Part shown: one piece after another, positions 1 to 64,000 of the stretch
How the letters are laid out: each line of letters begins with the position of its first letter
Numbering within the stretch: the stretch's first letter is position 1
NCBI GenBank assembly: GCA_022846035.1
Contig: AP025580.1
Span: 1,984,001 to 2,048,000, forward strand
Direction: 5' to 3'
DNA length: 64,000 bases
From: Christensenellaceae bacterium
Lineage (GTDB): Bacteria; Bacillota; Clostridia; Christensenellales; Christensenellaceae
Made by a program: the position numbers and the translations under genes
Notes under the pieces: generated by a model
What the model saw: the letters and a program-made list of their open reading frames with translations, nothing else
Told to the model about the DNA's origin: nothing
The model's database searches: none

Positions 1-393
1 CATTTTAGCCATCCAGTTACCGCCGGAATTTTTGATCTTAAAGGCCTTCGAAAGACTGATTACACCTTGGATAATCGCCCAGATTCCTACGATCAACGGG
101 AGAATGATCCCTGCGGTCGGCCCGTTGAAGAGTATCAACAGGATACCGAGTATCAGCAATACCACTGGCAGTACATAGGCGCTGCCCGTTTTGATGTGAC
201 GCGAATAATCCATGATAATGTTAACTGCGCCATAAACGATCAGGGCAATCCCCAGAATAATAACGATCGTCTGCATTCCTCCTACGGGATTTGCCAGCAG
301 CGCGATTCCGATCACTAAAAGTACGATAAACAGAATCAGATTAAATAGATTATTTGATTTTACCCCTTCGCTTTTTTGTGTCATTTCAACCAT
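1..393 (-). CDS. HdeD-like (DUF308) membrane protein, 3' end cut by window
   Basis: A reading frame of 131 codons starts at the ATG complementary to 391-393 and runs off the window edge. The start is preceded by AAAGGAG at a suitable distance. The product has about five closely spaced hydrophobic segments (residues about 20-40, 43-61, 73-89 and 92-112) with short loops, ending in a polar stretch. The pattern of small hydrophobic helices with glycine-rich turns fits the DUF308/HdeD family of small membrane proteins; in enterobacteria HdeD is linked to acid resistance, but the role in Gram-positives is unknown. It is divergently oriented to the small-protein genes at 745-1849. The family call is by pattern only. 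Confidence 0.75.
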   Translation of the reverse strand, partial: MVEMTQKSEGVKSNNLFNLILFIVLLVIGIALLANPVGGMQTIVIILGIALIVYGAVNIIMDYSRHIKTGSAYVLPVVLLILGILLILFNGPTAGIILPLIVGIWAIIQGVISLSKAFKIKNSGGNWMAKM

Positions 394-744
394 TTTTAAA
401 CACTCCTTTTTAATGATTTATATTCTTTCTCTGCACATTTTATTTGTGAATTTGTGTAACATAAATACACGCGCAAAGGTTCCGTAAACAAAATATTTCA
501 AGACGTATGGAATTTTAATGTTCCCTGCGCAAGGGAATTTTTTTACAAAAAAAGAAGCCGTATATATAATTTGTAGATACTCATTTTCAATCCGTTGCAG
601 ACATGAAATTACATGAAGATTCGTGCATATTTTAATATAAAAAAACAACTCGAATTCGTTTATTTAAAATTTCTGTGGTTAAAATATTGTCACGATAACA
701 TTGCACTGCAGGACAGTGTAAAAAAACGAAAGGAAGTGTAACAT
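394..744. other. Divergent intergenic region with leader-like terminator
   Basis: A 350-bp AT-rich gap lies between divergent genes at 393 and 745. It must hold promoters for both. The only strong element seen is the plus-strand hairpin and T-run at 521-544. Ahead of the 745 gene, GTTTAT (about 658), 13 bp and GGTTAA loosely resemble a sigma-B-type promoter, but this is weak. No convincing coding frame was found here. Confidence 0.4.
521..544 (+). terminator. Rho-independent terminator without an upstream plus-strand gene
   Basis: TTCCCT, a 5-nt loop and AGGGAA at 521-537 are followed directly by seven T residues (538-544). The orientation is plus, but no plus-strand gene lies upstream within the window. 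It could end a small RNA starting in the divergent promoter region, or act as an attenuator for the genes from 745 onward. Confidence 0.6.
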
Positions 745-1011
745 ATGTCCAGAGAGGATAAGATCGCAAGATTGCAAGAGGACCTTATAGAAGAAAAAAA
801 GAGGGCCGACGAAAAGTTAGAAAAAATCAACTCCAAATTAAAGGTCGAGGAGCTTAGAACTGAGAAAAAGCTTACAAAACTCGAAAACCAGAGGGATGTT
901 GAAATGAAAAAGACGCAACTCGAGAGTGCAAAAATTGAAAACAACACACGAGTCGAGCAAAAGGCGCAGGAAAAGGACACCGCCAAGGATATCCGGCAGA
1001 ATATCAGATAA
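745..1011 (+). CDS. Small highly charged coiled-coil protein
   Basis: This 88-residue product begins at an ATG with GGAAGTG upstream. It is almost entirely Lys, Glu, Arg and Asp rich with heptad-like spacing, so one long coiled coil is expected. There is no signal peptide or membrane segment, and no cysteine. It is the first of three co-directional small genes (745, 1073, 1694) that share a strongly charged, soluble character, so a common operon is likely. No family was recognised. Confidence 0.7.
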   Translation: MSREDKIARLQEDLIEEKKRADEKLEKINSKLKVEELRTEKKLTKLENQRDVEMKKTQLESAKIENNTRVEQKAQEKDTAKDIRQNIR

Positions 1012-1072
1012 CCTAAGGCTAAAAAACCGGCTGTACGTACAGGCACAGCCTTTAAAAAGGAGATGTTAAAAA

Positions 1073-1651
1073 ATGGCACAAACACAACAAAAATCGACCG
1101 CAAAAGGCGTAGGGGCGGTGCTCGGCGACGTATTGAACCAGGCCAAGGAAGGAATCATGTCCTTTGGCGAAACCGTTGCGAGTAAATCCAAAGAAGTGAT
1201 GGACAACACCAGGCTGACTACACAAAAGGCGCAAATCAAAGGCGAAAACGATATGTATTATCAAAAGCTCGGCCAGCTCGTCCGTGAAAAAAAGGAATAT
1301 ACCGATGAAATGGACAGTATCGTAGAGAAAATCGCCGATAATGAAAAGCGTTTGGAAGAGGTGGACTCTCAGCTCAATGACTTAAAAGGCGACGGAGATT
1401 CATCCGATAACGCTCAGGACAAAAAGTCCGAAAACAATAATTCTCGGAGCGAAAGTACGTCTTCTCACAGTAGCTCCGCTAGCAATAGTAACAGTTCGTC
1501 CAGTGGAGACACAAAAAGCCAGAGCAATCGGAATCAGAGCGGCGGCTCCACATCCGGAAAGCAGAAAACTGTAGAAAAGGAAACGACAAAAAGCAGTTCC
1601 GGAGCGGACTCTCATAAAGAAACCAAAAAAACTGTCAGTAAAAAATCCTGA
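1073..1651 (+). CDS. Coiled-coil protein with Ser-rich basic tail
   Basis: The 192-residue product starts at an ATG behind AAAGGAG. Residues about 1-45 carry a Gly/Ala-containing amphipathic segment; residues about 45-105 form a predicted helical hairpin that includes YYQKLGQLVREKK. From about residue 108 the protein is Ser, Asn, Lys and Glu rich and probably disordered, ending in Lys/Thr/Ser repeats. The middle segment resembles helical domains of small proteins with an N-terminal 'KLG-LV-EK' signature common in Clostridia, but no function is known to me. The Lys/Thr-rich tail resembles the next gene product in composition and short motifs, which hints at relatedness or a shared binding partner such as nucleic acid. 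Confidence 0.7.
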   Translation: MAQTQQKSTAKGVGAVLGDVLNQAKEGIMSFGETVASKSKEVMDNTRLTTQKAQIKGENDMYYQKLGQLVREKKEYTDEMDSIVEKIADNEKRLEEVDSQLNDLKGDGDSSDNAQDKKSENNNSRSESTSSHSSSASNSNSSSSGDTKSQSNRNQSGGSTSGKQKTVEKETTKSSSGADSHKETKKTVSKKS

Positions 1652-1693
1652 TAGTTAAAACATTGGATACAAAAAATTTAGGAGGAAATCATT

Positions 1694-1849
1694 ATGGAAA
1701 CAAAGAAAACAACAAAATCAACACCGCATAAGACGGTAGAAAAAAAGGTTAACAAACATGCGGACGGCAGTAAGCGCGTTGAGAAAACGACGGCCAAGAA
1801 AACCGCAAGCGGCGCAAAAAAAGTAGAACATAAAGTAAAGAACAAATAA
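1694..1849 (+). CDS. 51-residue Lys/Thr-rich basic peptide
   Basis: A short frame starts at ATG 1694 behind a strong AGGAGG (1680-1685) and ends with TAA at 1847-1849. The product is about one third Lys, with Thr, Ala, His and Val in repeating K-K-T / V-E-K units, no hydrophobic core and no signal peptide. Such composition resembles small histone-H1-like or nucleoid-associated tails, but that is only a composition argument. It follows the 1073 gene by 42 bp and repeats the K-T-V-E-K type motif found near that protein's C-terminus. Confidence 0.65.
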   Translation: METKKTTKSTPHKTVEKKVNKHADGSKRVEKTTAKKTASGAKKVEHKVKNK

Positions 1850-1872
1850 CCAAGGCGGCCAATATGCCCCTC

Positions 1873-1911
1873 AAAGGACCGGGCTTTGCATTGCAAAGAG
1901 CCTGGTCCTTT
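1873..1911. terminator. Hairpin between convergent genes
   Basis: A long imperfect inverted repeat pairs 1873-1889 with 1893-1911 (AAAGGACC..GGTCCTTT at the base). It lies 24 bp after the stop of the 1694 gene and just before the stop of the convergent Rrf2 gene. A clear T-run is missing on both sides, so termination is plausible in both directions but not certain. Confidence 0.5.
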
Positions 1912-1924
1912 GTATTTAAATCAA

Positions 1925-2356
1925 CTATATCCCAATTACCGATAAATTTTCTCTGTAGCACTCCTCTATCATATCCTTTATAGAGATTTCCCGCATTTTT
2001 GCTTGCATCGTCTGCCCCAAAGTATAAAAGAAAGTACGCAGATAGATTTCTTCTTTTCCAGCCGGCGCATCTCCCTCCGCCGGTTGGTAGAGATTGATCT
2101 CCCCCTCTACCGCACAAAACACCTGATACAAGGAAATATCTTCCGCCTTTCTTGCCAAGTGGTATCCGCCATAACGTCCCTGTTCAGATATAACCATATC
2201 CTTATCACGCAGTATTTTAATAATCTTCATCAAATACAGGTATGTAATGTCCGTTTTCTCAGACAGCTCTGCCGCCGTAATTGGTTTTCCTCTCCCCTTG
2301 TACAAAACTCCCAATATCTTTATCGCATATACGATTGATGATTGAACCCTTAACAT
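1925..2356 (-). CDS. Rrf2-family transcriptional regulator
   Basis: The 143-residue product has the Rrf2 layout: N-terminal winged helix (residues about 1-65, with the YLYLMKIIKILRDKDMV recognition region) followed by the wing motif QGRYGGYHLAR and a long C-terminal dimerisation helix. Rrf2 proteins bind DNA as dimers and often sense Fe-S clusters, nitric oxide or redox state. The three-cysteine cluster of IscR/NsrR is absent here (a single Cys in the VFCAVEG stretch), so an Fe-S cofactor is unlikely. It is the last gene of the minus-strand train, 152 bp below a second Rrf2 gene. Confidence 0.88.
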   Translation of the reverse strand: MLRVQSSIVYAIKILGVLYKGRGKPITAAELSEKTDITYLYLMKIIKILRDKDMVISEQGRYGGYHLARKAEDISLYQVFCAVEGEINLYQPAEGDAPAGKEEIYLRTFFYTLGQTMQAKMREISIKDMIEECYRENLSVIGI

Positions 2357-2508
2357 AACCTTTCTTCACCCCATGCCGTTCGTCAGACGGAAGAAGATCT
2401 ATCATAAAGCAAGACTTCCTGAAGTTTTTCTTCCGTACTACGAATATATTCCTCCATATATTTCCTTTTATTTTTGTCCGACTTTTTTCGCCAAATCTAT
2501 GTGCTGCA

Positions 2509-2913
2509 TCATAAACCGTCAGGCTTTCCTATTTCCTGGCCGTCTATGTATATATCACGAATCGTAATACTTTTAAGAAACGCTTTCTCGCGTTTTTGTA
2601 TCTCCCGCACCAGTCCGATCATCCGCTCATCCTGCCCGCATTTCTCTTCCCATGAGTCCTGTTTCTCAAATACGCAGACCACATCATACAGGGAAACTTT
2701 ACACGGGTCTTGCGCCATACGGAATCCGCCTCTGCATCCCTGCTCGGATTCCACCAGTCCCGCATGCCGGATTATATTCATCACTTTAAAGCAATATTGC
2801 TCGCTTATTCCGGTTTCCTTTACGAGCTCCTTTGCCCTGACCAGGCAGTTTTTCTTTTCACACATATATCCCAAAATCCGTATCGCATAGATTACGGTCG
2901 TATTGATTGTCAT
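2509..2913 (-). CDS. Rrf2-family transcriptional regulator (second copy)
   Basis: This 134-residue Rrf2 protein has a winged helix (about 1-65) with the family motif QGCRGGFRMAQDP and a C-terminal helix. It carries six or so Cys residues, but they are scattered and do not form the IscR-type cluster. Its start lies only 11 bp below the stop of the P60 hydrolase gene, so it is probably translated from the long surface operon mRNA. The two Rrf2 proteins are clearly paralogous in layout but far apart in sequence. An autoregulatory or feedback role for the operon is possible but not shown. Confidence 0.88.
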   Translation of the reverse strand: MTINTTVIYAIRILGYMCEKKNCLVRAKELVKETGISEQYCFKVMNIIRHAGLVESEQGCRGGFRMAQDPCKVSLYDVVCVFEKQDSWEEKCGQDERMIGLVREIQKREKAFLKSITIRDIYIDGQEIGKPDGL

Positions 2914-2924
2914 AGCCTTATCCT

Positions 2925-3716
2925 TTACCCAATAAGCCTTCCAAAGGCATAAAAATGTTCTGTCCAGTATGGCGTATCAATTCTGCTGTACCCAATCGGT
3001 TTCCCGCAATGCAGCATATAATTATTTCCTACATAGATCGCCACGTGCGTCACCGGCCAGTTTGCGTCGTGTGTTCCCTGGAAAAAGATGAGGTCCCCCG
3101 GCCTCGCGTCTTCCCGCGTCACCTTGTTGCACTCATTGTAGATCCCCTGTGCGTTCGTCCGTCCAAGGTCATAAAGCCCTGTCTGGTTGAATACCCAGCA
3201 TACGTATCCTGAGCAATCAAACGAAGTCTCTGGCGTCGATCCGCCCCACACATACGGCATTCCAATATATTTCTTCGCTTCCACTATCAGTTTCAGATAA
3301 TTTTTCTCATTATATACTTCGCCCGGGTATCCGTTTTCCCCGCCGTCCGTCTCATAGCCCTCCGGCTTGTCGTCACGTGCAACAGTAGGCGCTGTCACGG
3401 AAATCTCGTTCCTGCGAATGTATGCCATAATTCCATCTTCAAGCCGGATCGCGTCAAATTTCTCGTTTACATTGACCGCATAAACTTCCAGCGTCTCGCC
3501 GATTCCAACCTGCCCCAAAGTTTCCGCGTCCGCTTCCGGCGCTGCATACAAAACTGTGTCGCACAAAACCGTGCCTGTCACTTTTGTTTTTTTCTGTTGT
3601 TCTTTTGCCTCAGCGAGCGTCATCGGCATCTCATACGCCAAAGATTGTATTGGTATCAAGGTTGTTATAAAAAATGCCAACAACAGGGTACATATTCTTC
3701 TATACTTCATACTCAA
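2925..3716 (-). CDS. Secreted NlpC/P60 peptidoglycan hydrolase with SH3 domain
   Basis: The 263-residue product has a signal peptide (residues about 5-28), a bacterial SH3-like domain (about 46-108), and an NlpC/P60 domain (about 140-260). The catalytic Cys is C168 in FDCSGYVCW, with H224 in THVAIYVG as the catalytic His and H236 as likely third residue. This family cleaves D-gamma-Glu to diamino acid bonds in cell-wall peptides. Translation can start at 3716 or at a second ATG at 3710. Its 5' end overlaps the HD-GYP gene by 17 bp. In this operon it could open the wall for export or insertion of the large surface proteins (inference). Confidence 0.92.
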   Translation of the reverse strand: MSMKYRRICTLLLAFFITTLIPIQSLAYEMPMTLAEAKEQQKKTKVTGTVLCDTVLYAAPEADAETLGQVGIGETLEVYAVNVNEKFDAIRLEDGIMAYIRRNEISVTAPTVARDDKPEGYETDGGENGYPGEVYNEKNYLKLIVEAKKYIGMPYVWGGSTPETSFDCSGYVCWVFNQTGLYDLGRTNAQGIYNECNKVTREDARPGDLIFFQGTHDANWPVTHVAIYVGNNYMLHCGKPIGYSRIDTPYWTEHFYAFGRLIG

Positions 3717-4347
3717 ACCTGCTCCTGTGGTCCATAAACGCCATCACAACCATAGGGTCAAACTGCCTGCCTGCGTTTCGTACAAGCTCCGCATAAATTT
3801 CCTGTTCCGGCAGCCTGTCACGATAAACGCGCCCCTCTTTCATCACATCGTATGCGTCTGCCAGCGCGCATATCCGCGCCTCCAGGGGTATCCTGTTCCT
3901 CTCTTTGCCGTCCGGGTATCCCCCTCCATCCCACCATTCATGATGGCAACGCGCTATTTTCCGCATCCGCTCCCTTGAATCCCGCGTCAGCGGCAGCCCT
4001 CCATAGGTTATGGTCTCTTCCTCCCGGAATAACCGATCCCCATATTCCACATGTTTTTTTACAGCCTCATATTCCCTTTCATTCAAGGCTCCGGCTTTGT
4101 TTAATAGTTTATGGGACACATATGCTTTTCCTATATCATGGAACTGAGCTGCAAGTCCTACTTCAAAAGCGCCTTCTCTGCCACACATGATCTCCCACAA
4201 TTTCCTTGTGTACCTGCCTACCCTCACGCAATGCTCCTGTGCATGGACAGGCATGGCCCACATGAGTTTCAACAGGTCTGTCTTTTCCCGCGCCTCCGCC
4301 GTTTCCTGTAATTTTGCCGTGGTCAATTCCATGGTTTGTTTCCTCAA
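3700..4347 (-). CDS. HD-GYP domain phosphodiesterase
   Basis: This 215-residue stand-alone HD-GYP protein shows the metal-binding His/Asp motif HDIGK (H70, D71), the histidine pair H135/H136 and the GGGYPDG signature (GYP at 143-145). HD-GYP enzymes hydrolyse cyclic di-GMP to pGpG or GMP. No receiver, PAS or membrane domain is fused, so any input must come from partners. The gene overlaps the PRC-barrel gene by ATGA (4344-4347). Finding it inside a surface-structure operon suggests local cyclic di-GMP control of assembly or adhesion (inference). No diguanylate cyclase was seen in the window. Confidence 0.9.
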   Translation of the reverse strand: MRKQTMELTTAKLQETAEAREKTDLLKLMWAMPVHAQEHCVRVGRYTRKLWEIMCGREGAFEVGLAAQFHDIGKAYVSHKLLNKAGALNEREYEAVKKHVEYGDRLFREEETITYGGLPLTRDSRERMRKIARCHHEWWDGGGYPDGKERNRIPLEARICALADAYDVMKEGRVYRDRLPEQEIYAELVRNAGRQFDPMVVMAFMDHRSRFEYEV

Positions 4348-5054
4348 ATATTCACCGTGAGCTCCAGAAGCATTCCGTCGTGCTTCGCCGCCTGCCCCAG
4401 TATATCTTCGTCCAGAACCGTTCCTGCTTCCACCGTAAACGTGCCATCCGCACTTCGTACCGTTTCTTTAAGCACTTTACCCGTTAAAAATCGCACCGTC
4501 TCTTCCTCAAACGGCAGCGCCGCTTCCTTTTGTTCCTCTGCCTTGGGTTCTTCAGGCTGCGGTACCTCGGCCTCAGCCGTATGTTCCGCCTCCGCCGTTT
4601 CCCTCATCTCCATATCCAAAAACACCATTTCGCCGGCCAGCGTCACGATTTTTCCGCCAGGAAACTCCTCCTGGCTGTCCAGGTACAGTGTCTCAATTAC
4701 GCCGGTCTTTTCATCAAAGCTAAAATCCTTTACCTGTCCGGCTACGTTTCCGTTGGATACCAACACCGTCGTTCCCAACATCAGGAATCCTTTCTCGATC
4801 TTTTCCAGCAATTCCCGCGACTCATAGATTTTTTTTGCGTTTTCCGCGCTCTGCGTCATTACGTAATCCGCACCGATTCCCGCGACATCGGTAATATTCA
4901 GCGCTTCATACGCATATCCCCGTCCCGCTTTTAAAATCAGGTATTCGATTCGCTTGGTCTGCGGATCTGCCACAAAGTCTTCCACATAACCGTTTTCCTG
5001 CCCTTCCCTGATTCCCAGTACTTTTAACCCCAGTACTTCGCTTGCCTTTTTCAT
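4344..5054 (-). CDS. Double PRC-barrel domain protein
   Basis: The 236-residue cytoplasmic protein carries two PRC-barrel-like units (residues about 4-75 and 85-160), each with the typical 'LGxxV..G..GxV.D....' start and alternating beta strands. An acidic Glu/Ala/Pro linker (about 160-190) leads to a short C-terminal beta-rich unit containing GTVLDEDIL. PRC barrels are small protein-binding folds seen in photosynthetic reaction centres, RimM and sporulation protein YlmC/YmxH. The start has GGAGG six bases upstream. The partner is unknown; an adaptor role between membrane proteins and cytoplasmic factors of this operon is a guess. Confidence 0.8.
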   Translation of the reverse strand: MKKASEVLGLKVLGIREGQENGYVEDFVADPQTKRIEYLILKAGRGYAYEALNITDVAGIGADYVMTQSAENAKKIYESRELLEKIEKGFLMLGTTVLVSNGNVAGQVKDFSFDEKTGVIETLYLDSQEEFPGGKIVTLAGEMVFLDMEMRETAEAEHTAEAEVPQPEEPKAEEQKEAALPFEEETVRFLTGKVLKETVRSADGTFTVEAGTVLDEDILGQAAKHDGMLLELTVNI

Positions 5055-5086
5055 CCTGTTCCTCCATTTGTTTTTCCAGTAATATA

Positions 5087-6469
5087 TTACTTATTTTTCC
5101 CCTCCGCGCCACGGAGCACCACGCCTTGCACCTCGTGGAACGTATCCCTTGAGATTTCTTCGCTGGATACTACCTTTCCGTCCAAAAGATAATTGCGCGT
5201 CACCACCGCTTCGTAGCCTTTGCGCCCTTTTACTTTCGTCTGCTGCTTGCCTACCGCCAGTTCGTCTGTGTAAATTACCTGGGGCTGCGGCTCCGGATGT
5301 TCTTCCAGAATTACGCTCTCGATCTCCACTTCATATTCGCATGGCTGTCCGTAGATCGCCACATCCACTATATGGTCCTCAAGCCGCGCTGAAATGTATA
5401 TCGGCCATTCCGACCTGTTCTTCACTTTCAGATCCTTATTGTCCCAGTTGAGCGTCGCGTCCAGTCCCACCGGCAAATAGTCCGACGGCCACGAATGGTG
5501 TACCCGTTCTACGATCTCCATATCCGCTTTAAGCGCCGCGTTATACAGCGTTCCTGCCAATTGGCAGATACCGCCGCCAAGCTCATCCGTCAAATTCTTC
5601 CCATCCGTAATGGCGGGCGCCGGCTTAAAACCCTTTTCCGCAGTTCGTTCGCCTACCAGTTCATTTATGGAGAGCGTTTCCCCCGGCTCCAATACCAGCC
5701 CGTTCACCGCTTCGCACATCAGCCGTATGTTCGCATCCCGATTGGCGTTAGATACCGCCCTGGTTGAGCAACGCCCAATCAGTTCCGTATTCTCCTCCAG
5801 TTCTTCTAGCGTCACTACAGGCTGCGATTCGTGTACCTGCACCTCTACCGTGCCGCCCGCGCCCTTTTCTATTTTCTCCTTTACTTCAAGCGCCGCAGCT
5901 TGTATGTCCGCTTCCTGTCCCGTCTCTTCCGCAGTATATTCAAACGTCCGTGCATACGGATTGAATTCCGCTTTGGCATCCATCGGCTGAACAATCTGCT
6001 GTTCCGCAAATCTTCCTATGGTTTCTTCCAAAGCTTTTTCATCTATGGATAATTCCAGTTTATACCGCGCAGGATTTTTTCTTTCGTCAAAATCCGCGAA
6101 TATATTACCGCTTTTATCCCTGTCATATGCTGCTGCCAGAACCTCGTCTGTATTTGTCGTTGTTCCCAGCTCTTTTGCTGTGTACCGGCGCTCCGCGCCA
6201 TTACATGTAACCGTTACCTGTATCCCAGACAGCAACTCTTCTTCCGCTTTTTTTATTGCTGCCTTTCCATCCTCATTCCCAAGCCCCCCGATGTTTTGAT
6301 CCTCGACGACTGTCTCCGGCGCGAATACTCCTGCATCCGTACCGCCGCGCAGCCCGCTATACACTCCGGAAAACAGCATCACAAAACTGCATCCCGCGAT
6401 CACGGCTATTGTCCCGATCCTGATTTTTGAGATGCTATGGTGCCTGCCATTTCGTCCGTGTTCCTTCAT
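5087..6469 (-). CDS. VanW-family membrane-anchored cell-wall protein
   Basis: The 460-residue product has an N-terminal membrane anchor (residues about 18-38), a putative peptidoglycan-binding domain (about 85-215), a VanW domain (about 235-365, with GGGICQLAGTLYNAAL and the HHSWPSDYLPVGLDAT stretch) and a C-terminal G5-type domain (about 375-450). VanW domains occur in vancomycin-resistance clusters and many Clostridial wall proteins, but their reaction is not established. Length and layout match the common YoaR/VanW type. It overlaps the upstream gene by ATGA. Here it probably ties the complex to the wall. Confidence 0.9.
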   Translation of the reverse strand: MKEHGRNGRHHSISKIRIGTIAVIAGCSFVMLFSGVYSGLRGGTDAGVFAPETVVEDQNIGGLGNEDGKAAIKKAEEELLSGIQVTVTCNGAERRYTAKELGTTTNTDEVLAAAYDRDKSGNIFADFDERKNPARYKLELSIDEKALEETIGRFAEQQIVQPMDAKAEFNPYARTFEYTAEETGQEADIQAAALEVKEKIEKGAGGTVEVQVHESQPVVTLEELEENTELIGRCSTRAVSNANRDANIRLMCEAVNGLVLEPGETLSINELVGERTAEKGFKPAPAITDGKNLTDELGGGICQLAGTLYNAALKADMEIVERVHHSWPSDYLPVGLDATLNWDNKDLKVKNRSEWPIYISARLEDHIVDVAIYGQPCEYEVEIESVILEEHPEPQPQVIYTDELAVGKQQTKVKGRKGYEAVVTRNYLLDGKVVSSEEISRDTFHEVQGVVLRGAEGKNK

Positions 6470-7368
6470 CTTACCTTTTCTTTCAGCAACATCAACGCCG
6501 CTTTCAATTGTATTTTTTCTTCCGGCAGCAACAGATAGCCCGCATTCAGGATCGCGAATACCTGCCTCAGCGCCTTTTCGTAATCCCTGTCTGCCACTAG
6601 CTTCTTAAGTCTATCTATTGCTTTGTGCTTTGCTTCCAAAATTGTCTGCTTTGCTTCATCTGTGGGCGGCGTCTCCGGTTCGGGTTCTGCCGCAATCATT
6701 TTCATTGCGTCCGCTTCTTTCTTTAAAATGGTATCGCTCTGCGGTTTGCTTTCCCATTTCGTTTCTCCGGCCGTATCCTCCGCTTCTTTGGGCGGCATAT
6801 TTTCTTCTGTTGCCTCTTTCACGTGAGTAACCGGCACCGCGCTTTCCTGCCTTTCCGGAAATGTCCGGCTGTGTATCTCGCAAAACCGCAGCTCCGCGTC
6901 CGGCTCTTGCACTTTTGTCTGAGTCTCAGCTTCTTTCCATGACACAGCTTCTTCTTGTTTCTCTGCGTCAGACCTCTGTTTTTCCATCGTCTCCATACCC
7001 GATAGCGGATACTTCTTATTGGTCTGTACAAGTGGTGCAGCAGCCTGCCTTTCCACATTGCCGCATGCTTTCATGTCTCCCATTGGTCTCATTCTTGTTC
7101 TTACGGCCGCCGGTTTACCTGTGTTCCATACCACCGCAGGAAGTACTGTGCCCAGTACGCCGCATGCCGCCGCTACCGCCACGATTGTCAATATAAGGCT
7201 GCCTGTATTCGGAAAATATATGGCGCAGCGTCCAAGCACCGCCGTAAGAGCGCAGCCTGCTCCAAGCGCGACTATTCCGCCAATCTGCCCCCGCGCGTTG
7301 CCCCTGTTTAATATCCATACCGCTGTGATTCCGCCGACTGCGACAATGACCGCCGCTGCTTCCATCAT
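6466..7368 (-). CDS. Membrane protein with cytoplasmic helical C-terminus
   Basis: The 300-residue product begins with three hydrophobic segments (about 3-20, 30-48 and 55-82), then a Glu/Lys/Pro-rich, probably disordered linker (about 95-235), and ends in a compact helical region (about 238-300, rich in Leu, Lys and Ala) resembling one or two TPR-like hairpins. I do not recognise the family. It lies between divIVA and vanW with an ATGA overlap to the latter. Its topology (membrane end plus cytoplasmic helical tail) parallels that of the 7936-9267 product, so both may offer docking sites for DivIVA or another cytoplasmic partner. Confidence 0.75.
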   Translation of the reverse strand: MMEAAAVIVAVGGITAVWILNRGNARGQIGGIVALGAGCALTAVLGRCAIYFPNTGSLILTIVAVAAACGVLGTVLPAVVWNTGKPAAVRTRMRPMGDMKACGNVERQAAAPLVQTNKKYPLSGMETMEKQRSDAEKQEEAVSWKEAETQTKVQEPDAELRFCEIHSRTFPERQESAVPVTHVKEATEENMPPKEAEDTAGETKWESKPQSDTILKKEADAMKMIAAEPEPETPPTDEAKQTILEAKHKAIDRLKKLVADRDYEKALRQVFAILNAGYLLLPEEKIQLKAALMLLKEKVR

Positions 7369-7374
7369 ATCTGC

Positions 7375-7926
7375 TCAGTCTTCCTTTGTATTCGCGCTGC
7401 GGAACTTCCTCGGTTCCTCCGGCAACGCTTCTAAAATTTCACCAATTGTTTCCGCTTTGCTTTTCTCATACTTTTGTTGTACATCCGCTATTTGCGTAAG
7501 CGGTCCCAGCTTTGCTTCCAATATTTGCCGTTGTTCCTGCATAAATTCGCATAACCGCTTCTTGTAGTCATGTATCTGTCCTTCGTATTCCGCTACCTCC
7601 CGCTTGATCTTTTCCAGACGCACCTCCGCGCTTTCCACGATCATTCGGGCATTCTCATTCGTCTCTTTCAGGATTTGCCGCGCCGTTTCTTCCGCTTGTT
7701 CCACAAGGTCTTCCGTCTTACATGACTGCGTTTCCTGCGTGGCAGCATCAGCCGGCTTGGCCGCTCCGCCTTTCAGCCGTTCGATTTCCTCTTCAAGTTG
7801 CTCTATCGTGTATAGTACCTCGTCAAGGAATTCGTCGACTTCCTGCGGATCGTATCCTTTCATCTTTTTTTTGAATTCTTTCTCCAGAATCTCTTGGGCG
7901 CTCAGCTTTTTTCTTAATATTTCCAT
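7375..7926 (-). CDS. DivIVA-domain coiled-coil protein
   Basis: The 183-residue product starts with a DivIVA N-terminal domain (residues about 5-45; LSAQEILEKEFKKKMKGYDP followed by QEVDEFLDEV) and continues as long coiled coil to about residue 150. DivIVA proteins bind strongly curved membrane at septa and poles and recruit other proteins. The start codon has AGGAGG five bases upstream. The usual divIVA location is next to ylm genes in the division cluster; finding a member inside a surface-protein operon is unusual and suggests that this assembly is positioned at a pole, septum or other curved membrane (inference). Confidence 0.92.
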   Translation of the reverse strand: MEILRKKLSAQEILEKEFKKKMKGYDPQEVDEFLDEVLYTIEQLEEEIERLKGGAAKPADAATQETQSCKTEDLVEQAEETARQILKETNENARMIVESAEVRLEKIKREVAEYEGQIHDYKKRLCEFMQEQRQILEAKLGPLTQIADVQQKYEKSKAETIGEILEALPEEPRKFRSANTKED

Positions 7927-7935
7927 TCTTTCCTC

Positions 7936-9267
7936 CTACTTCTCGTCCGCATATCCTCTCAGTTCCTCAAGATCCTTGATCAGTTGGAATTTTTCTTCTT
8001 CCGTATACCCGTAATCTTTCAGCAGCAGTTGTCGCGCTTTCACATACGCCGCCGCGTATTCTCCCGCAAGTTTCAGGCATTCCACCGTCTTTAGCTCAGA
8101 GACATTCCGCACCGCGCTGTCCGTGCTGTTTTTTGCACATTCATGGAATTGTTTCGCCGCCATAATGTAATCTCCGGCATCCATCAGCCAGTATGCCCGT
8201 GGCAGCATATCCTGCAGTCCTGGGCCTGGTACCGCCGCCGTATTTGCGTACCCATTCGTATATCCTACGGTATATCCGCGGTGTACCGCTCTTTCCTGCT
8301 TCAGCGCATCCTGCCATTCCTCTGACAGCTCTGGCCGCCGGTAACCTTTCTCCTCCGGATACATTCCATTCCGCCTGTTTTGCGGCTGTCCTCCATAGGG
8401 TTCCTGCTCCGCCTGCCAACTTTCATTTTTCCGCTTGCGGCTTCTTGTGCGTACTGCCAGGATAACTACTACCGCTACTACTGCCGCCCCGCCGATCATC
8501 AGCCACAGATACGGTATCTCCATATCTCCGATCCGCAGACTTCCAAGACCTTTGGACGCTGTTTCTTCCGGCATTGGCTCCATTTCGATGACGGTCGGAA
8601 CCGACTCCTGTATTGCCGTAGCTTCAGCCGATGCCGTAGGCATAGGCGTAGGTTCTAACGTCGGCTCCGGTGTGGGCTGCGGCATACCGAATGCCAGCGT
8701 CCCCAGCTGCTGGTCCGCCAGCGCAAGGTTCGCTCCTTCCCCGCCTGTATCGTAGATTACCGTAACCGTATAGATTTGTCCTCCATACACCAGCGTCCAG
8801 AGCTTTTCCTCGTAATTGTCGTAGTCCGCGCTATCTCCTACGGCTGTATCCGCCTGTATACCGCCCAGCGTTTCCTGCGTTGTTTCCCCAAATGTATACT
8901 GCTCCGCCTGCGCCGCTTTCACTTCATCCAGCCGCGCGCTGCGCGCCGCCGCTTCGTCTACCGCGCCTGTCTCGTCCGCCGGAGCCGCTTGCGCTTCAAT
9001 CTTCAGCGAATACAAAAGCGGTCCTCCGTTGCTGTCCCCGTACACGCCCGTTAAAAGCTTGACATTCGTATCTTCCCGCGCTTTCTCCAACATCTCTCCG
9101 CTCATGTTTGTCTCGTCCGGCGTATAGTAATAGATATTATCCCCGTCCGGTATATTGATACGAAAATCCGTTCCCGTATATTCCTTTGCAAACGCTGCCA
9201 AGGGCAGCACTGCAATTATGAGTGCCGCTACCGTGGCTATAATCCACTTTTTTATTGTTATGTTCAT
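7936..9267 (-). CDS. Two-pass membrane protein with extracellular and TPR-like cytoplasmic parts
   Basis: The 443-residue product has a signal peptide or anchor (about 8-27), an extracellular alpha/beta domain (about 30-200), a Pro/Thr/Glu spacer with repeats of PTPEPT type (about 200-245), a membrane helix (about 254-276), then an Arg/Gln-rich stretch and a helical C-terminus (about 345-443) resembling TPR repeats. No enzyme motif is visible. The single membrane crossing links an outside domain to a cytoplasmic helical domain, which suits a transmembrane adaptor. It sits 12 bp downstream of the surface protein gene at 9280. Confidence 0.75.
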   Translation of the reverse strand: MNITIKKWIIATVAALIIAVLPLAAFAKEYTGTDFRINIPDGDNIYYYTPDETNMSGEMLEKAREDTNVKLLTGVYGDSNGGPLLYSLKIEAQAAPADETGAVDEAAARSARLDEVKAAQAEQYTFGETTQETLGGIQADTAVGDSADYDNYEEKLWTLVYGGQIYTVTVIYDTGGEGANLALADQQLGTLAFGMPQPTPEPTLEPTPMPTASAEATAIQESVPTVIEMEPMPEETASKGLGSLRIGDMEIPYLWLMIGGAAVVAVVVILAVRTRSRKRKNESWQAEQEPYGGQPQNRRNGMYPEEKGYRRPELSEEWQDALKQERAVHRGYTVGYTNGYANTAAVPGPGLQDMLPRAYWLMDAGDYIMAAKQFHECAKNSTDSAVRNVSELKTVECLKLAGEYAAAYVKARQLLLKDYGYTEEEKFQLIKDLEELRGYADEK

Positions 9268-9279
9268 ATCCTTACCGCA

Positions 9280-11022
9280 TTACTCTTCCCATTCGTCGGT
9301 ATCTTCCTGATCTTTCCTGCCCGTCCGTTTTTCCACCACGATCACGAGTATTATCGTTACGCTCGCCACCGTCAGGATAATAATCCATGCCCAGCATGGT
9401 AATCCCAGGAACATACACAACACCGTTGGATGCCCAAATATACTTGTCATGATACAAACGGGCTTGCAGATACTTTCTTCCTCGTCCACAAACGGACGGC
9501 TGCCATCCGACCAGCCGTCTTTTGTCCGGCCACCTGCATCAGGGTCCGTAATCACAATCCCGTCTTTTGCATCGCTGTCCTTATCCCGGTACCCTTCTCG
9601 TACCGCTATAAATTCAATCGTTCCGTCTTCCAAAACCGTGAGTTCCACCACAATGCTCGCCACGCCGTCGCGCACCGTGATCCCCGTACCGCCCGCCAGC
9701 AGCAGATTGGTAATCCTGTCGCGGGACAGATCGAACTCCCGGCTGGCCAGTACGCTGTCTTGGTCTTTGATGTAAATGATGTGCCGTCCCATTTCCACAT
9801 TCGGAAACTCTGCCCAGCCGTCCTGGTCCGTCTTTCCGTATTTCACTCGCGAATGCAGCTCCATATCAAGTCCGGCTGCTGCCGTTCCGTCTTCATAACG
9901 CACCAGGAATGCAATATCTACCGGCAGCCCATCGTACTTGCCCGCCGTTGCGCTCGCGCTGGCTGCCGGATTTTTCGACGGCTGTCCTGCCGGCGGCGCA
10001 GCATTTCCCTGATCGGTTCCATTTCCATTGCCGCCCTCCGGCTGTTGCGTCGGTCCGGCGCTTGGCTGGGGTTCTTCCCCTGTCTTACTCATCCGGATCG
10101 TCAGCGTATTCCCTTCCGACGGAATCGCCGCCGTGCCCGTATATTGCGCGTACCCAGGCACTGTTGCCGTCACCGGATAATTTCCGGCGTACAGCCCTAA
10201 TATCTCCGCGTATCCATAACCGTCCGTGCGCACCGCCTGGCCGCCCATCGTAACTACTACGTCCGCGACCGGCGCGCCGTTTTCATCCAATACATAAACG
10301 CCAGTATCAAACCGCTTGCGCTGCATGACAATGCGTTCCGTATGCGTTGTTTCTTTACTGCTATCGATAGCGACTGTGCCGGTATAATCTTCATGATGTG
10401 GATGCGTGGTCTGCACCGTATATATCCCGTCCGCGAGCTCGCATTGTGCAAAACCGTTTTCGTTGCTCATATATGCGTTCATCTGCCGCAGCACAGTATC
10501 TCCCACGATAACCTGAGCCGACTCTACCGGCTCGCCGATTTCATTTTCCACCACGAACGTTGTGGGCGTTGTGATCCGCTTCAGTTCCACTTTCACTTCC
10601 ACAAGGCCCTTGGAGTAAGTAACCGGTATTTCGTCGCTGCTCAAATACCCGACTGCGCTTACCACAAATACATAATCCCGTCCCTGCGTATAGATCGGCT
10701 GTTCGCAATAATATTGACCGGCGTCATTGGTTTCCGCCTTTGTCAGGTCCGGCTTTTCTTCCGTCACCAACCGCTCCGTGAACGTCGCCCCCTCAATCGG
10801 TTCCCCCGTTTCGGCATCCGTGACCGTGAATAAAATACCGTTTCCTTTCTCGCTCAATTCTATTGTGACAGTACTTTCCGTGTCGTTCGGTTCCCCATAC
10901 TGCGGGTAATTCCCGTCCGGTTCCATGGGCACTACGCCCGGCCCAACATCCACCGCAAGGCAAACGCTCCCCATACTTACGAGGAGGCATATGATTAAGA
11001 TGATCGCTATCCCCTTTTTCAT
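9280..11022 (-). CDS. Surface protein with carboxypeptidase-regulatory-like repeats and C-terminal membrane anchor
   Basis: I choose the ATG at 11022 (MKKGIAIILIICLLVSM signal peptide, GGAAG seven bases upstream) over an in-frame ATG at 11052, which would put ten polar residues ahead of the signal peptide. The product is about 580 residues. It has four or so beta-sandwich units of carboxypeptidase-regulatory/Cna-B type, seen as repeated 'G.PV..A.V.......T...G.A.....GxY.V' patterns between about residues 30 and 440. A Gly/Asn/Pro/Gln spacer lies near 315-360. A C-terminal membrane helix (about 540-565) is followed by a charged tail. No LPXTG sorting signal is present, so the protein is membrane-anchored rather than sortase-linked. 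Confidence 0.82.
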   Translation of the reverse strand: MKKGIAIILIICLLVSMGSVCLAVDVGPGVVPMEPDGNYPQYGEPNDTESTVTIELSEKGNGILFTVTDAETGEPIEGATFTERLVTEEKPDLTKAETNDAGQYYCEQPIYTQGRDYVFVVSAVGYLSSDEIPVTYSKGLVEVKVELKRITTPTTFVVENEIGEPVESAQVIVGDTVLRQMNAYMSNENGFAQCELADGIYTVQTTHPHHEDYTGTVAIDSSKETTHTERIVMQRKRFDTGVYVLDENGAPVADVVVTMGGQAVRTDGYGYAEILGLYAGNYPVTATVPGYAQYTGTAAIPSEGNTLTIRMSKTGEEPQPSAGPTQQPEGGNGNGTDQGNAAPPAGQPSKNPAASASATAGKYDGLPVDIAFLVRYEDGTAAAGLDMELHSRVKYGKTDQDGWAEFPNVEMGRHIIYIKDQDSVLASREFDLSRDRITNLLLAGGTGITVRDGVASIVVELTVLEDGTIEFIAVREGYRDKDSDAKDGIVITDPDAGGRTKDGWSDGSRPFVDEEESICKPVCIMTSIFGHPTVLCMFLGLPCWAWIIILTVASVTIILVIVVEKRTGRKDQEDTDEWEE

Positions 11023-11080
11023 GCCAATACTTCCGTTCCGCTCTTTCCACATAAGACCTTAAATGCCGACTAATCCACCG

Positions 11081-11632
11081 TCAGCTTTTTACCCATATAT
11101 TAATGCGTACACCCGCTGTGCCTACCTCTGTTTTGCTTTCCGGATCATACGCCGTAAAGATCGCCTTGCATGGATACTGCCCCGCCGGCAGCGCCTTATC
11201 GAGTTTCACATACTCCATAAAGTATCCCGGATCAATGAGTCCGCTTTTGTAAATTTCTTCTCCATTGTCCTCCCGCGTAATCGTCACAGTCACCGCGTAA
11301 CGATTGCCGGGAATATTCTCGATCCGCAGATTCCCCTCCGCTTCCCCGTTATCATATACGGGATTGGGATTGATTCCCACGTTCAGCATTCCTTCCGCCA
11401 CAATCTCATTGAGGCGCTTTTCCACGTCCTCTTCTTCCATCCCGGGAATGATCCCGAGCTCCGCGTTCTTTTCCGCGATCAACTCCTGCTTCTGCTCCGC
11501 CGCGTCGCTTTGCGGCTTATATACAACGATATATCCAACAAGGCCCGCAACGATCACAATCAACAAAATAATGACCACAATAAGCCCTGTCTTCTTTTTC
11601 TTTTTTTCTTCTTTCCGTCTCGTTCCCGCCAT
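11081..11632 (-). CDS. Single-pass surface protein, four-member local family (copy 1)
   Basis: The 183-residue product has a short Lys-rich cytoplasmic N-terminus, one membrane helix (about 17-39) and an extracellular domain of about 130 residues. Copies at 11697, 13093 and 14330 share the same order: an acidic helix, an E-x-M-(L/F)-N/S-(V/I/F) segment, 'N-P-V-(Y/F)-x-(N/D)-G-x-x-E-G', 'IEN-(I/V)-P-x-N-x-Y', 'D-x-G-(E/D)-x-(V/I)-Y-(K/Q/E)-S/T', and 'LPxGxYPCxAxF'. I do not recognise a named family. Its position next to a giant secreted protein suggests these are membrane-held subunits of one surface assembly. Confidence 0.75.
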   Translation of the reverse strand: MAGTRRKEEKKKKKTGLIVVIILLIVIVAGLVGYIVVYKPQSDAAEQKQELIAEKNAELGIIPGMEEEDVEKRLNEIVAEGMLNVGINPNPVYDNGEAEGNLRIENIPGNRYAVTVTITREDNGEEIYKSGLIDPGYFMEYVKLDKALPAGQYPCKAIFTAYDPESKTEVGTAGVRINIWVKS

Positions 11633-11696
11633 CTGTCTTTTCCTCGTCTGCTTACTTAACTCTCTGTCCTATATGCCAAAATCCGGCCATATAGTG

Positions 11697-12233
11697 TTAT
11701 TTCAATACGTTCAGTGTCACTTTCGCGGCCGCCGTGCCCAGTTCATCGTCCGTTTCCAAATCCACGGCCATAAATACCGCCGTACACGGATACTGTCCTG
11801 CGGGCAAAGGCGTCGCCAGCTTCGCTTTCTCAATGTAATACCCCGGGTCGATCAGCTTGCTCTCATATACCACGTCTCCCGTATCGTCCCGCGTGACCCT
11901 CACACGAATGCTGTAATGGTTCCCCGGGATGTTCTCTATGTTCCAGTTCCCCTCCGCATCGCCGTTCTCAAACACAGGCTGCGGGTTGATCGTAATATTC
12001 AGCATCCCCTCCGCCACTTTCTGGTTCAGTACTGCCTCAATATCCTCCTGGCTTTTTCCCGGGAGCTGTCCCGCGAGCGCCGCGCGGTCACGCTCGGCCC
12101 GCGTTGGTGGCGTCAGCACCCCGCTGAAATACAGAGCGGCCGCCGCGGCTATCACAATTAGTATGATAACCAGCACCACTATACCCGTTTTTTTCTTCTT
12201 CTTTTCCTCCTGCCGTCTTGATCTCTGTGCCAT
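11697..12233 (-). CDS. Single-pass surface protein, four-member local family (copy 2)
   Basis: The true start is most likely ATG 12233, with AAAGGAG about ten bases upstream; an in-frame ATG at 12338 would add 35 residues inside the upstream hairpin region and has no such site. The resulting 178-residue protein has a Lys/Arg-rich start (MAQRSRRQEEKKKKK), a membrane helix (about 16-38) and the family's extracellular domain, which includes NITINPQPVFENGDAEGN and LPAGQYPCTAVF. It is closest to copy 1 by eye. A perfect hairpin (12296-12320) separates it from the strongly expressed-looking gene at 12378. Confidence 0.78.
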   Translation of the reverse strand: MAQRSRRQEEKKKKKTGIVVLVIILIVIAAAAALYFSGVLTPPTRAERDRAALAGQLPGKSQEDIEAVLNQKVAEGMLNITINPQPVFENGDAEGNWNIENIPGNHYSIRVRVTRDDTGDVVYESKLIDPGYYIEKAKLATPLPAGQYPCTAVFMAVDLETDDELGTAAAKVTLNVLK

Positions 12234-12295
12234 AAAAATTTCTCCTTTTGCTTTCCTCAAGCCGGATCTGCACGAAGAACATCCCTGTTCTCCCT

Positions 12296-12320
12296 GCAAA
12301 ACCGGCTCTGCCGGTTTTGC
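12296..12320 (-). terminator. Perfect intercistronic hairpin (partial terminator or stabiliser)
   Basis: An 11-bp perfect stem (GCAAAACCGGC with its reverse complement) with a 3-nt loop lies 58 bp downstream of the 12378-12995 gene. The 3' arm contains TTTT but is followed by GC, so it is a weak terminator at best. A second imperfect hairpin (about 12354-12379) starts right at the stop codon. Together they could stop part of the transcripts or shield the 3' end of the upstream message. Confidence 0.55.
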
Positions 12321-12377
12321 GTTTACTCCTATGTCCACTTGGACATAGATATAAAGTAAACGATTCTTTCGCTTTAC

Positions 12378-12995
12378 TTAAGCGTGCTGCGCGATGGTGA
12401 ACTGCACCTTGAAGATGTCAGCCGCTACGCCGTCCTGGAAGTTCGTGTAGTCGCCTACCGCACCGCCTACAGACGCCAGTACGGACAGGTTCGCCGTCGC
12501 TCCGCCCTGGATGTTTTCATATCCCGTCGCGATCGTGTCCAGCTGAGATACGCCGCCAACCGCTACGTCGAGATCCGAAAACGTACCGCCGCACAGGCCC
12601 AGCTTCAGGTCGTACGCCGCCGCCGGAGTCGTCTTAAGAGACCATTCCGTGCTGCCCGGCGCTACGGATGCGCTGACGTCCGTTACGTCGATCGGCACAC
12701 CAGTTCCGTCCGCAAGATTCTGGGAGTTGTTGATGATGAAGCAGTCCGTAGGCGCGAACGTGTTTACTTTGCTGTTCGCGTTGTCAAGCTGTACCGCCAG
12801 AGGAATGGTGATCGGAACTGTCGCCGAGATGCTGATCGGCGCTGTTTCGCTGATCGCCATTGTAACTGTGGATTCCGCTTTGCCTGCCTGCGCGCCCTGG
12901 CCGATGTCGCCCTCCGCCGCAAACGCAATGCTCCCAAGAGAGAGTACCATGATGGCCGCCATCGCGACCGCTACCAATGCCTTTGTTCTTTTCAT
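12378..12995 (-). CDS. Secreted surface protein with terminal beta domain shared with the giant protein
   Basis: The 205-residue product has a classical signal peptide (about 1-27, ending AFA-AE) and AAAGGAG seven bases before the ATG. The mature part opens with ISATVPITIPLAV and continues to an INNS motif at about residue 90, then beta-rich, Gly/Ala/Val-rich sequence to FKVQFTIAQHA. The same pattern (V-x-V/I-P-x-x-x-x-x ... N-N-S ... K-x-Q-x-T/F-L at the end) is found in the 13665 product and in the last 160 residues of the 4268-residue protein. There is no anchor or sorting motif. Hairpins on both sides suggest individual mRNA control, as for an abundant structural subunit (inference). Confidence 0.75.
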   Translation of the reverse strand: MKRTKALVAVAMAAIMVLSLGSIAFAAEGDIGQGAQAGKAESTVTMAISETAPISISATVPITIPLAVQLDNANSKVNTFAPTDCFIINNSQNLADGTGVPIDVTDVSASVAPGSTEWSLKTTPAAAYDLKLGLCGGTFSDLDVAVGGVSQLDTIATGYENIQGGATANLSVLASVGGAVGDYTNFQDGVAADIFKVQFTIAQHA

Positions 12996-13036
12996 TTCGA
13001 TTCTCCTTTCCTGATCAGAACAAATATTTTAGTTGC

Positions 13037-13082
13037 CCTTAATTAAGGCTGATTCAATATATATTAACGGCGCAACGCGCCG
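13037..13082 (-). other. Intercistronic inverted repeats upstream of 12378 gene
   Basis: The 97-bp gap ahead of the 12378-12995 gene contains CGGCGC-AAC-GCGCCG (13068-13082), a compact perfect hairpin, and the palindrome CCTTAATTAAGG (13037-13048). Neither is followed by a good T-run on the minus strand. They are candidates for an mRNA processing site or an attenuator between the 13093 gene and the next one. Confidence 0.45.
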
Positions 13083-13092
13083 ATAATATTCC

Positions 13093-13632
13093 TCAACTCA
13101 ATACGTGGATCGTAATTTGAGCGGCGGCTGTCCCCAGTTCTTCATAGGTTTCCGGGTCGATTGCCGTAAATACCGCCGTGCACGGGTATTCTCCTTTGGG
13201 CAGTTCCACCGAGAGCTTTGCGTTCTCAATAAACTGCTCCTGCTTGATTCCCTTGCTCTGGTATACCTCTTCGCCCGTGTCGTCCCGCGTGATCCGCACC
13301 GTCATATAATACGGATTGTTGGGAACATTTTCGATACGCAGATTTCCCTCGCTCTTTCCGTCCTCGAACACCGGATTGGAGTTGATCGAGATGTTGAACA
13401 TCCCTTCCTCCACTACCTGATTCAGCAGCGCCTCAATGTCCTCCGGACTCTTGTCCTTGAAAAAACCGTCCTGTGCCATCTCGTCCAAGTCAAACCTGCC
13501 GTATTGCTTTCCCGCCACGTTCTGGTAAATGAAATATCCTGCCACCGCGCCGATCGCGATGATGATTACCACCAGAATGACGATCACCTTATTGCTTTTC
13601 TTTTTTTCTTCTTTCTGCCTTCGCTCCGCCAT
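13093..13632 (-). CDS. Single-pass surface protein, four-member local family (copy 3)
   Basis: The 179-residue product has the family layout: charged start (MAERRQKEEKKK), membrane helix (about 16-37), acidic helix, and an extracellular domain with the SNPVFEDGKSEGNLRIENVP stretch, YQSKGI and LPKGEYPCTAVFTAIDPE. GGAGAAGG lies three bases before the ATG. It sits between the two short secreted proteins that share the NNS-type domain, so membrane and secreted subunits alternate in this part of the operon. Confidence 0.78.
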   Translation of the reverse strand: MAERRQKEEKKKSNKVIVILVVIIIAIGAVAGYFIYQNVAGKQYGRFDLDEMAQDGFFKDKSPEDIEALLNQVVEEGMFNISINSNPVFEDGKSEGNLRIENVPNNPYYMTVRITRDDTGEEVYQSKGIKQEQFIENAKLSVELPKGEYPCTAVFTAIDPETYEELGTAAAQITIHVLS

Positions 13633-13664
13633 ATTCCTTCTCCAATTTGCTTTTTATCTGAACC

Positions 13665-14327
13665 TCATGCCTTCGTGAACAGGAACACCGTATCAAACAC
13701 CACTTCTTCGCCTTTGTGCACCCGCACCAGAGACGTTTCAAACTGCCCGTCGAACGTGTATTCCGTTCCCATATCCGGCCCCAGCGTTCCCATCGCCACC
13801 GGCGAAGTACGGATCGTCGTCACATCCTGGGCCGCAAACCGCGTCACACTGTGCACCGTCGGCTGAATCTGCATCGCTACCTGGTGCTGGCTCAGACGTC
13901 CGTCCCATCGGCCTAATGTAACCTCGCTGACGTTTCCCGCCTGCCGGGTGAACGAAGTCATGGATACGGCAACCGACGAATACCTGCTGTTGTTCCACAC
14001 CGTACCGACGCCCGAGAAAAACCTCTTGTCCGCGCCGTTGTACGTCGCCAGCACCGCTACGTTGAGCGGCACCGTTACGTCTATAATGTCTTCCGGCGGT
14101 ACCGTAAGGTCTGTTTCGCCGTCTCCATCGACATCCACGGCCCCGCTTCCCGCTCTGCCAAGATAGCCATATACCGGCGCCTCGGCCGTCTGGGTTTTAT
14201 CCGTTTCTTTCTGCGCCTCCGCCGTCTGCGTCGCCGGAGGATTCTCCGTCCATTCCGGCGCGGCGTACGCCGCCGTTGTCATCAGCAGCACACACAGCGC
14301 CGCTATGATACAAGTGATCCGTTTCAT
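13665..14327 (-). CDS. Secreted surface protein with NNS-type beta domain
   Basis: The 220-residue product has a signal peptide (about 1-23, AYA-AP) and a Thr/Glu/Ala spacer with two near-copies of TQTAEA, followed by an acidic D-V-D-G-D-G-E-T-D stretch (about 63-72) that looks like a calcium-binding loop. The main domain begins IDVTVPLNVAVLA and has a WNNS motif at about residue 110, matching the domain order of the 12378 product and the C-terminus of the giant protein. It ends VVFDTVFLFTKA. No anchor is visible. Start is two bases after the stop of the 14330 gene, indicating translational coupling. Confidence 0.75.
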   Translation of the reverse strand: MKRITCIIAALCVLLMTTAAYAAPEWTENPPATQTAEAQKETDKTQTAEAPVYGYLGRAGSGAVDVDGDGETDLTVPPEDIIDVTVPLNVAVLATYNGADKRFFSGVGTVWNNSRYSSVAVSMTSFTRQAGNVSEVTLGRWDGRLSQHQVAMQIQPTVHSVTRFAAQDVTTIRTSPVAMGTLGPDMGTEYTFDGQFETSLVRVHKGEEVVFDTVFLFTKA

Positions 14328-14329
14328 CT

Positions 14330-14851
14330 TCAGTTCTCCACCGTAATCGTAATGGCCGCCGCGTTCTGCCCGATCAGCTCCTGCGTCTGCATATCGTACG
14401 CATAGATCATAGCGACCGCCTCATACTCTCCCTTTGGAAGCGGCGTATCCAGCTTATCGCGCACGATACTCGTGCCCGGCGGCAATATGTCCGTCTGGTA
14501 TACCATGTCCCCGCTATCTTTCATGCTCAGCTCCACGCGCATTCCGTACCGGTTGTGCGCCGGACTTTCGATCACCATTTCTCCTTCCTCATTCCCATTT
14601 GCAAATACCATATTGGAATTGATCCGGAAAGAGAACATGCTTTCGTCCACCGCCTTTTGCAGAGCGTCCTGCGCGTTTTCTGCCGTCAACTGCGTCGTGT
14701 CCGTCGCCTTGTCGTCTACGACAAACCCCGCCTGCGCGCTCCCGCCGATCACTCCCGTCAAAAACAGGATCGCCATCGCGGCGACTGCCGCCGCGATGAT
14801 CACAGCGATAACAGGGCCTCTTCTTCTCTTTTTTGGGGTCTTGCTTCTCAT
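14330..14851 (-). CDS. Single-pass surface protein, four-member local family (copy 4)
   Basis: The 173-residue product starts with a Lys/Arg-rich segment (MRSKTPKKRRRGPV), a membrane helix (about 12-34) and the shared extracellular domain (SFRINSNMVFANGNEEGEMV, then the YQTDILPPG and LPKGEYEAVAMIYAYD stretches). It is the most divergent copy; the 'YPC' cysteine of copies 1-3 is replaced here. The gene overlaps the end of the giant gene by ATGA (14848-14851), so the two are translationally coupled. Confidence 0.78.
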   Translation of the reverse strand: MRSKTPKKRRRGPVIAVIIAAAVAAMAILFLTGVIGGSAQAGFVVDDKATDTTQLTAENAQDALQKAVDESMFSFRINSNMVFANGNEEGEMVIESPAHNRYGMRVELSMKDSGDMVYQTDILPPGTSIVRDKLDTPLPKGEYEAVAMIYAYDMQTQELIGQNAAAITITVEN

Positions 14852-17800
14852 CCTGTATAATCCTTTTCAAACAGCAGCGTCATCTGGAATTTCGCGCGCA
14901 GCGCCTCCAAAGTCTGAAGCTGCATCAAATTGTATTCCGGAATATCTCCCGCGAAAGTATATTTCCCGTCCGCGCCGTCCGCGCCCGGAACTGCTTTCGC
15001 CAGATTTCCAATGGCGAGCCGTTTTTCCATATCGAACCCACCCGGCAGCAGCGCCGTTTTGGAAAGACCGCCGAACGCGCCGCCGGTGTCACCAAGACCG
15101 CTTAAATACAGCGTCATCTGGTTTTGCGCCAGCTTCGTTCCCGGAGCGACAAGCTCAAAGCCCTTGCTTGATTCGTCCGCTTCAAAGCCCACCAGGCTTA
15201 CATTCAGCTTATTGGTCTCACTGTTGTTCGTAACCGTATACTCCGGCGCATAGAACTTCCCGCCGTAAGTATCCGGCAGCGCCGCGAACAACATCTTCAC
15301 CGGTATACTCACCGAGATCACTCCGGTCTGGTTCACCGCTTCTTTCTCTGCGGCGTTTCCGGCCCAGTCTTCCGCATAAATGTAATGCGCCGTGTTTTCT
15401 ATGCTGTCGTCCGTCAGGAAGTAATAATGGCTGCCATCCGCATGCTCCGGATCGAGCTGCGCAGCGGTATACTCGCCCTCTTTCCTGCTCTTCCACATTA
15501 CCGTCTCCGGTTTCACGCCGCTCGCCGGTTCCGGCGCCTTGGCAATATCCTCCACCTTGAACGATACCTTAAAGCGCCCGTCTTCCTGCTGCGTAATCAC
15601 TATATTCGAGATGTCCGGCGGCGTCGTGTCATACAACGCGCTCACTTCCACCGCTGTGGGCAGGCTCCTGTTGCCGACCGCGTCCACGGCGTACACATAG
15701 TATATGCCCAGTCCCAGCAGCTCCTGCGAAACGTACGCGCCGCTGCTGAGCGTCATCTCTTGCAGGCCCGTACCGTCCGCGCTTTGCGACCAGTACATGC
15801 TGCCCATGCCGCTTTGCGCGTCCTCCGCCGTCGCATACAGCGTGTTTCCATGCCCCAGTCCGGCCGAGGTAATGGTCGGCGGCGTGGTATCGATCTTCAC
15901 ATCAAACGGCTGCACAGCCGACAGCTTGTTCGTTCCGTCCGTGGCGATCACATACCAGATTCCGCCCGTCTTCACCTGCGTCGTGGAATAGGTCCCGTCC
16001 GCATTGGCCGTAAGGGTATATTTCTCTCCGCTGCCGTCCGCGTTCTGCGCGATTTCCAGCTTTTTCTGCGTACAGTTTTCCGCAAACGTCGCTTCCGCCG
16101 TGATGGTCTTTTCCTCAGATGCGCCCGTCCAGTCTTCCGGCTGCTGCGTTATCTTGACGATCTTCGGGTTGTCCGGCAGTTTCAGGTCGCTCATCTCAAA
16201 CTGCAATGGGCTGCACGCGTTGCGTCCCGCCTCGTTCTCGTTCCAAACGTACAACAGGTAATTGCTGTCGCCGACCACGCCCTTGCCGTCCACGTGCGGC
16301 AATGAAACGGCCTGTTCTCCGTTCGCCTCAGGGATATTCCCCAGCCGCGCTGTCCACTTCTCGTGCGTCTCTTTATTCACCAGCATGGCACTCAGGTAAT
16401 TGTCCGCGCCGTGCGAGGCTCCTTCATAGCGAATAATCAGGCTGCCGTCCGACGTCGCCGACGCCGTGATCCGGTTCTCCGGCAGCGCCGCGTTCGTTCC
16501 GTCCAGCGTAAATACGCGGTATGTCTGCGCGTTACCCACCGCCGTTCCTGCGTTCTGGATGCGCGCTTCTCCTGCCGAAACCGACTTAAACGCGCCCATA
16601 GACCGCACTAACGTCTCGCCGCTTTCCGGCGCGCCGCCGCCCGCCGACGCGGGTACGAAGAACGCCTGCGTATGGTCTAAATATACCTCCGGCCGAATTC
16701 CGTAGTTCCCCGTTACCGTATAGCTCTGAACCTGGCCGATCTGGTTGACCGCCCATACACGGCTGGTCGTTTTGTAGCCGGTTCTCGACCACCACGTCAG
16801 TCCGGAAGTCGGCGTATCCTTAAGGCCTGCCGCGCGGCTTGTATTCCCTTGCGGGAAGTATGCCGTATTCAAAAGCTCGCTGTCCGTCGTATCCGTTGTG
16901 CTCGGCCCGTGGTGCAAGGGATACGCGGTTTGTCCTTTCACATCCACATCCGGCAGGTCGATCGTCCTCAGACCCGGCGTACCGGAAACCGTCTGCGCGA
17001 ACGTCTCCATCTCCGGCAGCAGCAAGCTGGCCGAATAGTTGGTGCTCGTCCGTCCATGGAACTGCGTCTGCCCGACGAGGTCCTCCGCGAGGTACGCGCC
17101 CGTCTCCATTGTTCGGAACAGCGTGCCGCCCATCCATACCAGCGCTTTTGTGCTGTCCATGGCCGCGCCGCTTCCGCCGCCCTGATAATAGGTATCGATC
17201 CCGCCGGCTCCCGACGGCCTGATAGGCGTGCCGCCGCCTGTCACAATCGCATCCACGACGACCGCCGCGTTTTTACTCCGGTTGCCCGCCTTATCGTAAC
17301 AGAACACATAATAGGTCCCCGCCTGCCGCGTTTCCGGCGATACATAGGTTCCGTCGTCCTGCCGCGTGAGCGGTGTGCCTTCCGTGGCGCTCGCGTCGTC
17401 TGATGTCAACAGGTACACGCGGTTCTCGTCGATCCCGCTTACCATTTCGCCCTGCCTGCCGGCCGGGTCGTTTGCCGTGGCTACGATCACCTTGCCGTAA
17501 GCCGGATCTTCCGGCGACTGTACGCCCGTAATGACCGGCCGCGTCTTATCCGGCTGCGCGTCGATCGTAATCTCCGCCACTGCGCGGTTGCCCGCTTTAT
17601 CATACGCGATCACATAATATGTCTTTCCCGTTTCAACGCGCGGCGATACATAAGTGTCCGTATCATTCTGCCGCGTCATGATCATGCCCGTTTCGGCGTC
17701 TTTGTCCTCTGACAGGTATGCCATACCGACGCCCGAGCCTGTATCCGTAATATCCGCGCTTACCGTGCTGTCGCCGTTTGCCGTCACATTCGTGATTTCC

Positions 17801-20800
17801 GGCGGGATATGGTCCATATCGTCGAGCTCCGTCAATTCGGACACCGTACGGTTGCCCGCCTTGTCCGCGGCGATCAGGTACAGCTTACCGCCCTCCAGCA
17901 GGTATCCGCTGTATTCGTTCTCATCCGCCTTGCTCAGCATAACGCCGCTTTCCGCGTCCGGCGTTTTGGCGACATAAACTTTGTCCATCCCGCTGCCCAC
18001 GTCCGTTGCGTCTACGCGAACCAGCACGTTTCCTGCTACAATCTCCTGCCGGATATTTTCCATCACCGGCGCGACGAGGTCCGCCCGCAGCGTCACCTTT
18101 ACGCTGGTCGACGGGTCGTTCCAGTTGCCCGCGTTATCTACGGCGCGCAGGTAATAGATTTCTTCCGCTTCCGTCGGGCTCATGGCGCAGGTAAACGTTC
18201 CGTCTTCCTGCTTTGCAAACGTGCCCACGATGTCCACATCAGCCGTGCTGCCCGCCGTCTTCATCAGGTATGCGTAAGCAATATCCGACATCACGTCCGT
18301 CTCGCCGCTCACAAGACCCGTCTTCATGACGTCTTCCACGCCCGACGCCGTTACCGTCACAGTCTCCGCGCCAATATGCGCCCACGGCGGCGTTACATCC
18401 ACCGTGTCTTCGGCGCCTACCACAGGCGCGGTCGTATCGAACACCATGCCGTCCGTTCCGATGTACGTCACGTTGCCCGCGTTGTCCGCAAGCTTCGCGT
18501 ACACCACATACCGGTCTTCCGGCAACAGCGTAAACGCTGCGTAATCTTTCCAGGACGTTTCCTCCACATCCAGCAATTGCTGGCGTGTCAGCGCTTCGGA
18601 CGCAATATAATACTGTATGCCCGCGAGGCCGCTGCCGCCCTCGTCCGCAGCGTCGATCACCACCGGCTGCTGCTCATTGAAATAGATTCCAAACGTAATC
18701 GCGTTCACAAATGCGCTCCATATGTTATGCTCGCCCACCTTGATACTGCCCGTAGGCGCTGTGGTGTCGCGTTTTGCTACTACGCTCAGTTGCGGGCCAA
18801 GGTTCCCCGCCTTATCGATCGCGCGCACATAATAGGTGGTCTGCGCATCCGCCGGAGGCGTAACCGTCACGCTCGCCGTTCCGGTGCGCGGGCTGTAGCT
18901 TTCTATTCTCGTACCCGTGGTCGCGTCCGGCGTGGTGCTGTAAAACACCTGCGCTATGCCGCTGCCGCCCAAATCTTCTATGCCTGAAGCTGTGATCGTA
19001 AAGCCTGACCCGTTGCTCCAGCCTGTGGGTTCGATCTCTAATTTACTGATCGTCGGCGCGAGGGTATCCCTGAACGCCGTCACTTCTATCGCCCTGCTCA
19101 GATTGCCCGCATGATCCTTAATGCGGACATAATAGGAGGTCGCCGCGTTTTCCGGCGGCGTCAGCGTCGCCGTCGCGGTATCTCCTGTCAGCGTCATCGC
19201 CGTGCCGGATTCCGCGTTGGCGTCAGTCGCATAGAACACCTCCGCGATCTCGCTGCCGCCCGTATCCAGCACGCCCTCCGCCGTGATCAGGAAGCTGTCG
19301 CCGTTGCTCCATACCTCCGGACTGATCGTCGCCTTATTCATGACCGGGGCAACGGTATCCCGTTTGGCCGTAACGCTCAGCTCGTTGCTCAGATTCCCCG
19401 CGTTATCCTTAGCGCGTATATAGTATGTCGTCTGCGCGTTGGCCGGGGGCGTCAGCGTCGCTGTCGCGGTATCCCCAGAAAGCGTCATCTTCGTGCCGGA
19501 AGTCGCGCCCGAGGTCGTGGAATAGAACACCTCCGCAATCTCGCTGCTGCCCGCGTCCGTAACGCCGGTCGCCGTGATGGTAAAGCTATCAGCGTTGCTC
19601 CAATCAGCCGGATCGATACTCGCGCCGGCGATGACCGGAGCGGTCGAATCCCGCTTGGCCTCGGCGCTCATCGGCGTGCTCAGGTTGCCCGCGTTGTCTT
19701 TCACAAACACGTAATATGTGGTATGCGCGTTGGCCGGAGGCACAAAGGTCGCCGTAGCCGTGCCGCCTATAAGCGTCATCACCGTGCCGCTCGTTGCGTT
19801 TGCGTCCGTCGTATAGAACACTTCTTTCACGCCGCTTCCGCCGAAATCTTCCACGCCCGTCGCCGTCAGCGTATAGGTCGGGGAGCCGCCGTCCGTGTTC
19901 CAGCCCGTGGGGCTGATGGTCAGACCCGTCATGGTGGGCAGGCCTGTATCTCGTTTGGCTGTAACGGCTTTTTCCTCGCTTAAGTTGCCCGCGTTATCCC
20001 GAACGCGTACATAGTATGTGGTCTGCTTATTCGTATCCGGCGCGACCGTAACCGAAGCGCTGTCCCCGACGACCATCATGCTAATGCCTGATTCCGCGCC
20101 GGAAACCGTGGAATAGAACGCTTCTCCAATGCCGCTGCCGCCCGGATCCTGAACGTTCGTCACGTTGATCGTAAACGTCGCGTCAAAGCTCCAGTCCGAA
20201 GGATCGATGCTTACATCATATTCGGGAGGAAGCGTATCCTGCCGCGCCGCTACGGTTTTCTGTTCGCTCCAGTTGCCCGCGTTGTCGCGTACGCGAATGT
20301 AATAGATCGTTTCCATATTCTGCGGCGGTGCAAACGTCGCCGTCGATGTGCCGCCCGAAAGCGTCATCTTCGTTCCGCCGCTCGTGAAATCCGGTTCCGT
20401 GCTGTAATACACGCCCTCCACGTCCGAGCCGCCCATATCCGAAACGCCTTCTACCGTGATGGTATAATTGCTTCCGTTGCTCCAATCCGCCGGATTGATG
20501 GAAGCGCCCGTCAACGACGGTATCGTCGTATCCCGCTTGGCCACAATGCTTTTCTCCGCGCTTAAGTTGCCCGCGCCGTCTTTCACGCGCACATAATAGG
20601 TGGTCTGCGCGTTGGCAGGCGGCGTTAATGTCAGCGTTGCCGTCGTACCGGAAATGGTCATCCGCGTTCCGGATTCCGCGCCCGAGCTGGTGGAGCAGAA
20701 TACTTCCGCAACGCCCGAGCCGCCCGTATCCGCGAGCCCCGTCGCCGTCAGCGTAAAGCTTTCCGCGTTGCTCCAGGAAGCGGGATCGATGGCAAGGCCC

Positions 20801-23800
20801 GTAAATGTCGGCGCCTCTTTATCGATGTTCGATACGTTGATCGCATACTGGCTGCGGTTGCCCGCATTATCGTAAGCGACGATATAATACGCGCCGTTGT
20901 CCGCAAGGGCGCCCGGCTCCGTCATATATCCGTCGCCCTCCGTCGGCGTCAGCGCCGTACCGCTTGTCGCGCCGTCCGTCGCGCTCCAGAACACGGATTT
21001 CAGTCCGCTTCCGCCGCTATCCGTAATGGTCGCGAGGATCTGCCCCGCGTTGTTCTGCACATTCGTTATGGCAGGCGCAGCAGTATCCCTCTTGGCTACC
21101 GCGCTTACCTGCGTACTCCAGTTGCCCGCGTTATCTTTCACGCGCACATAATAGGTGGTGCTCGCGTTCACCGGCGGCGTAATGGACGCCGTCGCTGTAT
21201 TTCCCGTCAGCGCCATCTTTGTACCGCCGCTCGTGAAGTTTTTCGTGGTGCTGTAATACACGCCTTCCACGTTCGAGCCGCCCGTATCCGCGATGCCCGT
21301 CGCCGTCAGCGTAAAGCTTTCCGCGTTGCTCCACTCCGCAGGCAGTATGGACGCGCCGCTAACGGTGGGGGCTTCCATATCGATATTGCTGACTACAACC
21401 TGCGTCTGTGTCCGGTTGCCCGCGACGTCATACGCGACGATGTAATAAGTACCCGCTTCAGAGAGGTCGCCCGAGGTATACACGTCCCCGTTGTCCATCA
21501 TCAGGTTGCCCTCGGTCGCGCCGCTGGTCGTCGTCCAGAAGACGTCCGCGAGGCCGCTGCCGCCGCTCGTGAAATTGCTGGTCGTGCTGTAATACACGCC
21601 CTCCACGCCCGCGCTGCCCGTATCCGCAACGCCTGTCGCCGTGATGGTAAAGCTGTCCGCGTTGCTCCAGGAATCAGGGCTAATGCTGGCGCCCGTCATA
21701 GACGGCGCGGCAAGGTCTATCTTCGTGATCGTGACCGACTGCTGCGACCTGTGACCCGCGTTGTCGTAGGCAACAATGTAATAAGTGCCCTCTTCGTTGA
21801 TCGCGCCCGAAGTATAGGTAGATCCGGAGGCGGTCATGGCCGTGCCGCTCGTCGCGCCGCTGGTCTTGCTCCAGAACACAGACTTCAGTCCGCTTCCCGT
21901 ATCCGTCACCGTCGCGCTGATTGTTTTGCTCTCGCCCCACGTATCGGAAGACTGCTTGGCGTTCGTGATACTCGGCGAGGACGAATCCCGCTTTGCCGCC
22001 ACGCTCTTCTGCGTGCTCCAGTTGCCCGCGTTGTCCTTTACGCGCACATAATAAGTCGTGCTGGCGTTGTCGGGCGGCGTCAGCGTCGCCGTTGCCGTTG
22101 AGCCCGAAAGCGTCATCTTCGTGCCGCCGCTCGTGAAGTTGCTGGTCGTACTGTAATACACGCCCTCCACGCCCGAGCCACCCGTATCCGCGACGCCCGT
22201 CGCCGTGATGGTAAAGCTGGAGGTGTCGGTCCACGCGCTCGGGTCGATGGACGCGGCCGTCATCGTAGGCGCAGTCGCATCCAAGTTTTTAAGCGTGATC
22301 GACGTCTGCGTACGGTTACCGGCATTGTCGTATGCAACGATATAATATGTGCCGGGGCTCGTCAGTGCTTTCGAAGTATACTTATATTTATAGGGAGACG
22401 ACGAAGAATCATAAGTACTGCCTGACATGGCCGTTCCGCTGGTCGCGCCGCTCGTTTTGCTCCAAAACACCTCTCTGATTCCACTAGAATTAGATCTCGA
22501 ATACTGGTCCGTATGCGTATCCGGATCCTGCACGACCGCGCTGATCGTCGTGCTGTTGACCCAACCCGTCGTGCTCTGCTCCACATTCGTTATCGTCGGC
22601 GCAGCCGGGTCAATATTGCTAATGCTGCGCCAAAGCGGCTCCGGGGCGATGGACGTTTTTCCTTTTCCCTCAGAAGAAGATGCGCCATCAAAGTAAGCGT
22701 CAAAATATATCTGCATATTATCCGTAATGTCTGCCGATCCTGTCCACGTCGTCCCGCTTTTCGTCATTGGGATCGTTGTGGTGGCGCTGCTGTCATTCGT
22801 ACCTCTGACAAAGTTAAACCTTACATTGGTTACATAAGACGCGACATTCGTCGCGACCACATTGACAACTTTTTTTGTCGTTACATATCCGCGCGAAGGC
22901 GAAATCGTCGCAGTCAGATTACCATGATTGGTCCGGAATACGAGCGAGGCCTCCAAAGCCGACACCTCAAAAGCCGGCCCCACCAGTCCGGCGCTGTCCA
23001 CCAGCCTGATGTAATATACAGGCCTGTTTTCCGAATTGGTAAGATATCCGTTCCAATAGCCATATCCCGTGCCGTCCGACCACGACATATTCGTTCCGCT
23101 GGTCGCATTCGGGTCAAACGTCATAAAAGCTCCTGTCACCTCAGGCCCTTTTGTCGCTACAAATCCCGCCTTGATTCTTGCCTGTATCGAATGACCGCCC
23201 GTCGTGGTGCTCGTATTGATATGAGAGGTTACAGCTACGACCTCTGGCCCGTCAACGCCGGGTTGAACATTTTTTGCAGATACTACCTGCTGCGTGCTCA
23301 GGTTGCCCGCGGCGTCTTTCACGCGGATATAATATTTCGTTTCCTGGCTTTTGGGCGCCGTGATGGTCGCCGACGCCGTGCTGCCCGAACGGGACATCGC
23401 CGTTCCGCTGGTCGCGTTTTCCGTCGTGGAATAGAACACCTGCGATACGCCGCTTCCGCCCGTATCCGCGATGCCCGTCACACGGATCGTAAAGGTCGTT
23501 TGCGTTGTCCACGTATCCGGGCTGATCGTCGCGCCCGACATCGTCGGCGCGGCGGTATCCCGCTTGGCTACCACGCTTCTTGGAGAACTGATATTCCCGC
23601 TGCCGTCCACGATATAAAGATAATACGTAGTCTGCGCGTTGGCAGGCGGCGTCAACGTTACCGTCGCCTGCGTTTTGGCGGCGTTCAGCGTCATGGCTGT
23701 GCCGCTCACGGCGCTGGAAGACGTGGAATAAAACGCGCTCGCAACGCCGCTGCCACCCGTATCGCTGATGCCGGAGGCAGTGATGGTAAAGCTTGCGCCG

Positions 23801-26800
23801 TTGCTCCACGCGGACGGGTTAATGCTCGCGCCCGTAAACGTAGGCGCGACAAGGTCGCTCGCGTCTACCCGCGCCTCACTGCGCGCGCCAGCGTTATCGT
23901 ACGCGACGATATAGTATATCCCTGCGCCGGAAATCTTCGCGGAAGTATAGACGTCTCCGCTCTTTGTCATCGCCGTGCCGCTGGTCGCGCCGGACGTTGT
24001 GCTGTAGAACACGCGGTTCACGCCGCTCGCGGCGTCCGTGACCGTGGCCGTCAGGATACCGCCCGACGGACGCGCGCCCGAAATGACCGGCGGCGCTGAA
24101 TCCCGCTTGGCCACCACGCTGGGAACAGCGTCGCTGAAGTTGCCCGCGCCGTCCTTGACGCGGATATAATAAGTGGTCGTTCCCTCCGCCAGCGCCGTCG
24201 TGACCGTCGCCGTGCCATTTGCGGCATTATATTCCATGTTCGTGCCGCTCGTCGCTGTGGCGGACGTCGCCAAAAATACCTGCGCGATGCCGCTGCCACC
24301 CGTATCCGCGATGCCGGATACCGTGACGGTATGGTTCCCGTTCGTCCAGCCCGTGGGGGAGATCGTCGCTCCCGTCACGGTCGGTTTATTGACGTCGATC
24401 TGATCCACCGCGATGGAAGCCTCCTTGCGGTTGCCCGCCTGGTCGATCGCCACGACATAATAAGTGCCTGTCTTTGATACGGCAGGCGCGGTATATGTGT
24501 TGCCCGACCGCGACATTGCCGTGCCGCTCTCCGCGTTCGGCGCCGTCGCCAAAAATACGCTCTTGATCCCGCTTTGTGTGTCTCTCACCGTCGCGCTGAC
24601 CGTTTTGGCCGCGGCCCAGCCCGCCGGACTCACAGCCGGCGTCACCGTTGGGTCCGTCGTATCCCGTTTGCCCACGACGCTCAGCGTTTTCGCGGCAAAG
24701 TTGCCCGCGCCGTCTTTCACGCGCAGGTAATATGTATGGGATCCGTCCAGCAGGTCCGCCGTCAAGGTCGCCGTGCCGGTAGCTTCGTTATACGTCAGGT
24801 TCGTGCCGCTCGTCGCCGTGGCCGAAGTGGCATAGAAAACCGCCGCCACGCCGCTGCCGCCCGTGTCGCTGATACCCGTTACCGTAATAGTATGCTTGCC
24901 GTTCGTCCAATCCGTAGGCGTAATTGTCGCCGTGCCTGTCACAGTCGGCGGTTCGGTATCGATCCGGTCCAAAGTGACGCGCGCTTCCGAGCGCAGCCCC
25001 ACTCCGTTGATCGCGACGATATAGTAAGTCCCCTTTGGCAGCTCCTGCGACCGGTAAACGTTGCTGCCCACCGCGGTCATAGCCGTGCCGCTCGTCGCTC
25101 CGGAGGTCGTCGCATAGAACACCTGCGTAATTCCGCTCTGCTCGTCCGTCACGGTGGCGCTGATGGCGGCGCTGCTCGCCCAGCCATCGCCGCCGGCGAC
25201 ATCGATGACCGGCGCAGAGGTATCCCTTTTGGCCGTCACGGTTTTTTGCGCACTCCAATTGCCCGCGTTGTCCTTGACGCGGATGTAATAGGTCGTCTGC
25301 GCATTGGCAGGCGGCGTCAGCGTTGCCGTTGCGCTGCTGCCGGAAAGGCTCATCTTCGTACCGCCGCTTGTGAAGTTGCTGGTCGTGCTGTAATACACGC
25401 CCTCCACGCCGGCGCCACCCGTATCCGCCGCGCCTGTCGCCGTGATGGTAAAGCTGGAGCCACTGCTCCATGCGGACGGACTAATGGACGCGCCCCCAAG
25501 CGTAGGCGGCGTTGGATCTATTTTATCTACGACAACCGGTACGTCTCCGCTCTTCCGGTTGCCCACGTTGTCGATCGCGATAATATAATACGTGCCCGGC
25601 GTAGTGATCGTGCTTGACGTATACGTGTCGCCGGACTGCGTCATTCTGGATCCGCTCGACGCATTGGGGCTGGTTGCCAGCAGCACCATCTTCACGCCGG
25701 CTACGTCCGTGATGGTCGCCTTGATCGTCTTGCTGGGAGCCCAGGAAACCGGATCCTGCGACGCAGATACGGTCGGCGGATCCTTGTCTATGTTGGTTAC
25801 CTGAACAGGCACGTCGATCCGGTTGCCGAGGTTGTCGATCGCGACAATATAATACGTTCCGTTGGCGCTCACTGTGCCCGTATAGGTATTGCCGGACTTC
25901 GTCATGGAATATCCGCTCGTCGCCCCTTCGGACGTCGTATACAGCACCTGCTTGACGCCGCTCTGCGAATCCGTGATGGTCGCGCTGATCTGCCTGGTCC
26001 TCGCGTAGTCCGTCGTATTCTGCTTCGCGTTCGTCACGTCGGGCGGAGTCCGGTCTATATTTGTGATGACCACCGGCTTTGTGGTCACGTTGCCCGCATT
26101 ATCCATTGCCCAAATATAATACGTGCCCGACGCGCCCATATTGCTCGACGTATAGGTGTTTCCAGACGTGTTCGTCATTGTATAGCCGCTCGTCGCGTCC
26201 GGAGACGTCATCAGCAGCACCTGCTTGATACCGCTCGCGTCCGTGATGGTCGCGCTGACTGTTTTCACCCGCGCCCAGTCCGCCGTATTCTGCGTCTCGT
26301 TGGTAATGGTCGGACCAGTGCGGTCACGGTTGATATTCGTCACCGATACCGCCGTCCTGGAGGAAACCGGGTTGCCCGCTTTATCTATCGCCCAAATATA
26401 ATATGTGCCCTCGTCAACAATGTCCGGCGAAGTCCACGTGCTGCCTGACGTATTCGTCATCTTATAGCCGCTGGTTCCTGTGGAGGTGGTCATCAGCCAC
26501 ACTTGATCGACGCCGCTCTGCGAATCCGTTACTGTCGCGCTGACCGTCTTGCTCGCAGCCGAAGCGGTAGTGTTTTGCTTCGCGTTGGAAACCGACGGGC
26601 CTGTCCGGTCGATGTTAACGACGTTTACCGCCCTTGTCGCCTTATTTCCGGCCTTGTCGAACGCGACGACGTACCACGTTCCCGTGGAGGACACTGTGCC
26701 CGTCCACGTGTTGCCGGACTGCGTCATTTGATAACCGCTCGTCGCGTCGGCGGACTCCATCAGCCATACGTCCCTCACGCCGCTCTGCGAATCCGTTACC

Positions 26801-27654
26801 GTCGCGCTGACGCTCTGACTCTGCGCCCACGCCGTGGAAACCTGGCGCGCGTTGGTAATGCTCGGCAGATTTGTTTCTATCTTCTGTGGGGAAAATGATA
26901 CGGTATCCACCATCATCCATATTCCACTCGGCGGCCATCCCGAAGGATCGTCGCTCTCCATATAAACTGAACCCCAATAATATGTTCCGGGGGCGCCTAC
27001 TTTCACGATCCCGCTGCCCTGCCACTTGTTTTCGCTCACTTTGTGGCACATAATGCCGTTGGACTCGTCCATAACGTCGGTTTTGATATTAAAGGAAAGC
27101 TGCGCGCATTTATCCGGCACGCCCGTCGCCGTAATGGTAACGACGTACGTTCCGTTCGACCATTCCGAAGCAGACGGCGTGGACGTGACAGTATAGTTGA
27201 TTGCGTACGGGTCGGTATACGCGGCGCTGCGCGCGGAATACAGCGACGCGGAACGCGAATACACCGTGCCGTCTGCCTGGTCCGCTTCATCCGGCTGCGT
27301 CGCCGCGGCGTCAGCTTCACTGACCGCCCTCATTTTCATTTTCGGCTGCACCGCTATATCCGGAATCTGCTCCTCCCCGAGCTCCGGCTGCGCGGGCACG
27401 CTCAACACGGGCACCTCCTGCATTTCCGGTTCTTCCGGTGCAGTGCCATCCGGTATGTTCACCTGCTGTGGCTGCGCCGGTTCGGACGGAGGTTGTATGT
27501 CAACCATTTGCTGTCCGGATTCATTGTCGCTTCCAAATAAATTAAACGGCAATTCCCATGCGTACGCGAGCGGCGTATACGCAAGCATCATTACGACAAC
27601 CAGCGTAATCGCCACTACATATATGATTTTGTTTCGTTTCCCTTTCCTGCCCAT
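14848..27654 (-). CDS. 4268-residue secreted protein with Ig-like repeat array
   Basis: The protein has a membrane-type signal sequence (about 10-32), a Pro/Glu/Gln-rich spacer (about 40-135) and then a long array of Ig-like units to about residue 3475. Type A units (about 80-85 residues) carry 'TVSATVTDSQSGV...TSGxxMT..G..Y...GTYYIVAxDNAGN'. Type B units (about 95) carry 'W-S-N-x-x-S-F-T-I-T-A-T-G-x-x-D-T-G-G-S-G-V' and 'TPPANAQTTYYIRVKDNAGN'. Around residues 3480-3700 is a region with TWWSRTGYKTTSRVW and GIRPEVYLD, like DUF6273 domains. More Ig-like units follow, then a final 160-residue domain with ISVSIPVKMLFAAL and TNNS. No LPXTG or hydrophobic tail is present. Such arrays usually form stalks for adhesion or matrix binding. 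It is the second gene of the operon. Confidence 0.88.
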   Translation of the reverse strand: MGRKGKRNKIIYVVAITLVVVMMLAYTPLAYAWELPFNLFGSDNESGQQMVDIQPPSEPAQPQQVNIPDGTAPEEPEMQEVPVLSVPAQPELGEEQIPDIAVQPKMKMRAVSEADAAATQPDEADQADGTVYSRSASLYSARSAAYTDPYAINYTVTSTPSASEWSNGTYVVTITATGVPDKCAQLSFNIKTDVMDESNGIMCHKVSENKWQGSGIVKVGAPGTYYWGSVYMESDDPSGWPPSGIWMMVDTVSFSPQKIETNLPSITNARQVSTAWAQSQSVSATVTDSQSGVRDVWLMESADATSGYQMTQSGNTWTGTVSSTGTWYVVAFDKAGNKATRAVNVVNIDRTGPSVSNAKQNTTASAASKTVSATVTDSQSGVDQVWLMTTSTGTSGYKMTNTSGSTWTSPDIVDEGTYYIWAIDKAGNPVSSRTAVSVTNINRDRTGPTITNETQNTADWARVKTVSATITDASGIKQVLLMTSPDATSGYTMTNTSGNTYTSSNMGASGTYYIWAMDNAGNVTTKPVVITNIDRTPPDVTNAKQNTTDYARTRQISATITDSQSGVKQVLYTTSEGATSGYSMTKSGNTYTGTVSANGTYYIVAIDNLGNRIDVPVQVTNIDKDPPTVSASQDPVSWAPSKTIKATITDVAGVKMVLLATSPNASSGSRMTQSGDTYTSSTITTPGTYYIIAIDNVGNRKSGDVPVVVDKIDPTPPTLGGASISPSAWSSGSSFTITATGAADTGGAGVEGVYYSTTSNFTSGGTKMSLSGSSATATLTPPANAQTTYYIRVKDNAGNWSAQKTVTAKRDTSAPVIDVAGGDGWASSAAISATVTDEQSGITQVFYATTSGATSGTAMTAVGSNVYRSQELPKGTYYIVAINGVGLRSEARVTLDRIDTEPPTVTGTATITPTDWTNGKHTITVTGISDTGGSGVAAVFYATSATATSGTNLTYNEATGTATLTADLLDGSHTYYLRVKDGAGNFAAKTLSVVGKRDTTDPTVTPAVSPAGWAAAKTVSATVRDTQSGIKSVFLATAPNAESGTAMSRSGNTYTAPAVSKTGTYYVVAIDQAGNRKEASIAVDQIDVNKPTVTGATISPTGWTNGNHTVTVSGIADTGGSGIAQVFLATSATATSGTNMEYNAANGTATVTTALAEGTTTYYIRVKDGAGNFSDAVPSVVAKRDSAPPVISGARPSGGILTATVTDAASGVNRVFYSTTSGATSGTAMTKSGDVYTSAKISGAGIYYIVAYDNAGARSEARVDASDLVAPTFTGASINPSAWSNGASFTITASGISDTGGSGVASAFYSTSSSAVSGTAMTLNAAKTQATVTLTPPANAQTTYYLYIVDGSGNISSPRSVVAKRDTAAPTMSGATISPDTWTTQTTFTIRVTGIADTGGSGVSQVFYSTTENATSGTAMSRSGSTASATITAPKSQETKYYIRVKDAAGNLSTQQVVSAKNVQPGVDGPEVVAVTSHINTSTTTGGHSIQARIKAGFVATKGPEVTGAFMTFDPNATSGTNMSWSDGTGYGYWNGYLTNSENRPVYYIRLVDSAGLVGPAFEVSALEASLVFRTNHGNLTATISPSRGYVTTKKVVNVVATNVASYVTNVRFNFVRGTNDSSATTTIPMTKSGTTWTGSADITDNMQIYFDAYFDGASSSEGKGKTSIAPEPLWRSISNIDPAAPTITNVEQSTTGWVNSTTISAVVQDPDTHTDQYSRSNSSGIREVFWSKTSGATSGTAMSGSTYDSSSSPYKYKYTSKALTSPGTYYIVAYDNAGNRTQTSITLKNLDATAPTMTAASIDPSAWTDTSSFTITATGVADTGGSGVEGVYYSTTSNFTSGGTKMTLSGSTATATLTPPDNASTTYYVRVKDNAGNWSTQKSVAAKRDSSSPSITNAKQSSDTWGESKTISATVTDTGSGLKSVFWSKTSGATSGTAMTASGSTYTSGAINEEGTYYIVAYDNAGHRSQQSVTITKIDLAAPSMTGASISPDSWSNADSFTITATGVADTGSAGVEGVYYSTTSNFTSGGSGLADVFWTTTSGATEGNLMMDNGDVYTSGDLSEAGTYYIVAYDVAGNRTQTQVVVSNIDMEAPTVSGASILPAEWSNAESFTLTATGIADTGGSNVEGVYYSTTKNFTSGGTKMALTGNTATASITPPVNASTTYYVRVKDNAGNWSTQVSAVAKRDTAAPAITNVQNNAGQILATITDSGGSGLKSVFWSATDGATSGTALTPTEGDGYMTEPGALADNGAYYIVAYDNAGNRSQYAINVSNIDKEAPTFTGLAIDPASWSNAESFTLTATGLADTGGSGVAEVFCSTSSGAESGTRMTISGTTATLTLTPPANAQTTYYVRVKDGAGNLSAEKSIVAKRDTTIPSLTGASINPADWSNGSNYTITVEGVSDMGGSDVEGVYYSTEPDFTSGGTKMTLSGGTSTATFAPPQNMETIYYIRVRDNAGNWSEQKTVAARQDTLPPEYDVSIDPSDWSFDATFTINVTNVQDPGGSGIGEAFYSTVSGAESGISMMVVGDSASVTVAPDTNKQTTYYVRVRDNAGNLSEEKAVTAKRDTGLPTMTGLTISPTGWNTDGGSPTYTLTATGVEDFGGSGVKEVFYTTDANATSGTVMTLIGGTATATFVPPANAHTTYYVFVKDNAGNLSTPMSAEAKRDSTAPVIAGASIDPADWSNADSFTITATGVTDAGSSEIAEVFYSTTSGATSGTKMTLSGDTATATLTPPANAQTTYYIRAKDNAGNLSNELSVTAKRDTVAPVMNKATISPEVWSNGDSFLITAEGVLDTGGSEIAEVFYATDANAESGTAMTLTGDTATATLTPPENAATSYYVRIKDHAGNLSRAIEVTAFRDTLAPTISKLEIEPTGWSNGSGFTITASGIEDLGGSGIAQVFYSTTPDATTGTRIESYSPRTGTASVTVTPPADAQTTYYVRAIDKAGNLGPQLSVVAKRDTTAPTGSIKVGEHNIWSAFVNAITFGIYFNEQQPVVIDAADEGGSGLAGIQYYIASEALTRQQLLDVEETSWKDYAAFTLLPEDRYVVYAKLADNAGNVTYIGTDGMVFDTTAPVVGAEDTVDVTPPWAHIGAETVTVTASGVEDVMKTGLVSGETDVMSDIAYAYLMKTAGSTADVDIVGTFAKQEDGTFTCAMSPTEAEEIYYLRAVDNAGNWNDPSTSVKVTLRADLVAPVMENIRQEIVAGNVLVRVDATDVGSGMDKVYVAKTPDAESGVMLSKADENEYSGYLLEGGKLYLIAADKAGNRTVSELTELDDMDHIPPEITNVTANGDSTVSADITDTGSGVGMAYLSEDKDAETGMIMTRQNDTDTYVSPRVETGKTYYVIAYDKAGNRAVAEITIDAQPDKTRPVITGVQSPEDPAYGKVIVATANDPAGRQGEMVSGIDENRVYLLTSDDASATEGTPLTRQDDGTYVSPETRQAGTYYVFCYDKAGNRSKNAAVVVDAIVTGGGTPIRPSGAGGIDTYYQGGGSGAAMDSTKALVWMGGTLFRTMETGAYLAEDLVGQTQFHGRTSTNYSASLLLPEMETFAQTVSGTPGLRTIDLPDVDVKGQTAYPLHHGPSTTDTTDSELLNTAYFPQGNTSRAAGLKDTPTSGLTWWSRTGYKTTSRVWAVNQIGQVQSYTVTGNYGIRPEVYLDHTQAFFVPASAGGGAPESGETLVRSMGAFKSVSAGEARIQNAGTAVGNAQTYRVFTLDGTNAALPENRITASATSDGSLIIRYEGASHGADNYLSAMLVNKETHEKWTARLGNIPEANGEQAVSLPHVDGKGVVGDSNYLLYVWNENEAGRNACSPLQFEMSDLKLPDNPKIVKITQQPEDWTGASEEKTITAEATFAENCTQKKLEIAQNADGSGEKYTLTANADGTYSTTQVKTGGIWYVIATDGTNKLSAVQPFDVKIDTTPPTITSAGLGHGNTLYATAEDAQSGMGSMYWSQSADGTGLQEMTLSSGAYVSQELLGLGIYYVYAVDAVGNRSLPTAVEVSALYDTTPPDISNIVITQQEDGRFKVSFKVEDIAKAPEPASGVKPETVMWKSRKEGEYTAAQLDPEHADGSHYYFLTDDSIENTAHYIYAEDWAGNAAEKEAVNQTGVISVSIPVKMLFAALPDTYGGKFYAPEYTVTNNSETNKLNVSLVGFEADESSKGFELVAPGTKLAQNQMTLYLSGLGDTGGAFGGLSKTALLPGGFDMEKRLAIGNLAKAVPGADGADGKYTFAGDIPEYNLMQLQTLEALRAKFQMTLLFEKDYTG
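17230..26860 (-). repeat. In-frame tandem repeat array coding Ig-like units
   Basis: About 9.6 kb of the giant gene consists of tandem units of roughly 245-290 bp in two alternating classes (A and B), about thirty in all by eye. Near-identical DNA blocks recur, for example the stretch coding YYSTTSNFTSGG in at least four places (around 21230, 21575, 22130 and 25375). The 3'-proximal units (19000-20800) are nearly all type B, while the 5' units (24000-26860) are mainly type A. One unit at about 21565 is a fusion of two partial units. High local identity makes this region prone to copy-number change. Confidence 0.85.
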
Positions 27655-27690
27655 TTTGCCTTACTCTTCCCGATCTATCTATCCGATCCC

Positions 27691-27707
27691 GTGCGCGCCG
27701 CGCGCAC
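27691..27707 (-). other. GC-rich hairpin between GLUG gene and giant gene
   Basis: GTGCGCG-CCG-CGCGCAC forms a perfect 7-bp GC stem in the 103-bp gap between the 27758 gene and the giant gene. No T-run follows, so it is more likely an mRNA stability or processing element than a terminator. Confidence 0.4.
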
Positions 27708-27757
27708 ATCCTGTCAAGCTTCTGATGCCGTATGATTCTATATCAATCAAACTCTGC

Positions 27758-29302
27758 TTATTGCGCGTGGCGTACCGCGCAACGAAACTCTTTGACGTAG
27801 TCTTCCTCCGCCGCCGTAAACGTATATTCCCGCTCTGTCGCGCCCGGAATGTCCGTCCACGTTTGTCCGCCGTCCATGCTCTGCTGCCACTGGTACGCAA
27901 GGTTTTCCCCTTCCGCTTCGACGCTGAACGTCACGCTCTCGCCTATCTCTCCCGTCTGGTCGTTCGGGTTGCGCGTAATGCTGATCTGCGGTTGTTCCTC
28001 CTCAGCTACGCCGTCCTCCGCTCCGATCTGCAAAGGAAACACGCTGTCCTCCGGCATGAGCGGCTGGACGCCGGAAATCTGGTTGGGGAAAATTGGGTCA
28101 ATCGGCTCCAGCTCTTTCTCTACGCTGATATTCTGTGAAATAATCACCGGCGTGAAAAAGCGCACTTCAGTTTTTTCGCCGTCCGGCCACGTTTTGGCAT
28201 ACACGGCCTCCACGTCTTCCGCGCCCGTCTCTTCCTTGCTCGTAATGGTTACGGCAGCGCCGTCCGCGCTGCCCAGCGCGAGGATCGTTTCGCTGCCCTG
28301 CCAGCCCTGGAATGCCAGCCCGAACTGGTTCGCTCTCTGTGTATCCGCCGTGACCCGCGCCTGCTGTCCACCGGTTCCCAGCGTCACATAGGCTGGGTCG
28401 GATTTCAGTGTCATCACGCCGTCCGCAGCGTCAATCGGGCTGTCTATCCCAAACGCGCTGCTTGCATACGCGCCGGACCACAGGCAGTTTTCGTAAGCTT
28501 CCGCAGCAGCGTCCGCCTTTCCTGCCAGCGCGCCGTCCAGCTTGCCCTCGTTCGGATTATGCACATAAACCTGCACATTCTGAATGTTCTTTGCCTGCCG
28601 GATCTCCGCGGCCAGCCCGCCGGATATGCCGTCTTCGCTTTCGTCACGTTTATGAAGCGCTCCTTGCACGCAAATATCGGCAATCTCCGCTTCACCGTCC
28701 ACCGTGCCAAAGAGGGTTCCCTGGCTGCTGCCGGGGCCGCACTTGACGTCCCTCAGGCTCAGCCCGCTGATGGAGCCGGTAAAATAACCGAATATGCCCG
28801 TTCCATGCTCCGGAAGAATCAAAACATTTTTGATCATATGCCCATTCCCGAGGAACGTTCCTGAAAACGGCGCTTCTTCGCTGCCAATAGACGCCCAGCC
28901 GATTCCCTGACCGTCGATGTCATTTTCCAGGATATACGTCCCATCAAGCGGATAAGCTTCTTCAACGCCGATACGCCGGAATTCCTCCAGCGTCGTGATA
29001 CGGATCGCGCCCTCCGCCTGCTCCTTGTCCTCCGCCTGCGTCGGCGAATGGCTGGGCGAAGCCGAGGCTTCCGGTAGTTGCAGCGCGTTATTTGATGGTG
29101 ATTCCGAAGCCGAGGCTTGCGTGTCTCCCGCCTGCAGCCCTCCTGTCGCGGAGGTCTCCGGCCCTACGTCTGCACTGCCGGGCACTGCATCATTTGATGC
29201 AAAAGCGGAAGCAGCAAAACAGAACACCAGTAGTGCGCCGAGTACTGCCGCAAATAATTTATTTTTTTGTTTTGCCTTTACAATTCGGTTTATCTTTTTC
29301 AT
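27758..29302 (-). CDS. Secreted protein with GLUG-type repeats and Ig-like end; first gene of surface operon
   Basis: I place the start at 29302 (MKKINRIVKAKQKNKL), giving 514 residues, because AAAGGA lies about ten bases upstream and a signal peptide follows (about 13-34, ending AFA-SN); the in-frame ATG at 29362 lacks a usable site. After an Ala/Ser/Pro-rich spacer comes 'ITTLEEFRRIG...Y.LENDIDGQG..WASIG....FSGTFLGNGHMIKNV....GIFGYF', typical of M26-N/GLUG repeat proteins (about 95-260). A second beta-rich part and a C-terminal Ig-like domain (about 430-514, AYQWQQSMDGGQTWTDIPGA) follow. GLUG regions are common in surface adhesins and IgA proteases; no protease motif is present here. Confidence 0.82.
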   Translation of the reverse strand: MKKINRIVKAKQKNKLFAAVLGALLVFCFAASAFASNDAVPGSADVGPETSATGGLQAGDTQASASESPSNNALQLPEASASPSHSPTQAEDKEQAEGAIRITTLEEFRRIGVEEAYPLDGTYILENDIDGQGIGWASIGSEEAPFSGTFLGNGHMIKNVLILPEHGTGIFGYFTGSISGLSLRDVKCGPGSSQGTLFGTVDGEAEIADICVQGALHKRDESEDGISGGLAAEIRQAKNIQNVQVYVHNPNEGKLDGALAGKADAAAEAYENCLWSGAYASSAFGIDSPIDAADGVMTLKSDPAYVTLGTGGQQARVTADTQRANQFGLAFQGWQGSETILALGSADGAAVTITSKEETGAEDVEAVYAKTWPDGEKTEVRFFTPVIISQNISVEKELEPIDPIFPNQISGVQPLMPEDSVFPLQIGAEDGVAEEEQPQISITRNPNDQTGEIGESVTFSVEAEGENLAYQWQQSMDGGQTWTDIPGATEREYTFTAAEEDYVKEFRCAVRHAQ

Positions 29303-29390
29303 ATATAAATGATCCTTTGTAAAATCTTTTTCTAAATTAATCTTTTTAGCAAACAATACCATCCTTGTTTTGTCATATATTGTATATGTA

Positions 29391-29419
29391 ATTGTAGGAG
29401 GCTAAAATAAAAAACACAA
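29391..29419 (-). promoter_or_regulatory. Promoter of the surface operon
   Basis: On the minus strand, -35 TTGTGT (complement of 29414-29419), a 17-bp spacer and -10 TACAAT (complement of 29391-29396) lie about 90 bp ahead of ATG 29302. The -35 box is poor, while the spacing is ideal. The 24-bp palindrome at 29424-29447 ends four bases upstream of it. This suggests an activator-dependent promoter. Confidence 0.68.
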
Positions 29420-29423
29420 CAAA

Positions 29424-29447
29424 CTATCTGCTTACGTAAGCAGATAG
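29424..29447. promoter_or_regulatory. 24-bp perfect palindromic operator (site 1)
   Basis: The half-site CTATCTGCTTAC is followed directly by its exact reverse complement. Flanking bases extend the pairing (CAA/TTG) after one mismatch. Related 24-bp sites lie at 31496 and 35758 with the shared pattern CTATnTGc/gTTAy and its mirror. Here it is centred about 51 bp before the expected transcription start of the surface operon. The dual-GntR proteins encoded beside the other two sites are the natural candidates for binding (inference). Confidence 0.8.
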
Positions 29448-29579
29448 CTTGTTAATTTTAATGTAATAATCGTCAGAAATGTGTGTAAAAATGTACTGTT
29501 TTCAATAAAAATACTTTATTTTACTTGATTTGCTCTGTCATGTATTCTTTCTGTTATTTAGTATGTGTCGGAACACCGA

Positions 29580-30107
29580 TCACTCCTCTTTTTCATCCAC
29601 CGGCTTCCATGCCTTTCCAAACTGGATCTCCTTAAATAACGCCACAAGGCCTGTTATCTGCTTCAGGCGCAATATTTCATCTTTATCCATTCCCAAATGC
29701 TTTGCTATCCATGCGTCCGACCTCCCCAGCTCATGGAGCTCTTTTACAATGTTGCTCATAAGGTCCACGTCGTGGCTGCCCCGCGCGCGGTTATGCCTTA
29801 TCGTACTCGCCATCCTCTGATCGATCGGTTTATCTATCACAGAGACAGGCAGCATCCCTTTCTCCCTTTCATAAATATCCTCATGCTCCATCATGATCCG
29901 GTAACGGTGGAAACCGTCTACAATCACATAAATATCTTTTGATTTTACATAATAACACACCACAGGCATTGTATATCCATCCGCCTTGATACTGTCGTAA
30001 AGCAGTTTCATCTCAGGCGGCGCAACCGCATTCGGATTATAGGTGTTGGGTTTGACTTTCTCAATCGGGACAGGAAAGACATGATAAACAGGACTTTTAT
30101 ACGCCAT
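29580..30107 (-). CDS. ibrB: IbrB-like ParB-fold protein
   Basis: The 175-residue product has a ParB/sulfiredoxin-like domain (residues about 8-100) with VVCYYVKSKDIYVIVDGFHR, matching the ParB 'G-x-H-R' position, and a C-terminal helix-turn-helix (about 118-150). Together with the PAPS-reductase-like neighbour it matches the IbrA/IbrB pair first described in E. coli, where the two activate expression of prophage-borne immunoglobulin-binding proteins. The ibrA and ibrB frames overlap by 11 bp. The molecular reaction of the pair is not established. The symbol rests on family resemblance, not orthology. Confidence 0.8.
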   Translation of the reverse strand: MAYKSPVYHVFPVPIEKVKPNTYNPNAVAPPEMKLLYDSIKADGYTMPVVCYYVKSKDIYVIVDGFHRYRIMMEHEDIYEREKGMLPVSVIDKPIDQRMASTIRHNRARGSHDVDLMSNIVKELHELGRSDAWIAKHLGMDKDEILRLKQITGLVALFKEIQFGKAWKPVDEKEE

Positions 30108-31428
30108 TTGTTAATTCCTCTACACTTTTATATTTTTTACGGATAATTTCGATACGTTTCTGCTGTCGCCGTGACAGTCCAAATCCCATGAAACGGCAGG
30201 TATGGTCATTCTTCAAGATACAATAACACATCCGCTTCCAGCTTGGAATATCTTTTGTGGATTTTATATCGTCCGTGTGGTCGGGAATCGGACCAATAAA
30301 AACGATCCTTGTTTTTTTATTCAGGGTATAATTCGAGACACCGTTCCGCCTGATATGGTATCCGTGTTCCTCGAGTTCCTTGATCGTAACCTCGTCCAGT
30401 CCGCCGCCCGTTTCGTGCCAGAAATGGATGGACGTATTGAATTTTTTGATATAGTTATTCCGCATCCTGGCCGGTAATGTATCCAGCAGGAATTTTGTAT
30501 AAGATTTCCATGTATGCCCCTCCGGAAGGGAAATACTTCGATACCCCATGGCTTTTGTTCGCCCATAGATACAGGCAAAATTAGCTCCCCGCACCCTACC
30601 CACCAGCTTGCTCCATATTTCAGGGTCGATAATCCGGTACAGGTTGAGCGAATCCTTGGAATAATCGTTAAACGGCGAAGCTACACGCATTTGCGAAGGC
30701 TTCAGCCCCGCTTTGTAATATAGGTCATACAACCCATTATAATCGTACCCAAACAGTCTGTTGGCATGCCATACATCGTTTAGGGTCCAGTCATACATGG
30801 GAGAAGCGCACCATACGTCCTTAAATTTCCTGCTAATCCAGCATTCGTCCTTATATCCATATTTCTTATTCAAAAAGCCACTATAGCGCTGCATAGATTC
30901 ATCCGCGCGCAATCCAAGCAGGCATACGGTTTTCCCGTAATCATGCACCATGCGGTACCATCTGCCAAATTGTTTAGCCAGATCCTCCTGAGGCATTCGG
31001 TAGCGGTATGTCGATATTGGATTATTCTGCAAATTGATTACATAGTCTTTTTGCGGCATCTCTCGTACCCAGCTTTCGCGCTTCGTGTCATCCCACGGAT
31101 ACCAGAACATCTCATAGCTGCTGAGTGCCGTTCTTGTCGCCATCGGCAGGCATACCCAATACGGTTCTACCTTTTCTTTCATCCGTTCGAAAGTTCGCTC
31201 TATATACTCTGTTGTAACCGTATACTGTGCTTCAAAATCCTGATGGAACAGCCCGATTGTCTTTTCCGGATAATATTGATCCCTGAAATCAAGCGTCAGA
31301 TTAAGAAGCAGCCCGCTGTCTTTTCCTCCCGAAAAGGAAACATAAATATTATCGAATTCCCTAAAAATGAAATCCAGCCGCTTCTGTAAAGCCTCATATA
31401 CATTTTCATCTAAAAACTCCCGTATCAT
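30097..31428 (-). CDS. ibrA: IbrA-like PAPS-reductase-family protein
   Basis: The 443-residue product contains an adenine-nucleotide alpha-hydrolase/PP-loop motif SFSGGKDSG (about residues 32-40) and the later LLGLRADESMQRY motif typical of PAPS-reductase-like DUF3440/IbrA proteins. Classic PAPS reductase has a C-terminal catalytic Cys motif (ECGLH), which is not seen here, so sulfate reduction is unlikely. It is co-transcribed with ibrB and divergent from gntR1, with one operator palindrome between them. Known family members act as expression activators; a role here in controlling the surface operon is inference. Confidence 0.82.
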   Translation of the reverse strand: MIREFLDENVYEALQKRLDFIFREFDNIYVSFSGGKDSGLLLNLTLDFRDQYYPEKTIGLFHQDFEAQYTVTTEYIERTFERMKEKVEPYWVCLPMATRTALSSYEMFWYPWDDTKRESWVREMPQKDYVINLQNNPISTYRYRMPQEDLAKQFGRWYRMVHDYGKTVCLLGLRADESMQRYSGFLNKKYGYKDECWISRKFKDVWCASPMYDWTLNDVWHANRLFGYDYNGLYDLYYKAGLKPSQMRVASPFNDYSKDSLNLYRIIDPEIWSKLVGRVRGANFACIYGRTKAMGYRSISLPEGHTWKSYTKFLLDTLPARMRNNYIKKFNTSIHFWHETGGGLDEVTIKELEEHGYHIRRNGVSNYTLNKKTRIVFIGPIPDHTDDIKSTKDIPSWKRMCYCILKNDHTCRFMGFGLSRRQQKRIEIIRKKYKSVEELTNGV

Positions 31429-31462
31429 TCCGGCTTTTTGTTCCTATCCAAAAATTTTATAT

Positions 31463-31491
31463 ATTATAAATACTCATCAAATTTTAATCAA
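31463..31491 (-). promoter_or_regulatory. Promoter of ibrAB
   Basis: On the minus strand, -35 TTGATT (complement of 31486-31491), a 17-bp spacer and a perfect -10 TATAAT (complement of 31463-31468) lie 34 bp ahead of the ibrA start. Four bases separate the -35 box from the operator at 31496-31519. Confidence 0.75.
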
Positions 31492-31495
31492 TATA

Positions 31496-31519
31496 CTATA
31501 TGGTTATATATGCAAATAG
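31496..31519. promoter_or_regulatory. 24-bp operator between ibrA and gntR1 (site 2)
   Basis: This is an imperfect version of the palindrome: left half CTATATGGTTAT, right half ATATGCAAATAG. It is placed midway between the divergent -35 boxes (31491 and 31523), four bases from one and three from the other. Its flank CAATATA is identical to that of site 3. Confidence 0.75.
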
Positions 31520-31522
31520 GTA

Positions 31523-31551
31523 TTGAAAAAACTATACCTTAATATTAGAAT
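31523..31551 (+). promoter_or_regulatory. Promoter of gntR1
   Basis: TTGAAA (31523-31528), 17 bp, TAGAAT (31546-31551). The start codon at 31599 is preceded by AAAGGG. The operator 31496-31519 ends three bases upstream of the -35 box, so the gene is probably controlled by itself or its paralogue. Confidence 0.72.
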
Positions 31552-31598
31552 AAGATTGAATCATATTGAAGTCAATAATTAATTAAAGGGATAGATAA

Positions 31599-33068
31599 AT
31601 GGAGACAAAGGAAACAAAGTTTTCATATGTATATAATCATCTGAAAGAACAAATTGTGAGCGGCCGGCTTGGTCCGGGAAGCCGGCTCCTTTCTTCCCGC
31701 CGGTTATGCGAAGAATTCCATGTCGGAATACGCACAATTACGGATGTACTAAATGCCCTGAAAGAGGATGGGTTTATTGAAATCCAGCCCCGCCGTGCAC
31801 CCGTCGTTTCTTTTACAAAGGAAAGTAGGGATAGTTCGTCGCCTGCGTTGGTAATATTGTCGCAGCGCGATCAGCTATTGCAGGTATATGAAACCATGGC
31901 AATGGTTATGCCTCCCCTCTTGGCGTTTTCATCGCGGGAATTCTCTTTGGAGTCGTTGCCCTGTTATGAACAATACCAAAAGGCCCTGCGTAAAAAGACG
32001 TCTGCTGGTAAATGGAGGCTGATTTCTTCTATTTATCATGCCGTCCTTGAAAACAGCGGCAATCCATTATTCTGCGATCTATATTCAAAATTTGAATTCT
32101 ATGGGCAGTTGGGATTTTTTGCGGACGAGTTGCCAAACTATACGGGAATATCGCTCCAAAATTACTTCTCCGGCGATTTTGACTATCTTGCCAACGTACT
32201 TGGCACGTCAGACATTACCAGAAAACATCGGCAATTAAAGGATATTTACCAAAAGGTTTATTCCAGCGTTTCCGACAGCCTAGCGCAGCTTGAAAATCTG
32301 TTTTCCGGTTCTCCGATCCCTGCCGGCAGGAATACAGGGTTTTCCTGGAATCCCGACCGAGGCCGTGATTATTATTATATGCGGATCGTTCAGGATCTGG
32401 AGAGCAAAATCGGCGCAGGCGTCTATCCATACGATTCCTTTCTTCCCCCTGAGGCGGAATTAGCCAAACAATACGGCGTTTCTGTCTCTACGGTCCGTAA
32501 AGCGTTATCCGTACTGGAGCAGCGTGGATTAAGCCGGACATTGAACGCAAAAGGAACACAGGTTTTAGTGCCGGACGACTCCGGCGTGCCGCGCAGATTG
32601 CAAAACAAAGAGATTCGCCATGCAATTATGAGGTATTTGTATTCGCTCCAATTCATGGCGCTGATCATCCGGCCGTCTGTGTTGCGTGCCGCGCCTTTTT
32701 TCCGTGACTCCGATATTGCTTCCCTCGATAAGAAATATGAATCCCAGGACGCTGTTTGGTTTGAAAATATTCTCAGTTGCTTGATCGAGCGTATGGATCT
32801 ACATCCTATGCGCGTTATTTTAACCGAGGCAAACAGGCTGACACATTGGGGCTATTACCTAACCCTTTACCCCCACAAAAACAAAGCCTATGATATTTTA
32901 AATCAACTGGGCCGCAGCGCATACCGGCATTTCCGTAATGATGACCTAGAGGGTTTGGCGAATGGTTTAGCGGATGGTTACTGTCATATTTTGAAAGCGG
33001 TGCAAAATTATATGATGGATAAATATCATTTTACAGAAGCTCTGGATGTCCAAATCCCCAGTGTGTGA
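31599..33068 (+). CDS. Regulator with two GntR-type winged helices (gntR1)
   Basis: The 489-residue protein has a GntR-type winged helix at residues about 8-70 (YNHLKEQIVSGRLGPGSRLL with the recognition helix IRTITDVLNALKEDGFI) and a second one at about 258-328 (LPPEAELAKQYGVSVSTVRK then ALSVLEQRGL). The parts between and after are helical with no known effector domain (no FCD, UTRA or aminotransferase motif). Ordinary GntR proteins have one such domain at the N-terminus. The gene is divergent from ibrAB and convergent with the hybrid kinase (6 bp apart). Its close relative lies at 35837. Confidence 0.86.
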   Translation: METKETKFSYVYNHLKEQIVSGRLGPGSRLLSSRRLCEEFHVGIRTITDVLNALKEDGFIEIQPRRAPVVSFTKESRDSSSPALVILSQRDQLLQVYETMAMVMPPLLAFSSREFSLESLPCYEQYQKALRKKTSAGKWRLISSIYHAVLENSGNPLFCDLYSKFEFYGQLGFFADELPNYTGISLQNYFSGDFDYLANVLGTSDITRKHRQLKDIYQKVYSSVSDSLAQLENLFSGSPIPAGRNTGFSWNPDRGRDYYYMRIVQDLESKIGAGVYPYDSFLPPEAELAKQYGVSVSTVRKALSVLEQRGLSRTLNAKGTQVLVPDDSGVPRRLQNKEIRHAIMRYLYSLQFMALIIRPSVLRAAPFFRDSDIASLDKKYESQDAVWFENILSCLIERMDLHPMRVILTEANRLTHWGYYLTLYPHKNKAYDILNQLGRSAYRHFRNDDLEGLANGLADGYCHILKAVQNYMMDKYHFTEALDVQIPSV

Positions 33069-33074
33069 CCACTG

Positions 33075-35615
33075 TCACCGTTTAAACGTATCTTTCAGCA
33101 ATCGCAGCATTTCCCGTATTTCAATAGGCTTCGCGATGTGCGCGTTCATCCCTGATTGCAGGCATTTTTTAATATCGTCCGAAAACGCGTCGGCCGTCAT
33201 GGCGATGATCGGCACGTCCGAGTCCGCCCGATCCATTGCGCGTATGCTCGCCGTCGCTTCGTATCCGGACATAACGGGCATCCTTATGTCCATCAGTATC
33301 GCATCAAAGTAACCGACAGGGGATTGCAGGAATTTTTCTACGCAGATGCGTCCGTTTTTTGCCCATTCCAGTTCTACCCCAAATTCGCGCAGCAACCCCT
33401 CGGCAATCTCCCAGTTCAATTCATTATCTTCCGCCACAAGAATCCGTTTTCCTTGAAGACCGCATTCTTCCCCTGCGAAATTTTCCACATCTTCACCAAC
33501 CACGTCCGTGAATGGCTTCAGTCCGTAAAACAAAGTCGATTTAAACAGTGGCTTTGAAATGAATCCGCAGATGCCCGCCTTTCTGGCCTCTTCCTCAATC
33601 TCTCCCCAATCATAGGCGGAAATGAGCAGGATCGGAATTGTCTCGTCTAGTTTCTCGCGTATCCTGCGCGCTGTTTCTACCCCGTTCATACCCGGCAGTT
33701 TCCAGTCAAGCAATATGATGCGGTAATCGTCGCCCACTTTATGCCGCTTATCCACCAGTTTGATTGCCGATTCTCCATCCAAGGTCCAATCTGCTTTCAT
33801 ACCGATGTCTTTCAATGATGATACCGCCGCCTTACAAAGATAAGCGTCATCATCCACAACCAATACATTCCATTCAGGCAGGACCATATCTATTTCCTGC
33901 ACGTCCGCTTTTTCAAGGTCTAATGCAACATGGAATTCGCTTCCCTTTCCGACCTCGCTCTTTACTTCAATAAATCCACCCATAGCGTCCACTATATATT
34001 TGGTAATTGCCATCCCCAGTCCGACTCCCTCGGTCCTGCGGACATGCGCATTGTTCTCGCGCGCAAATGAATCAAAAATTCTTCCTAAAAATTCCTGAGA
34101 CATCCCAATTCCACTGTCTTTTACCAAAATATGGACGCGTACATAATCGTCTCCTTTCACGGACGGCTCTTCGCAAAGCGATACCTCGATCAGTCCGCCG
34201 TTCGGCGTAAATTTAACTGCATTGGAAAGAAGATTCAACAATACTTGGTTAAGCCGTACGCTATCGCAGCAGACATTTTCAATGAATATATCCTGAATCA
34301 GTACACTAAATTTCTGTTCCTTTGCCCTGATCTGCGGTTGTATGATTCCAACGATATTATCCATTAGTTCTCGCAGAGAAACCTGATCCATATTGAGAGT
34401 CATTTTTCCGCTCTCAATTTTTGACATATCCAATACATCGTTGATCAATCCAAGCAAATGCTTACTGGATATGCTGATTTTCTTGAGGCAATTTTTTATC
34501 TGTTCCCGATCGTCTATTTTTGAGGCGGCGATTGCCGTCATACCTACGATGGCATTCATCGGCGTACGGATATCATGACTCATACTGGAAAGAAATTCAC
34601 TTTTAGCCTTGTTTGCACGCACAGCCTCCTGCCGCGCTTTATTCAGAGCATTGATTTGTTTATGAGATAATTGGTAATACTTTACAAACATGAAAATCAG
34701 CGCAAGTAATACAATCCCACATCCACCCAGCACAAAAAGGATCCATTGGTTACTCAAACCGTTTACTGCCTCGTTTAGTTTTCCAAAGGGCATTTCTGTT
34801 ATTAAGTACCATTCAGAATAAGGTAGATGCGTGCAGTATACCTGGAGTCTGCTATTGCCGAGGGAAAAAGCATGCGAATAATTTTCATTGCTATTGATCG
34901 CTCTCTGCAATTCCGATACATATTGTTCCGCATCCCTGTCCACCATACTTTCGGGACTCTCTTTGATTTTATCAAAGTAGTTCTCACCGTATTCATCATC
35001 CCGAATTACAAAGGATCCGTCGCGCCGAATGATATAAGAATTCACCAGGGAATCTTCTTCATCCAAGACAAGCATATCTTTAATATCATTATCCGGAAGT
35101 CCGGCCACCAGCGCCGTAGACATACCATTTTCCATAGGATATGCAGCCGAAACACCTAGCAGGATAATCTTATTCCCCTCTACATCCGTGCCAACGGCAA
35201 CCTTTTTGGCATCGGTATCCACCGATCTTAGCAAGGACTCCGGATTAACTGCCTGAACCGGCTCCCCATAAATTATTTCAGGCTCTCCGTCATTGGAATA
35301 AAGAGCTAAATATTCAAAGCCCCGCATTTTTCCATTATTGGCCAATTCATTTTTTATCTCTTGAACATCAGCGTTTTGATCGGCCGGCGTTTCTGCCACA
35401 AGTGCATCGGCCTTGCTCAGATAAGAATCCAAAGCGGTTTCAAAATGTTTAGATATCCGCTCGTTTATATTTGACATATAAATTGTGCCGACCTCATTGA
35501 TGGTCTTTTCACTCTGGCGGTTCATATAGACCGCTAAAAATGCAAAAATAAAGACACATAAGGCTGATATCATGACTATACTAACTATAAGAAACCGCGT
35601 TATTTTTTTCTTCAT
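33075..35615 (-). CDS. Hybrid sensor histidine kinase with two receiver domains
   Basis: The 846-residue protein has an N-terminal membrane helix (about 7-29), an extracellular dCache-type sensor (about 35-280), a second membrane helix (about 290-313), a HisKA domain with the phospho-acceptor in SSMSHDIRTP (H near 346), a HATPase domain (about 450-575) with DSGIGM and EGVGLGMAITK, and two receivers (about 590-705 with LLDWKLPGMNG; about 725-845 with LMDIRMPVMSG). There is no output domain, so phosphate or binding state must pass to another protein. It is divergent from gntR2 with an operator between them, which links it to the dual-GntR regulon. Confidence 0.92.
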   Translation of the reverse strand: MKKKITRFLIVSIVMISALCVFIFAFLAVYMNRQSEKTINEVGTIYMSNINERISKHFETALDSYLSKADALVAETPADQNADVQEIKNELANNGKMRGFEYLALYSNDGEPEIIYGEPVQAVNPESLLRSVDTDAKKVAVGTDVEGNKIILLGVSAAYPMENGMSTALVAGLPDNDIKDMLVLDEEDSLVNSYIIRRDGSFVIRDDEYGENYFDKIKESPESMVDRDAEQYVSELQRAINSNENYSHAFSLGNSRLQVYCTHLPYSEWYLITEMPFGKLNEAVNGLSNQWILFVLGGCGIVLLALIFMFVKYYQLSHKQINALNKARQEAVRANKAKSEFLSSMSHDIRTPMNAIVGMTAIAASKIDDREQIKNCLKKISISSKHLLGLINDVLDMSKIESGKMTLNMDQVSLRELMDNIVGIIQPQIRAKEQKFSVLIQDIFIENVCCDSVRLNQVLLNLLSNAVKFTPNGGLIEVSLCEEPSVKGDDYVRVHILVKDSGIGMSQEFLGRIFDSFARENNAHVRRTEGVGLGMAITKYIVDAMGGFIEVKSEVGKGSEFHVALDLEKADVQEIDMVLPEWNVLVVDDDAYLCKAAVSSLKDIGMKADWTLDGESAIKLVDKRHKVGDDYRIILLDWKLPGMNGVETARRIREKLDETIPILLISAYDWGEIEEEARKAGICGFISKPLFKSTLFYGLKPFTDVVGEDVENFAGEECGLQGKRILVAEDNELNWEIAEGLLREFGVELEWAKNGRICVEKFLQSPVGYFDAILMDIRMPVMSGYEATASIRAMDRADSDVPIIAMTADAFSDDIKKCLQSGMNAHIAKPIEIREMLRLLKDTFKR

Positions 35616-35724
35616 TGTACCGTGATCACTCTTTACCGAGAGCTTAAATAGGTTGTTGCTTAGGTTTCTGCTCTTTTGTACTGCTCTTTGATTTTAATAC
35701 ACTTTTAGCGGTAAATGCGTTATT

Positions 35725-35753
35725 ATTTTATTATAAGGGGGTGTTTATTGCAA
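35725..35753 (-). promoter_or_regulatory. Candidate promoter of the hybrid kinase
   Basis: On the minus strand, -35 TTGCAA (complement of 35748-35753), a 17-bp spacer and -10 TAAAAT (complement of 35725-35730). Four bases separate the -35 box from operator site 3. A TATAAT also occurs in the spacer at a poor distance, so the assignment is less certain than for the other promoters. Confidence 0.55.
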
Positions 35754-35757
35754 TATA

Positions 35758-35781
35758 CTATTTGCTTACATATGCAAATAG
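35758..35781. promoter_or_regulatory. 24-bp operator between hybrid kinase and gntR2 (site 3)
   Basis: Left half CTATTTGCTTAC and right half ATATGCAAATAG form a palindrome with two central mismatched pairs. It matches site 1 at 20 of 24 positions by eye and is placed midway between two divergent promoters, exactly like site 2. Confidence 0.8.
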
Positions 35782-35785
35782 CTTA

Positions 35786-35814
35786 TTTACGGGTATAGAT
35801 GTAAAATATATAAT
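35786..35814 (+). promoter_or_regulatory. Promoter of gntR2
   Basis: TTTACG (35786-35791), 17 bp and a perfect TATAAT (35809-35814). The -35 box is poor and lies four bases after operator site 3. GGGGAG is placed before ATG 35837. Confidence 0.7.
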
Positions 35815-35836
35815 GTATCATTAGGGGAGATTTCTA

Positions 35837-37327
35837 ATGGAGCAGCAGAAAACACGTTACTCTTTCGTATATGAAAATCTTAAAAATAGAATCCTCAGCG
35901 GTCAGGTCCTTCCTGGTAACCATTTGCCCTCTTCCTTGAGGCTGTGTGATGAATTTAATGTTGGTTTGCCAACAGTCAGGAATGCGCTTAATTCACTGAA
36001 AGATGAAGGTTTTATTGAAATCCACCCACGCTGCGCCCCAATTGTGCGCCGGTGTAATGAAGCGGACTTTTTTCAGGGCTCAGAACTTTCGGTTTTGCAG
36101 CAACGTGATCATTTATTACAAATTCATCAAACTTTCGCTCTGATTCTTCCGCCCATTATGTCCTTTTCTTCCCATGGCCATAATATAGAGACGTTGCCCC
36201 ATTACAATGATGCTGCAAAAATCGCAGTGAGTGAAAAAAAGAGCGGCAAATGGCGGATTATGTCGGACTTGGGTCATGACGTTTTAAAATGCAGCGGCAA
36301 TCCCCTGTTCAACGACTTATTCACAATTTATCTTCAGAATGGAGCTTTCGGCTATTTTACGGAGGGCTGCTCTTTCTTTCGGGATCGTTTTCTTCAGGGC
36401 GTCCCCACAGTTTCCGATCGCCTGATTGAAATATTGAAAAGCGACGATCCAACCTATAAAATCAACCAGTTTACAGAGGTTTACGAGTGGTTAAGCGATG
36501 CTGTCCTTGCTACGATCAAGCATTTGGAAGCGGAATGCTCCGAGCTTCCGTTACAGTCCGTATCTGATTTTACCTGGGATACGATTCGCGGGCATAACTA
36601 TTGCTACAGCCGGATCATAAGGGACATTATAAACAAGATCGGCCTGAATGAATATCCTGTTGGGACATTTTTACCTTCCGAGGCCAAATTATCCAAACAG
36701 TATGATGTATCGATCTCTACCATCCGGCGGACTTTATCTCAGTTGGAAGAATTAGGCTACAGCCGCACATTAAACGGAAGAGGAACGATTGTTCTGGTTC
36801 CGGATCATTCGAATATTACGGCAGCATTGCAGAATCAGGCTTTACGGCGGCAAGCGCTGCATTATCTCCACACCATACAACTGATGGTCCTGATTATTCG
36901 TCCCTCTGCTTTGAGGGCAGCCAAAAACTTACAACCTGAGGATTTAAAAATTTTAGCCGCTCATGCTCAAAAACCCGGGACTATACTGATTTCACATATT
37001 TTCGATATTCTATTAAAACGGCTCGACCTTGTTCCCCTGCGTACTATTTTGGCAGAAGCAGGCAGACTCACAGAATGGGGTTATTGCCTTTCCCTGTCTC
37101 CGGACAAAAAGTATTCACTCTACCTGCTCAACAAAAAAGGAATGCAGGCTTATCATAACCTGTCTAACAATAATTTGAAAGCATTCGCTATGAATCTGGA
37201 AGATTGTTATCGCCAGCTACTAAGATTGGTTCGCAAATTTGTAGTTGATCAATGCCATTTTAACGGAGCTCTCGCCGTTCGCATTCCCGATAAGAGATAT
37301 GTGCCCACACAAACAATTCTGAAGTAA
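35837..37327 (+). CDS. Regulator with two GntR-type winged helices (gntR2)
   Basis: The 496-residue protein is a full-length paralogue of gntR1. The first winged helix covers about 8-70 (YENLKNRILSGQVLPGNHLP; VRNALNSLKDEGFIEIHPRC), the second about 260-330 (LPSEAKLSKQYDVSISTIRR then TLSQLEELGYSRTLNGRG). The segment LIIRPSALRAA after the second domain is almost identical in both proteins, so this C-terminal part is likely important for oligomerisation or partner contact. Two such regulators with near-identical sites upstream suggest cross-regulation or heterodimers (inference). Confidence 0.86.
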   Translation: MEQQKTRYSFVYENLKNRILSGQVLPGNHLPSSLRLCDEFNVGLPTVRNALNSLKDEGFIEIHPRCAPIVRRCNEADFFQGSELSVLQQRDHLLQIHQTFALILPPIMSFSSHGHNIETLPHYNDAAKIAVSEKKSGKWRIMSDLGHDVLKCSGNPLFNDLFTIYLQNGAFGYFTEGCSFFRDRFLQGVPTVSDRLIEILKSDDPTYKINQFTEVYEWLSDAVLATIKHLEAECSELPLQSVSDFTWDTIRGHNYCYSRIIRDIINKIGLNEYPVGTFLPSEAKLSKQYDVSISTIRRTLSQLEELGYSRTLNGRGTIVLVPDHSNITAALQNQALRRQALHYLHTIQLMVLIIRPSALRAAKNLQPEDLKILAAHAQKPGTILISHIFDILLKRLDLVPLRTILAEAGRLTEWGYCLSLSPDKKYSLYLLNKKGMQAYHNLSNNNLKAFAMNLEDCYRQLLRLVRKFVVDQCHFNGALAVRIPDKRYVPTQTILK

Positions 37328-37355
37328 TATAAAGCGGGATACCTGCCCTTATTGC

Positions 37356-37385
37356 AAAAAAGCCTATGATGAAAATCATAGGCTT
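37356..37385. terminator. Terminator between gntR2 and histidine kinase (bidirectional)
   Basis: AAGCCTATGAT-GAAA-ATCATAGGCTT (37360-37385) is a perfect 11-bp stem. On the minus strand it is followed by a run of T, so it ends the M13/two-component transcript well. In the plus direction it can serve gntR2. It directly follows the 5S-derived scar at 37393-37411, so it may be the original terminator of an rRNA gene. Confidence 0.8.
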
Positions 37386-37392
37386 GTTAACC

Positions 37393-37411
37393 GCTACCAA
37401 TCCTCCCACAC
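37393..37411 (-). repeat. 19-nt scar identical to the 3' part of 5S rRNA
   Basis: GCTACCAATCCTCCCACAC is identical to 42406-42424 inside the complete 5S gene and in the same orientation. It lies eight bases after the stop of the histidine kinase gene and is followed by a terminator hairpin. It therefore looks like a displaced 5S 3' end. Together with the complete 5S gene it brackets the two-component and M13 genes. Confidence 0.75.
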
Positions 37412-37419
37412 GGATCCGA

Positions 37420-38544
37420 TTATAAATAAACCACAAACACCGTTTCGCTTCCCTCTTTACTTTCCACTTCAATTGCTCCATTGTGCCGATCCAAAATCAT
37501 TTTTACAACAGATAATCCGAGTCCGGATCCCGGTATATGCTGGGAGCGCGACGGATCGGCGCGGTAAAACGGTTCGAAAATGTGCCGCAGCGCTTCACTT
37601 CCTATACCGATGCCCGTATCTTCTATTCGGATGCTGGCACGTCCTGCCCGCTGCTCCAGTGTAACTGTAACCGCCCCGCCCGGGCGGTTATATTTGATGG
37701 CATTTTCTATCAGGTTATAAAAGGTACGGTAAAGAAGGCTGGAATTTCCATTTACAACTATATCTTGCTCTCCCGCAAAAGACAGCTTGATTCCGCTTTC
37801 TTTTGCTTTTACAGATAATTCCCGCACCACCTGGTTCAGCAGTGGACGCAGATTCACCCTATCGTTAATAGAAATAGCATTCAGGTTTGCCAGCGCGAGC
37901 AAACCATCCACTGTTTTGATGATCCGTTCGAGGCTCTCCTTTGTATCCTGCATGAATTCCCGGTAGTCCGTTTCCTGTGGGCAAGGGTTCATTTCCAGTA
38001 CCTGTAAGGAGGATTTGATGACCGCAAGTGGTGTTTTCAATTCATGCGCCGCGTTTGACGCGAAGCTTTTCTGCATCAGAAATGCATCCTCAAGGCGGTC
38101 CAGCATATGGTTAAAAGATTCCGTAAGCGCCAGCACCTCTCCCTGTGCACCAGGAAACTCCAATCGGCCATTCAGGTTTCGGTCGTCCACCTCCCCGACA
38201 GAATCCGTGAGTTCCTTCAGCGGTTTCATTACCCGTCCGGCAGCCCAGTATGTGAGCGCAAGTGCAGCCGCAACGATCAGCAGGAACCCCATCAACGTCT
38301 GGTTGGAAAACTTTCGGGACGCATCCCCATAGATTTCGTTTGCACCTGTAATCGGCAAGCCTGCCACATCTTCACCCACTATCGCAGGGTCTGTCTCCGC
38401 AAGCCCTTGCTCTACCAAAACGGCATAATCGCCATAGTAGATATTCGCCGCAAACAATGAATTCGCTGTCAAAAATATACAGGCTGCCGCCAGGATAACG
38501 CCTACGATCATTGTGATCCGGACCTGCAATGTCCACTTTTTCAT
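37420..38544 (-). CDS. Sensor histidine kinase
   Basis: The 374-residue product has two membrane helices (about 10-32 and 85-107) around a small extracellular sensor, a HAMP-like linker (about 108-160), HisKA with SNAAHELKTPLAV (H near 167) and HATPase (about 260-374) with N-box NLIENAIKYNRPGG, IEDTGIGIG and GSGLGLSVVKMI. It is a classical EnvZ/CutS-type kinase. The start overlaps the response regulator stop by ATGA. It is the second gene of the pair and probably acts on the regulator at 38541. Confidence 0.92.
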   Translation of the reverse strand: MKKWTLQVRITMIVGVILAAACIFLTANSLFAANIYYGDYAVLVEQGLAETDPAIVGEDVAGLPITGANEIYGDASRKFSNQTLMGFLLIVAAALALTYWAAGRVMKPLKELTDSVGEVDDRNLNGRLEFPGAQGEVLALTESFNHMLDRLEDAFLMQKSFASNAAHELKTPLAVIKSSLQVLEMNPCPQETDYREFMQDTKESLERIIKTVDGLLALANLNAISINDRVNLRPLLNQVVRELSVKAKESGIKLSFAGEQDIVVNGNSSLLYRTFYNLIENAIKYNRPGGAVTVTLEQRAGRASIRIEDTGIGIGSEALRHIFEPFYRADPSRSQHIPGSGLGLSVVKMILDRHNGAIEVESKEGSETVFVVYL

Positions 38545-39224
38545 ACTTGTACCTCCGGGTTTTGAATAAGATAGCCTTGCCCCCGCCGGGTAACGATATA
38601 TTCTCCCGCGCCTGCGTTCTCCAGCTTTTTGCGCAGGGAATGGATATGGAAACGAAATGAATTGGAGAACAGATCCGTCTCACTGTCCCACGCATGCTCG
38701 ATCAGCTCTTCCGCGCTCACAACGCGTCCTATATGAGTGAGCAGATATTCCAGCAGCGCATATTCCTTCCGTGTCAACGCGATTTCCGCTTCTCCGCAAT
38801 ACACCTGCCGCGCAGCGGTATCCATACGCAGCTTTCCACAGCGCAGCACCGTATCGCGCGTTGAAAAATCCCTGCGCAGCAGGCTGCGGATACGCGCTTC
38901 CAGCTCCGCAAATTCAAACGGTTTGGTCAGATAGTCGTTACTGCCGCCGTCAAGGCCACTGATCTTGTCGTCGAGGGAATTGCGCGCGGATAAAATCAGG
39001 ATACGAAAATCCTCGTTGTGCGCGCGGATACGCCGCAGCACTTCCATACCGTCGATCTTTGGTAAATTCAGGTCAAGGATCATCAGGTCGTATTCGTTGA
39101 TATCATATAGATAAAGCGCTTCTTCACCGTCATAAGCGCAATCCACTGCGTAGCCCAGCATGCCAAGGCCTTTTGCAACCAATTTGGACAGTCGCATTTC
39201 ATCTTCAACCAGCAAAATTTTCAT
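38541..39224 (-). CDS. OmpR-family response regulator
   Basis: The 227-residue product has a receiver (about 1-118; acidic D8/E9, phospho-acceptor D51 in ILDLNLPKIDG, conserved K near 102 in DYLTKPFEF) and an OmpR/PhoB winged helix (about 130-222, ending VRRGQGYLIQ-like TRRGQGYLIQ). GGGAGG precedes the ATG. It is co-transcribed with the kinase. The M13 peptidase gene lies just upstream in the same direction and may be a target (inference from proximity). Confidence 0.93.
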   Translation of the reverse strand: MKILLVEDEMRLSKLVAKGLGMLGYAVDCAYDGEEALYLYDINEYDLMILDLNLPKIDGMEVLRRIRAHNEDFRILILSARNSLDDKISGLDGGSNDYLTKPFEFAELEARIRSLLRRDFSTRDTVLRCGKLRMDTAARQVYCGEAEIALTRKEYALLEYLLTHIGRVVSAEELIEHAWDSETDLFSNSFRFHIHSLRKKLENAGAGEYIVTRRGQGYLIQNPEVQV

Positions 39225-39247
39225 GTACTTTCCTCCCGCTTTCTTTT

Positions 39248-39276
39248 AGGGTAATGGCCTCACCGCCGCTTGTCAA
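39248..39276 (-). promoter_or_regulatory. Promoter of the response regulator/kinase pair
   Basis: On the minus strand, a perfect -35 TTGACA (complement of 39271-39276), a 17-bp spacer and -10 TACCCT (complement of 39248-39253) stand 23 bp ahead of the start codon. The pair therefore can be transcribed independently of the M13 gene. Confidence 0.65.
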
Positions 39277-39318
39277 CTGCAAAGGGCCGGCAAATATGCC
39301 GACGCTTCCGCCCATTGT

Positions 39319-42084
39319 TTACCAAATTTCGATCCGGTCTTCCGGCGCGACATACATGCCGTCGCCTGGCTCAATCCCATAGGTATCCGCAAACTCCTGA
39401 AAATTTGCAAGTACCCTGTTTGTCCTCAGGTTATTAGGAGCGTGCATATCGCTCGCCGCCAGTTCTGCGAGCGTTTCATGGCTGGCGGCTCGTGCCCATT
39501 GCTGGGCAAAGCTACGGAAAAACGTATCATAATCTGGATTTTCCATCGTAGAGAGAATCTCAAGGCCGCATGCTATGCCGCCAATATCCGCAATGTTTTC
39601 GCTCAAAGTTTCCTTTCCGTTTACCGGCACCCCGGGCGCCGCTTCGCGTCCGTCATAGAAGGCTTCCGCTTTTTCGCATAGCTCTCGGAAATGTTTGTAG
39701 TCTTCTTTTGCCCACCAGTCCCGGACATTGCCGTTTGCGTCGTACTGCGCGCCTCCGTCGTCAAACATATGCGTGATCTCATGGGCGATCGTGGAACCGA
39801 TTGCCCCAAGATTCTCCTCAAAAGAAGCATTTTGGTCATAAAAAGGCGCTTGTAGGATTCCCGCTGGGAAAATGATCGTATTGGTATTCCTGCTGGCCGC
39901 CGCGTTGACGGTGAATGCCGACAGTGCGAACCTACGTGGATCGACCGGTTCCTTAAGGGAGGCCACCACCTTTTCCCACTTTTTCACTTCGGACGCCGCC
40001 GTATTGGCAAAATAGCTCCCGCCATCTTCCGCGCTCTTGATCTGCGCATTGTTGAGCTCCCACTCGTCAGGATATCCGATCAGCACCGTAATGGAATCCA
40101 GTTTTTTTAGGGCCTCCTGCTTTGTAGTCTCGTCCATCCAGTCGAGCCGGTTGATGCGTGTCTTGAACGCGTCGATCATCTGGCGCACCATCGTTTCGAT
40201 CTCTGCCTTGGATTCCGATGGAAAATACTTCGCCACATAGAGCTGGCCCAATTCGTCGGACAGAAGACTCTGCACAGCTTCGCTTGCCGCGTCCTCCGCC
40301 GGCTGCGCCTGTCCGTAAAGGATCGCTTCGATCTCCGGCGTCAATGCCTTACTGTAGCCCGTGATAAGCGCGATCTTCTGCATGGACTGGAATAGTTCCA
40401 AGTTCTCGTCCGTAAAGTATTTTGCGTATGCTTCAAACATCTTCGCATCATAGACCGTCATTTGTGTGTCTGGCGAACGGCCAAGCTCCGCAAACAGCTC
40501 CGACGGCTTTGCCTGCGGCATCAGCTCGTCCAAATCCCGCGGGGTATAATAGCTACTGATATTTTTGATTTCCGCAGCCTCTTCCGCGCTCATCATGCTC
40601 CCAGCGAGCTCGCGCTCGACGCGCAGGATACCGTCCGCGTGACGCTGCGCGTCTTCCTCGCTTTCCCCCGCGGCCATCAATTGTTTTATCATCGTCTCGC
40701 GGTAGCTTTTCAGCGTTTCGTTTTCCGGGTCGTCGTATTCTTCCTGGGATAGCAGCATGGGCGCCATCGTCATCAGCTGCATCACCCGTTTCGTACTGTC
40801 GTTCATATCTGTCACGGCAATCATTGGGAAGATGCCGTTTCCGGGATTCCCCAGCTCGCTCACTGCCTGCGCGATTGTTGCATACAGCTCTTGCATCGTT
40901 TGAGCGGCATCTGCCGCGTCGAGATATTTGCACAGCGGTTGAATACCCGCGCGTTTGCGTTCTTCCATATCCATAGCGTTATTGTACAGGTTCCGGATTT
41001 TCTGCTCCGCGCTTCCGTCAGGATAATCCACTTTGCCGTTTACGATTTCAAGGATCAGGTCGTGCAGCTGTTTTTCCGTATTTTTGGTAACGCTACTCGA
41101 TCCTCCGGCTGTTTCCTCCCTTGCCCCCGTACTTAAGGTATCAAGGTCATTTTTATTGACAGCCGTATAAAAGTCATCCTTTTGATTCGTACCGTACGCG
41201 GCGAATATCCGTGCCGCGAGAATTTCCGCATCCTTTATCGTTACGGTATCATCCATACCCTGTAGCTGGGAATCCTGACCGCCCACAGATTCTTGCGCAC
41301 CATCCGTATCGTCGGATCCCTCCGATTCGCTGCCGCCTACCGGGGGTACCTCCCCTTGTTCTTGCGGAGCGCTATCGGAATACCGCAGCGCGGGATCGGT
41401 CTCCATCTCGTCCATCATTTCCCTGCCGCTTTCCGAAGAATCCTGCTCTGGGCCATCGGCTGATGTCTTTACCACTTGTCCAGACTGGTTGCCTGATTCC
41501 GATGCTACGACATCAGGCTGTGCGCCCTCCGGAACCGGTTTTTGACTATTGTCTATCTTTGGTTTTTCGTCAAAATCGCCTGCTGCCTGTTCTGAATTTC
41601 CGTTGTCTTCAAAGAGCAGGTCTTCTTGTCCGGATTCACTATTGCCTTCCGTATTTCCGGAAAGTCCTAAATCCGATGCATCAAACACTCCGCCATCCAC
41701 CAGATTCTGCAGCGCTTCTTTTGCCCATTCCGGTATTCCGGACAGGTCTGCCCTCGGCGGCGCGATTGCCTGCGTATTTCCTGTAGGCGCGGGTAGCTTT
41801 CCAAACGTCCGGCTGGCTATCACGTACATTTTCAGCCTCGTCGCAGGTTCTGTTTCATCCATACCCTCCAGCACCGCCGTGCGCTCTGCATCCGGATTGT
41901 AATCATCCGCTGCTTTAATAAAGTAATCCGCCAGTTGTCCCAACGTAACTACGGTATTATTTTCTATTTCACTTCCTGACACTGTCGCGGCGCTGCCATT
42001 GCTGTTTTGAAATGCACATGCAGTAAACATCATAGCTACGGCTGCCATCATCGCAACCAGTTTCATTATTGTTGTTTTACCCAT
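39319..42084 (-). CDS. M13-family zinc metallopeptidase lipoprotein
   Basis: The 921-residue product begins with a lipoprotein signal (hydrophobic stretch, then FTAC as lipobox, Cys near residue 23), then about 230 residues of acidic Ser/Gly/Glu/Asp-rich sequence. The neprilysin-type M13 part follows (about 280-921) with INAAAS-like NAAASRNTNTIIFPAGILQ, zinc motif HEITH (near 767-771) and ENIADIGG with the third zinc ligand Glu. M13 enzymes cleave small peptides. The acidic N-terminal region is unusual; M13 bacterial proteins are usually about 630-700 residues. Start has GGAG six bases upstream. Confidence 0.9.
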   Translation of the reverse strand: MGKTTIMKLVAMMAAVAMMFTACAFQNSNGSAATVSGSEIENNTVVTLGQLADYFIKAADDYNPDAERTAVLEGMDETEPATRLKMYVIASRTFGKLPAPTGNTQAIAPPRADLSGIPEWAKEALQNLVDGGVFDASDLGLSGNTEGNSESGQEDLLFEDNGNSEQAAGDFDEKPKIDNSQKPVPEGAQPDVVASESGNQSGQVVKTSADGPEQDSSESGREMMDEMETDPALRYSDSAPQEQGEVPPVGGSESEGSDDTDGAQESVGGQDSQLQGMDDTVTIKDAEILAARIFAAYGTNQKDDFYTAVNKNDLDTLSTGAREETAGGSSSVTKNTEKQLHDLILEIVNGKVDYPDGSAEQKIRNLYNNAMDMEERKRAGIQPLCKYLDAADAAQTMQELYATIAQAVSELGNPGNGIFPMIAVTDMNDSTKRVMQLMTMAPMLLSQEEYDDPENETLKSYRETMIKQLMAAGESEEDAQRHADGILRVERELAGSMMSAEEAAEIKNISSYYTPRDLDELMPQAKPSELFAELGRSPDTQMTVYDAKMFEAYAKYFTDENLELFQSMQKIALITGYSKALTPEIEAILYGQAQPAEDAASEAVQSLLSDELGQLYVAKYFPSESKAEIETMVRQMIDAFKTRINRLDWMDETTKQEALKKLDSITVLIGYPDEWELNNAQIKSAEDGGSYFANTAASEVKKWEKVVASLKEPVDPRRFALSAFTVNAAASRNTNTIIFPAGILQAPFYDQNASFEENLGAIGSTIAHEITHMFDDGGAQYDANGNVRDWWAKEDYKHFRELCEKAEAFYDGREAAPGVPVNGKETLSENIADIGGIACGLEILSTMENPDYDTFFRSFAQQWARAASHETLAELAASDMHAPNNLRTNRVLANFQEFADTYGIEPGDGMYVAPEDRIEIW

Positions 42085-42358
42085 TTCTGTCTCCTTTCAG
42101 TCTTCGCTGCCTTTCGCAGCATAGGTACTGTTGTAAGGATAACAGAACTTATATTAGATTCTTGTTAGTTTTTATATCCGCGCGCTGTTCTTTGTCATCT
42201 CTATAGTGGCTATTTGCTATAATTCAAGAAACATCTGATATTTTATTCTAAAATTTTGTACATTTCTTCCAATCTATTGTGGCGAAATGATCTGTAAAAA
42301 CCAACTCTATTTGTCAGATAGAAGAAAATAATTATTAAAGACTACAATAATGGCAAAC
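42085..42358. other. Intergenic region between M13 gene and 5S terminator
   Basis: This AT-rich gap holds the M13 promoter, which I could not place firmly. CTATTTGCT at 42210-42218 resembles half of the 24-bp operator but has no matching second half and no fitting promoter boxes. No coding frame was found. Confidence 0.35.
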
Positions 42359-42389
42359 AAAAACTCGTTCAGCTATTGAACGAGTTTTT
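42359..42389 (-). terminator. Rho-independent terminator of the 5S transcript
   Basis: On the minus strand AACTCGTTCA, a 5-nt loop and its reverse complement are followed by a T-rich tract (TTTTTGTTTG). It lies ten bases after the 5S 3' end. Confidence 0.85.
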
Positions 42390-42398
42390 CTAATAGAA

Positions 42399-42514
<116 letters not shown>

Positions 42515-42516
42515 AA

Positions 42517-42592
42517 TGGCTCCCCAGGTTGGGTTTGAACCAACGACCCTTCGGTTAACAGCCGAATGCTCTAGCATGCGAGCTACATTAAA
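42517..42592 (-). pseudogene. Decayed tRNA-Asn (anticodon GTT)
   Basis: The anticodon arm (TTCGG-CTGTTAA-CCGAA), T arm (GTTGG-TTCAAAC-CCAAC), the 3' acceptor strand CTGGGGA and encoded GCCA are intact. The 5' acceptor strand should read TCCCCAG, but TTTAATG is found, which pairs at only two or three positions. The D loop reads GCATGCTA and lacks the conserved GG. The gene therefore cannot fold normally. It ends only two bases before the 5S gene. The loss at the 5' side places a rearrangement or element junction at about 42586. Confidence 0.75.
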
Positions 42593-42772
42593 CCTTATAA
42601 ACGCAACTCTATTACATCATGAAATACATATAATACTCTGTTTGAAATATATAATATTTTCCAATTTCTAAGCAATGTGTACTATGACGAAATACCATTA
42701 TTCTTCATCCTTTTCTTACACGATTTATTCAGTAAGTAGCATTTTACAATATATCCTATTTTAGAGCACAAG

Positions 42773-44353
42773 TTAACTGCTTTTCAGCAATTTTATATCA
42801 TCACCCATATCTCGGCAAAACTGTTCATATTCTACATTAAATATGATTTTCACCTCATATCCCCTTTTCAATTCAATTCTTGCAACCAGCTCACATAGAA
42901 CCGCTCTTTTCTGTTCTAAGGGTAGGCTTTCATATTCTTCAGCCCAGCCCTTGAACCTATCATAAGCAGGCAGAATAGATTGCATTGCCACCGCTTTATT
43001 TGCGATTTCTTTTTCCACTTCCCGTAAATTCTTATCATAATGACTGATACGTTCCTTTTGCTCACCAATCAATTTACTGAGGTCGTTGGAATCAAAAACG
43101 CTATCCCCGGATAAGCACTTAACTATTTCATATTGCAATTTCTCCAATTTATTTTTTTCTTCTATTATAATGTGTTGTAATTCTGTACCCTTAACTTTCA
43201 ATCCTCTCATTTTTGATTCATATCTCATTTTGATGACACTCTCTTTAGGACGATCCTTTATTTTTGATAAAAGATCGCGTACCGCATTTTCTATCGCTTC
43301 GTCCACAATATTTGCCTTATATGTGGACTGACCATCACAATTACACTTTTTTTGAGTTTTATGATAGCACACATACCGTATTCTCGGTTCCGCGTTCTTA
43401 CTGGAGCGGTCAAGATTTGATGATAATCTATGCCCACAGTGTCCGCAAAAAATATTACCGGATAATAAGGCGCTTGCCCGTGCCTGCATATTGATTTGTC
43501 GGGATTCGCTTTTTGCATCCGAACGTTGGTTCAGAATATCCTGTACCTTATCAAAGACTGCTTTCTCAATAATACTGCCTCTATATTTTTTATTTCGCAA
43601 GATACGCTTGATAGAACTGACGGAGATTGGTTTTCCTTCCGGTCCGGTTATTCCTGCTTCCCGCAGCTCCCGCTCAATGACATATGCTCCATATCCCATT
43701 TTAAAAACACGATAGAATATCCTCGTTCTCACCACTTCTCCAAACTCTTTATCTGGAACCAAGTCTGGAATTGGATGTCCCTTCTTATTGATTCTCCCTT
43801 TGTGAACTGCTTTAAACCCCAGTGGAATCGGGCCACCAGTATACAATCCTTGTTCTTTCAGTTGCTCCATACGCTGTTTTATTCGGATGGCAGTATTTTT
43901 GCTCTCCGTGTCAGCCTGCCAAAAAGTAATATAGTTCACAAGAGTATCCGCACTCGTTTCAAAGACACGCTGCCCCTCTTTCACGCTCCACATCTGGATA
44001 CCGGCTTCCACTACAAACCATCGCAATAATTGTGGCGTTTCACTTTCAATTCGACCAAGGCGATCAAATTTCCAGACTAATAACACATCAAATTCCTTAT
44101 TCAGCGCACGTTCTTTCAGGCTTTGGATCGCATCACGATTGACAGCAGATATTTTGCTTCCAGATATGCCTTTTTCATACATCTCATCAATAAGCGTCCA
44201 GTTTGGCTTTGTTTTCAAAAATTTATGACAAGCTTCTTTTTGCATTGGAATCTCATCTTTGGACATATCAAAGGAATTTGTTTTATATAATTGCCCTTTG
44301 GTTGATACCCTGTACAAAATAATTACACGTAGTATTTTATCAAACCGTTCCAT
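42773..44353 (-). CDS. Large serine recombinase
   Basis: The product (526 residues from ATG 44353; an ATG two codons upstream at 44359 is too close to AAGGAG) has a resolvase-type catalytic domain (about 8-165; nucleophile Ser in LYRVSTKGQ, and the FDRLGR motif), a recombinase domain (about 190-300), a zinc ribbon (CGHCGHRL ... C ... CNCDG, about 310-365) and a coiled-coil C-terminus (about 385-470). Such enzymes move phages, ICEs and conjugative transposons of the TnpX/Tn4451 and phiC31 type. It is separated from the damaged tRNA-Asn by 180 bp. No other transfer genes are nearby, so the element may be a remnant. Confidence 0.92.
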   Translation of the reverse strand: MERFDKILRVIILYRVSTKGQLYKTNSFDMSKDEIPMQKEACHKFLKTKPNWTLIDEMYEKGISGSKISAVNRDAIQSLKERALNKEFDVLLVWKFDRLGRIESETPQLLRWFVVEAGIQMWSVKEGQRVFETSADTLVNYITFWQADTESKNTAIRIKQRMEQLKEQGLYTGGPIPLGFKAVHKGRINKKGHPIPDLVPDKEFGEVVRTRIFYRVFKMGYGAYVIERELREAGITGPEGKPISVSSIKRILRNKKYRGSIIEKAVFDKVQDILNQRSDAKSESRQINMQARASALLSGNIFCGHCGHRLSSNLDRSSKNAEPRIRYVCYHKTQKKCNCDGQSTYKANIVDEAIENAVRDLLSKIKDRPKESVIKMRYESKMRGLKVKGTELQHIIIEEKNKLEKLQYEIVKCLSGDSVFDSNDLSKLIGEQKERISHYDKNLREVEKEIANKAVAMQSILPAYDRFKGWAEEYESLPLEQKRAVLCELVARIELKRGYEVKIIFNVEYEQFCRDMGDDIKLLKSS

Positions 44354-44398
44354 CCTCATTGGCTCCTTCTACTTTTTTCTAATAATGGCTACATATAA

Positions 44399-44427
44399 AT
44401 TGTAATAGGCACAACCTAACTACTCAA
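44399..44427 (-). promoter_or_regulatory. Promoter of the serine recombinase
   Basis: On the minus strand -35 TTGAGT (complement of 44422-44427), a 17-bp spacer and -10 TACAAT (complement of 44399-44404) precede the gene by about 45 bp. AAGGAG follows before the start codon. Confidence 0.68.
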
Positions 44428-44557
44428 AAAATCAGCATGAGGAATTTATTCTTTTCTCGTATCCATCGAATATAATTTTGAAAATATTTTGCTTGATATT
44501 ATTTGTCTCTTTACTATTATCTGTAAATTGTATAATGACTTTATATTCTGCTTTTTT

Positions 44558-45344
44558 GGCTTTAGTCAGTTCTTTCCTTTCCATGCCCATTCACCACACT
44601 TCTATCATGAATAGAAAAGCAGCGGATTTATTCCGGCAAACCGTTTTGTTTCATAATCCGCTGCTTCTCCCATATATTTTAAACGCTATTATTTGACACT
44701 ACTCCCCATAGCGAACGGGCAATAGCTTGAACTGATCCTGGCAAAGATCATCACTGGAATTCCACCATCCATTTCACCGAACCGCACTCTGGGACTGAAC
44801 CTCGACTATGCGGGAGTATCATTATAGGCTGTATCAGTTATCGCGTTTCCCCATTGCCAAGTGGAGATTACAGAAGCAACATTTATCGCTCGTACCTTGG
44901 ATGCGATCCTTATGACGCCGTATGGCGCAGGTAGTCCTGGCGTGTCCCCTGCTTCGCTCGTGATACAGCAACGTATTCAAGCTATTGGTTATGAGCCGTT
45001 CATTTTACTGAACGTCTATTTTTCAAGGTGCAGGGAGATAAAAAACTCCCTTCATAAACCAAGAGAAAAAACGGCTAAAACGTGGCACCCTGTATTAAAA
45101 ATTTTTTCAAATTTTCAAGTGCTCTCTTGATTGAGTGTGAAACAGTGGTTCGGTCAACCCCTTCCTGTTTCGCAATTTGATTGATGCCGAGGCCCAAAAA
45201 GTAATGTGCATACAACCGATGCGCCTGTTTTTCCGGCAGCTTTAAAATTGCAGCGTACAGAAGATTGCGATCCAGTCTCTTTATAAGCTGTTCCTCCGCC
45301 GATGGAAATGAGAATAATGATGCGTTCTCAATTCCATCGGAATT
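44558..45344. repeat. Left copy of diverged direct repeat (with insertion)
   Basis: 44558-44755 and about 45012-45344 match 58515-58716 and about 58765-59089 in the same order and orientation at roughly 75-80% identity by eye. Shared landmarks are the hairpin AGCAGCGGAT..ATCCGCTGCT (44617-44666; 58576-58625), the CTTGAACTG block and the end of a sigma factor gene. About 255 bp (44756-45011) in the left copy have no partner in the right one. The left copy has a frameshift relative to the right copy in a short frame ending DQFKLLP-RYG, so it is decaying. The two copies flank the RHS gene and its two neighbours. Confidence 0.75.
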
Positions 45345-45410
45345 ACGCGAATACAGGCTCTCCTTACGCGAATTGTTATTTGAGCTAAATTTTTCTGGTT
45401 TTACTGTAAA
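45074..45410 (-). pseudogene. Truncated copy of the small sigma factor gene
   Basis: An open frame with no start codon ends at TAG 45074-45076. It encodes DGIENASLF, then RLDRNLLYAAILKLPEKQAH and VDRTTVSHSIKRALENLKKF, which match residues of the intact sigma-like protein at 58830 along about 90 residues. The N-terminal half of that protein has no match here: upstream of 45344 the sequence is unrelated and a TGA at 45411-45413 closes the frame. It is a 5'-deleted remnant. Confidence 0.8.
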
Positions 45411-45563
45411 TCACTATGAGCAAGCCAAAGCTGCATTACAGTTTTGCCGCTGCTTTCATCGCAATAGGATAGGGAATATAGAAGTTCATTGTTAAATCCC
45501 TGACGATGTCCGTCCGAACTCGGAATCACATAAAAAAAATCCAGTAGTAAATTATGGATAACA

Positions 45564-45592
45564 TAAAAAGGCCATCCCGAAGAATGGCTTTT
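45564..45592 (-). terminator. Terminator downstream of the 45636 gene
   Basis: On the minus strand AGCCAT, an 8-nt loop TTCTTCGGG-like and ATGGCCT are followed by TTTT. It lies 44 bp after the stop of the four-helix membrane protein and ends the RHS transcript unit. Confidence 0.65.
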
Positions 45593-45635
45593 GCTTGCTA
45601 TGAAATTAGTTCTATTATAAATATCTTACAAGTAA

Positions 45636-46025
45636 TTATACCAATAAATTTAATATAGCGGTGAAAAACCACGCTATAGCAGTAATACCAAATACTGAGG
45701 AGCTTAACGCAATTACTGTCTTAATTTCTTTTTTAATACCATAGATAAATAAAAGAACTCCTAAAAATGATAATAATATACTAATAACTAAATAAACCAT
45801 GGGTAAATTAACAATCTGCGATATCTCCTGATTATTATTATTAGGGCCTAAAAAAACAAAAATAGCTCCCATAAGAACAAAGCCAACCAATGCACCGATG
45901 ATTGTCCACAAAGTGGTGTTGACTTTGGGAAATTGAGTCTTTTTTTTCGCTATTGTACGAATTATTCCGTTTGTAATTAAAACAAAAGCAATAATCAGTA
46001 AAATTGCTACAAATGTTGCGCCCAT
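45636..46025 (-). CDS. Small four-helix membrane protein
   Basis: The 129-residue product has four hydrophobic segments (about 4-25, 38-60, 74-96 and 102-126) and no recognisable domain. GGAGG lies eight bases before the ATG. It is the third gene of a unit behind the RHS giant and the lipoprotein at 46138. The position directly downstream of a C-terminal variable RHS domain would fit an immunity or accessory protein, but no family evidence supports this. Confidence 0.7.
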   Translation of the reverse strand: MGATFVAILLIIAFVLITNGIIRTIAKKKTQFPKVNTTLWTIIGALVGFVLMGAIFVFLGPNNNNQEISQIVNLPMVYLVISILLSFLGVLLFIYGIKKEIKTVIALSSSVFGITAIAWFFTAILNLLV

Positions 46026-46137
46026 TTAAAGCACCTCCATTCACATTCCATAATAGCAATCAAATTTTTCGATTCAGTATGATTCAGTATTTTGTTGAGA
46101 AATATGCAGCCATTTTTCGATACATTTACTTCCAATC

Positions 46138-46791
46138 TTAACTCCAAGTGAAACTGTTTACTATATCCAATGCAGAATCGAATATAATTTCCGGGTTATT
46201 ATCAGTATAAGCACTTGCATTTACTAAGCAAACCTTCTTATCTCCTAAAATATAATACATTCTTGCTTCCATATCAGGCAAGGTAATAATATAAACAAAT
46301 AAGTCATATCCTTTCTCAGTATCAGTACCTGATATTGATACTTCCGCTTTTTCATCCATCTTCTCTATTTGCGAATTTATTGATGCAGTAATACTATCCC
46401 GTAACAACAGGCTTTCATCTTGAGTATACTCATGTGGAACAATTTCAACAGAAATATTTGAAACCCTATTTCCGTCAGACTTTTCAACATCTTTATCAAT
46501 ATAATATCTTTTTTCTGCTAAAGATTTCCCTTCCATCTCCGATAGTTCAGGTGCAATACGTATTTCCGCGGGCTCGAAATAACGTCCATCTTCCATTGTA
46601 GTAAAGCCGTCATTATCAACAGAATAACTATTTGATTCGGCTGTCGTCATTTTGTTTTCCATATTATCGGCTCCAATATCCACATCTTCTTTTAATCTCT
46701 CATTTTTATATAGATAATGAGAACAAGAGCAGAAAACAACAAAACAGATAACCGAAATAGTAATGAAGATAATTTTTTTTAGATATTTCAT
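46138..46791 (-). CDS. Putative lipoprotein downstream of RHS gene
   Basis: The 217-residue product has a lipoprotein-like N-terminus (MKYLKKIIFITISVICFVVF followed by CSC; Cys 21 or 23 is the likely lipidated residue), an acidic linker, and a C-terminal alpha/beta domain (about 90-217) including EARMYYILGDKKVCLVNAS, which resembles PsbP/DcrB-type small domains in rhythm only. GGAG lies nine bases upstream of the ATG. It follows the RHS gene by 41 bp and would be displayed on the outer membrane face, where an RHS protein passes. Confidence 0.7.
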   Translation of the reverse strand: MKYLKKIIFITISVICFVVFCSCSHYLYKNERLKEDVDIGADNMENKMTTAESNSYSVDNDGFTTMEDGRYFEPAEIRIAPELSEMEGKSLAEKRYYIDKDVEKSDGNRVSNISVEIVPHEYTQDESLLLRDSITASINSQIEKMDEKAEVSISGTDTEKGYDLFVYIITLPDMEARMYYILGDKKVCLVNASAYTDNNPEIIFDSALDIVNSFTWS

Positions 46792-46832
46792 GCCATTTTT
46801 CTCCTACTTTTCAAAGAAATTTTTCACTTTTG

Positions 46833-49800
46833 CTAATTTAATCCGTAAGGGTCGTAAGTATATGTCAAATCGTATTTTCCTGTATTTGAATTATATACCA
46901 CGTTACCAAATTCCAAATTTCCTTGCGCAACCCCATCTGTGACACCATTTTTGAGTGCATTAAGAAAATCAAAGTCATCATGTGATATTGTAGTCACCGA
47001 ATATGTTTCTCTGTACTGAACATGTCCATCGATCGTATAACCATATTGCCACTCAACAGGGACATTGCTATTTGCTTTTCTACTATCGACATTGATAATA
47101 GAATTACCATTTTTATCAAATAATGTCAAATTCATATCCATTTTGTCTTCCGGTTCAGCACGTCCATATCCCCAAGTAGGCGTTCCTTCTCCATTTCTAT
47201 ATATTCCTGCTTCAATGCCTGTAACTACGCTGGTTCCTGAAATAACGCTCGGCAGATTTGCCATATAATTACCTTGCCAATGCTGAAATAAGTATTCTTG
47301 ACCATTGTATTCAAACCTTGATTTACTAGTATTAATATCCACTACTGCTTTTCCCAATACTTCATATACATCACCATATCCTAAGGCCGTATTAATCTTC
47401 CCCGGTTGCGAATACCCCTTATTGGATGAAGAATCAAATATTGTGCCATTAAAGATATTAATATTGGGTTTGTCGCTTCCACTGTAATCAATTTCTTTTC
47501 CATTAGGGCCAGAGACAACATCCGCTTTGTTTGCTGCAACGTCAGCCCGTGCCTTTTCAAGCTCCTGATTTTTCTTTTCTCTTTCTAAATCGTCCATGCA
47601 AGCCTTTATTGCCTGCGCCTGTTCAGGGCTTGTTATCTCAACAAAGGCGCCGTTATACATAATGCCAACCTTGTCCCCGTCATAGGCCACATCATATCCG
47701 GGGAAGGCATTCTTTACAACATTGGTCTTTCGCTGTTTTTCTTCCGCCTTTTTCTGTTGTATATAGGCATTGTAAGACGAGCGCGCCTTACTTGCAGCAT
47801 ATCCAACACTTTTGCCTTTGGATATATTGCGGGCAAAGGTACTGATCGCCTTATCCTTTGCCGCACCGGAATTTCGCAGCGTTGTTCTTGCAGATTTTCC
47901 GGCATCTGCTATCTGGTTGCCCAAAGCCCTGCTGCTGTTTTTAATATAATCCCCTGCATCCTTGTTAAATACGCCAACGACGCTTCCCGCTATATAACCC
48001 GCTCCCTCAACGATCTTTCCGCCAAGCCATGCCGCTCCTTCTGCGATTGCCCCGAAGAAATCCCCTATTTGCTCAAAGAACATCCCGCTTGGATCGCTGA
48101 AATTGACGGGGTTGTTCGCCGCATACGCATACCGGTTCATTGCTGCACTTCCTGCGCCCTGCATCTGGATGATATCCTTCTGCGAAAACCGCATCATGTC
48201 CGGCTCGTAATAGCGCATCTGAAGATACTGCATCCCTGTTTCAGCGCTGTAGTATTCGCCGTTATAGCCAAAGCCCGTGGCCTTGCCTGTCATCTGTTCC
48301 CCAAACGGCGTATAGCGGTGGCCTTTCACCTGCGTATCCTGCGTGAACGGCAGCAGGTAGTTATACCACGCATTGTTGTACGATATTTCCTGCGCCACGC
48401 TTCCGCGCCCATCATATACATAGTCTGTCTTGCGTTCCGCAAGCCCCTCCTGTGCGTACATCGAAAGGCGTTCCAGCCCGTATTCATACGAGACCGTCCT
48501 GCCGCCCGTGCGCTCCATCAGTACCTGCGCATTCTCTGTATTGATGTCGTTCACATATTCTGTTGTGATCCACTCGTCCGGGTTTTCAGCCTCACTCGTT
48601 TCCGTCTCCAGCTTTTCGCCCAGTTCCGCAAGCTCCTCCAGAGTCTTGCGCGCACTGGTTCCCCTGCTTTTCTTTTCAATCCGGTTCCCCGCTGCGTCGT
48701 ACGTATACTTTTCTTCATATCCGTCGTAACCAAGGTAATCCGTCAGCTTCCCTGCCGCGTCGTAGGCATATGTGCTCGTTTTCCCATTCAGCGTTTTGGC
48801 GGTCAGGTTGCCGTTCGCGTCATAAGTATAGTTTACCGCGCCATTCGCGGATGTCAACTTTGTCAGTTGATTCGCCGCATTGTATGCCATCTCGCTCTTC
48901 ACACCGTTTGCGACCTTCTGTGTCATGTTCCCCGCCGCGTCGTACGTATACTTTTCGCTGTAGTCATTTTCTTTGAAGGAAGTGATCTGTCCGAGCGGAT
49001 CGTAGCCATAGTCCCGCGTATAAACAGTTTCGCCTTCTGTGCGCGTTTCTCCCGTTATATATCCGTTTTTGTCGTATTCGTATGCAAAAGAAATATCCGT
49101 TTCGCCGCTCGCCCTTTGAGATACGACGCGGTTCATCGCGTCATAGCCATATTCGGTTTGGATACCGCCCGACTTTGTTTTGATCCGGTTTCCGTTTGCG
49201 TCGTATTCATAGGTGGTTTTCCCGCCGTCAAGCCCCCGCACCTCGACCAGCCGGTCCATTTCGTCGTACCGGTAGGACACCCTGCGTCCGTCCGGGTAGG
49301 TGATTTCTGTCTTGCGCCCGTAATCGTCATACGAATATCCGACCACATCACCGGATGCGCCCGAAACAGAGATCAGTTGGGATTGATCGTCGTACTGGTA
49401 TTTGCTCGTCCCCTCCGGCCCCGTCATTTCGGTGACCAGGCCAAGCTCGTTATAGGTGTGGCTCACCTGTTTTTCGCCGTTATAGTCCTCGCCCGTCATC
49501 TGTCCAAGTTCGTCGTAGGTGTATGTCGTGACCGTTCCGTCCGGGTTCGTTATTTTTGTAAGCCACCCCTCCGGCGTATACTCATATTTCTTCACGTTCC
49601 CCAGCGCGTCCGTTTCGCTCAGGAGGTTGCCCTGCGAATCGTATTCGTACTCCGTCGCATGGCTGAGCGCATCCGTTACCTTTGTGAGGCTCCCGAGCGC
49701 GTCGTATTCATACGAAACAGTATTTCCGAGCGCGTCCGTTGTTTTCGTCACGTTTCCTGCGGCGTCGTATTCAAAGGTCGTTTTTGCGTTTTCCGCATCA

Positions 49801-52800
49801 GTCTTCTGGATGACGTTCCCGCCAAGGTCATATTTGTTTTCATACGAAGAACCGTCCGCATAGGCAATCTTTTCCGCCCAGTCCATCGCATCGTAAGAAA
49901 CCTGCGTGACATTGCCAAGCGCGTCTGTCTGCGATACCATATTTCCCGCCGCGTCATAGGCATACGATATTTTTGAACCGTCGGGGTTCACCTTTGCCGT
50001 CATATTGCCCATTGCGTCGTACTCATATGTTGTTATACGGTCTCCGTTTTGTTCGGTCAGGATATTTCCTACCGCATCATAGGTATATTGCGTGGGCATC
50101 CCCTGCCGCGGCAAAAGAGTTGAGACGCGCCCCAGTTCGTCGTACTTATACTGATCCGAAGTCCCGTCGGGATAAATGATATGCGTCAGGCGGTTTGCCT
50201 TGTCGTACTCCATTTTCAATTCGTTGCCTTGCGCGTCCGTGACCGTTTTTACATTGCCGTTTCCGTCATAGGCATATTCCGTCGTTTTGGCGTTCACCGT
50301 CTGCGCGGTCACACGGTTCATGGAATCATACGTATATTCTGTGACCAATCCCTGTTCATTTATGGTCTTTAAAAGCCTGCCCGTTTCGTCATATTCATTT
50401 TCAATCGATATGCCATTCGGCCCCGTGGTTTTGACCGTATTGCCGAGCGAATCGTACTCCATTGTGACGGAATTCCCCTTCGCGTCCGTAACCTTGGTGG
50501 CCTGACCGTTCGCGTTATACTCGTATTGCGTCGAATTACCAAGCGCATCCGTCTGCTTTGTGACACGCCCCGCCCCGTCGTATTCCGTGTGCGTTTTCCC
50601 GCCGTTTTTAAGTACAGCGCCCATCTGCTGACCGTTTTCATCATATTCAAAGCGCATGGAATTTTTACGAACGTCTATCGTCTTTATGAGATTTGCCGCC
50701 TGATCGTATTCGTATTCTTCCGTGTTACCGAGGGGATCGACTGTCTTTGCAAGCTGTCCTGCCTGATCGTATTCGTAGCGGAACACGCCGCCGTTCTGGT
50801 TGGTGACAGAGATGATCTTCCCTGCCGCGTCGTATTCGGTTTGCGTGCTGTTTCCAAGCGCGTCCGTTTCTTTTGTTACATTGCCGTTTGCGTCGTATGC
50901 AAAGGTCGTTTTCGCGCCCGTTGCGTCTATCGTCGCGGCAATGCTGCTGTCCGGGTTATATTCGATTGTGGAAACGCCGCCGTTTGCATCTGTCGTTTTC
51001 ACCGGACGGTTCAAGCTGTCGTATTCCGTTGTAACCGTTGTGCCGTCCGGGTTAATTTGCTTTACCTGGTTGCCGTTCGCGTCATACTGGAATTGCGTCT
51101 CATTCCCGTCCGCATCAATGGCTTTCGCAACTTTTCCGGTGAGTTCGTCGTACACATAAACCGTCCTTGCGCCCGCAGCGTTTATTTGCGCGGTCATGCG
51201 GTTCATAGAATCATATTCAAATGTTGTCCGGTTCCCCGCAGCGTCCGTCTGTGCAGTCACATTGCCGTTTGCGTCGTATTCATACGTAGCTGTTTCTCCA
51301 AGCGCATTGCTTACCTTCTTCACATTCCCGTTGAAGTCGTACTCTGCTTGCTGCACACTCCCATCCGGCAGGATCGTCTTTATAAGCTGATTCATCCCGT
51401 CGTATTCCATACGGGTCACCTCGCCCTTCGGATTGACGGCGGCAATCTGGTTCCCCGCGCCGTCGTATTCGTAGGCCATAAATGTCCCGTCCGCAAAAAC
51501 GATCTTCGTATTGTTCCCTGCCGCGTCGTATTCATATTTCGTTACCATACCGGATGCGTCGATTTTTGACGTCAGGTGCCCGGCAAGATCGTATGCAAGT
51601 TTTGTCACGCCGCCCTTTGCGTCAATGGTCTCTACAAGATTTGCGCCCTCGTACCTGTACTCCGTCTCGTTACCAACCGCGTCGATCTCTAGTATCTTCT
51701 GTCCGTAGGCGTTATATTGGAATTGAACGACGCTCCCGTCAGGATTGATTTGCTTTGACGGGTTTCCGTTCTCATCGTACTCGTATTTTGTGACATTTCC
51801 CGCCTTATCCGTAAATTCTACCGGCAGGTTGTCCTCGTTATATACAAACGATACAAAACTGCCGTCCGGCGATATTTCCTTTGTTTTGTTGCCGTTGCTA
51901 TCATACTCGTATGCAGTCAACGTTCCATCCGGCTGTGTGATGCCCGATACATTCCCATCTTCATCATACGAAGTCAGGGTTTCGTTTCCCTTCGCGTCTA
52001 CCTGCTTTACAACGCGCTTTTGATCGTCAAACCAAACCTCTGTCTTTTGCCCCTGCGCATCTGTCGTTATTGTATGATCGGGGGAATATTCCAGATGATA
52101 CTCTCCGGCCTGCGCGTCTGTCTGGAATACCACACGGTTTTTTTCGTCGTATTCGTTAAATACCTGCTGTACGCCGTTGCCGTCGTACCACTCCGTCATC
52201 CGGTGCTGACCGTCGTAAACGTACCGCTTTGTATTCCCGTCCGCATCCGTGAAACTCACAAGGTCGGTTCCGCTGTATTCGTACTGCATAACCGCGCCGC
52301 CAGGCAGCGTGATTTCCGTAATATGGCCGCCTGTGTCCATCGTAACGCCCAGCCGCGCGCCTGATGGAGCAATTACAGCGGTCATCAGCCCCTTGCCATC
52401 GCGCTCAATTTTGGTGACGTTCGTTTCGTCCGTAATAATAGATTTCAGTAAGCCCGTTGTGGTAAATACCATCGTTTTACCCCGGGGTTCTTCAATGCTG
52501 ATCTCGTGGTTTATTTCATCAACTGCAAATTTCAGGTAATCGTCATCGTTTCCTGTATATGTCCCGTCTCCGTTCGGCGTGAAGTATACCGTCGCGCCGT
52601 TTGCTTTTACATATCCGTAAGATCCATCCTGAAAAAGGATCAAATGCTGCGCGAAATCCGTGTCCCAGCCTCCGCCAAACGGGCCGTCCGTCATTTCAGA
52701 CTGCGCGTTATAGGTCCGCACAATATTCAGGTTCGCGCTTCCAACGTCGGCATATACAAAATCTGCCTGTTCCATAAAGAAATTGCCGTTATTGAAGTTG

Positions 52801-55800
52801 ATCGGTTCAAAACCAATCGCGCAGTATTTATTCTTACCGAGCAGCTTTTCGTTGAGAAGGCGTTCTCCTTTGGGCGGAGATGGTTCGGTAGAGAACGTAT
52901 AGTTTCCGCCGTACAGGTCATTCAGGTATTGGGATTGCTCATATTCGTTCGCCGTAAATTCAACCACGTCAAGTTTTTCCGGCGGTGGGATCAGTATCGT
53001 TTCGGCTGCTGTTTTAAGACTCTCGTGCGGATAAAGTGTGACTGTATTCCCATCCACCTCGCCATAAATATGCTTTACAGATACTTCGTAAGCCGCGCCT
53101 TCTGCATACTCCGGGTCCAGGCAGCTTGTTCCGTTCTCCTCAGGTATTTCGGCAACCAACTTGCCATTTTTGTATACGCTGAAAAATACCGCACACTGGA
53201 CGGTTTCCGTTTTGGGATTCGTGTTTTCCCACGTCAGGATATAATTCCGCTGCGCCGGATCTTCGTAATATTTTCCATAGTCTGCCGCAGCGACGTTTAC
53301 AGGCGGCTGCACCAGCCTGACCTCGACATTTTTCTCCGTGCCGGAGAATCCTTCCAGATGCCACGAAACAAGCCTTGCTCCATCCGGTACCTTTGCCCTC
53401 AAATATATTTCTTTTGCAGCCTTTGGGAGCGCAACATTATCATTCAGGTCGATGGAAGCCCACGACTTATTATCCAAAGAATATTCGTAGACGATACTGC
53501 CTGCATCCGTTTCATCAGCAAGCGCGTCAAGGCGGATCACGTTTACGGGACTGGGCGCTGTGATCTTACCGCTTGTAACTGTCCCCTGCGGAACCGGCAT
53601 TGCCTGCGCATCGCCCGCGTCCGGTGCGCCGATTGGTTCGTACTCAACCGGAAGGTTTTCACGCAACAAAAGCTGCGTATTCGCCATTCCGCTTGCATAG
53701 ATAAACCCGTCCTTCGTTTCAGCGAACGCCGTGAGATCATGCTTCGTGCGTTCCTGCGCCTTATATGCTTCGTAGGTAAAGCTGTCCGCGTGAAGGCTCC
53801 CATCCTCATAAAGCCACTGATTAACACAATCCGTTTTTGAGAGGTCGGTAGATATCTCTTTAGCCGGCAGCGTTACCGTTTCTGGTTCTGTAATATGAAA
53901 AGGCTTTGCTTCGCGCAGCAAATTAGAGAATACCCTTACGGGACTCATCTCGATCACGCCTTCAAGCTGCCATGCGCGCAATACCGGCGACTGTGGGCCG
54001 CCACCGTGCAATACGGCTTTTACTGCTACTGATTTTGTCGGCGTTTTAAGCGCGATGTCGGTTTGTGTCGTGATCGGCTCCCATGTATGCCCGCCGTCAA
54101 TAGAATAGGCATATTCGATTGACGTTCCGCCCGGCGTTTCTTCCGTCGCCTTCAGGCGCAGCGCCATAATTTCTTTCGTGGTACTTGAAAGGACAGAAAC
54201 AATCTCGCCATCCTGGGACGGATCGGTGAGTTTTGCTTCGGAGGGCGCATAGTCTATATTTGTTTTGTCTGCGGTAAAATCTTCGTTATCGAAAGCATCG
54301 GCAAAAAGCATCGCTGCTCCAAGCCCTCCGCTGTAATGAAGCTGCCCGCCGGTATCTTCGGAAATGACCGTTAAGGTGTGCGACGTTCCTTCCGGGTAAG
54401 TGATCGCATCAAAATCAAACGACGTCTCATCATCCTTTTCTTCGACAAACACACCGTCAATATAGTAAAGCGCCGTTTTCTGGCTCGCTCCCTGACTTTG
54501 TTCGTCTGATCCATCTGGCGTTTCCCCGCTGTCTATCGAATCGCCTGTTTTCGGAAGGTAGTCCGCGGTATATTCCACGCTGGTTCGCGGCACGGTTATT
54601 TTATCTCCCTTTTCAGGGGCAGTGATGGTTACGTCGGAAAAGAGCGGCTTCGCGCTTTTATCTACTTCAAGGACAATCCCTTCGATCAGGCTTTCGTTTC
54701 CTGCCTGATCCCTGGCAAATAATGTTAGCTCAATCTTCTCATGATCCTCGAACGCACCCGTATTGAGCACACCAATGATCTGCTGATTCTGCTCCTCCGT
54801 ACTGCGTGCAAGCTCCACGCTCTTGCCGCTGTCTCCCGTCGCGCTCAGCGTCCATTCGTCGAGGGACAGGTCGGAAACACTCCCCCATATTTCGACCATT
54901 CCATTTGCAATATCCCCGTCGACGGGTGCAAGAATTTCAATTTCTGGATTTGTCAGGTCGCGGTAAACCGTATTCGTGTAGGTGCGCTGATTTTCAAGTT
55001 GATCCGTCACCTTAAATGCGATTTCGTGTTCACCATCCGGCAAACCCGTAAGGTATGCCGTTATGTTGCCCGTTTCACCAAGAGTTGGCGGTGGATCACC
55101 GTCTGGATCGGCAAATAATGACAACAACCCTTGTGGATTCGTCATATCTATGAAGGGAATCGGTTGTTGCACGAATTGAAAGGGATCTGCTAAAAGTGAA
55201 AATCCATTTTGGTCATCTTCCCCACTCGAAACGTCTCCATGTTCGCCTTCTCCCGGCTCATTGGGATCCGATTCTGGTGGAACATAAGGTGTGAGGACAT
55301 CATACCAATCCCCACCCGCAACGGAATATTCCGCACGGGCAAGGCCACTGTGTGGATCGCTCAATCCAGTCCATGCAACATCGATTGTATCTGATATTGT
55401 CCAGCTATCCGGGTCAACGGTAATGCTTTCCACGGTAGGAGCCGTGGTATCCTTATACAGCTTTACCGTTCCGGCTGCCCCGACGTTTCCGACCACATCC
55501 GTAGCGTGGATGCTGACCGTGTGCTCTCCATCTGTAAGGGACGTAATATCTACCGGCAGGCCATTGAATGCTTTATCTGTCTTTCCTGCAGACACCCAGC
55601 TTCCGTTATCCAAGCGGTATTCCACCGACTTGAGGTTGTTTAAATCGGTGATGCCACTCCATGAAAGGCCAATCGTATTGTTGTTGGTCCATGAGGCAGG
55701 GGTAACAGACAGCACGGGCGCGGTTGGCCCGGTTTTATCCAGATAGAAATATGCGTAGTTATGCACACCGTAATTCCCCGCCGCATCTTTCCCCCTGATG

Positions 55801-58154
55801 GCAATATAATGCCTGCCATCTTTAAGTCCTGCCGTACTGAATACATAACTGCCGCTGGCAGTATTTTTCCCCGTTGTTTTCCACGCGCCTGCCGGACTGT
55901 CGCTGTCGATCAGGTATTCGATCTGCCCGCCGCTGAGCGTTGTTTGTGCGCTGCCGGACGCGTTATTGTAGTCTGTGAGCCCTGACCAGGAAACCGTTAT
56001 ATTCGCCGCGTTTGTGTATGCTGACGGATTCACCGTGACCGCAGACGGTTTATTCGGCGGCATCGTATCCGGCAGTTTCCCGTATGCCTCGCTGAACAGG
56101 CCGGGATTTGGGGCCTGCCCCGTACCGTTATGCGGCACTACCTTAAAATAATAATTGAGGTCGTTTGCGTAACTGCTCCCGGGGTTGTTCTTTGCATATA
56201 GATGAGCGGGGATCATGGGCAGCTCTGCTCCGCCGCCGCCCAAATGCAATTTACATGAACCCGCGTTAATTTCCGCTGTGGTTGGCCAAATACCTTTTCC
56301 CCTCGTTGTAAAGGAAGTCGTATTGCCAACATTCAGGTATTCGTACTCTTTCCCATCCCATATGCCGATATAATACCCGCCCGCGCCTTCCACGCTGTTC
56401 CAGTTCACGTCAAAGTAACCGCTCCCGGAATTGACGCCGTTTGTATGCGGCGTAACACGTATTCCCGTATTCGGAATCCCTTCAAAATATGTCATGGAGA
56501 ATGTCATGCGGTAGGAAGGCGTATCCGCCGAGACAAACTCACGGTAATCCCCATAATCATTTGCATCGCATACAAGGGCAAATCCGCAATTTTCGACCTG
56601 ATTGAACGTATTAAAATATTCCCCAAACATTTCAGTCAGGTTCCAGCTATACCATCCGCTTCCGTTGACGTATTGCGTATCGTATGCTTTATCTAAAATA
56701 TGGGGGGAATTGTTCCATGTGATTGTCCTTGAATTCCAACTGCTTTCTACCCGATGGACCGAGAATGTGTTTCCGCTCGTTTTTCCAGATGTTTCATACA
56801 TATTGACCTGTGCATGCTGAATCAGGATATTACTGCTTTTATTTACAATATCTTCGGGTATCACACATCGGATATATGCCTGGTTGATCGCAATCGTATC
56901 ATTGCCGACACGAAAGTATTCCCGGTTATAGGTATTGACAGTATCCGGGCTTGTATTGCTGACATAATTGTCTTCTAACCCAAGAGATGCAGCGTCTACA
57001 GAATCATAATATACCGATGGATCAACGATCACAGGATATGCACGTTCCGGTGTAAGCCATGAATCGCTTAGCTCATAGCGAATGATATATGAACTCCCAT
57101 CCTGCCGGATTGATACGGCAATATCTTCACTGTATGCGCCTGCCGCGTCTGTCATGAAAGGCGCTGCGATCCGTGCAATATTGACGCCATTGCTGTCACT
57201 TAAAAGGATTTCCTGCCCCTCTTGCCGGGGAACAAGGCCGCCGAGGTTTATCCGGTATTCAAATACATTATTTTCCGTGTATTCATTGATAATGATATCT
57301 TCTTTGATCCCATTTTCCCTGGCCTTTAAACGCAAGTCCGTCGAGGGATCAAAAACGCCTTCGTATGTTACGCTTTCAAATGCGCTCCCTGAATATCCTT
57401 CCTTACGCAGTTCCGGCTTACTATCTTCTTTCGAGACCGGGACGGCTGTTGGTTCCGATACTTCCGGGGTTGGCGCCGCAGCAGGCGCCTGTTCTGCGGT
57501 TGGTTCCGGCGTTGGATTTTCCGCTGCTTCAGCTTCTTGAACCGCTTCCGGCGCGGGAATCGCTTCAATTTCACCATTGGCGGTTGCTTCCGGCGACAGG
57601 CTGTTTCCCGCTTCTTCATTTGTTATGTCCGTTAACCCCGCTTCCTGCGTTTCCGGCTGCACGGGATCTTCCGATTCATTTACAGGCATTTCTGGATTCT
57701 GTGGCGCAGCACTTTCGGCTTCTTCGCTGCCTGCCAAATCATCGGGCGATTTCGGAATATTTTCTTGCTCAAAATTTGATTCGTCCACAATAGGCGCAAT
57801 CGAAATACTTGTCCCATCCTTTGCAACGGTAACCAGTTCGTCGTTCTGCTTAAAATCATTGTTGATTTCCGCATCTACGGTTTCACTGGTGCTTATGATA
57901 GCGTCCCCCCGATCGACCAGAAGCGCATCACTGTCGTCCGGTTCCATTGCTTCCATCTGTTCGTCCGTGAGCTGCATGGTGAGGGTTTTGCTGCCGTTCC
58001 AGTTTTGCCGCACAGTAATCCCTTCGGCGACATTTTCTACCCGGCCCACGCCCGATTCGGCATATGCAACAGCAAACGGCTGCATCATAGTCACGATACA
58101 AAAGACCAACGAGACTGAACCGATATAGAATTTAGCTCTCCAATTCTTTTTCAT
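46833..58154 (-). CDS. 3773-residue RHS/YD-repeat secreted protein with DUF4474-like C-terminus
   Basis: The protein has a signal peptide (about 1-31) and a Glu/Pro/Ala-rich spacer (about 136-255). A DNRLRE-type domain (about 380-555; SVHRVESSWNSRTITWNNSP) is followed by Ig-like units (about 600-1150). The RHS part starts near 1780 (GNFFMEQADFVYADVGSANL), with YD repeats from about 1958 to 3151 and an RHS core near 3275-3351 (MQYLQMRYYEPDMMRFSQKD; NNPVNFSDPSG). The last 420 residues comprise a helical segment and a domain (about 3590-3740) with the order 'ALGYGDVYEVLGKA ... FEYNGQEYLFQHWQGNY ... GIEAGIY' that resembles DUF4474. RHS cores form cocoons around a C-terminal payload. Whether this end is toxic is unknown. 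Confidence 0.9.
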   Translation of the reverse strand: MKKNWRAKFYIGSVSLVFCIVTMMQPFAVAYAESGVGRVENVAEGITVRQNWNGSKTLTMQLTDEQMEAMEPDDSDALLVDRGDAIISTSETVDAEINNDFKQNDELVTVAKDGTSISIAPIVDESNFEQENIPKSPDDLAGSEEAESAAPQNPEMPVNESEDPVQPETQEAGLTDITNEEAGNSLSPEATANGEIEAIPAPEAVQEAEAAENPTPEPTAEQAPAAAPTPEVSEPTAVPVSKEDSKPELRKEGYSGSAFESVTYEGVFDPSTDLRLKARENGIKEDIIINEYTENNVFEYRINLGGLVPRQEGQEILLSDSNGVNIARIAAPFMTDAAGAYSEDIAVSIRQDGSSYIIRYELSDSWLTPERAYPVIVDPSVYYDSVDAASLGLEDNYVSNTSPDTVNTYNREYFRVGNDTIAINQAYIRCVIPEDIVNKSSNILIQHAQVNMYETSGKTSGNTFSVHRVESSWNSRTITWNNSPHILDKAYDTQYVNGSGWYSWNLTEMFGEYFNTFNQVENCGFALVCDANDYGDYREFVSADTPSYRMTFSMTYFEGIPNTGIRVTPHTNGVNSGSGYFDVNWNSVEGAGGYYIGIWDGKEYEYLNVGNTTSFTTRGKGIWPTTAEINAGSCKLHLGGGGAELPMIPAHLYAKNNPGSSYANDLNYYFKVVPHNGTGQAPNPGLFSEAYGKLPDTMPPNKPSAVTVNPSAYTNAANITVSWSGLTDYNNASGSAQTTLSGGQIEYLIDSDSPAGAWKTTGKNTASGSYVFSTAGLKDGRHYIAIRGKDAAGNYGVHNYAYFYLDKTGPTAPVLSVTPASWTNNNTIGLSWSGITDLNNLKSVEYRLDNGSWVSAGKTDKAFNGLPVDITSLTDGEHTVSIHATDVVGNVGAAGTVKLYKDTTAPTVESITVDPDSWTISDTIDVAWTGLSDPHSGLARAEYSVAGGDWYDVLTPYVPPESDPNEPGEGEHGDVSSGEDDQNGFSLLADPFQFVQQPIPFIDMTNPQGLLSLFADPDGDPPPTLGETGNITAYLTGLPDGEHEIAFKVTDQLENQRTYTNTVYRDLTNPEIEILAPVDGDIANGMVEIWGSVSDLSLDEWTLSATGDSGKSVELARSTEEQNQQIIGVLNTGAFEDHEKIELTLFARDQAGNESLIEGIVLEVDKSAKPLFSDVTITAPEKGDKITVPRTSVEYTADYLPKTGDSIDSGETPDGSDEQSQGASQKTALYYIDGVFVEEKDDETSFDFDAITYPEGTSHTLTVISEDTGGQLHYSGGLGAAMLFADAFDNEDFTADKTNIDYAPSEAKLTDPSQDGEIVSVLSSTTKEIMALRLKATEETPGGTSIEYAYSIDGGHTWEPITTQTDIALKTPTKSVAVKAVLHGGGPQSPVLRAWQLEGVIEMSPVRVFSNLLREAKPFHITEPETVTLPAKEISTDLSKTDCVNQWLYEDGSLHADSFTYEAYKAQERTKHDLTAFAETKDGFIYASGMANTQLLLRENLPVEYEPIGAPDAGDAQAMPVPQGTVTSGKITAPSPVNVIRLDALADETDAGSIVYEYSLDNKSWASIDLNDNVALPKAAKEIYLRAKVPDGARLVSWHLEGFSGTEKNVEVRLVQPPVNVAAADYGKYYEDPAQRNYILTWENTNPKTETVQCAVFFSVYKNGKLVAEIPEENGTSCLDPEYAEGAAYEVSVKHIYGEVDGNTVTLYPHESLKTAAETILIPPPEKLDVVEFTANEYEQSQYLNDLYGGNYTFSTEPSPPKGERLLNEKLLGKNKYCAIGFEPINFNNGNFFMEQADFVYADVGSANLNIVRTYNAQSEMTDGPFGGGWDTDFAQHLILFQDGSYGYVKANGATVYFTPNGDGTYTGNDDDYLKFAVDEINHEISIEEPRGKTMVFTTTGLLKSIITDETNVTKIERDGKGLMTAVIAPSGARLGVTMDTGGHITEITLPGGAVMQYEYSGTDLVSFTDADGNTKRYVYDGQHRMTEWYDGNGVQQVFNEYDEKNRVVFQTDAQAGEYHLEYSPDHTITTDAQGQKTEVWFDDQKRVVKQVDAKGNETLTSYDEDGNVSGITQPDGTLTAYEYDSNGNKTKEISPDGSFVSFVYNEDNLPVEFTDKAGNVTKYEYDENGNPSKQINPDGSVVQFQYNAYGQKILEIDAVGNETEYRYEGANLVETIDAKGGVTKLAYDLAGHLTSKIDASGMVTKYEYDAAGNNTKIVFADGTFMAYEYDGAGNQIAAVNPKGEVTRMEYDGMNQLIKTILPDGSVQQAEYDFNGNVKKVSNALGETATYEYDANGNVTAQTDAAGNRTTFEYDSMNRMTAQINAAGARTVYVYDELTGKVAKAIDADGNETQFQYDANGNQVKQINPDGTTVTTEYDSLNRPVKTTDANGGVSTIEYNPDSSIAATIDATGAKTTFAYDANGNVTKETDALGNSTQTEYDAAGKIISVTNQNGGVFRYEYDQAGQLAKTVDPLGNTEEYEYDQAANLIKTIDVRKNSMRFEYDENGQQMGAVLKNGGKTHTEYDGAGRVTKQTDALGNSTQYEYNANGQATKVTDAKGNSVTMEYDSLGNTVKTTGPNGISIENEYDETGRLLKTINEQGLVTEYTYDSMNRVTAQTVNAKTTEYAYDGNGNVKTVTDAQGNELKMEYDKANRLTHIIYPDGTSDQYKYDELGRVSTLLPRQGMPTQYTYDAVGNILTEQNGDRITTYEYDAMGNMTAKVNPDGSKISYAYDAAGNMVSQTDALGNVTQVSYDAMDWAEKIAYADGSSYENKYDLGGNVIQKTDAENAKTTFEYDAAGNVTKTTDALGNTVSYEYDALGSLTKVTDALSHATEYEYDSQGNLLSETDALGNVKKYEYTPEGWLTKITNPDGTVTTYTYDELGQMTGEDYNGEKQVSHTYNELGLVTEMTGPEGTSKYQYDDQSQLISVSGASGDVVGYSYDDYGRKTEITYPDGRRVSYRYDEMDRLVEVRGLDGGKTTYEYDANGNRIKTKSGGIQTEYGYDAMNRVVSQRASGETDISFAYEYDKNGYITGETRTEGETVYTRDYGYDPLGQITSFKENDYSEKYTYDAAGNMTQKVANGVKSEMAYNAANQLTKLTSANGAVNYTYDANGNLTAKTLNGKTSTYAYDAAGKLTDYLGYDGYEEKYTYDAAGNRIEKKSRGTSARKTLEELAELGEKLETETSEAENPDEWITTEYVNDINTENAQVLMERTGGRTVSYEYGLERLSMYAQEGLAERKTDYVYDGRGSVAQEISYNNAWYNYLLPFTQDTQVKGHRYTPFGEQMTGKATGFGYNGEYYSAETGMQYLQMRYYEPDMMRFSQKDIIQMQGAGSAAMNRYAYAANNPVNFSDPSGMFFEQIGDFFGAIAEGAAWLGGKIVEGAGYIAGSVVGVFNKDAGDYIKNSSRALGNQIADAGKSARTTLRNSGAAKDKAISTFARNISKGKSVGYAASKARSSYNAYIQQKKAEEKQRKTNVVKNAFPGYDVAYDGDKVGIMYNGAFVEITSPEQAQAIKACMDDLEREKKNQELEKARADVAANKADVVSGPNGKEIDYSGSDKPNINIFNGTIFDSSSNKGYSQPGKINTALGYGDVYEVLGKAVVDINTSKSRFEYNGQEYLFQHWQGNYMANLPSVISGTSVVTGIEAGIYRNGEGTPTWGYGRAEPEDKMDMNLTLFDKNGNSIINVDSRKANSNVPVEWQYGYTIDGHVQYRETYSVTTISHDDFDFLNALKNGVTDGVAQGNLEFGNVVYNSNTGKYDLTYTYDPYGLN
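48700..52280 (-). repeat. YD-repeat coding region
   Basis: About 3.6 kb codes for tandem units of about 20-21 residues with the pattern 'Y-x-Y-D-x-x-G-N-x-x-x-x-x-D-A-x-G-N', estimated at 50-60 copies. Different copies are well diverged at DNA level, unlike the near-identical blocks in the Ig-like array of the other giant gene, so this array appears older or more stable. Confidence 0.85.
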
Positions 58155-58204
58155 AACACCAACCCCACACTTTTCGCTACGATACTCAACGAATTTTTAT
58201 GAAT

Positions 58205-58235
58205 AAAAAAGGACACCCTTTAAGTCAGGTATCCT
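58205..58235 (-). terminator. Terminator-like hairpin in the leader of the RHS gene
   Basis: On the minus strand AGGATACC, a 10-nt loop and GGTGTCCT are followed by TTTTTT. It lies only about 50 bp ahead of the RHS start codon, leaving little room for a promoter in between. It therefore ends transcripts from upstream or acts as an attenuator for the RHS gene. Confidence 0.7.
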
Positions 58236-58514
58236 AAATGCAAACTTTCACCATATGCACTTTTATCTTTGCGTTTAACTTTGATTTTCCTAAATTTTTT
58301 CTGGACGGATAATGCTTCAGAAGCGAATCCAACCCACTCTTTGGACTCCCCTTGTTCATGACCATACCTACAATTCATTTGTCCTTAATGAAAGTATATC
58401 ACTGTATCCCGTTTTTGTATAGGTCTCAAAATAAAAATTTGTCCATAGATCATAATCGGTATTTTCATCAATTCGCCGGTGCTAAATGGAAGCAATCTGA
58501 TACATTCTGGTTTA
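58236..58514. other. Long untranslated leader ahead of the RHS gene
   Basis: The minus-strand sequence from the putative promoter at 58401-58429 to the start codon at 58154 is about 240 nt and ends in the hairpin at 58205-58235. It contains ACGCAAAG, a core motif of cyclic di-GMP-I riboswitches, but the other conserved blocks and stems are not found, so no riboswitch call is made. No coding frame was seen. Confidence 0.4.
58401..58429 (-). promoter_or_regulatory. Candidate promoter of the RHS gene
   Basis: On the minus strand -35 TTGAGA (complement of 58424-58429), a 17-bp spacer and -10 TACAGT (complement of 58401-58406). It would give a leader of about 240 nt. Support is from box match and spacing only. 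Confidence 0.45.
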
Positions 58515-59089
58515 TGGCTTCAATCGATTCTTTCCTTTCCCATGACTATTCACCACACTTTCTCTTATGATAGAAAAGCAGCGGATTTATTTCGGCAAAC
58601 CGTTTTGTTTCAAAATCCGCTGCTTCCCCCCATATATTTTAAACGCTATTATTCGATACTACTTCCCATAGCGAGCGGGCAATAGCTTGAACTGGTCACG
58701 GCTCATGACCATCACCGATATCCCAGCCGCCTCCCCTACGGGCAGATCTTTCTTTAGACGCCTGTTTTTCAAGGTGCCGGAGATAAAAGCCTTCACGTTC
58801 AAAAGAAAAACAGGACAGAATATGGTGCTCTACAATAAGAATTTTTTTAGATTTTTAATTGCCCTCCTTATTGAGTGTGAAACAGTAGTCCGGTCAACTC
58901 CTTCTTGTTCCGCAATCCGGCTTATGCTTAATCCTAGAAAAAAATGCGCATACACTCGATGCGCCTGTTTTTCCGGCAGCCTTAAAATTGCAGCGTACAA
59001 AAGGTTGCGGTCCAGCCTTTGTATAACCTGATCTTCCGGTGAGGGAGATAAGAATAATGATGCGTTCTCAATTCCATCTACCCGGTCAA
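58515..59089. repeat. Right copy of diverged direct repeat
   Basis: This copy contains the hairpin terminator at 58576-58625 (13-bp stem AAGCAGCGGATTT, with inner CGG-CAAA-CCG), a short minus-strand frame ending VMVMSRDQFKLLPARYGK at 58669-58671, and the C-terminal half of the intact sigma factor gene. The matching left copy is 44558-45344. Because the sequences differ by about a fifth, duplication is not recent, or the two copies came from related elements. Confidence 0.75.
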
Positions 59090-59246
59090 GTGAATAATAC
59101 GCTTTGTAATACCGTATCCTCGAATAATGGGATGCTTCTGCACGATACAATTCATCCAACACACATTCAACCGCATCAGGAACTTCAATCCACATATCCT
59201 GTTCATGGAAAAGTGGATAATACTTTTTCATATTTATCTTTTTCAT
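58830..59246 (-). CDS. Small sigma-70-like regulator of mobile-element type
   Basis: I choose ATG 59246 (GGAGG five bases upstream) rather than the in-frame ATG at 59306; the product has 138 residues. The C-terminal half has a region-4-like helix-turn-helix (about residues 90-138; RLDRNLLYAAILRLPEKQAH ... ISRIAEQEGVDRTTVSHSI). The N-terminal part is short and lacks a full region 2. Such small sigma-like proteins are common in conjugative elements of Clostridia (for example the Tn916 Orf7 type) where they control transfer genes. It lies between two strong terminators and next to a decayed duplicate. Confidence 0.82.
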   Translation of the reverse strand: MKKINMKKYYPLFHEQDMWIEVPDAVECVLDELYRAEASHYSRIRYYKAYYSLDRVDGIENASLFLSPSPEDQVIQRLDRNLLYAAILRLPEKQAHRVYAHFFLGLSISRIAEQEGVDRTTVSHSIRRAIKNLKKFLL

Positions 59247-59321
59247 GGTAACCTCCGTTTCGAGACTTGAAATAAGTTTCAAAACGGGGATGGTGGTGAT
59301 CTGCACCTTTTAAAAGGCGCA

Positions 59322-59357
59322 CAAAAAACACCTTTGCGGTTAACGGCTGCAAAGGTG
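59322..59357 (-). terminator. Rho-independent terminator of the signal peptidase transcript
   Basis: On the minus strand CACCTTTGC, an 11-nt loop and GCAAAGGTG are followed by TTTTTTG. It lies about 70 bp after the lepB stop and isolates the ABC/signal-peptidase genes from the sigma factor gene. Confidence 0.85.
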
Positions 59358-59426
59358 CAAGTTACTAGATATATTTTTTTAAGAAACTATGTTCTTCATT
59401 TAAGATACAACAATGCAGTATTGTAT

Positions 59427-59963
59427 CTATTTCACACCTCTTATTCTATCGAACGGATATATTACGGATATCGCACGTCCCACAATTTTGTCATCAGGTA
59501 TCGGTCCAATCATCGGTTCCCTGCTGTCAGATGAATGATTTCGGTTATCTCCCATCACGAATATACTATTTTCAGGCACTTTTATTGTTGTCATGTCTGG
59601 AAAGTTTTTCTCATTTAAATAGGGTTCGTCTATCGCATCTCCATTGACAATAACCATATTGTCCTGTATAGAAATCGTATCGCCTTCCATGCCGATGATA
59701 CGCTTCACACATTGCAGTCCGTCCGGATAAATAACGATCACAAGATCGCCATGCGATAGTCCTCCGGTATTTTTGGAGATCTTTTCGGTCAGTACAAGTT
59801 CTCCGTCCTGCAATGTCGGCAGCATGGATTCACCGCTGATCCATATCCAATCCAGCACGAAAACCCGCAGGCAAATGAGAGCAGCAATTACAAGCAGTAA
59901 AACGATCCAAAACCGTTTATCGCTTTTCTTTTTTTTCTCCTGCTGTACTGCCTTTTCCATCAT
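59427..59963 (-). CDS. lepB: Type I signal peptidase
   Basis: The 178-residue product has a cytoplasmic Lys-rich start, one membrane helix (about 18-40), the catalytic Ser in SGESMLPT (S46), the catalytic Lys in QCVKRIIGMEGD (K87), and the box D/E motif FVMGDNRNHSSDSR. It cleaves signal peptides of exported proteins on the outer membrane face. A two-base ATG duplication gives possible starts one codon apart. It is the last gene of the ABC module (6 bp after the permease) and may serve export of the CARDB protein or surface proteins in the area. Confidence 0.95.
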   Translation of the reverse strand: MMEKAVQQEKKKKSDKRFWIVLLLVIAALICLRVFVLDWIWISGESMLPTLQDGELVLTEKISKNTGGLSHGDLVIVIYPDGLQCVKRIIGMEGDTISIQDNMVIVNGDAIDEPYLNEKNFPDMTTIKVPENSIFVMGDNRNHSSDSREPMIGPIPDDKIVGRAISVIYPFDRIRGVK

Positions 59964-59969
59964 TCACAC

Positions 59970-61274
59970 CTAATTTCCGCTCCTCATGGCCTCGAGCGGA
60001 CTCATCTTCGTGGCTTTACGCGCGGGGTAGATGCCTGATATGATCCCCACCAGTACCGCAATGCCGATTGCGCCAAGCGCCACCCACGCGGGAATCTCCA
60101 CCTTCATCCCTTCGGAGAAATACATCCCGAGAAAGCTTGTCTGCTCCGTTCCCGTATTGATGGCAAGCACCACGATATAACTGACCGCAAGACCAATCAA
60201 CCCGCCAAGCAGACCTATGATCGCCGATTCCGTCAAAAAAAGCTGTCGTATCTTCTTGATCTTCATACCCACGACCTTCATAATGCCAATATCCCGCCGC
60301 CGCTCGAGGATCGAAGCATACATTGTGTTGGCAATGCCGATGGCGGAAACAAATAAAGAGATCAGCCCGATGGCAAAGAGCTGGCCCTGCTGCCTGCTTT
60401 GCTCCTCCTGCATCTGCGAGATGTATTCCGTCTCGCTGTACGTCTCGTAACCAAGTTTTTTGATTTCGTCCATCACAGACTGCACGTGATCCATATCGTC
60501 CACCCGGACGATCACCTGTTGATAGGAATTGACCGGCACTCCCATATAATCAGCAAGCTCCCTGTTATCCATCAGCATCCGTTTGGCAATAGACAAATCC
60601 ATGTAAATACTGCTGCTGTCCTGTGATTGTGTCTTTTCCGTCAGCCCGGATACCGTCGCGCGGTACATACTGCCCGCCGGGACTTCCGCATCTCCCATGT
60701 CCCCCATATCGTAGCCGAACTGCATTTCCATTTCCGTCCCCAGCCAGTCGATTTCCGGTTCATATTTGCTGTATTCCTCATAATCCGCATAATTGGGCGG
60801 GTTCTGAGGATCGACAAATTGCTGCACCGCATCCCCGCCTATCACAAGAACGGGCATTGAACCGCTTGTTTGGAACATACTGCCTTCCGCAAATTCAAGG
60901 TTCAATACAGCAGGATCGATACCAATCACTTGGGTATTCGCCTCGTATATCCCCGTCCTTATTGTTACTGGAATTGGTATTGTCGGTGATGCCGCCGTGA
61001 CGTGTTCCATTGCCGCGATGGACTGGACCGTGCTGTCCGTGATGCCCCCACGCCCAGATGTTGACGATGAAGAATAGTCGTTTACTTGGATCTGTGTCAG
61101 GCGAGCATTGTCTGTCAGCATATCCGAAAACTGCTTATAGTTGGAATATCCGATAGAAAGCATTAAAACAATACACGCCGTCCCCACGATCACGCCAAGC
61201 ACGGTGAGGAAGGTGCGCGATTTACGCCTGCTTAAATTAAGCAGGGCCAGTTTGAATAAATCAGGCGTCCTCAT
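59970..61274 (-). CDS. MacB/FtsX-type ABC transporter permease
   Basis: The 434-residue product has an N-terminal membrane helix (about 19-42, FLTVLGVIVGTACIVLMLSI), a large extracellular MacB-type core (about 45-300) and three C-terminal helices (about 305-330, 355-382 and 395-420) with the FtsX motif ERRRDIGIMKVVGMKIKKI. It pairs with the ATPase at 62875. MacB-type transporters do not transport through the membrane but pull on extracellular substrates or partners. The gene overlaps the CARDB protein gene by 14 bp. Confidence 0.92.
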   Translation of the reverse strand: MRTPDLFKLALLNLSRRKSRTFLTVLGVIVGTACIVLMLSIGYSNYKQFSDMLTDNARLTQIQVNDYSSSSTSGRGGITDSTVQSIAAMEHVTAASPTIPIPVTIRTGIYEANTQVIGIDPAVLNLEFAEGSMFQTSGSMPVLVIGGDAVQQFVDPQNPPNYADYEEYSKYEPEIDWLGTEMEMQFGYDMGDMGDAEVPAGSMYRATVSGLTEKTQSQDSSSIYMDLSIAKRMLMDNRELADYMGVPVNSYQQVIVRVDDMDHVQSVMDEIKKLGYETYSETEYISQMQEEQSRQQGQLFAIGLISLFVSAIGIANTMYASILERRRDIGIMKVVGMKIKKIRQLFLTESAIIGLLGGLIGLAVSYIVVLAINTGTEQTSFLGMYFSEGMKVEIPAWVALGAIGIAVLVGIISGIYPARKATKMSPLEAMRSGN

Positions 61275-62766
61275 GATCTTTCGCTTTCTGCTTTTTGCGT
61301 TTCAAGGCGTACCGGATGCCGAAGATTGCGCCAATCACCGCGCCGAGGATGATAACGGATATCCACCACTGGCTTTGCGTCTCCGGCTTTTCTTCTTCTT
61401 CCTCCTGCGGGGCGTTGATGATAGGCGGGTTGATATTGGTATTGAATTCAATTTCCTGCGTAGATACCTCACCGAACTCATCCTCATAGGAAAGAGCTAT
61501 TTTACCTGTTGTCGGGCCATACTTTGCGTCAGAATTGCCGCTTTCTCCCGTATCGAGCGTGCCGACAAATACATACAGGTCGCTTTTTTTCGATGCTCCA
61601 CTCTCTAAATTACCAAGAAATGCGCTACCCTCCGGCACAAGGCCGGGCGCTTCCAATTCTGCGCGCACGTTGTATACAGTCCCTTTCCCCATGTTCATCA
61701 CATTCATGGAAATAGACATCGTATCTCCCGCATTGACTTCTTTGGGTATTTCCGGATCATCGTACTCAATACGCATGGGTTGTTTGACCTGAATTACAAT
61801 GGATTCATCCGAGGTAAAAGCAGTTGCCTTATCTCCCTCGTATTCGATATGCAGCATGATCTTCTGCGGCTTTGGCTCTGCTGTCTGTTGCACCATTAGT
61901 TTTGTATTGATTGTCACCGTATCTTTTGTTCCGATCTTTTTGTAATAAAAGGAATTGGTTTCACCCATCGGGATCACATCTGCCGTTTCTCCAGAGATCG
62001 TTACCTTGACATTACGCATGGGCTGACTGTCGTTAGTGTTTTGCATGGTAACAGACAGATCAAATTCCTGTCCGGCGAGAACCGGGGAGGGAGTTACGGA
62101 ATAGCTTGCGATCATTGCCTTGGGCTGCGGCGCGGGTTCTTCTTCGCCGCCCCCGCCGCCTGTTCCGCCCGCATCGCCTCCTGCGGGATCATCCGTAACA
62201 GGAGTATCTTGCGTTCCGCCCGTGTCCTGTGGCGCGTTTGGATCAACACCGTCCGTCACTGTCACATACAATGTAAACGCCTGCGTAAACTGCGCCCCAC
62301 CTTTTACCTGCCCCTGCACATTGATAGTAATTGGATACCGTCCGTTTGTGCGTCCCTGCGTAAGCGGCAGGGAAAGGTCAACGAGATATGCGGATACCTT
62401 ATCCTTTCCATTGTTGACACTATGCTCGGCTAACTTGATCGTCTGATCGTAATTCTGGAATACAAACGGAGAAGATACCGCATCTCCTAAATTAACCGTC
62501 ATATTAATACTGTTTCCCTGTAATTCCTGCGAGGAAATAAGGGGAAGAATGATTGATGCTGCTCCGTTTGAGATAGATGGCATATACCCACTGCTGTAGG
62601 GCTTATCCATACCCGGGTACAGATTACTGTTATCAATCACAAGAACCGTATTGTCCGTACTTTTTTCCTCTACCACTGACGCCTGGCTTTCACCTGCGGC
62701 AAATGCGACTCCCGTGACAGAAAATATGATGATGACCGCAAGTAATCCGCTCAATATCTTTTTCAT
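61261..62766 (-). CDS. Secreted CARDB-like protein with C-terminal membrane helix
   Basis: The 501-residue product has a signal peptide (about 1-24), beta-rich domains (about 40-175), a Gly/Asp/Glu/Pro spacer (about 176-215), two CARDB/COG1361-type domains (about 220-325 and 330-445), a C-terminal membrane helix (about 470-487) and a basic tail. COG1361 proteins next to MacB-type ABC genes are frequent in Clostridia, where they appear to take the place of the MacA adaptor; their substrate is unknown. Both neighbours overlap or abut the gene, so one operon is certain. Confidence 0.82.
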   Translation of the reverse strand: MKKILSGLLAVIIIFSVTGVAFAAGESQASVVEEKSTDNTVLVIDNSNLYPGMDKPYSSGYMPSISNGAASIILPLISSQELQGNSINMTVNLGDAVSSPFVFQNYDQTIKLAEHSVNNGKDKVSAYLVDLSLPLTQGRTNGRYPITINVQGQVKGGAQFTQAFTLYVTVTDGVDPNAPQDTGGTQDTPVTDDPAGGDAGGTGGGGGEEEPAPQPKAMIASYSVTPSPVLAGQEFDLSVTMQNTNDSQPMRNVKVTISGETADVIPMGETNSFYYKKIGTKDTVTINTKLMVQQTAEPKPQKIMLHIEYEGDKATAFTSDESIVIQVKQPMRIEYDDPEIPKEVNAGDTMSISMNVMNMGKGTVYNVRAELEAPGLVPEGSAFLGNLESGASKKSDLYVFVGTLDTGESGNSDAKYGPTTGKIALSYEDEFGEVSTQEIEFNTNINPPIINAPQEEEEEKPETQSQWWISVIILGAVIGAIFGIRYALKRKKQKAKDHEDA

Positions 62767-62777
62767 TTCCTACTCCC

Positions 62778-62894
62778 TCACTTCCAAGTTGATTTCAATA
62801 AAATCGTATTGGCTACTGTAGCAATGACATATGCCACCATCGCACCGAGAGCGATTCCCAATATAATGAGATCCTTATTTGTTTTTTTCTTCAA
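62778..62894 (-). CDS. 38-residue membrane peptide
   Basis: An in-frame TTG at 62892-62894, with GGGGAG about ten bases upstream, gives a 38-residue product with one membrane helix (about 8-31, IILGIALGAMVAYVIATVA) and basic ends. A longer frame from ATG 62960 lies mostly inside the ATPase gene and encodes a polar, unlikely segment. The frame sits between the ATPase and CARDB genes, overlapping the ATPase stop. It may be a small transporter subunit; support is moderate. Confidence 0.5.
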   Translation of the reverse strand: MKKKTNKDLIILGIALGAMVAYVIATVANTILLKSTWK

Positions 62895-63570
62895 TTCCGA
62901 CAATCTCCCCGTCCGCAATATGCACGATCCGGTCCGCATACCGCGCTTTCTCCATATCATGCGTGACCATAAGAAGCGTGGTCCCGTTCTCTTTCACAAT
63001 ATCCTGTAAGATTCCCATGATCTGCTCCGCAGTCTCACTGTCAAGGTTTCCCGTTGGTTCATCCGCGAATAATATTTCCGGCTTCGTGATGATTGCCCGC
63101 GCTATGGATACTCTTTGCTGCTGTCCCCCTGAAAGCTCATCAGGATCGTGTGCAAGATGCCCTGAAAGCCCAAGCCGTGAAAGAAGTTCCTCCGCCTCTT
63201 TGTTCCTTTTTTGTGGCAATATTCCTCGAAGCATTAATGGGAATGCAGCATTTTCAATCGTGGTCAGTGTGTCCATCAGGTTAAAGCTCTGGAAGATAAA
63301 GCCGATATGGTTAAGCCTGAATTCCACCAAATCATCCTCCTTCATCTTGTGGATCGGTTTCTCCTTGACGAATATTTTTCCCGCTGTAGGCTTTTCCAGC
63401 CCGGCGATCAGATTCAAAAGTGTGGATTTTCCACTCCCGGACGTACCAACCACCGCCACAAATTCGCCGGGATAAATATCCAGATCAATACCGTTCAGGG
63501 CTTTAAAGCGCACCTTTTTTGTTTTATATATTTTGACAAGGTTCCTTACCGAAATAATGGGTTCTGTCAT
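62875..63570 (-). CDS. ABC transporter ATP-binding protein (MacB/LolD type)
   Basis: The 231-residue ATPase has Walker A GTSGSGKST (residues 42-50), Q-loop FIFQSFNLM, signature ELSGGQQQRVSIARAI, Walker B ILFADEPTGNLD and the H-loop THDMEKAR. The 'LxxIGFIFQSFNLxxTLT' pattern is that of the MacB/LolD/FtsE group. It is the partner of the permease at 59970. The gene begins one base after the stop of the upstream ABC ATPase. Confidence 0.95.
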   Translation of the reverse strand: MTEPIISVRNLVKIYKTKKVRFKALNGIDLDIYPGEFVAVVGTSGSGKSTLLNLIAGLEKPTAGKIFVKEKPIHKMKEDDLVEFRLNHIGFIFQSFNLMDTLTTIENAAFPLMLRGILPQKRNKEAEELLSRLGLSGHLAHDPDELSGGQQQRVSIARAIITKPEILFADEPTGNLDSETAEQIMGILQDIVKENGTTLLMVTHDMEKARYADRIVHIADGEIVGIEEKNK

Positions 63571-63571
63571 A

Positions 63572-64000
63572 TCACCGCACCGCCGTCAATATCCCTGCAT
63601 CCATCTCACACACCGTATCGCACAATTCATCAATATCTGTTGCATTATGGCTTGCCAGCAGGATTGTTTTTCCCTTATTTCTTAATCCCTTAATCAGTTC
63701 GCGCATATCCTTCACACCCTGCTTGTCAAGGCCATTAAACGGCTCGTCCAAAATGAGCAGGGAAGGATCTTCCATAATTGCCTGCGCGATTCCCAGCCGC
63801 TGCCGCATCCCCAGCGAATACTTAGCGACGTGCTTTTTCAAATCTGGATCCAGCCCCACCTTTTTGATCGTTTCGCGGATTTCCCGATCCCCGATCTTGC
63901 GTTTCAGCGATGCCAAAAGCTGCAAGTTCTTCATTCCTGTGAGCGTAGGCAAAAAGCCCGGCGTCTCAATGATGATCCCCATATCCTCCGGGAAATCCAT
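63572..64000 (-). CDS. ABC transporter ATPase, BcrA type, N-terminal part outside window
   Basis: The frame is open to the window edge; 142 or more C-terminal residues are present. It contains the signature KYSLGMRQRLGIAQAI, Walker B LLILDEPFNGLDKQG and the H-loop SHNATDIDELCD, which fit the BcrA/CcmA-type group that uses SLGM in place of LSGGQ and often exports lantibiotics or bacitracin. The Walker A motif is beyond the window. It is likely the next upstream gene in the same operon as the MacB module, but a matching permease is not visible here. Confidence 0.88.
   Translation of the reverse strand: MDFPEDMGIIIETPGFLPTLTGMKNLQLLASLKRKIGDREIRETIKKVGLDPDLKKHVAKYSLGMRQRLGIAQAIMEDPSLLILDEPFNGLDKQGVKDMRELIKGLRNKGKTILLASHNATDIDELCDTVCEMDAGILTAVR

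Follow-up and report, generated by a model that had tools for sequence, protein, structure and literature searches.

A gene cluster of a Christensenellaceae bacterium in which a giant surface protein and small, predicted pilin-like proteins alternate with membrane-anchored Ig-type candidate partners

WxL gene clusters combine a small domain-only secreted protein, a large surface protein with the same end domain and a membrane-anchored Ig-type partner, and in these respects resemble the operon described here. A hairpin strand of that partner, WxLIP (DUF916-DUF3324), is predicted to insert into WxL (PMC10599100). For the TasA fibre of Bacillus, TapA is described as a chaperone-like partner with an Ig fold and TasA/TapA as a case of strand exchange in a Gram-positive (PMC10151520). 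Chaperone-usher pili (FimC/FimH, CsuC/CsuA/B) share with this locus an Ig chaperone-like and a pilin-like fold, both of which are predicted here.

We analysed a window of 64,000 nucleotides from a Christensenellaceae bacterium (contig AP025580.1, positions 1,984,001 to 2,048,000), whose ORF list holds a minus-strand run of 18 ORFs from 29362 down to 1925 (Table 1). Thirteen of the 17 junctions measure at most 39 nt, including four overlaps (-17, -4, -4 and -4), and the remaining four are 152, 64, 97 and 103 nt. Judged by this layout, the run would form one operon, with an inverted repeat as its likely 5' border. An earlier note on this DNA had described the 18 genes as often overlapping or abutting, which agrees with these values. 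Both Rrf2 regulators, NlpC/P60, HD_5, PRC, VanW with PG_binding_4 and G5, DivIVA and CarboxypepD_reg were likewise recovered by Pfam over cut-off. Two of the note's details on the first gene require correction: position 29302, taken as its end, is an internal Met, the ORF starting at 29362, and the label 'GLUG' has no Pfam support at E ≤ 0.1. A homologue of the 534-residue product is also encoded first in the operon of C. intestinihominis (G003; 46% over 426 residues).

Table 1. Features of the gene run in the window, in order of transcription.
Feature	Coordinates	Strand	Basis
Inverted repeat, 17 pairs, T-rich tail	29454-29417	-	just upstream of first gene; consensus match
First gene, secreted 534-residue protein	27758..29362	-	weak PKD/Ig-like end, Pfam PKD E 0.038, below cut-off
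Giant, secreted 4268-residue Ig-like repeat protein, NNS domain at end	14848..27654	-	Ig_7, DUF7743, OmpL47-type repeats
Par4, N-terminal TM + extracellular Ig-type domain, adjoins giant	14330..14851	-	alignment A1
NNS2, small secreted pilin-like protein	13665..14327	-	NNS family; AF2 model; fold matches
Par3, N-terminal TM + extracellular Ig-type domain	13093..13632	-	AF2 model; 79% identity in G003
NNS1, small secreted pilin-like protein	12378..12995	-	NNS family; 72% identity in G003
Par2	11697..12338	-	alignment A1; Par tree
Par1	11081..11632	-	alignment A1; Par tree
CPDreg, secreted CarboxypepD_reg repeats + C-terminal TM	9280..11052	-	PF13620 E 3.9e-22
TMadapt, signal-like segment, outside domain, one TM, helical-looking C-terminal end	7936..9267	-	hydropathy
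DivIVA-family coiled coil, lineage-specific	7375..7926	-	PF05103 64.5 bits
TMhel, N-terminal TMs, long charged C-terminus	6466..7368	-	hydropathy; 30% identity in G003 operon
VanW + PG_binding_4 + G5 protein	5087..6469	-	Pfam over cut-off
PRC-barrel protein	4344..5054	-	Pfam over cut-off
HD-GYP-type phosphodiesterase	3700..4347	-	HD_5 E 5.8e-23; GYP motif by eye
NlpC/P60 peptidoglycan hydrolase	2925..3716	-	Pfam; 57-61% identity in G003, G004, G002
Rrf2 regulator b, 11 nt after P60	2509..2913	-	Pfam over cut-off
Rrf2 regulator a	1925..2356	-	Pfam over cut-off

The order giant-Par4-NNS2-Par3-NNS1-Par2-Par1, in the direction of transcription, is found in three Christensenella genomes (the window's genome G000, G003 and G004). 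A simple hydropathy scan of the giant detects an N-terminal signal-like segment and no further hydrophobic segment, and the sortase-anchor test finds neither an LPxTG-like motif in the last 300 residues nor a C-terminal hydrophobic segment; its OmpL47-type repeats pass their NCBIfam cut-off. The last ~170 residues are a domain common to the giant and two secreted proteins, as the earlier note had proposed. Pfam does not cover this NNS family: among 33 members at E ≤ 0.1, no Pfam family occurs in more than one (best E 0.0054; eight families), cut-offs in this test and in the Par test below being given for the first member only. NCBIfam returned no match for NNS1, NNS2 or Par3, and the NNS profile had no hit among PDB chains at E ≤ 1.

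Par proteins consist of a basic N-terminus, one TM and a single domain with a predicted Ig fold; by the positive-inside rule, the basic N-terminus lies inside. The four copies in the window had already been recognized as paralogous single-pass proteins, and indeed show 27-51% identity to the first, each with one N-terminal hydrophobic segment; the true start of Par2 may be an internal Met ~36 codons in, judged by eye. Among 68 Pars at E ≤ 0.1, no Pfam family occurs in more than three (best E 0.0021; 24 families) and no PapD family is found. Par4 has one NCBIfam match far below cut-off, in a search that left out Par1 and Par2, and the Par profile reached only chance-level matches among PDB sequences. 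A first search with the four-row alignment A1 matched 12 of 61 genomes, many matches covering TM segments only; matches of at least 98 bits occur in 4/61.

A tree of 69 Pars groups them by their place in the locus. The giant-side Pars of G000, G003 and G004 form one set of four (98*) and the NNS2-side Pars of the three Christensenella genomes another (95*). Of the Hungatella Pars, 13 from the first position group together (100*), whereas those from the second and third separate into 14 and 14, three rows labelled as second Pars by the coordinate rule (L077, L085 and L086) grouping with the third. Position labels change 13 times on the tree versus a mean of 45 after shuffling, and 0 of 200 shuffles gave a count as low. 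Two Pars fall outside their positional groups: the one beside NNS1 in G004 and, on a very long branch, the one beside the giant in Eubacterium callanderi. The alternating gene order together with the place-specific Pars suggests matched protein partners.

Compared with WxL clusters, a small and a large protein with a common C-terminal domain are here, too, encoded beside an Ig-type TM partner (Ig fold predicted). Unlike WxLIP, with its two Ig domains and C-terminal TM, Par combines a single Ig domain with an N-terminal TM, and it occurs in several copies that alternate with the adjoining genes, four of them in this operon. At E ≤ 0.1, WxL is absent from the Pfam matches of the 33 NNS members and WxLIP from those of the 68 Pars; PF13731 has no match in the window's genome, nor PF06030 in that genome or G003. 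Profile comparison with hhalign gave 0.1% for NNS against a weak WxL profile (four sequences) and at most 2.5% among the NNS, A4 (see below), WxL, Par and WxLIP profiles; the profiles for WxL and WxLIP, built from 4 and 2 sequences of one genome, could miss deep kinship. TasA/TapA differ in that no sequence relation to NNS is seen and that a giant partner and multiple Pars occur here; no signal peptidase is found among the Pfam matches of the 18 genes. The PapD-like chaperone of chaperone-usher pili has two domains, whereas Par is a single TM-anchored Ig domain. Neither usher (PF00577) nor Omp85 was matched in any of 25 Par genomes; E. coli was the PF00577 positive among 14 controls.

AF2 models were obtained for NNS2 (pLDDT 83) and for residues 11-179 of Par3 (pLDDT 91.9), the Par3 model having room for one β-sandwich. 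The first VIA match of NNS2 is a Pyrobaculum pilus (7ueg; Z 8.6, rmsd 2.7, 122 aligned), the only one with Z > 8, a value that unrelated models often reach. A Sulfolobus thread (Z 6.8), PapG/FimG/FimH (~6.4) and TasA (8aur; Z 6.3, rmsd 3.7, 128 aligned, a level common for unrelated models) follow; of the 43 matches listed that are pilus-related, seven are lectin domains and four are chaperones. For Par3, Foldseek ranks the pilus chaperone DraB first and has pilus chaperones in 12 of the 50 matches listed, as classified by title and chain length; neither model has a Foldseek match at E ≤ 0.001. The 50 VIA matches listed for Par3 (GbpA, macroglobulins, Brr2, glycosidases and chaperones) all lie within 1.5 Z and thus indicate an Ig domain and little more. 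The NNS model appears to resemble strand-exchange pilins and TasA, and the Par model Ig folds, pilus chaperones among them; neither likeness is decisive.

Beyond the genus, the giant/Par/NNS core is found without DivIVA, VanW, PRC and TMadapt in Eubacterium callanderi, Hungatella (14 core loci in one genome) and Eggerthellaceae. In distant Clostridia, Par is paired with another pilin-like family, A4. Measured start to start, 17 of 21 NNS matches lie within 5 kb of a Par and 18/21 within 10 kb (34 genomes); for A4 these counts are 29/35 and 32/35 (46 genomes). Conversely, 40 of 52 Par matches have an NNS or A4 partner within 5 kb. Large ORFs that immediately precede a Par number 29, and 20 of them carry an NNS or A4 domain at the end (E < 0.005), four of these 20 being profile rows and a fifth (L038) a close copy of rows; the giant's own NNS domain is part of the NNS profile by construction. 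Among 580 shuffled ends used as control, 7 matched at a level equivalent to E 0.01. The SCPU family contains Csu-type pilins. Its Pfam cut-off is passed by one of 17 A4 proteins (22.8 versus 22.4 bits) and two fall short, while SCPU is absent from the Pfam matches of the 33 NNS members. Against the PDB, the A4 profile weakly matches CsuA/B and an SCPU-domain chain (E ~0.03); the top match (E 0.0035), which spans 35 positions of another protein, was set aside. NNS and A4 profiles show no convincing match to each other (hhalign, 2.2%).

Within the genus, both C. intestinihominis and G004 have syntenic copies of giant, Par, NNS, CPDreg (42% identity in G003, 38% in G004), TMadapt, PRC and P60, which sustains the earlier proposal of a conserved, undescribed surface-assembly gene set. 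No paper on this set was found in the literature outside most subscription journals and bioRxiv preprints. The G003 operon also contains TMhel, HD and, immediately behind P60, one Rrf2 gene, and lacks VanW; the G004 operon is without HD, Rrf2 and a recognizable TMhel. DivIVA has no match in the operon loci of G003, G004 or G002. The VanW gene near the G004 operon is part of a TMhel-VanW-PRC set that includes a PRC gene of its own. In the window's genome such a set lies away from giant/Par/NNS, as it does in the form PRC-VanW in G003, G005 and G012. Directly after an rRNA operon, G002 encodes a truncated VanW, TMadapt, PRC, HD, P60 and Rrf2; this genome has no giant or NNS match and no Par except for a weak TM-end match. 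TMadapt is present in the operons of G003, G004 and G002, and its relatives occur in 6/6 Christensenella genomes, partly as a paralogue elsewhere. The TMadapt-PRC-HD-P60-Rrf2 half is separable from the surface core, and the widespread core is a giant with an NNS end, small NNS proteins and short membrane-anchored Ig-type Pars between them.

Our preferred, still tentative reading (probability roughly 45%) is that Pars, probably through strand complementation, hold the pilin-like ends of surface proteins that have no other visible anchor. The giant and the small NNS proteins would leave through Sec, carrying a pilin-like β-sandwich, and the Par encoded by the adjoining gene would bind this domain on emergence, most likely by β-strand donation. 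Binding would stabilize the domain and keep the giant at the membrane or wall, a role proposed because the giant lacks a sortase motif and a TM of its own. The small NNS proteins might serve as spacers or short-polymer subunits on the same platform. TMadapt, PRC, HD-GYP, P60 and Rrf2, joined in some genomes by VanW, TMhel and DivIVA, may form a separable envelope-tending module of the genus. Several findings count against docking by Par: the fold matches are weak, the NNS2 model shows neither donor strand nor open groove, two Pars leave their positional groups in the tree, 12 of 52 Par matches have no partner detected within 5 kb, the G004 giant is split over two overlapping frames, a different type of anchor is present in Adlercreutzia loci (see below), and the NNS and A4 profiles lack a convincing match.

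The same NNS2 and Par3 fold matches would also fit an usher-less pilus, in which the small NNS proteins polymerize into a fibre by donor-strand exchange, the giant is a FimH-like tip adhesin composed of an adhesive part and a C-terminal pilin domain, and Pars act as membrane-anchored PapD-like chaperones before polymerization. Like FimH, the giant has its pilin-like domain at the end, the SCPU cut-off is exceeded by one A4 protein, and export would need no usher, given 0/25 Par genomes with an usher or Omp85 match; strand exchange in TasA/TapA offers a Gram-positive precedent (PMC10151520). Yet the single-chain NNS2 model shows neither donor strand nor open groove, the operon holds three NNS domains against four Pars, and a 4268-residue tip would be unusual. 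We know of no filament in this bacterium, which counts further against a pilus, and we consider it unlikely. Par might instead bind NNS without strand complementation, or be a wall-polymer-binding Ig accessory that merely co-occurs with surface proteins. Its generic Ig matches, including the carbohydrate-related GbpA (Z 8.8) and glycosidase Ig domains, favour such a role, but the alternating gene order and place-specific Pars point to matched protein partners and make it improbable.

The earlier note had read all 18 genes as one envelope-spanning machine; in this model DivIVA would place it and cyclic-di-GMP would switch it. Tight gene packing speaks for this, as do the retention of CPDreg, TMadapt, PRC and P60 next to the core in two congeners, one of which also retains TMhel, HD and Rrf2 there, and a DivIVA-TMadapt pair that adjoins another giant/Par locus of G003. 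However, none of DivIVA, VanW, HD and Rrf2 is present in every syntenic operon, and the halves occur apart. The set, expected to stay together in relatives, is largely broken apart in their neighbourhoods, with giant/Par/NNS alone in other genera, which largely refutes DivIVA and VanW as obligatory parts, and the membrane ring, curvature-guided placement and second-messenger control are readings from domain names alone; we rate a single machine as very unlikely. Chance co-transcription of a surface-protein cluster with an unrelated wall-maintenance operon would suit G002, with the wall half only, and the other genera, with the surface half only, and is compatible with docking by Par in the surface half; as both halves are found together in three congeners, we think it doubtful.

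Some very large surface proteins of gut bacteria, this giant among them, lack a usual anchor; docking by Par, if correct, would account for their retention through a matched membrane partner. Fourteen copies in one Hungatella genome and the presence in Eggerthellaceae suggest that these gut residents could use the module as a main surface-display system. Other anchors coexist in Adlercreutzia loci, where the second Par is followed by a large protein with a sortase-like tail (LAKTGD/LAQTGD). If strand complementation holds true, TasA and WxL would not be the only cases of the chaperone/pilin principle in single-membrane bacteria. A bolder version, which we rate as rather unlikely, is an usher-less chaperone-pilin pathway in single-membrane gut bacteria: TM-anchored, single-domain PapD-like chaperones, each dedicated to the pilin-domain proteins beside it, would use donor-strand complementation to assemble both giant FimH-like adhesins and small subunits, and NNS and SCPU-like pilins, without detectable sequence kinship, would share one chaperone family across Clostridia and Eggerthellaceae.

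Neither the partner-by-partner layout nor the logic reminiscent of pilins and WxL had been remarked on in the earlier note. Between the C-termini of TMhel and TMadapt, blastp gives E 0.34, which does not support homology. With an Rrf2 protein as tblastn query, plasmids gave distant regulators only; the Rrf2 genes directly behind P60 in G003 (79 bits) and G002 (86 bits) have regulator a as their best match in the window. The E. callanderi locus ends with a 166-residue CarboxypepD_reg-like protein with a TM, below cut-off. A separate VanW paralogue (51% identity) is encoded elsewhere in the window's genome (G000:C1:1784768-1786117).

Four short paralogues (Par1-4) and a family of secreted domains (NNS) form the surface part of a minus-strand run of 18 genes in the window, which occupies 1984001-2048000 of a single-contig genome of 2,768,446 bases. 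By hydropathy and sequence, the Pars share a basic N-terminus, a single hydrophobic segment and a C-terminal domain. NNS1, NNS2 and the last ~170 residues of the giant, a secreted Ig-like repeat protein, belong to one domain family. No model covering NNS or Par was found in Pfam or NCBIfam, and a literature search of limited coverage returned no description of the gene set.

Scanning named genomes with the Par alignment yielded 24 loci, hosted by C. intestinihominis, Eubacterium callanderi, Adlercreutzia, Enteroscipio, Gordonibacter, other Eggerthellaceae, Lachnospiraceae and Hungatella hathewayi WAL-18680, and an NNS match (E ≤ 0.001; profile iterated on the same loci) was present in 20 of them. 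Hungatella holds 14 of the 24 (L073-L082, L084-L087), a large paralogous surface repertoire; some loci stand in a row ~14 kb apart, and most have three place-specific Pars. Among 393 sampled Clostridia genomes, 24 encode a Par (E ≤ 1e-8). This search gave 30 loci, of which 22 lie outside both Christensenella and the NNS loci L095, L096, L102 and L119. In 16 of these 22 there is another family of small secreted proteins, A4, whose members begin with YTVTIP and end in a GTYSGTLTF-type sequence. Measured start to start, a Par is found no more than 5 kb from 17 of 21 NNS hits and no more than 10 kb from 18, and the three distant hits are weak (E 2.9e-7 to 6.1e-7); the corresponding counts for A4 are 29 and 32 of 35 hits. 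A4, built from Par neighbours, was absent from 21 genomes without a Par match (E ≤ 1e-8), all of the window's order. A partner was located within 5 kb of 40 of 52 Par hits. Some of the other 12 adjoin a secreted protein of about 360-460 residues with a 'DPERL' stretch, observed beside distant Pars in L101, L107 and L110; it does not match the A4 profile and may be a third Par partner type.

The large partner was defined as an ORF of at least 400 residues just upstream of a Par. In 20 of 29 such ORFs, the C-terminal 260 residues contain an NNS or A4 domain (E < 0.005). The profile itself includes four of the 20 as rows (those of the window, G003, G004 and G012), and that of L038 closely copies profile rows; among the remaining 15 are E. 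callanderi (2e-16), four giants of Hungatella (each at 1.7e-7 or better) and L105 (A4, 7e-19). No anchor motif was found in the giant. Large Adlercreutzia proteins with a sortase-like tail are included in the table.

In a tree of 69 Pars (support as SH-aLRT only), the NNS2-side Pars (n = 3; 95), the giant-side Christensenella Pars (n = 4; 98) and the first Hungatella Pars (n = 13; 100) each form one set, and the last Pars (n = 3) share a set with one E. callanderi Par (96). The NNS1-side Pars of the window and G003 pair (97) and that of G004 joins no resolved group, while the E. callanderi giant-side Par is a very long branch outside the giant-side set. These place-specific sets fit dedicated partners, as support and not proof, because whole-cassette duplication in Hungatella would give the same pattern. 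A separate C. intestinihominis cassette (L037) clusters with Eggerthellaceae cassettes (97), so the module has either been transferred between phyla or is old.

The AF2 model of Par3 (residues 11-179, pLDDT 91.9) comprises a TM helix, a short helix and a beta-sandwich. Foldseek lists DraB, a chaperone of pilus assembly, in its first rows (E 1.2e-3, TMq 0.38), pilus chaperones make up 12 of the 50 listed rows, and VIA returned GbpA (8.8), macroglobulins (up to 8.0) and FimC (7.8), with 50 rows within 1.5 Z. For NNS2 (pLDDT 83.2), VIA ranked 7ueg first (Z 8.6), followed by 7pnb (6.8), 9h8b and 3me0 (6.5), FimG (6.4) and TasA (6.3). By manual count, 43 of 50 NNS2 rows fall among pilus, fibre or archaeal-tube subunits, adhesins and the chaperones of these (7 lectin domains and 4 chaperones included), drawn from Foldseek's own top 1000 and from a PDB in which FimH entries are abundant. 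We treat these predicted fold matches as shape-level leads. At the sequence level, one A4 protein beside a distant Par (L122) passes the Pfam SCPU cut-off of 22.4 bits with a score of 22.8. Those of L111 and L112 reach 20.0 and 19.4, and for the remaining 14 of 17 A4 members SCPU gave no match at E ≤ 0.1. The A4 profile reaches SCPU and CsuA/B chains in the PDB at E ~0.03, and NNS has no sequence link to pilins of these kinds.

A chaperone-usher system was rejected because neither an usher nor an Omp85 match occurs in any of 25 genomes. PMC10599100 describes WxL clusters as a small WxL protein, a large protein with a C-terminal WxL domain and a TM partner of Ig type; a hairpin of this partner is predicted to complete the sandwich of the WxL domain. 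The layout described there is like that of the Par/NNS/giant set, but NNS and Par fail the WxL and WxLIP tests, which argues by analogy for a set that works like a WxL cluster and is not classed as one. In kind, we rate it as akin to WxL/strand complementation. Strand exchange has a Gram-positive precedent in TapA/TasA (PMC10151520), and PMC9715654 presents an archaeal thread as donor-strand fibres without known chaperone or usher. Layout, families, linkage and a giant without anchor motif are directly supported, with folds entering as predictions only; Par would bind its neighbouring partner protein, putatively by strand donation, the giant would be held via Par, and P60, VanW, PRC and HD may tend the wall around it.

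The earlier note had proposed all 18 genes as a single surface-assembly machine. In C. intestinihominis (G003), one row comprises the GLUG-type gene (46% identity to the window), giant, Par4 (42%), NNS2 (36%), Par3 (79%), NNS1 (72%), Par2 (72%), Par1 (67%), CPDreg (42%), TMhel (30%), TMadapt (32%), PRC (66%; partial, locus edge), HD (34%), P60 (57%) and Rrf2 (Rrf2a, 32%). The G004 row contains the giant (two overlapping frames), Par4, NNS2, Par3, NNS1, Par2, Par1, CPDreg, a 161-residue ORF, TMadapt, PRC and P60, then a TMhel-VanW-PRC set. DivIVA is absent from both operons and VanW from that of G003. Strong Par matches occur in three of six Christensenella genomes searched (G000, the window's own, G003 and G004), and PRC-VanW without adjoining giant, Par or NNS in G000, G003, G005 and G012 (with CPDreg in the last). 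G002 retains TMadapt, PRC, HD, P60, Rrf2 and a 210-residue VanW piece, 81% identical to the window's versus 33-61% for its neighbours; its junction with an rRNA operon may mark the border of a deletion or recombination. Outside Christensenella (23 loci of ~13-21 kb each), queries with CPDreg, TMadapt, DivIVA, TMhel, VanW, PRC, HD, P60 and Rrf2 gave two matches only (E ≤ 1e-4), a P60-type protein in L074 and Rrf2 in L091; the E. callanderi locus has a CarboxypepD_reg-like protein with a Pfam match below cut-off. The surface core of the proposal stands, and the one-machine model is weakened because the gene set breaks up in relatives. Within the genus, a DivIVA link was seen twice, in the window operon and in L038 of C. 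intestinihominis.

Elsewhere in the window, the ParB-like and DUF3440/PAPS-reductase pair resembles IbrB/IbrA.

Location of features in the window and in the compared loci
Location	Strand	Feature
29362 down to 1925	-	Run of 18 genes
29580-31428	-	ParB-like protein (by eye) overlapping DUF3440/PAPS-reductase protein, upstream of operon
31599-33068; 35837-37327	+	Two ~490-residue regulators, two GntR stretches each, either side of hybrid histidine kinase
46833-58154	-	Second giant, 3773 residues, 25 RHS-repeat stretches and DUF6531 match; downstream, lipoprotein-like gene and small membrane gene (by eye)
59427-63570	-	In a row: Signal peptidase I, MacB-like permease, CARDB surface protein, ABC ATPase (permease and ATPase by eye)
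G000:C1:1784768-1786117 (L055)		Second PRC-VanW-TMhel set (52%, 51%, 42%), no giant, Par or NNS adjoining
L038:1320-3201 (G003 C12)		DivIVA-like gene (39%) and TMadapt, beside another giant/Par locus
L059:1576-11900 (G002)		Complete 16S-23S-5S operon ending 131 bases ahead of truncated VanW
L071:10543-13782; L072:4637-7195; L083:10522-14214		Adlercreutzia large proteins after second Par, LAKTGD/LAQTGD tail and C-terminal hydrophobic stretch
L122:946-1434		A4 protein with SCPU match
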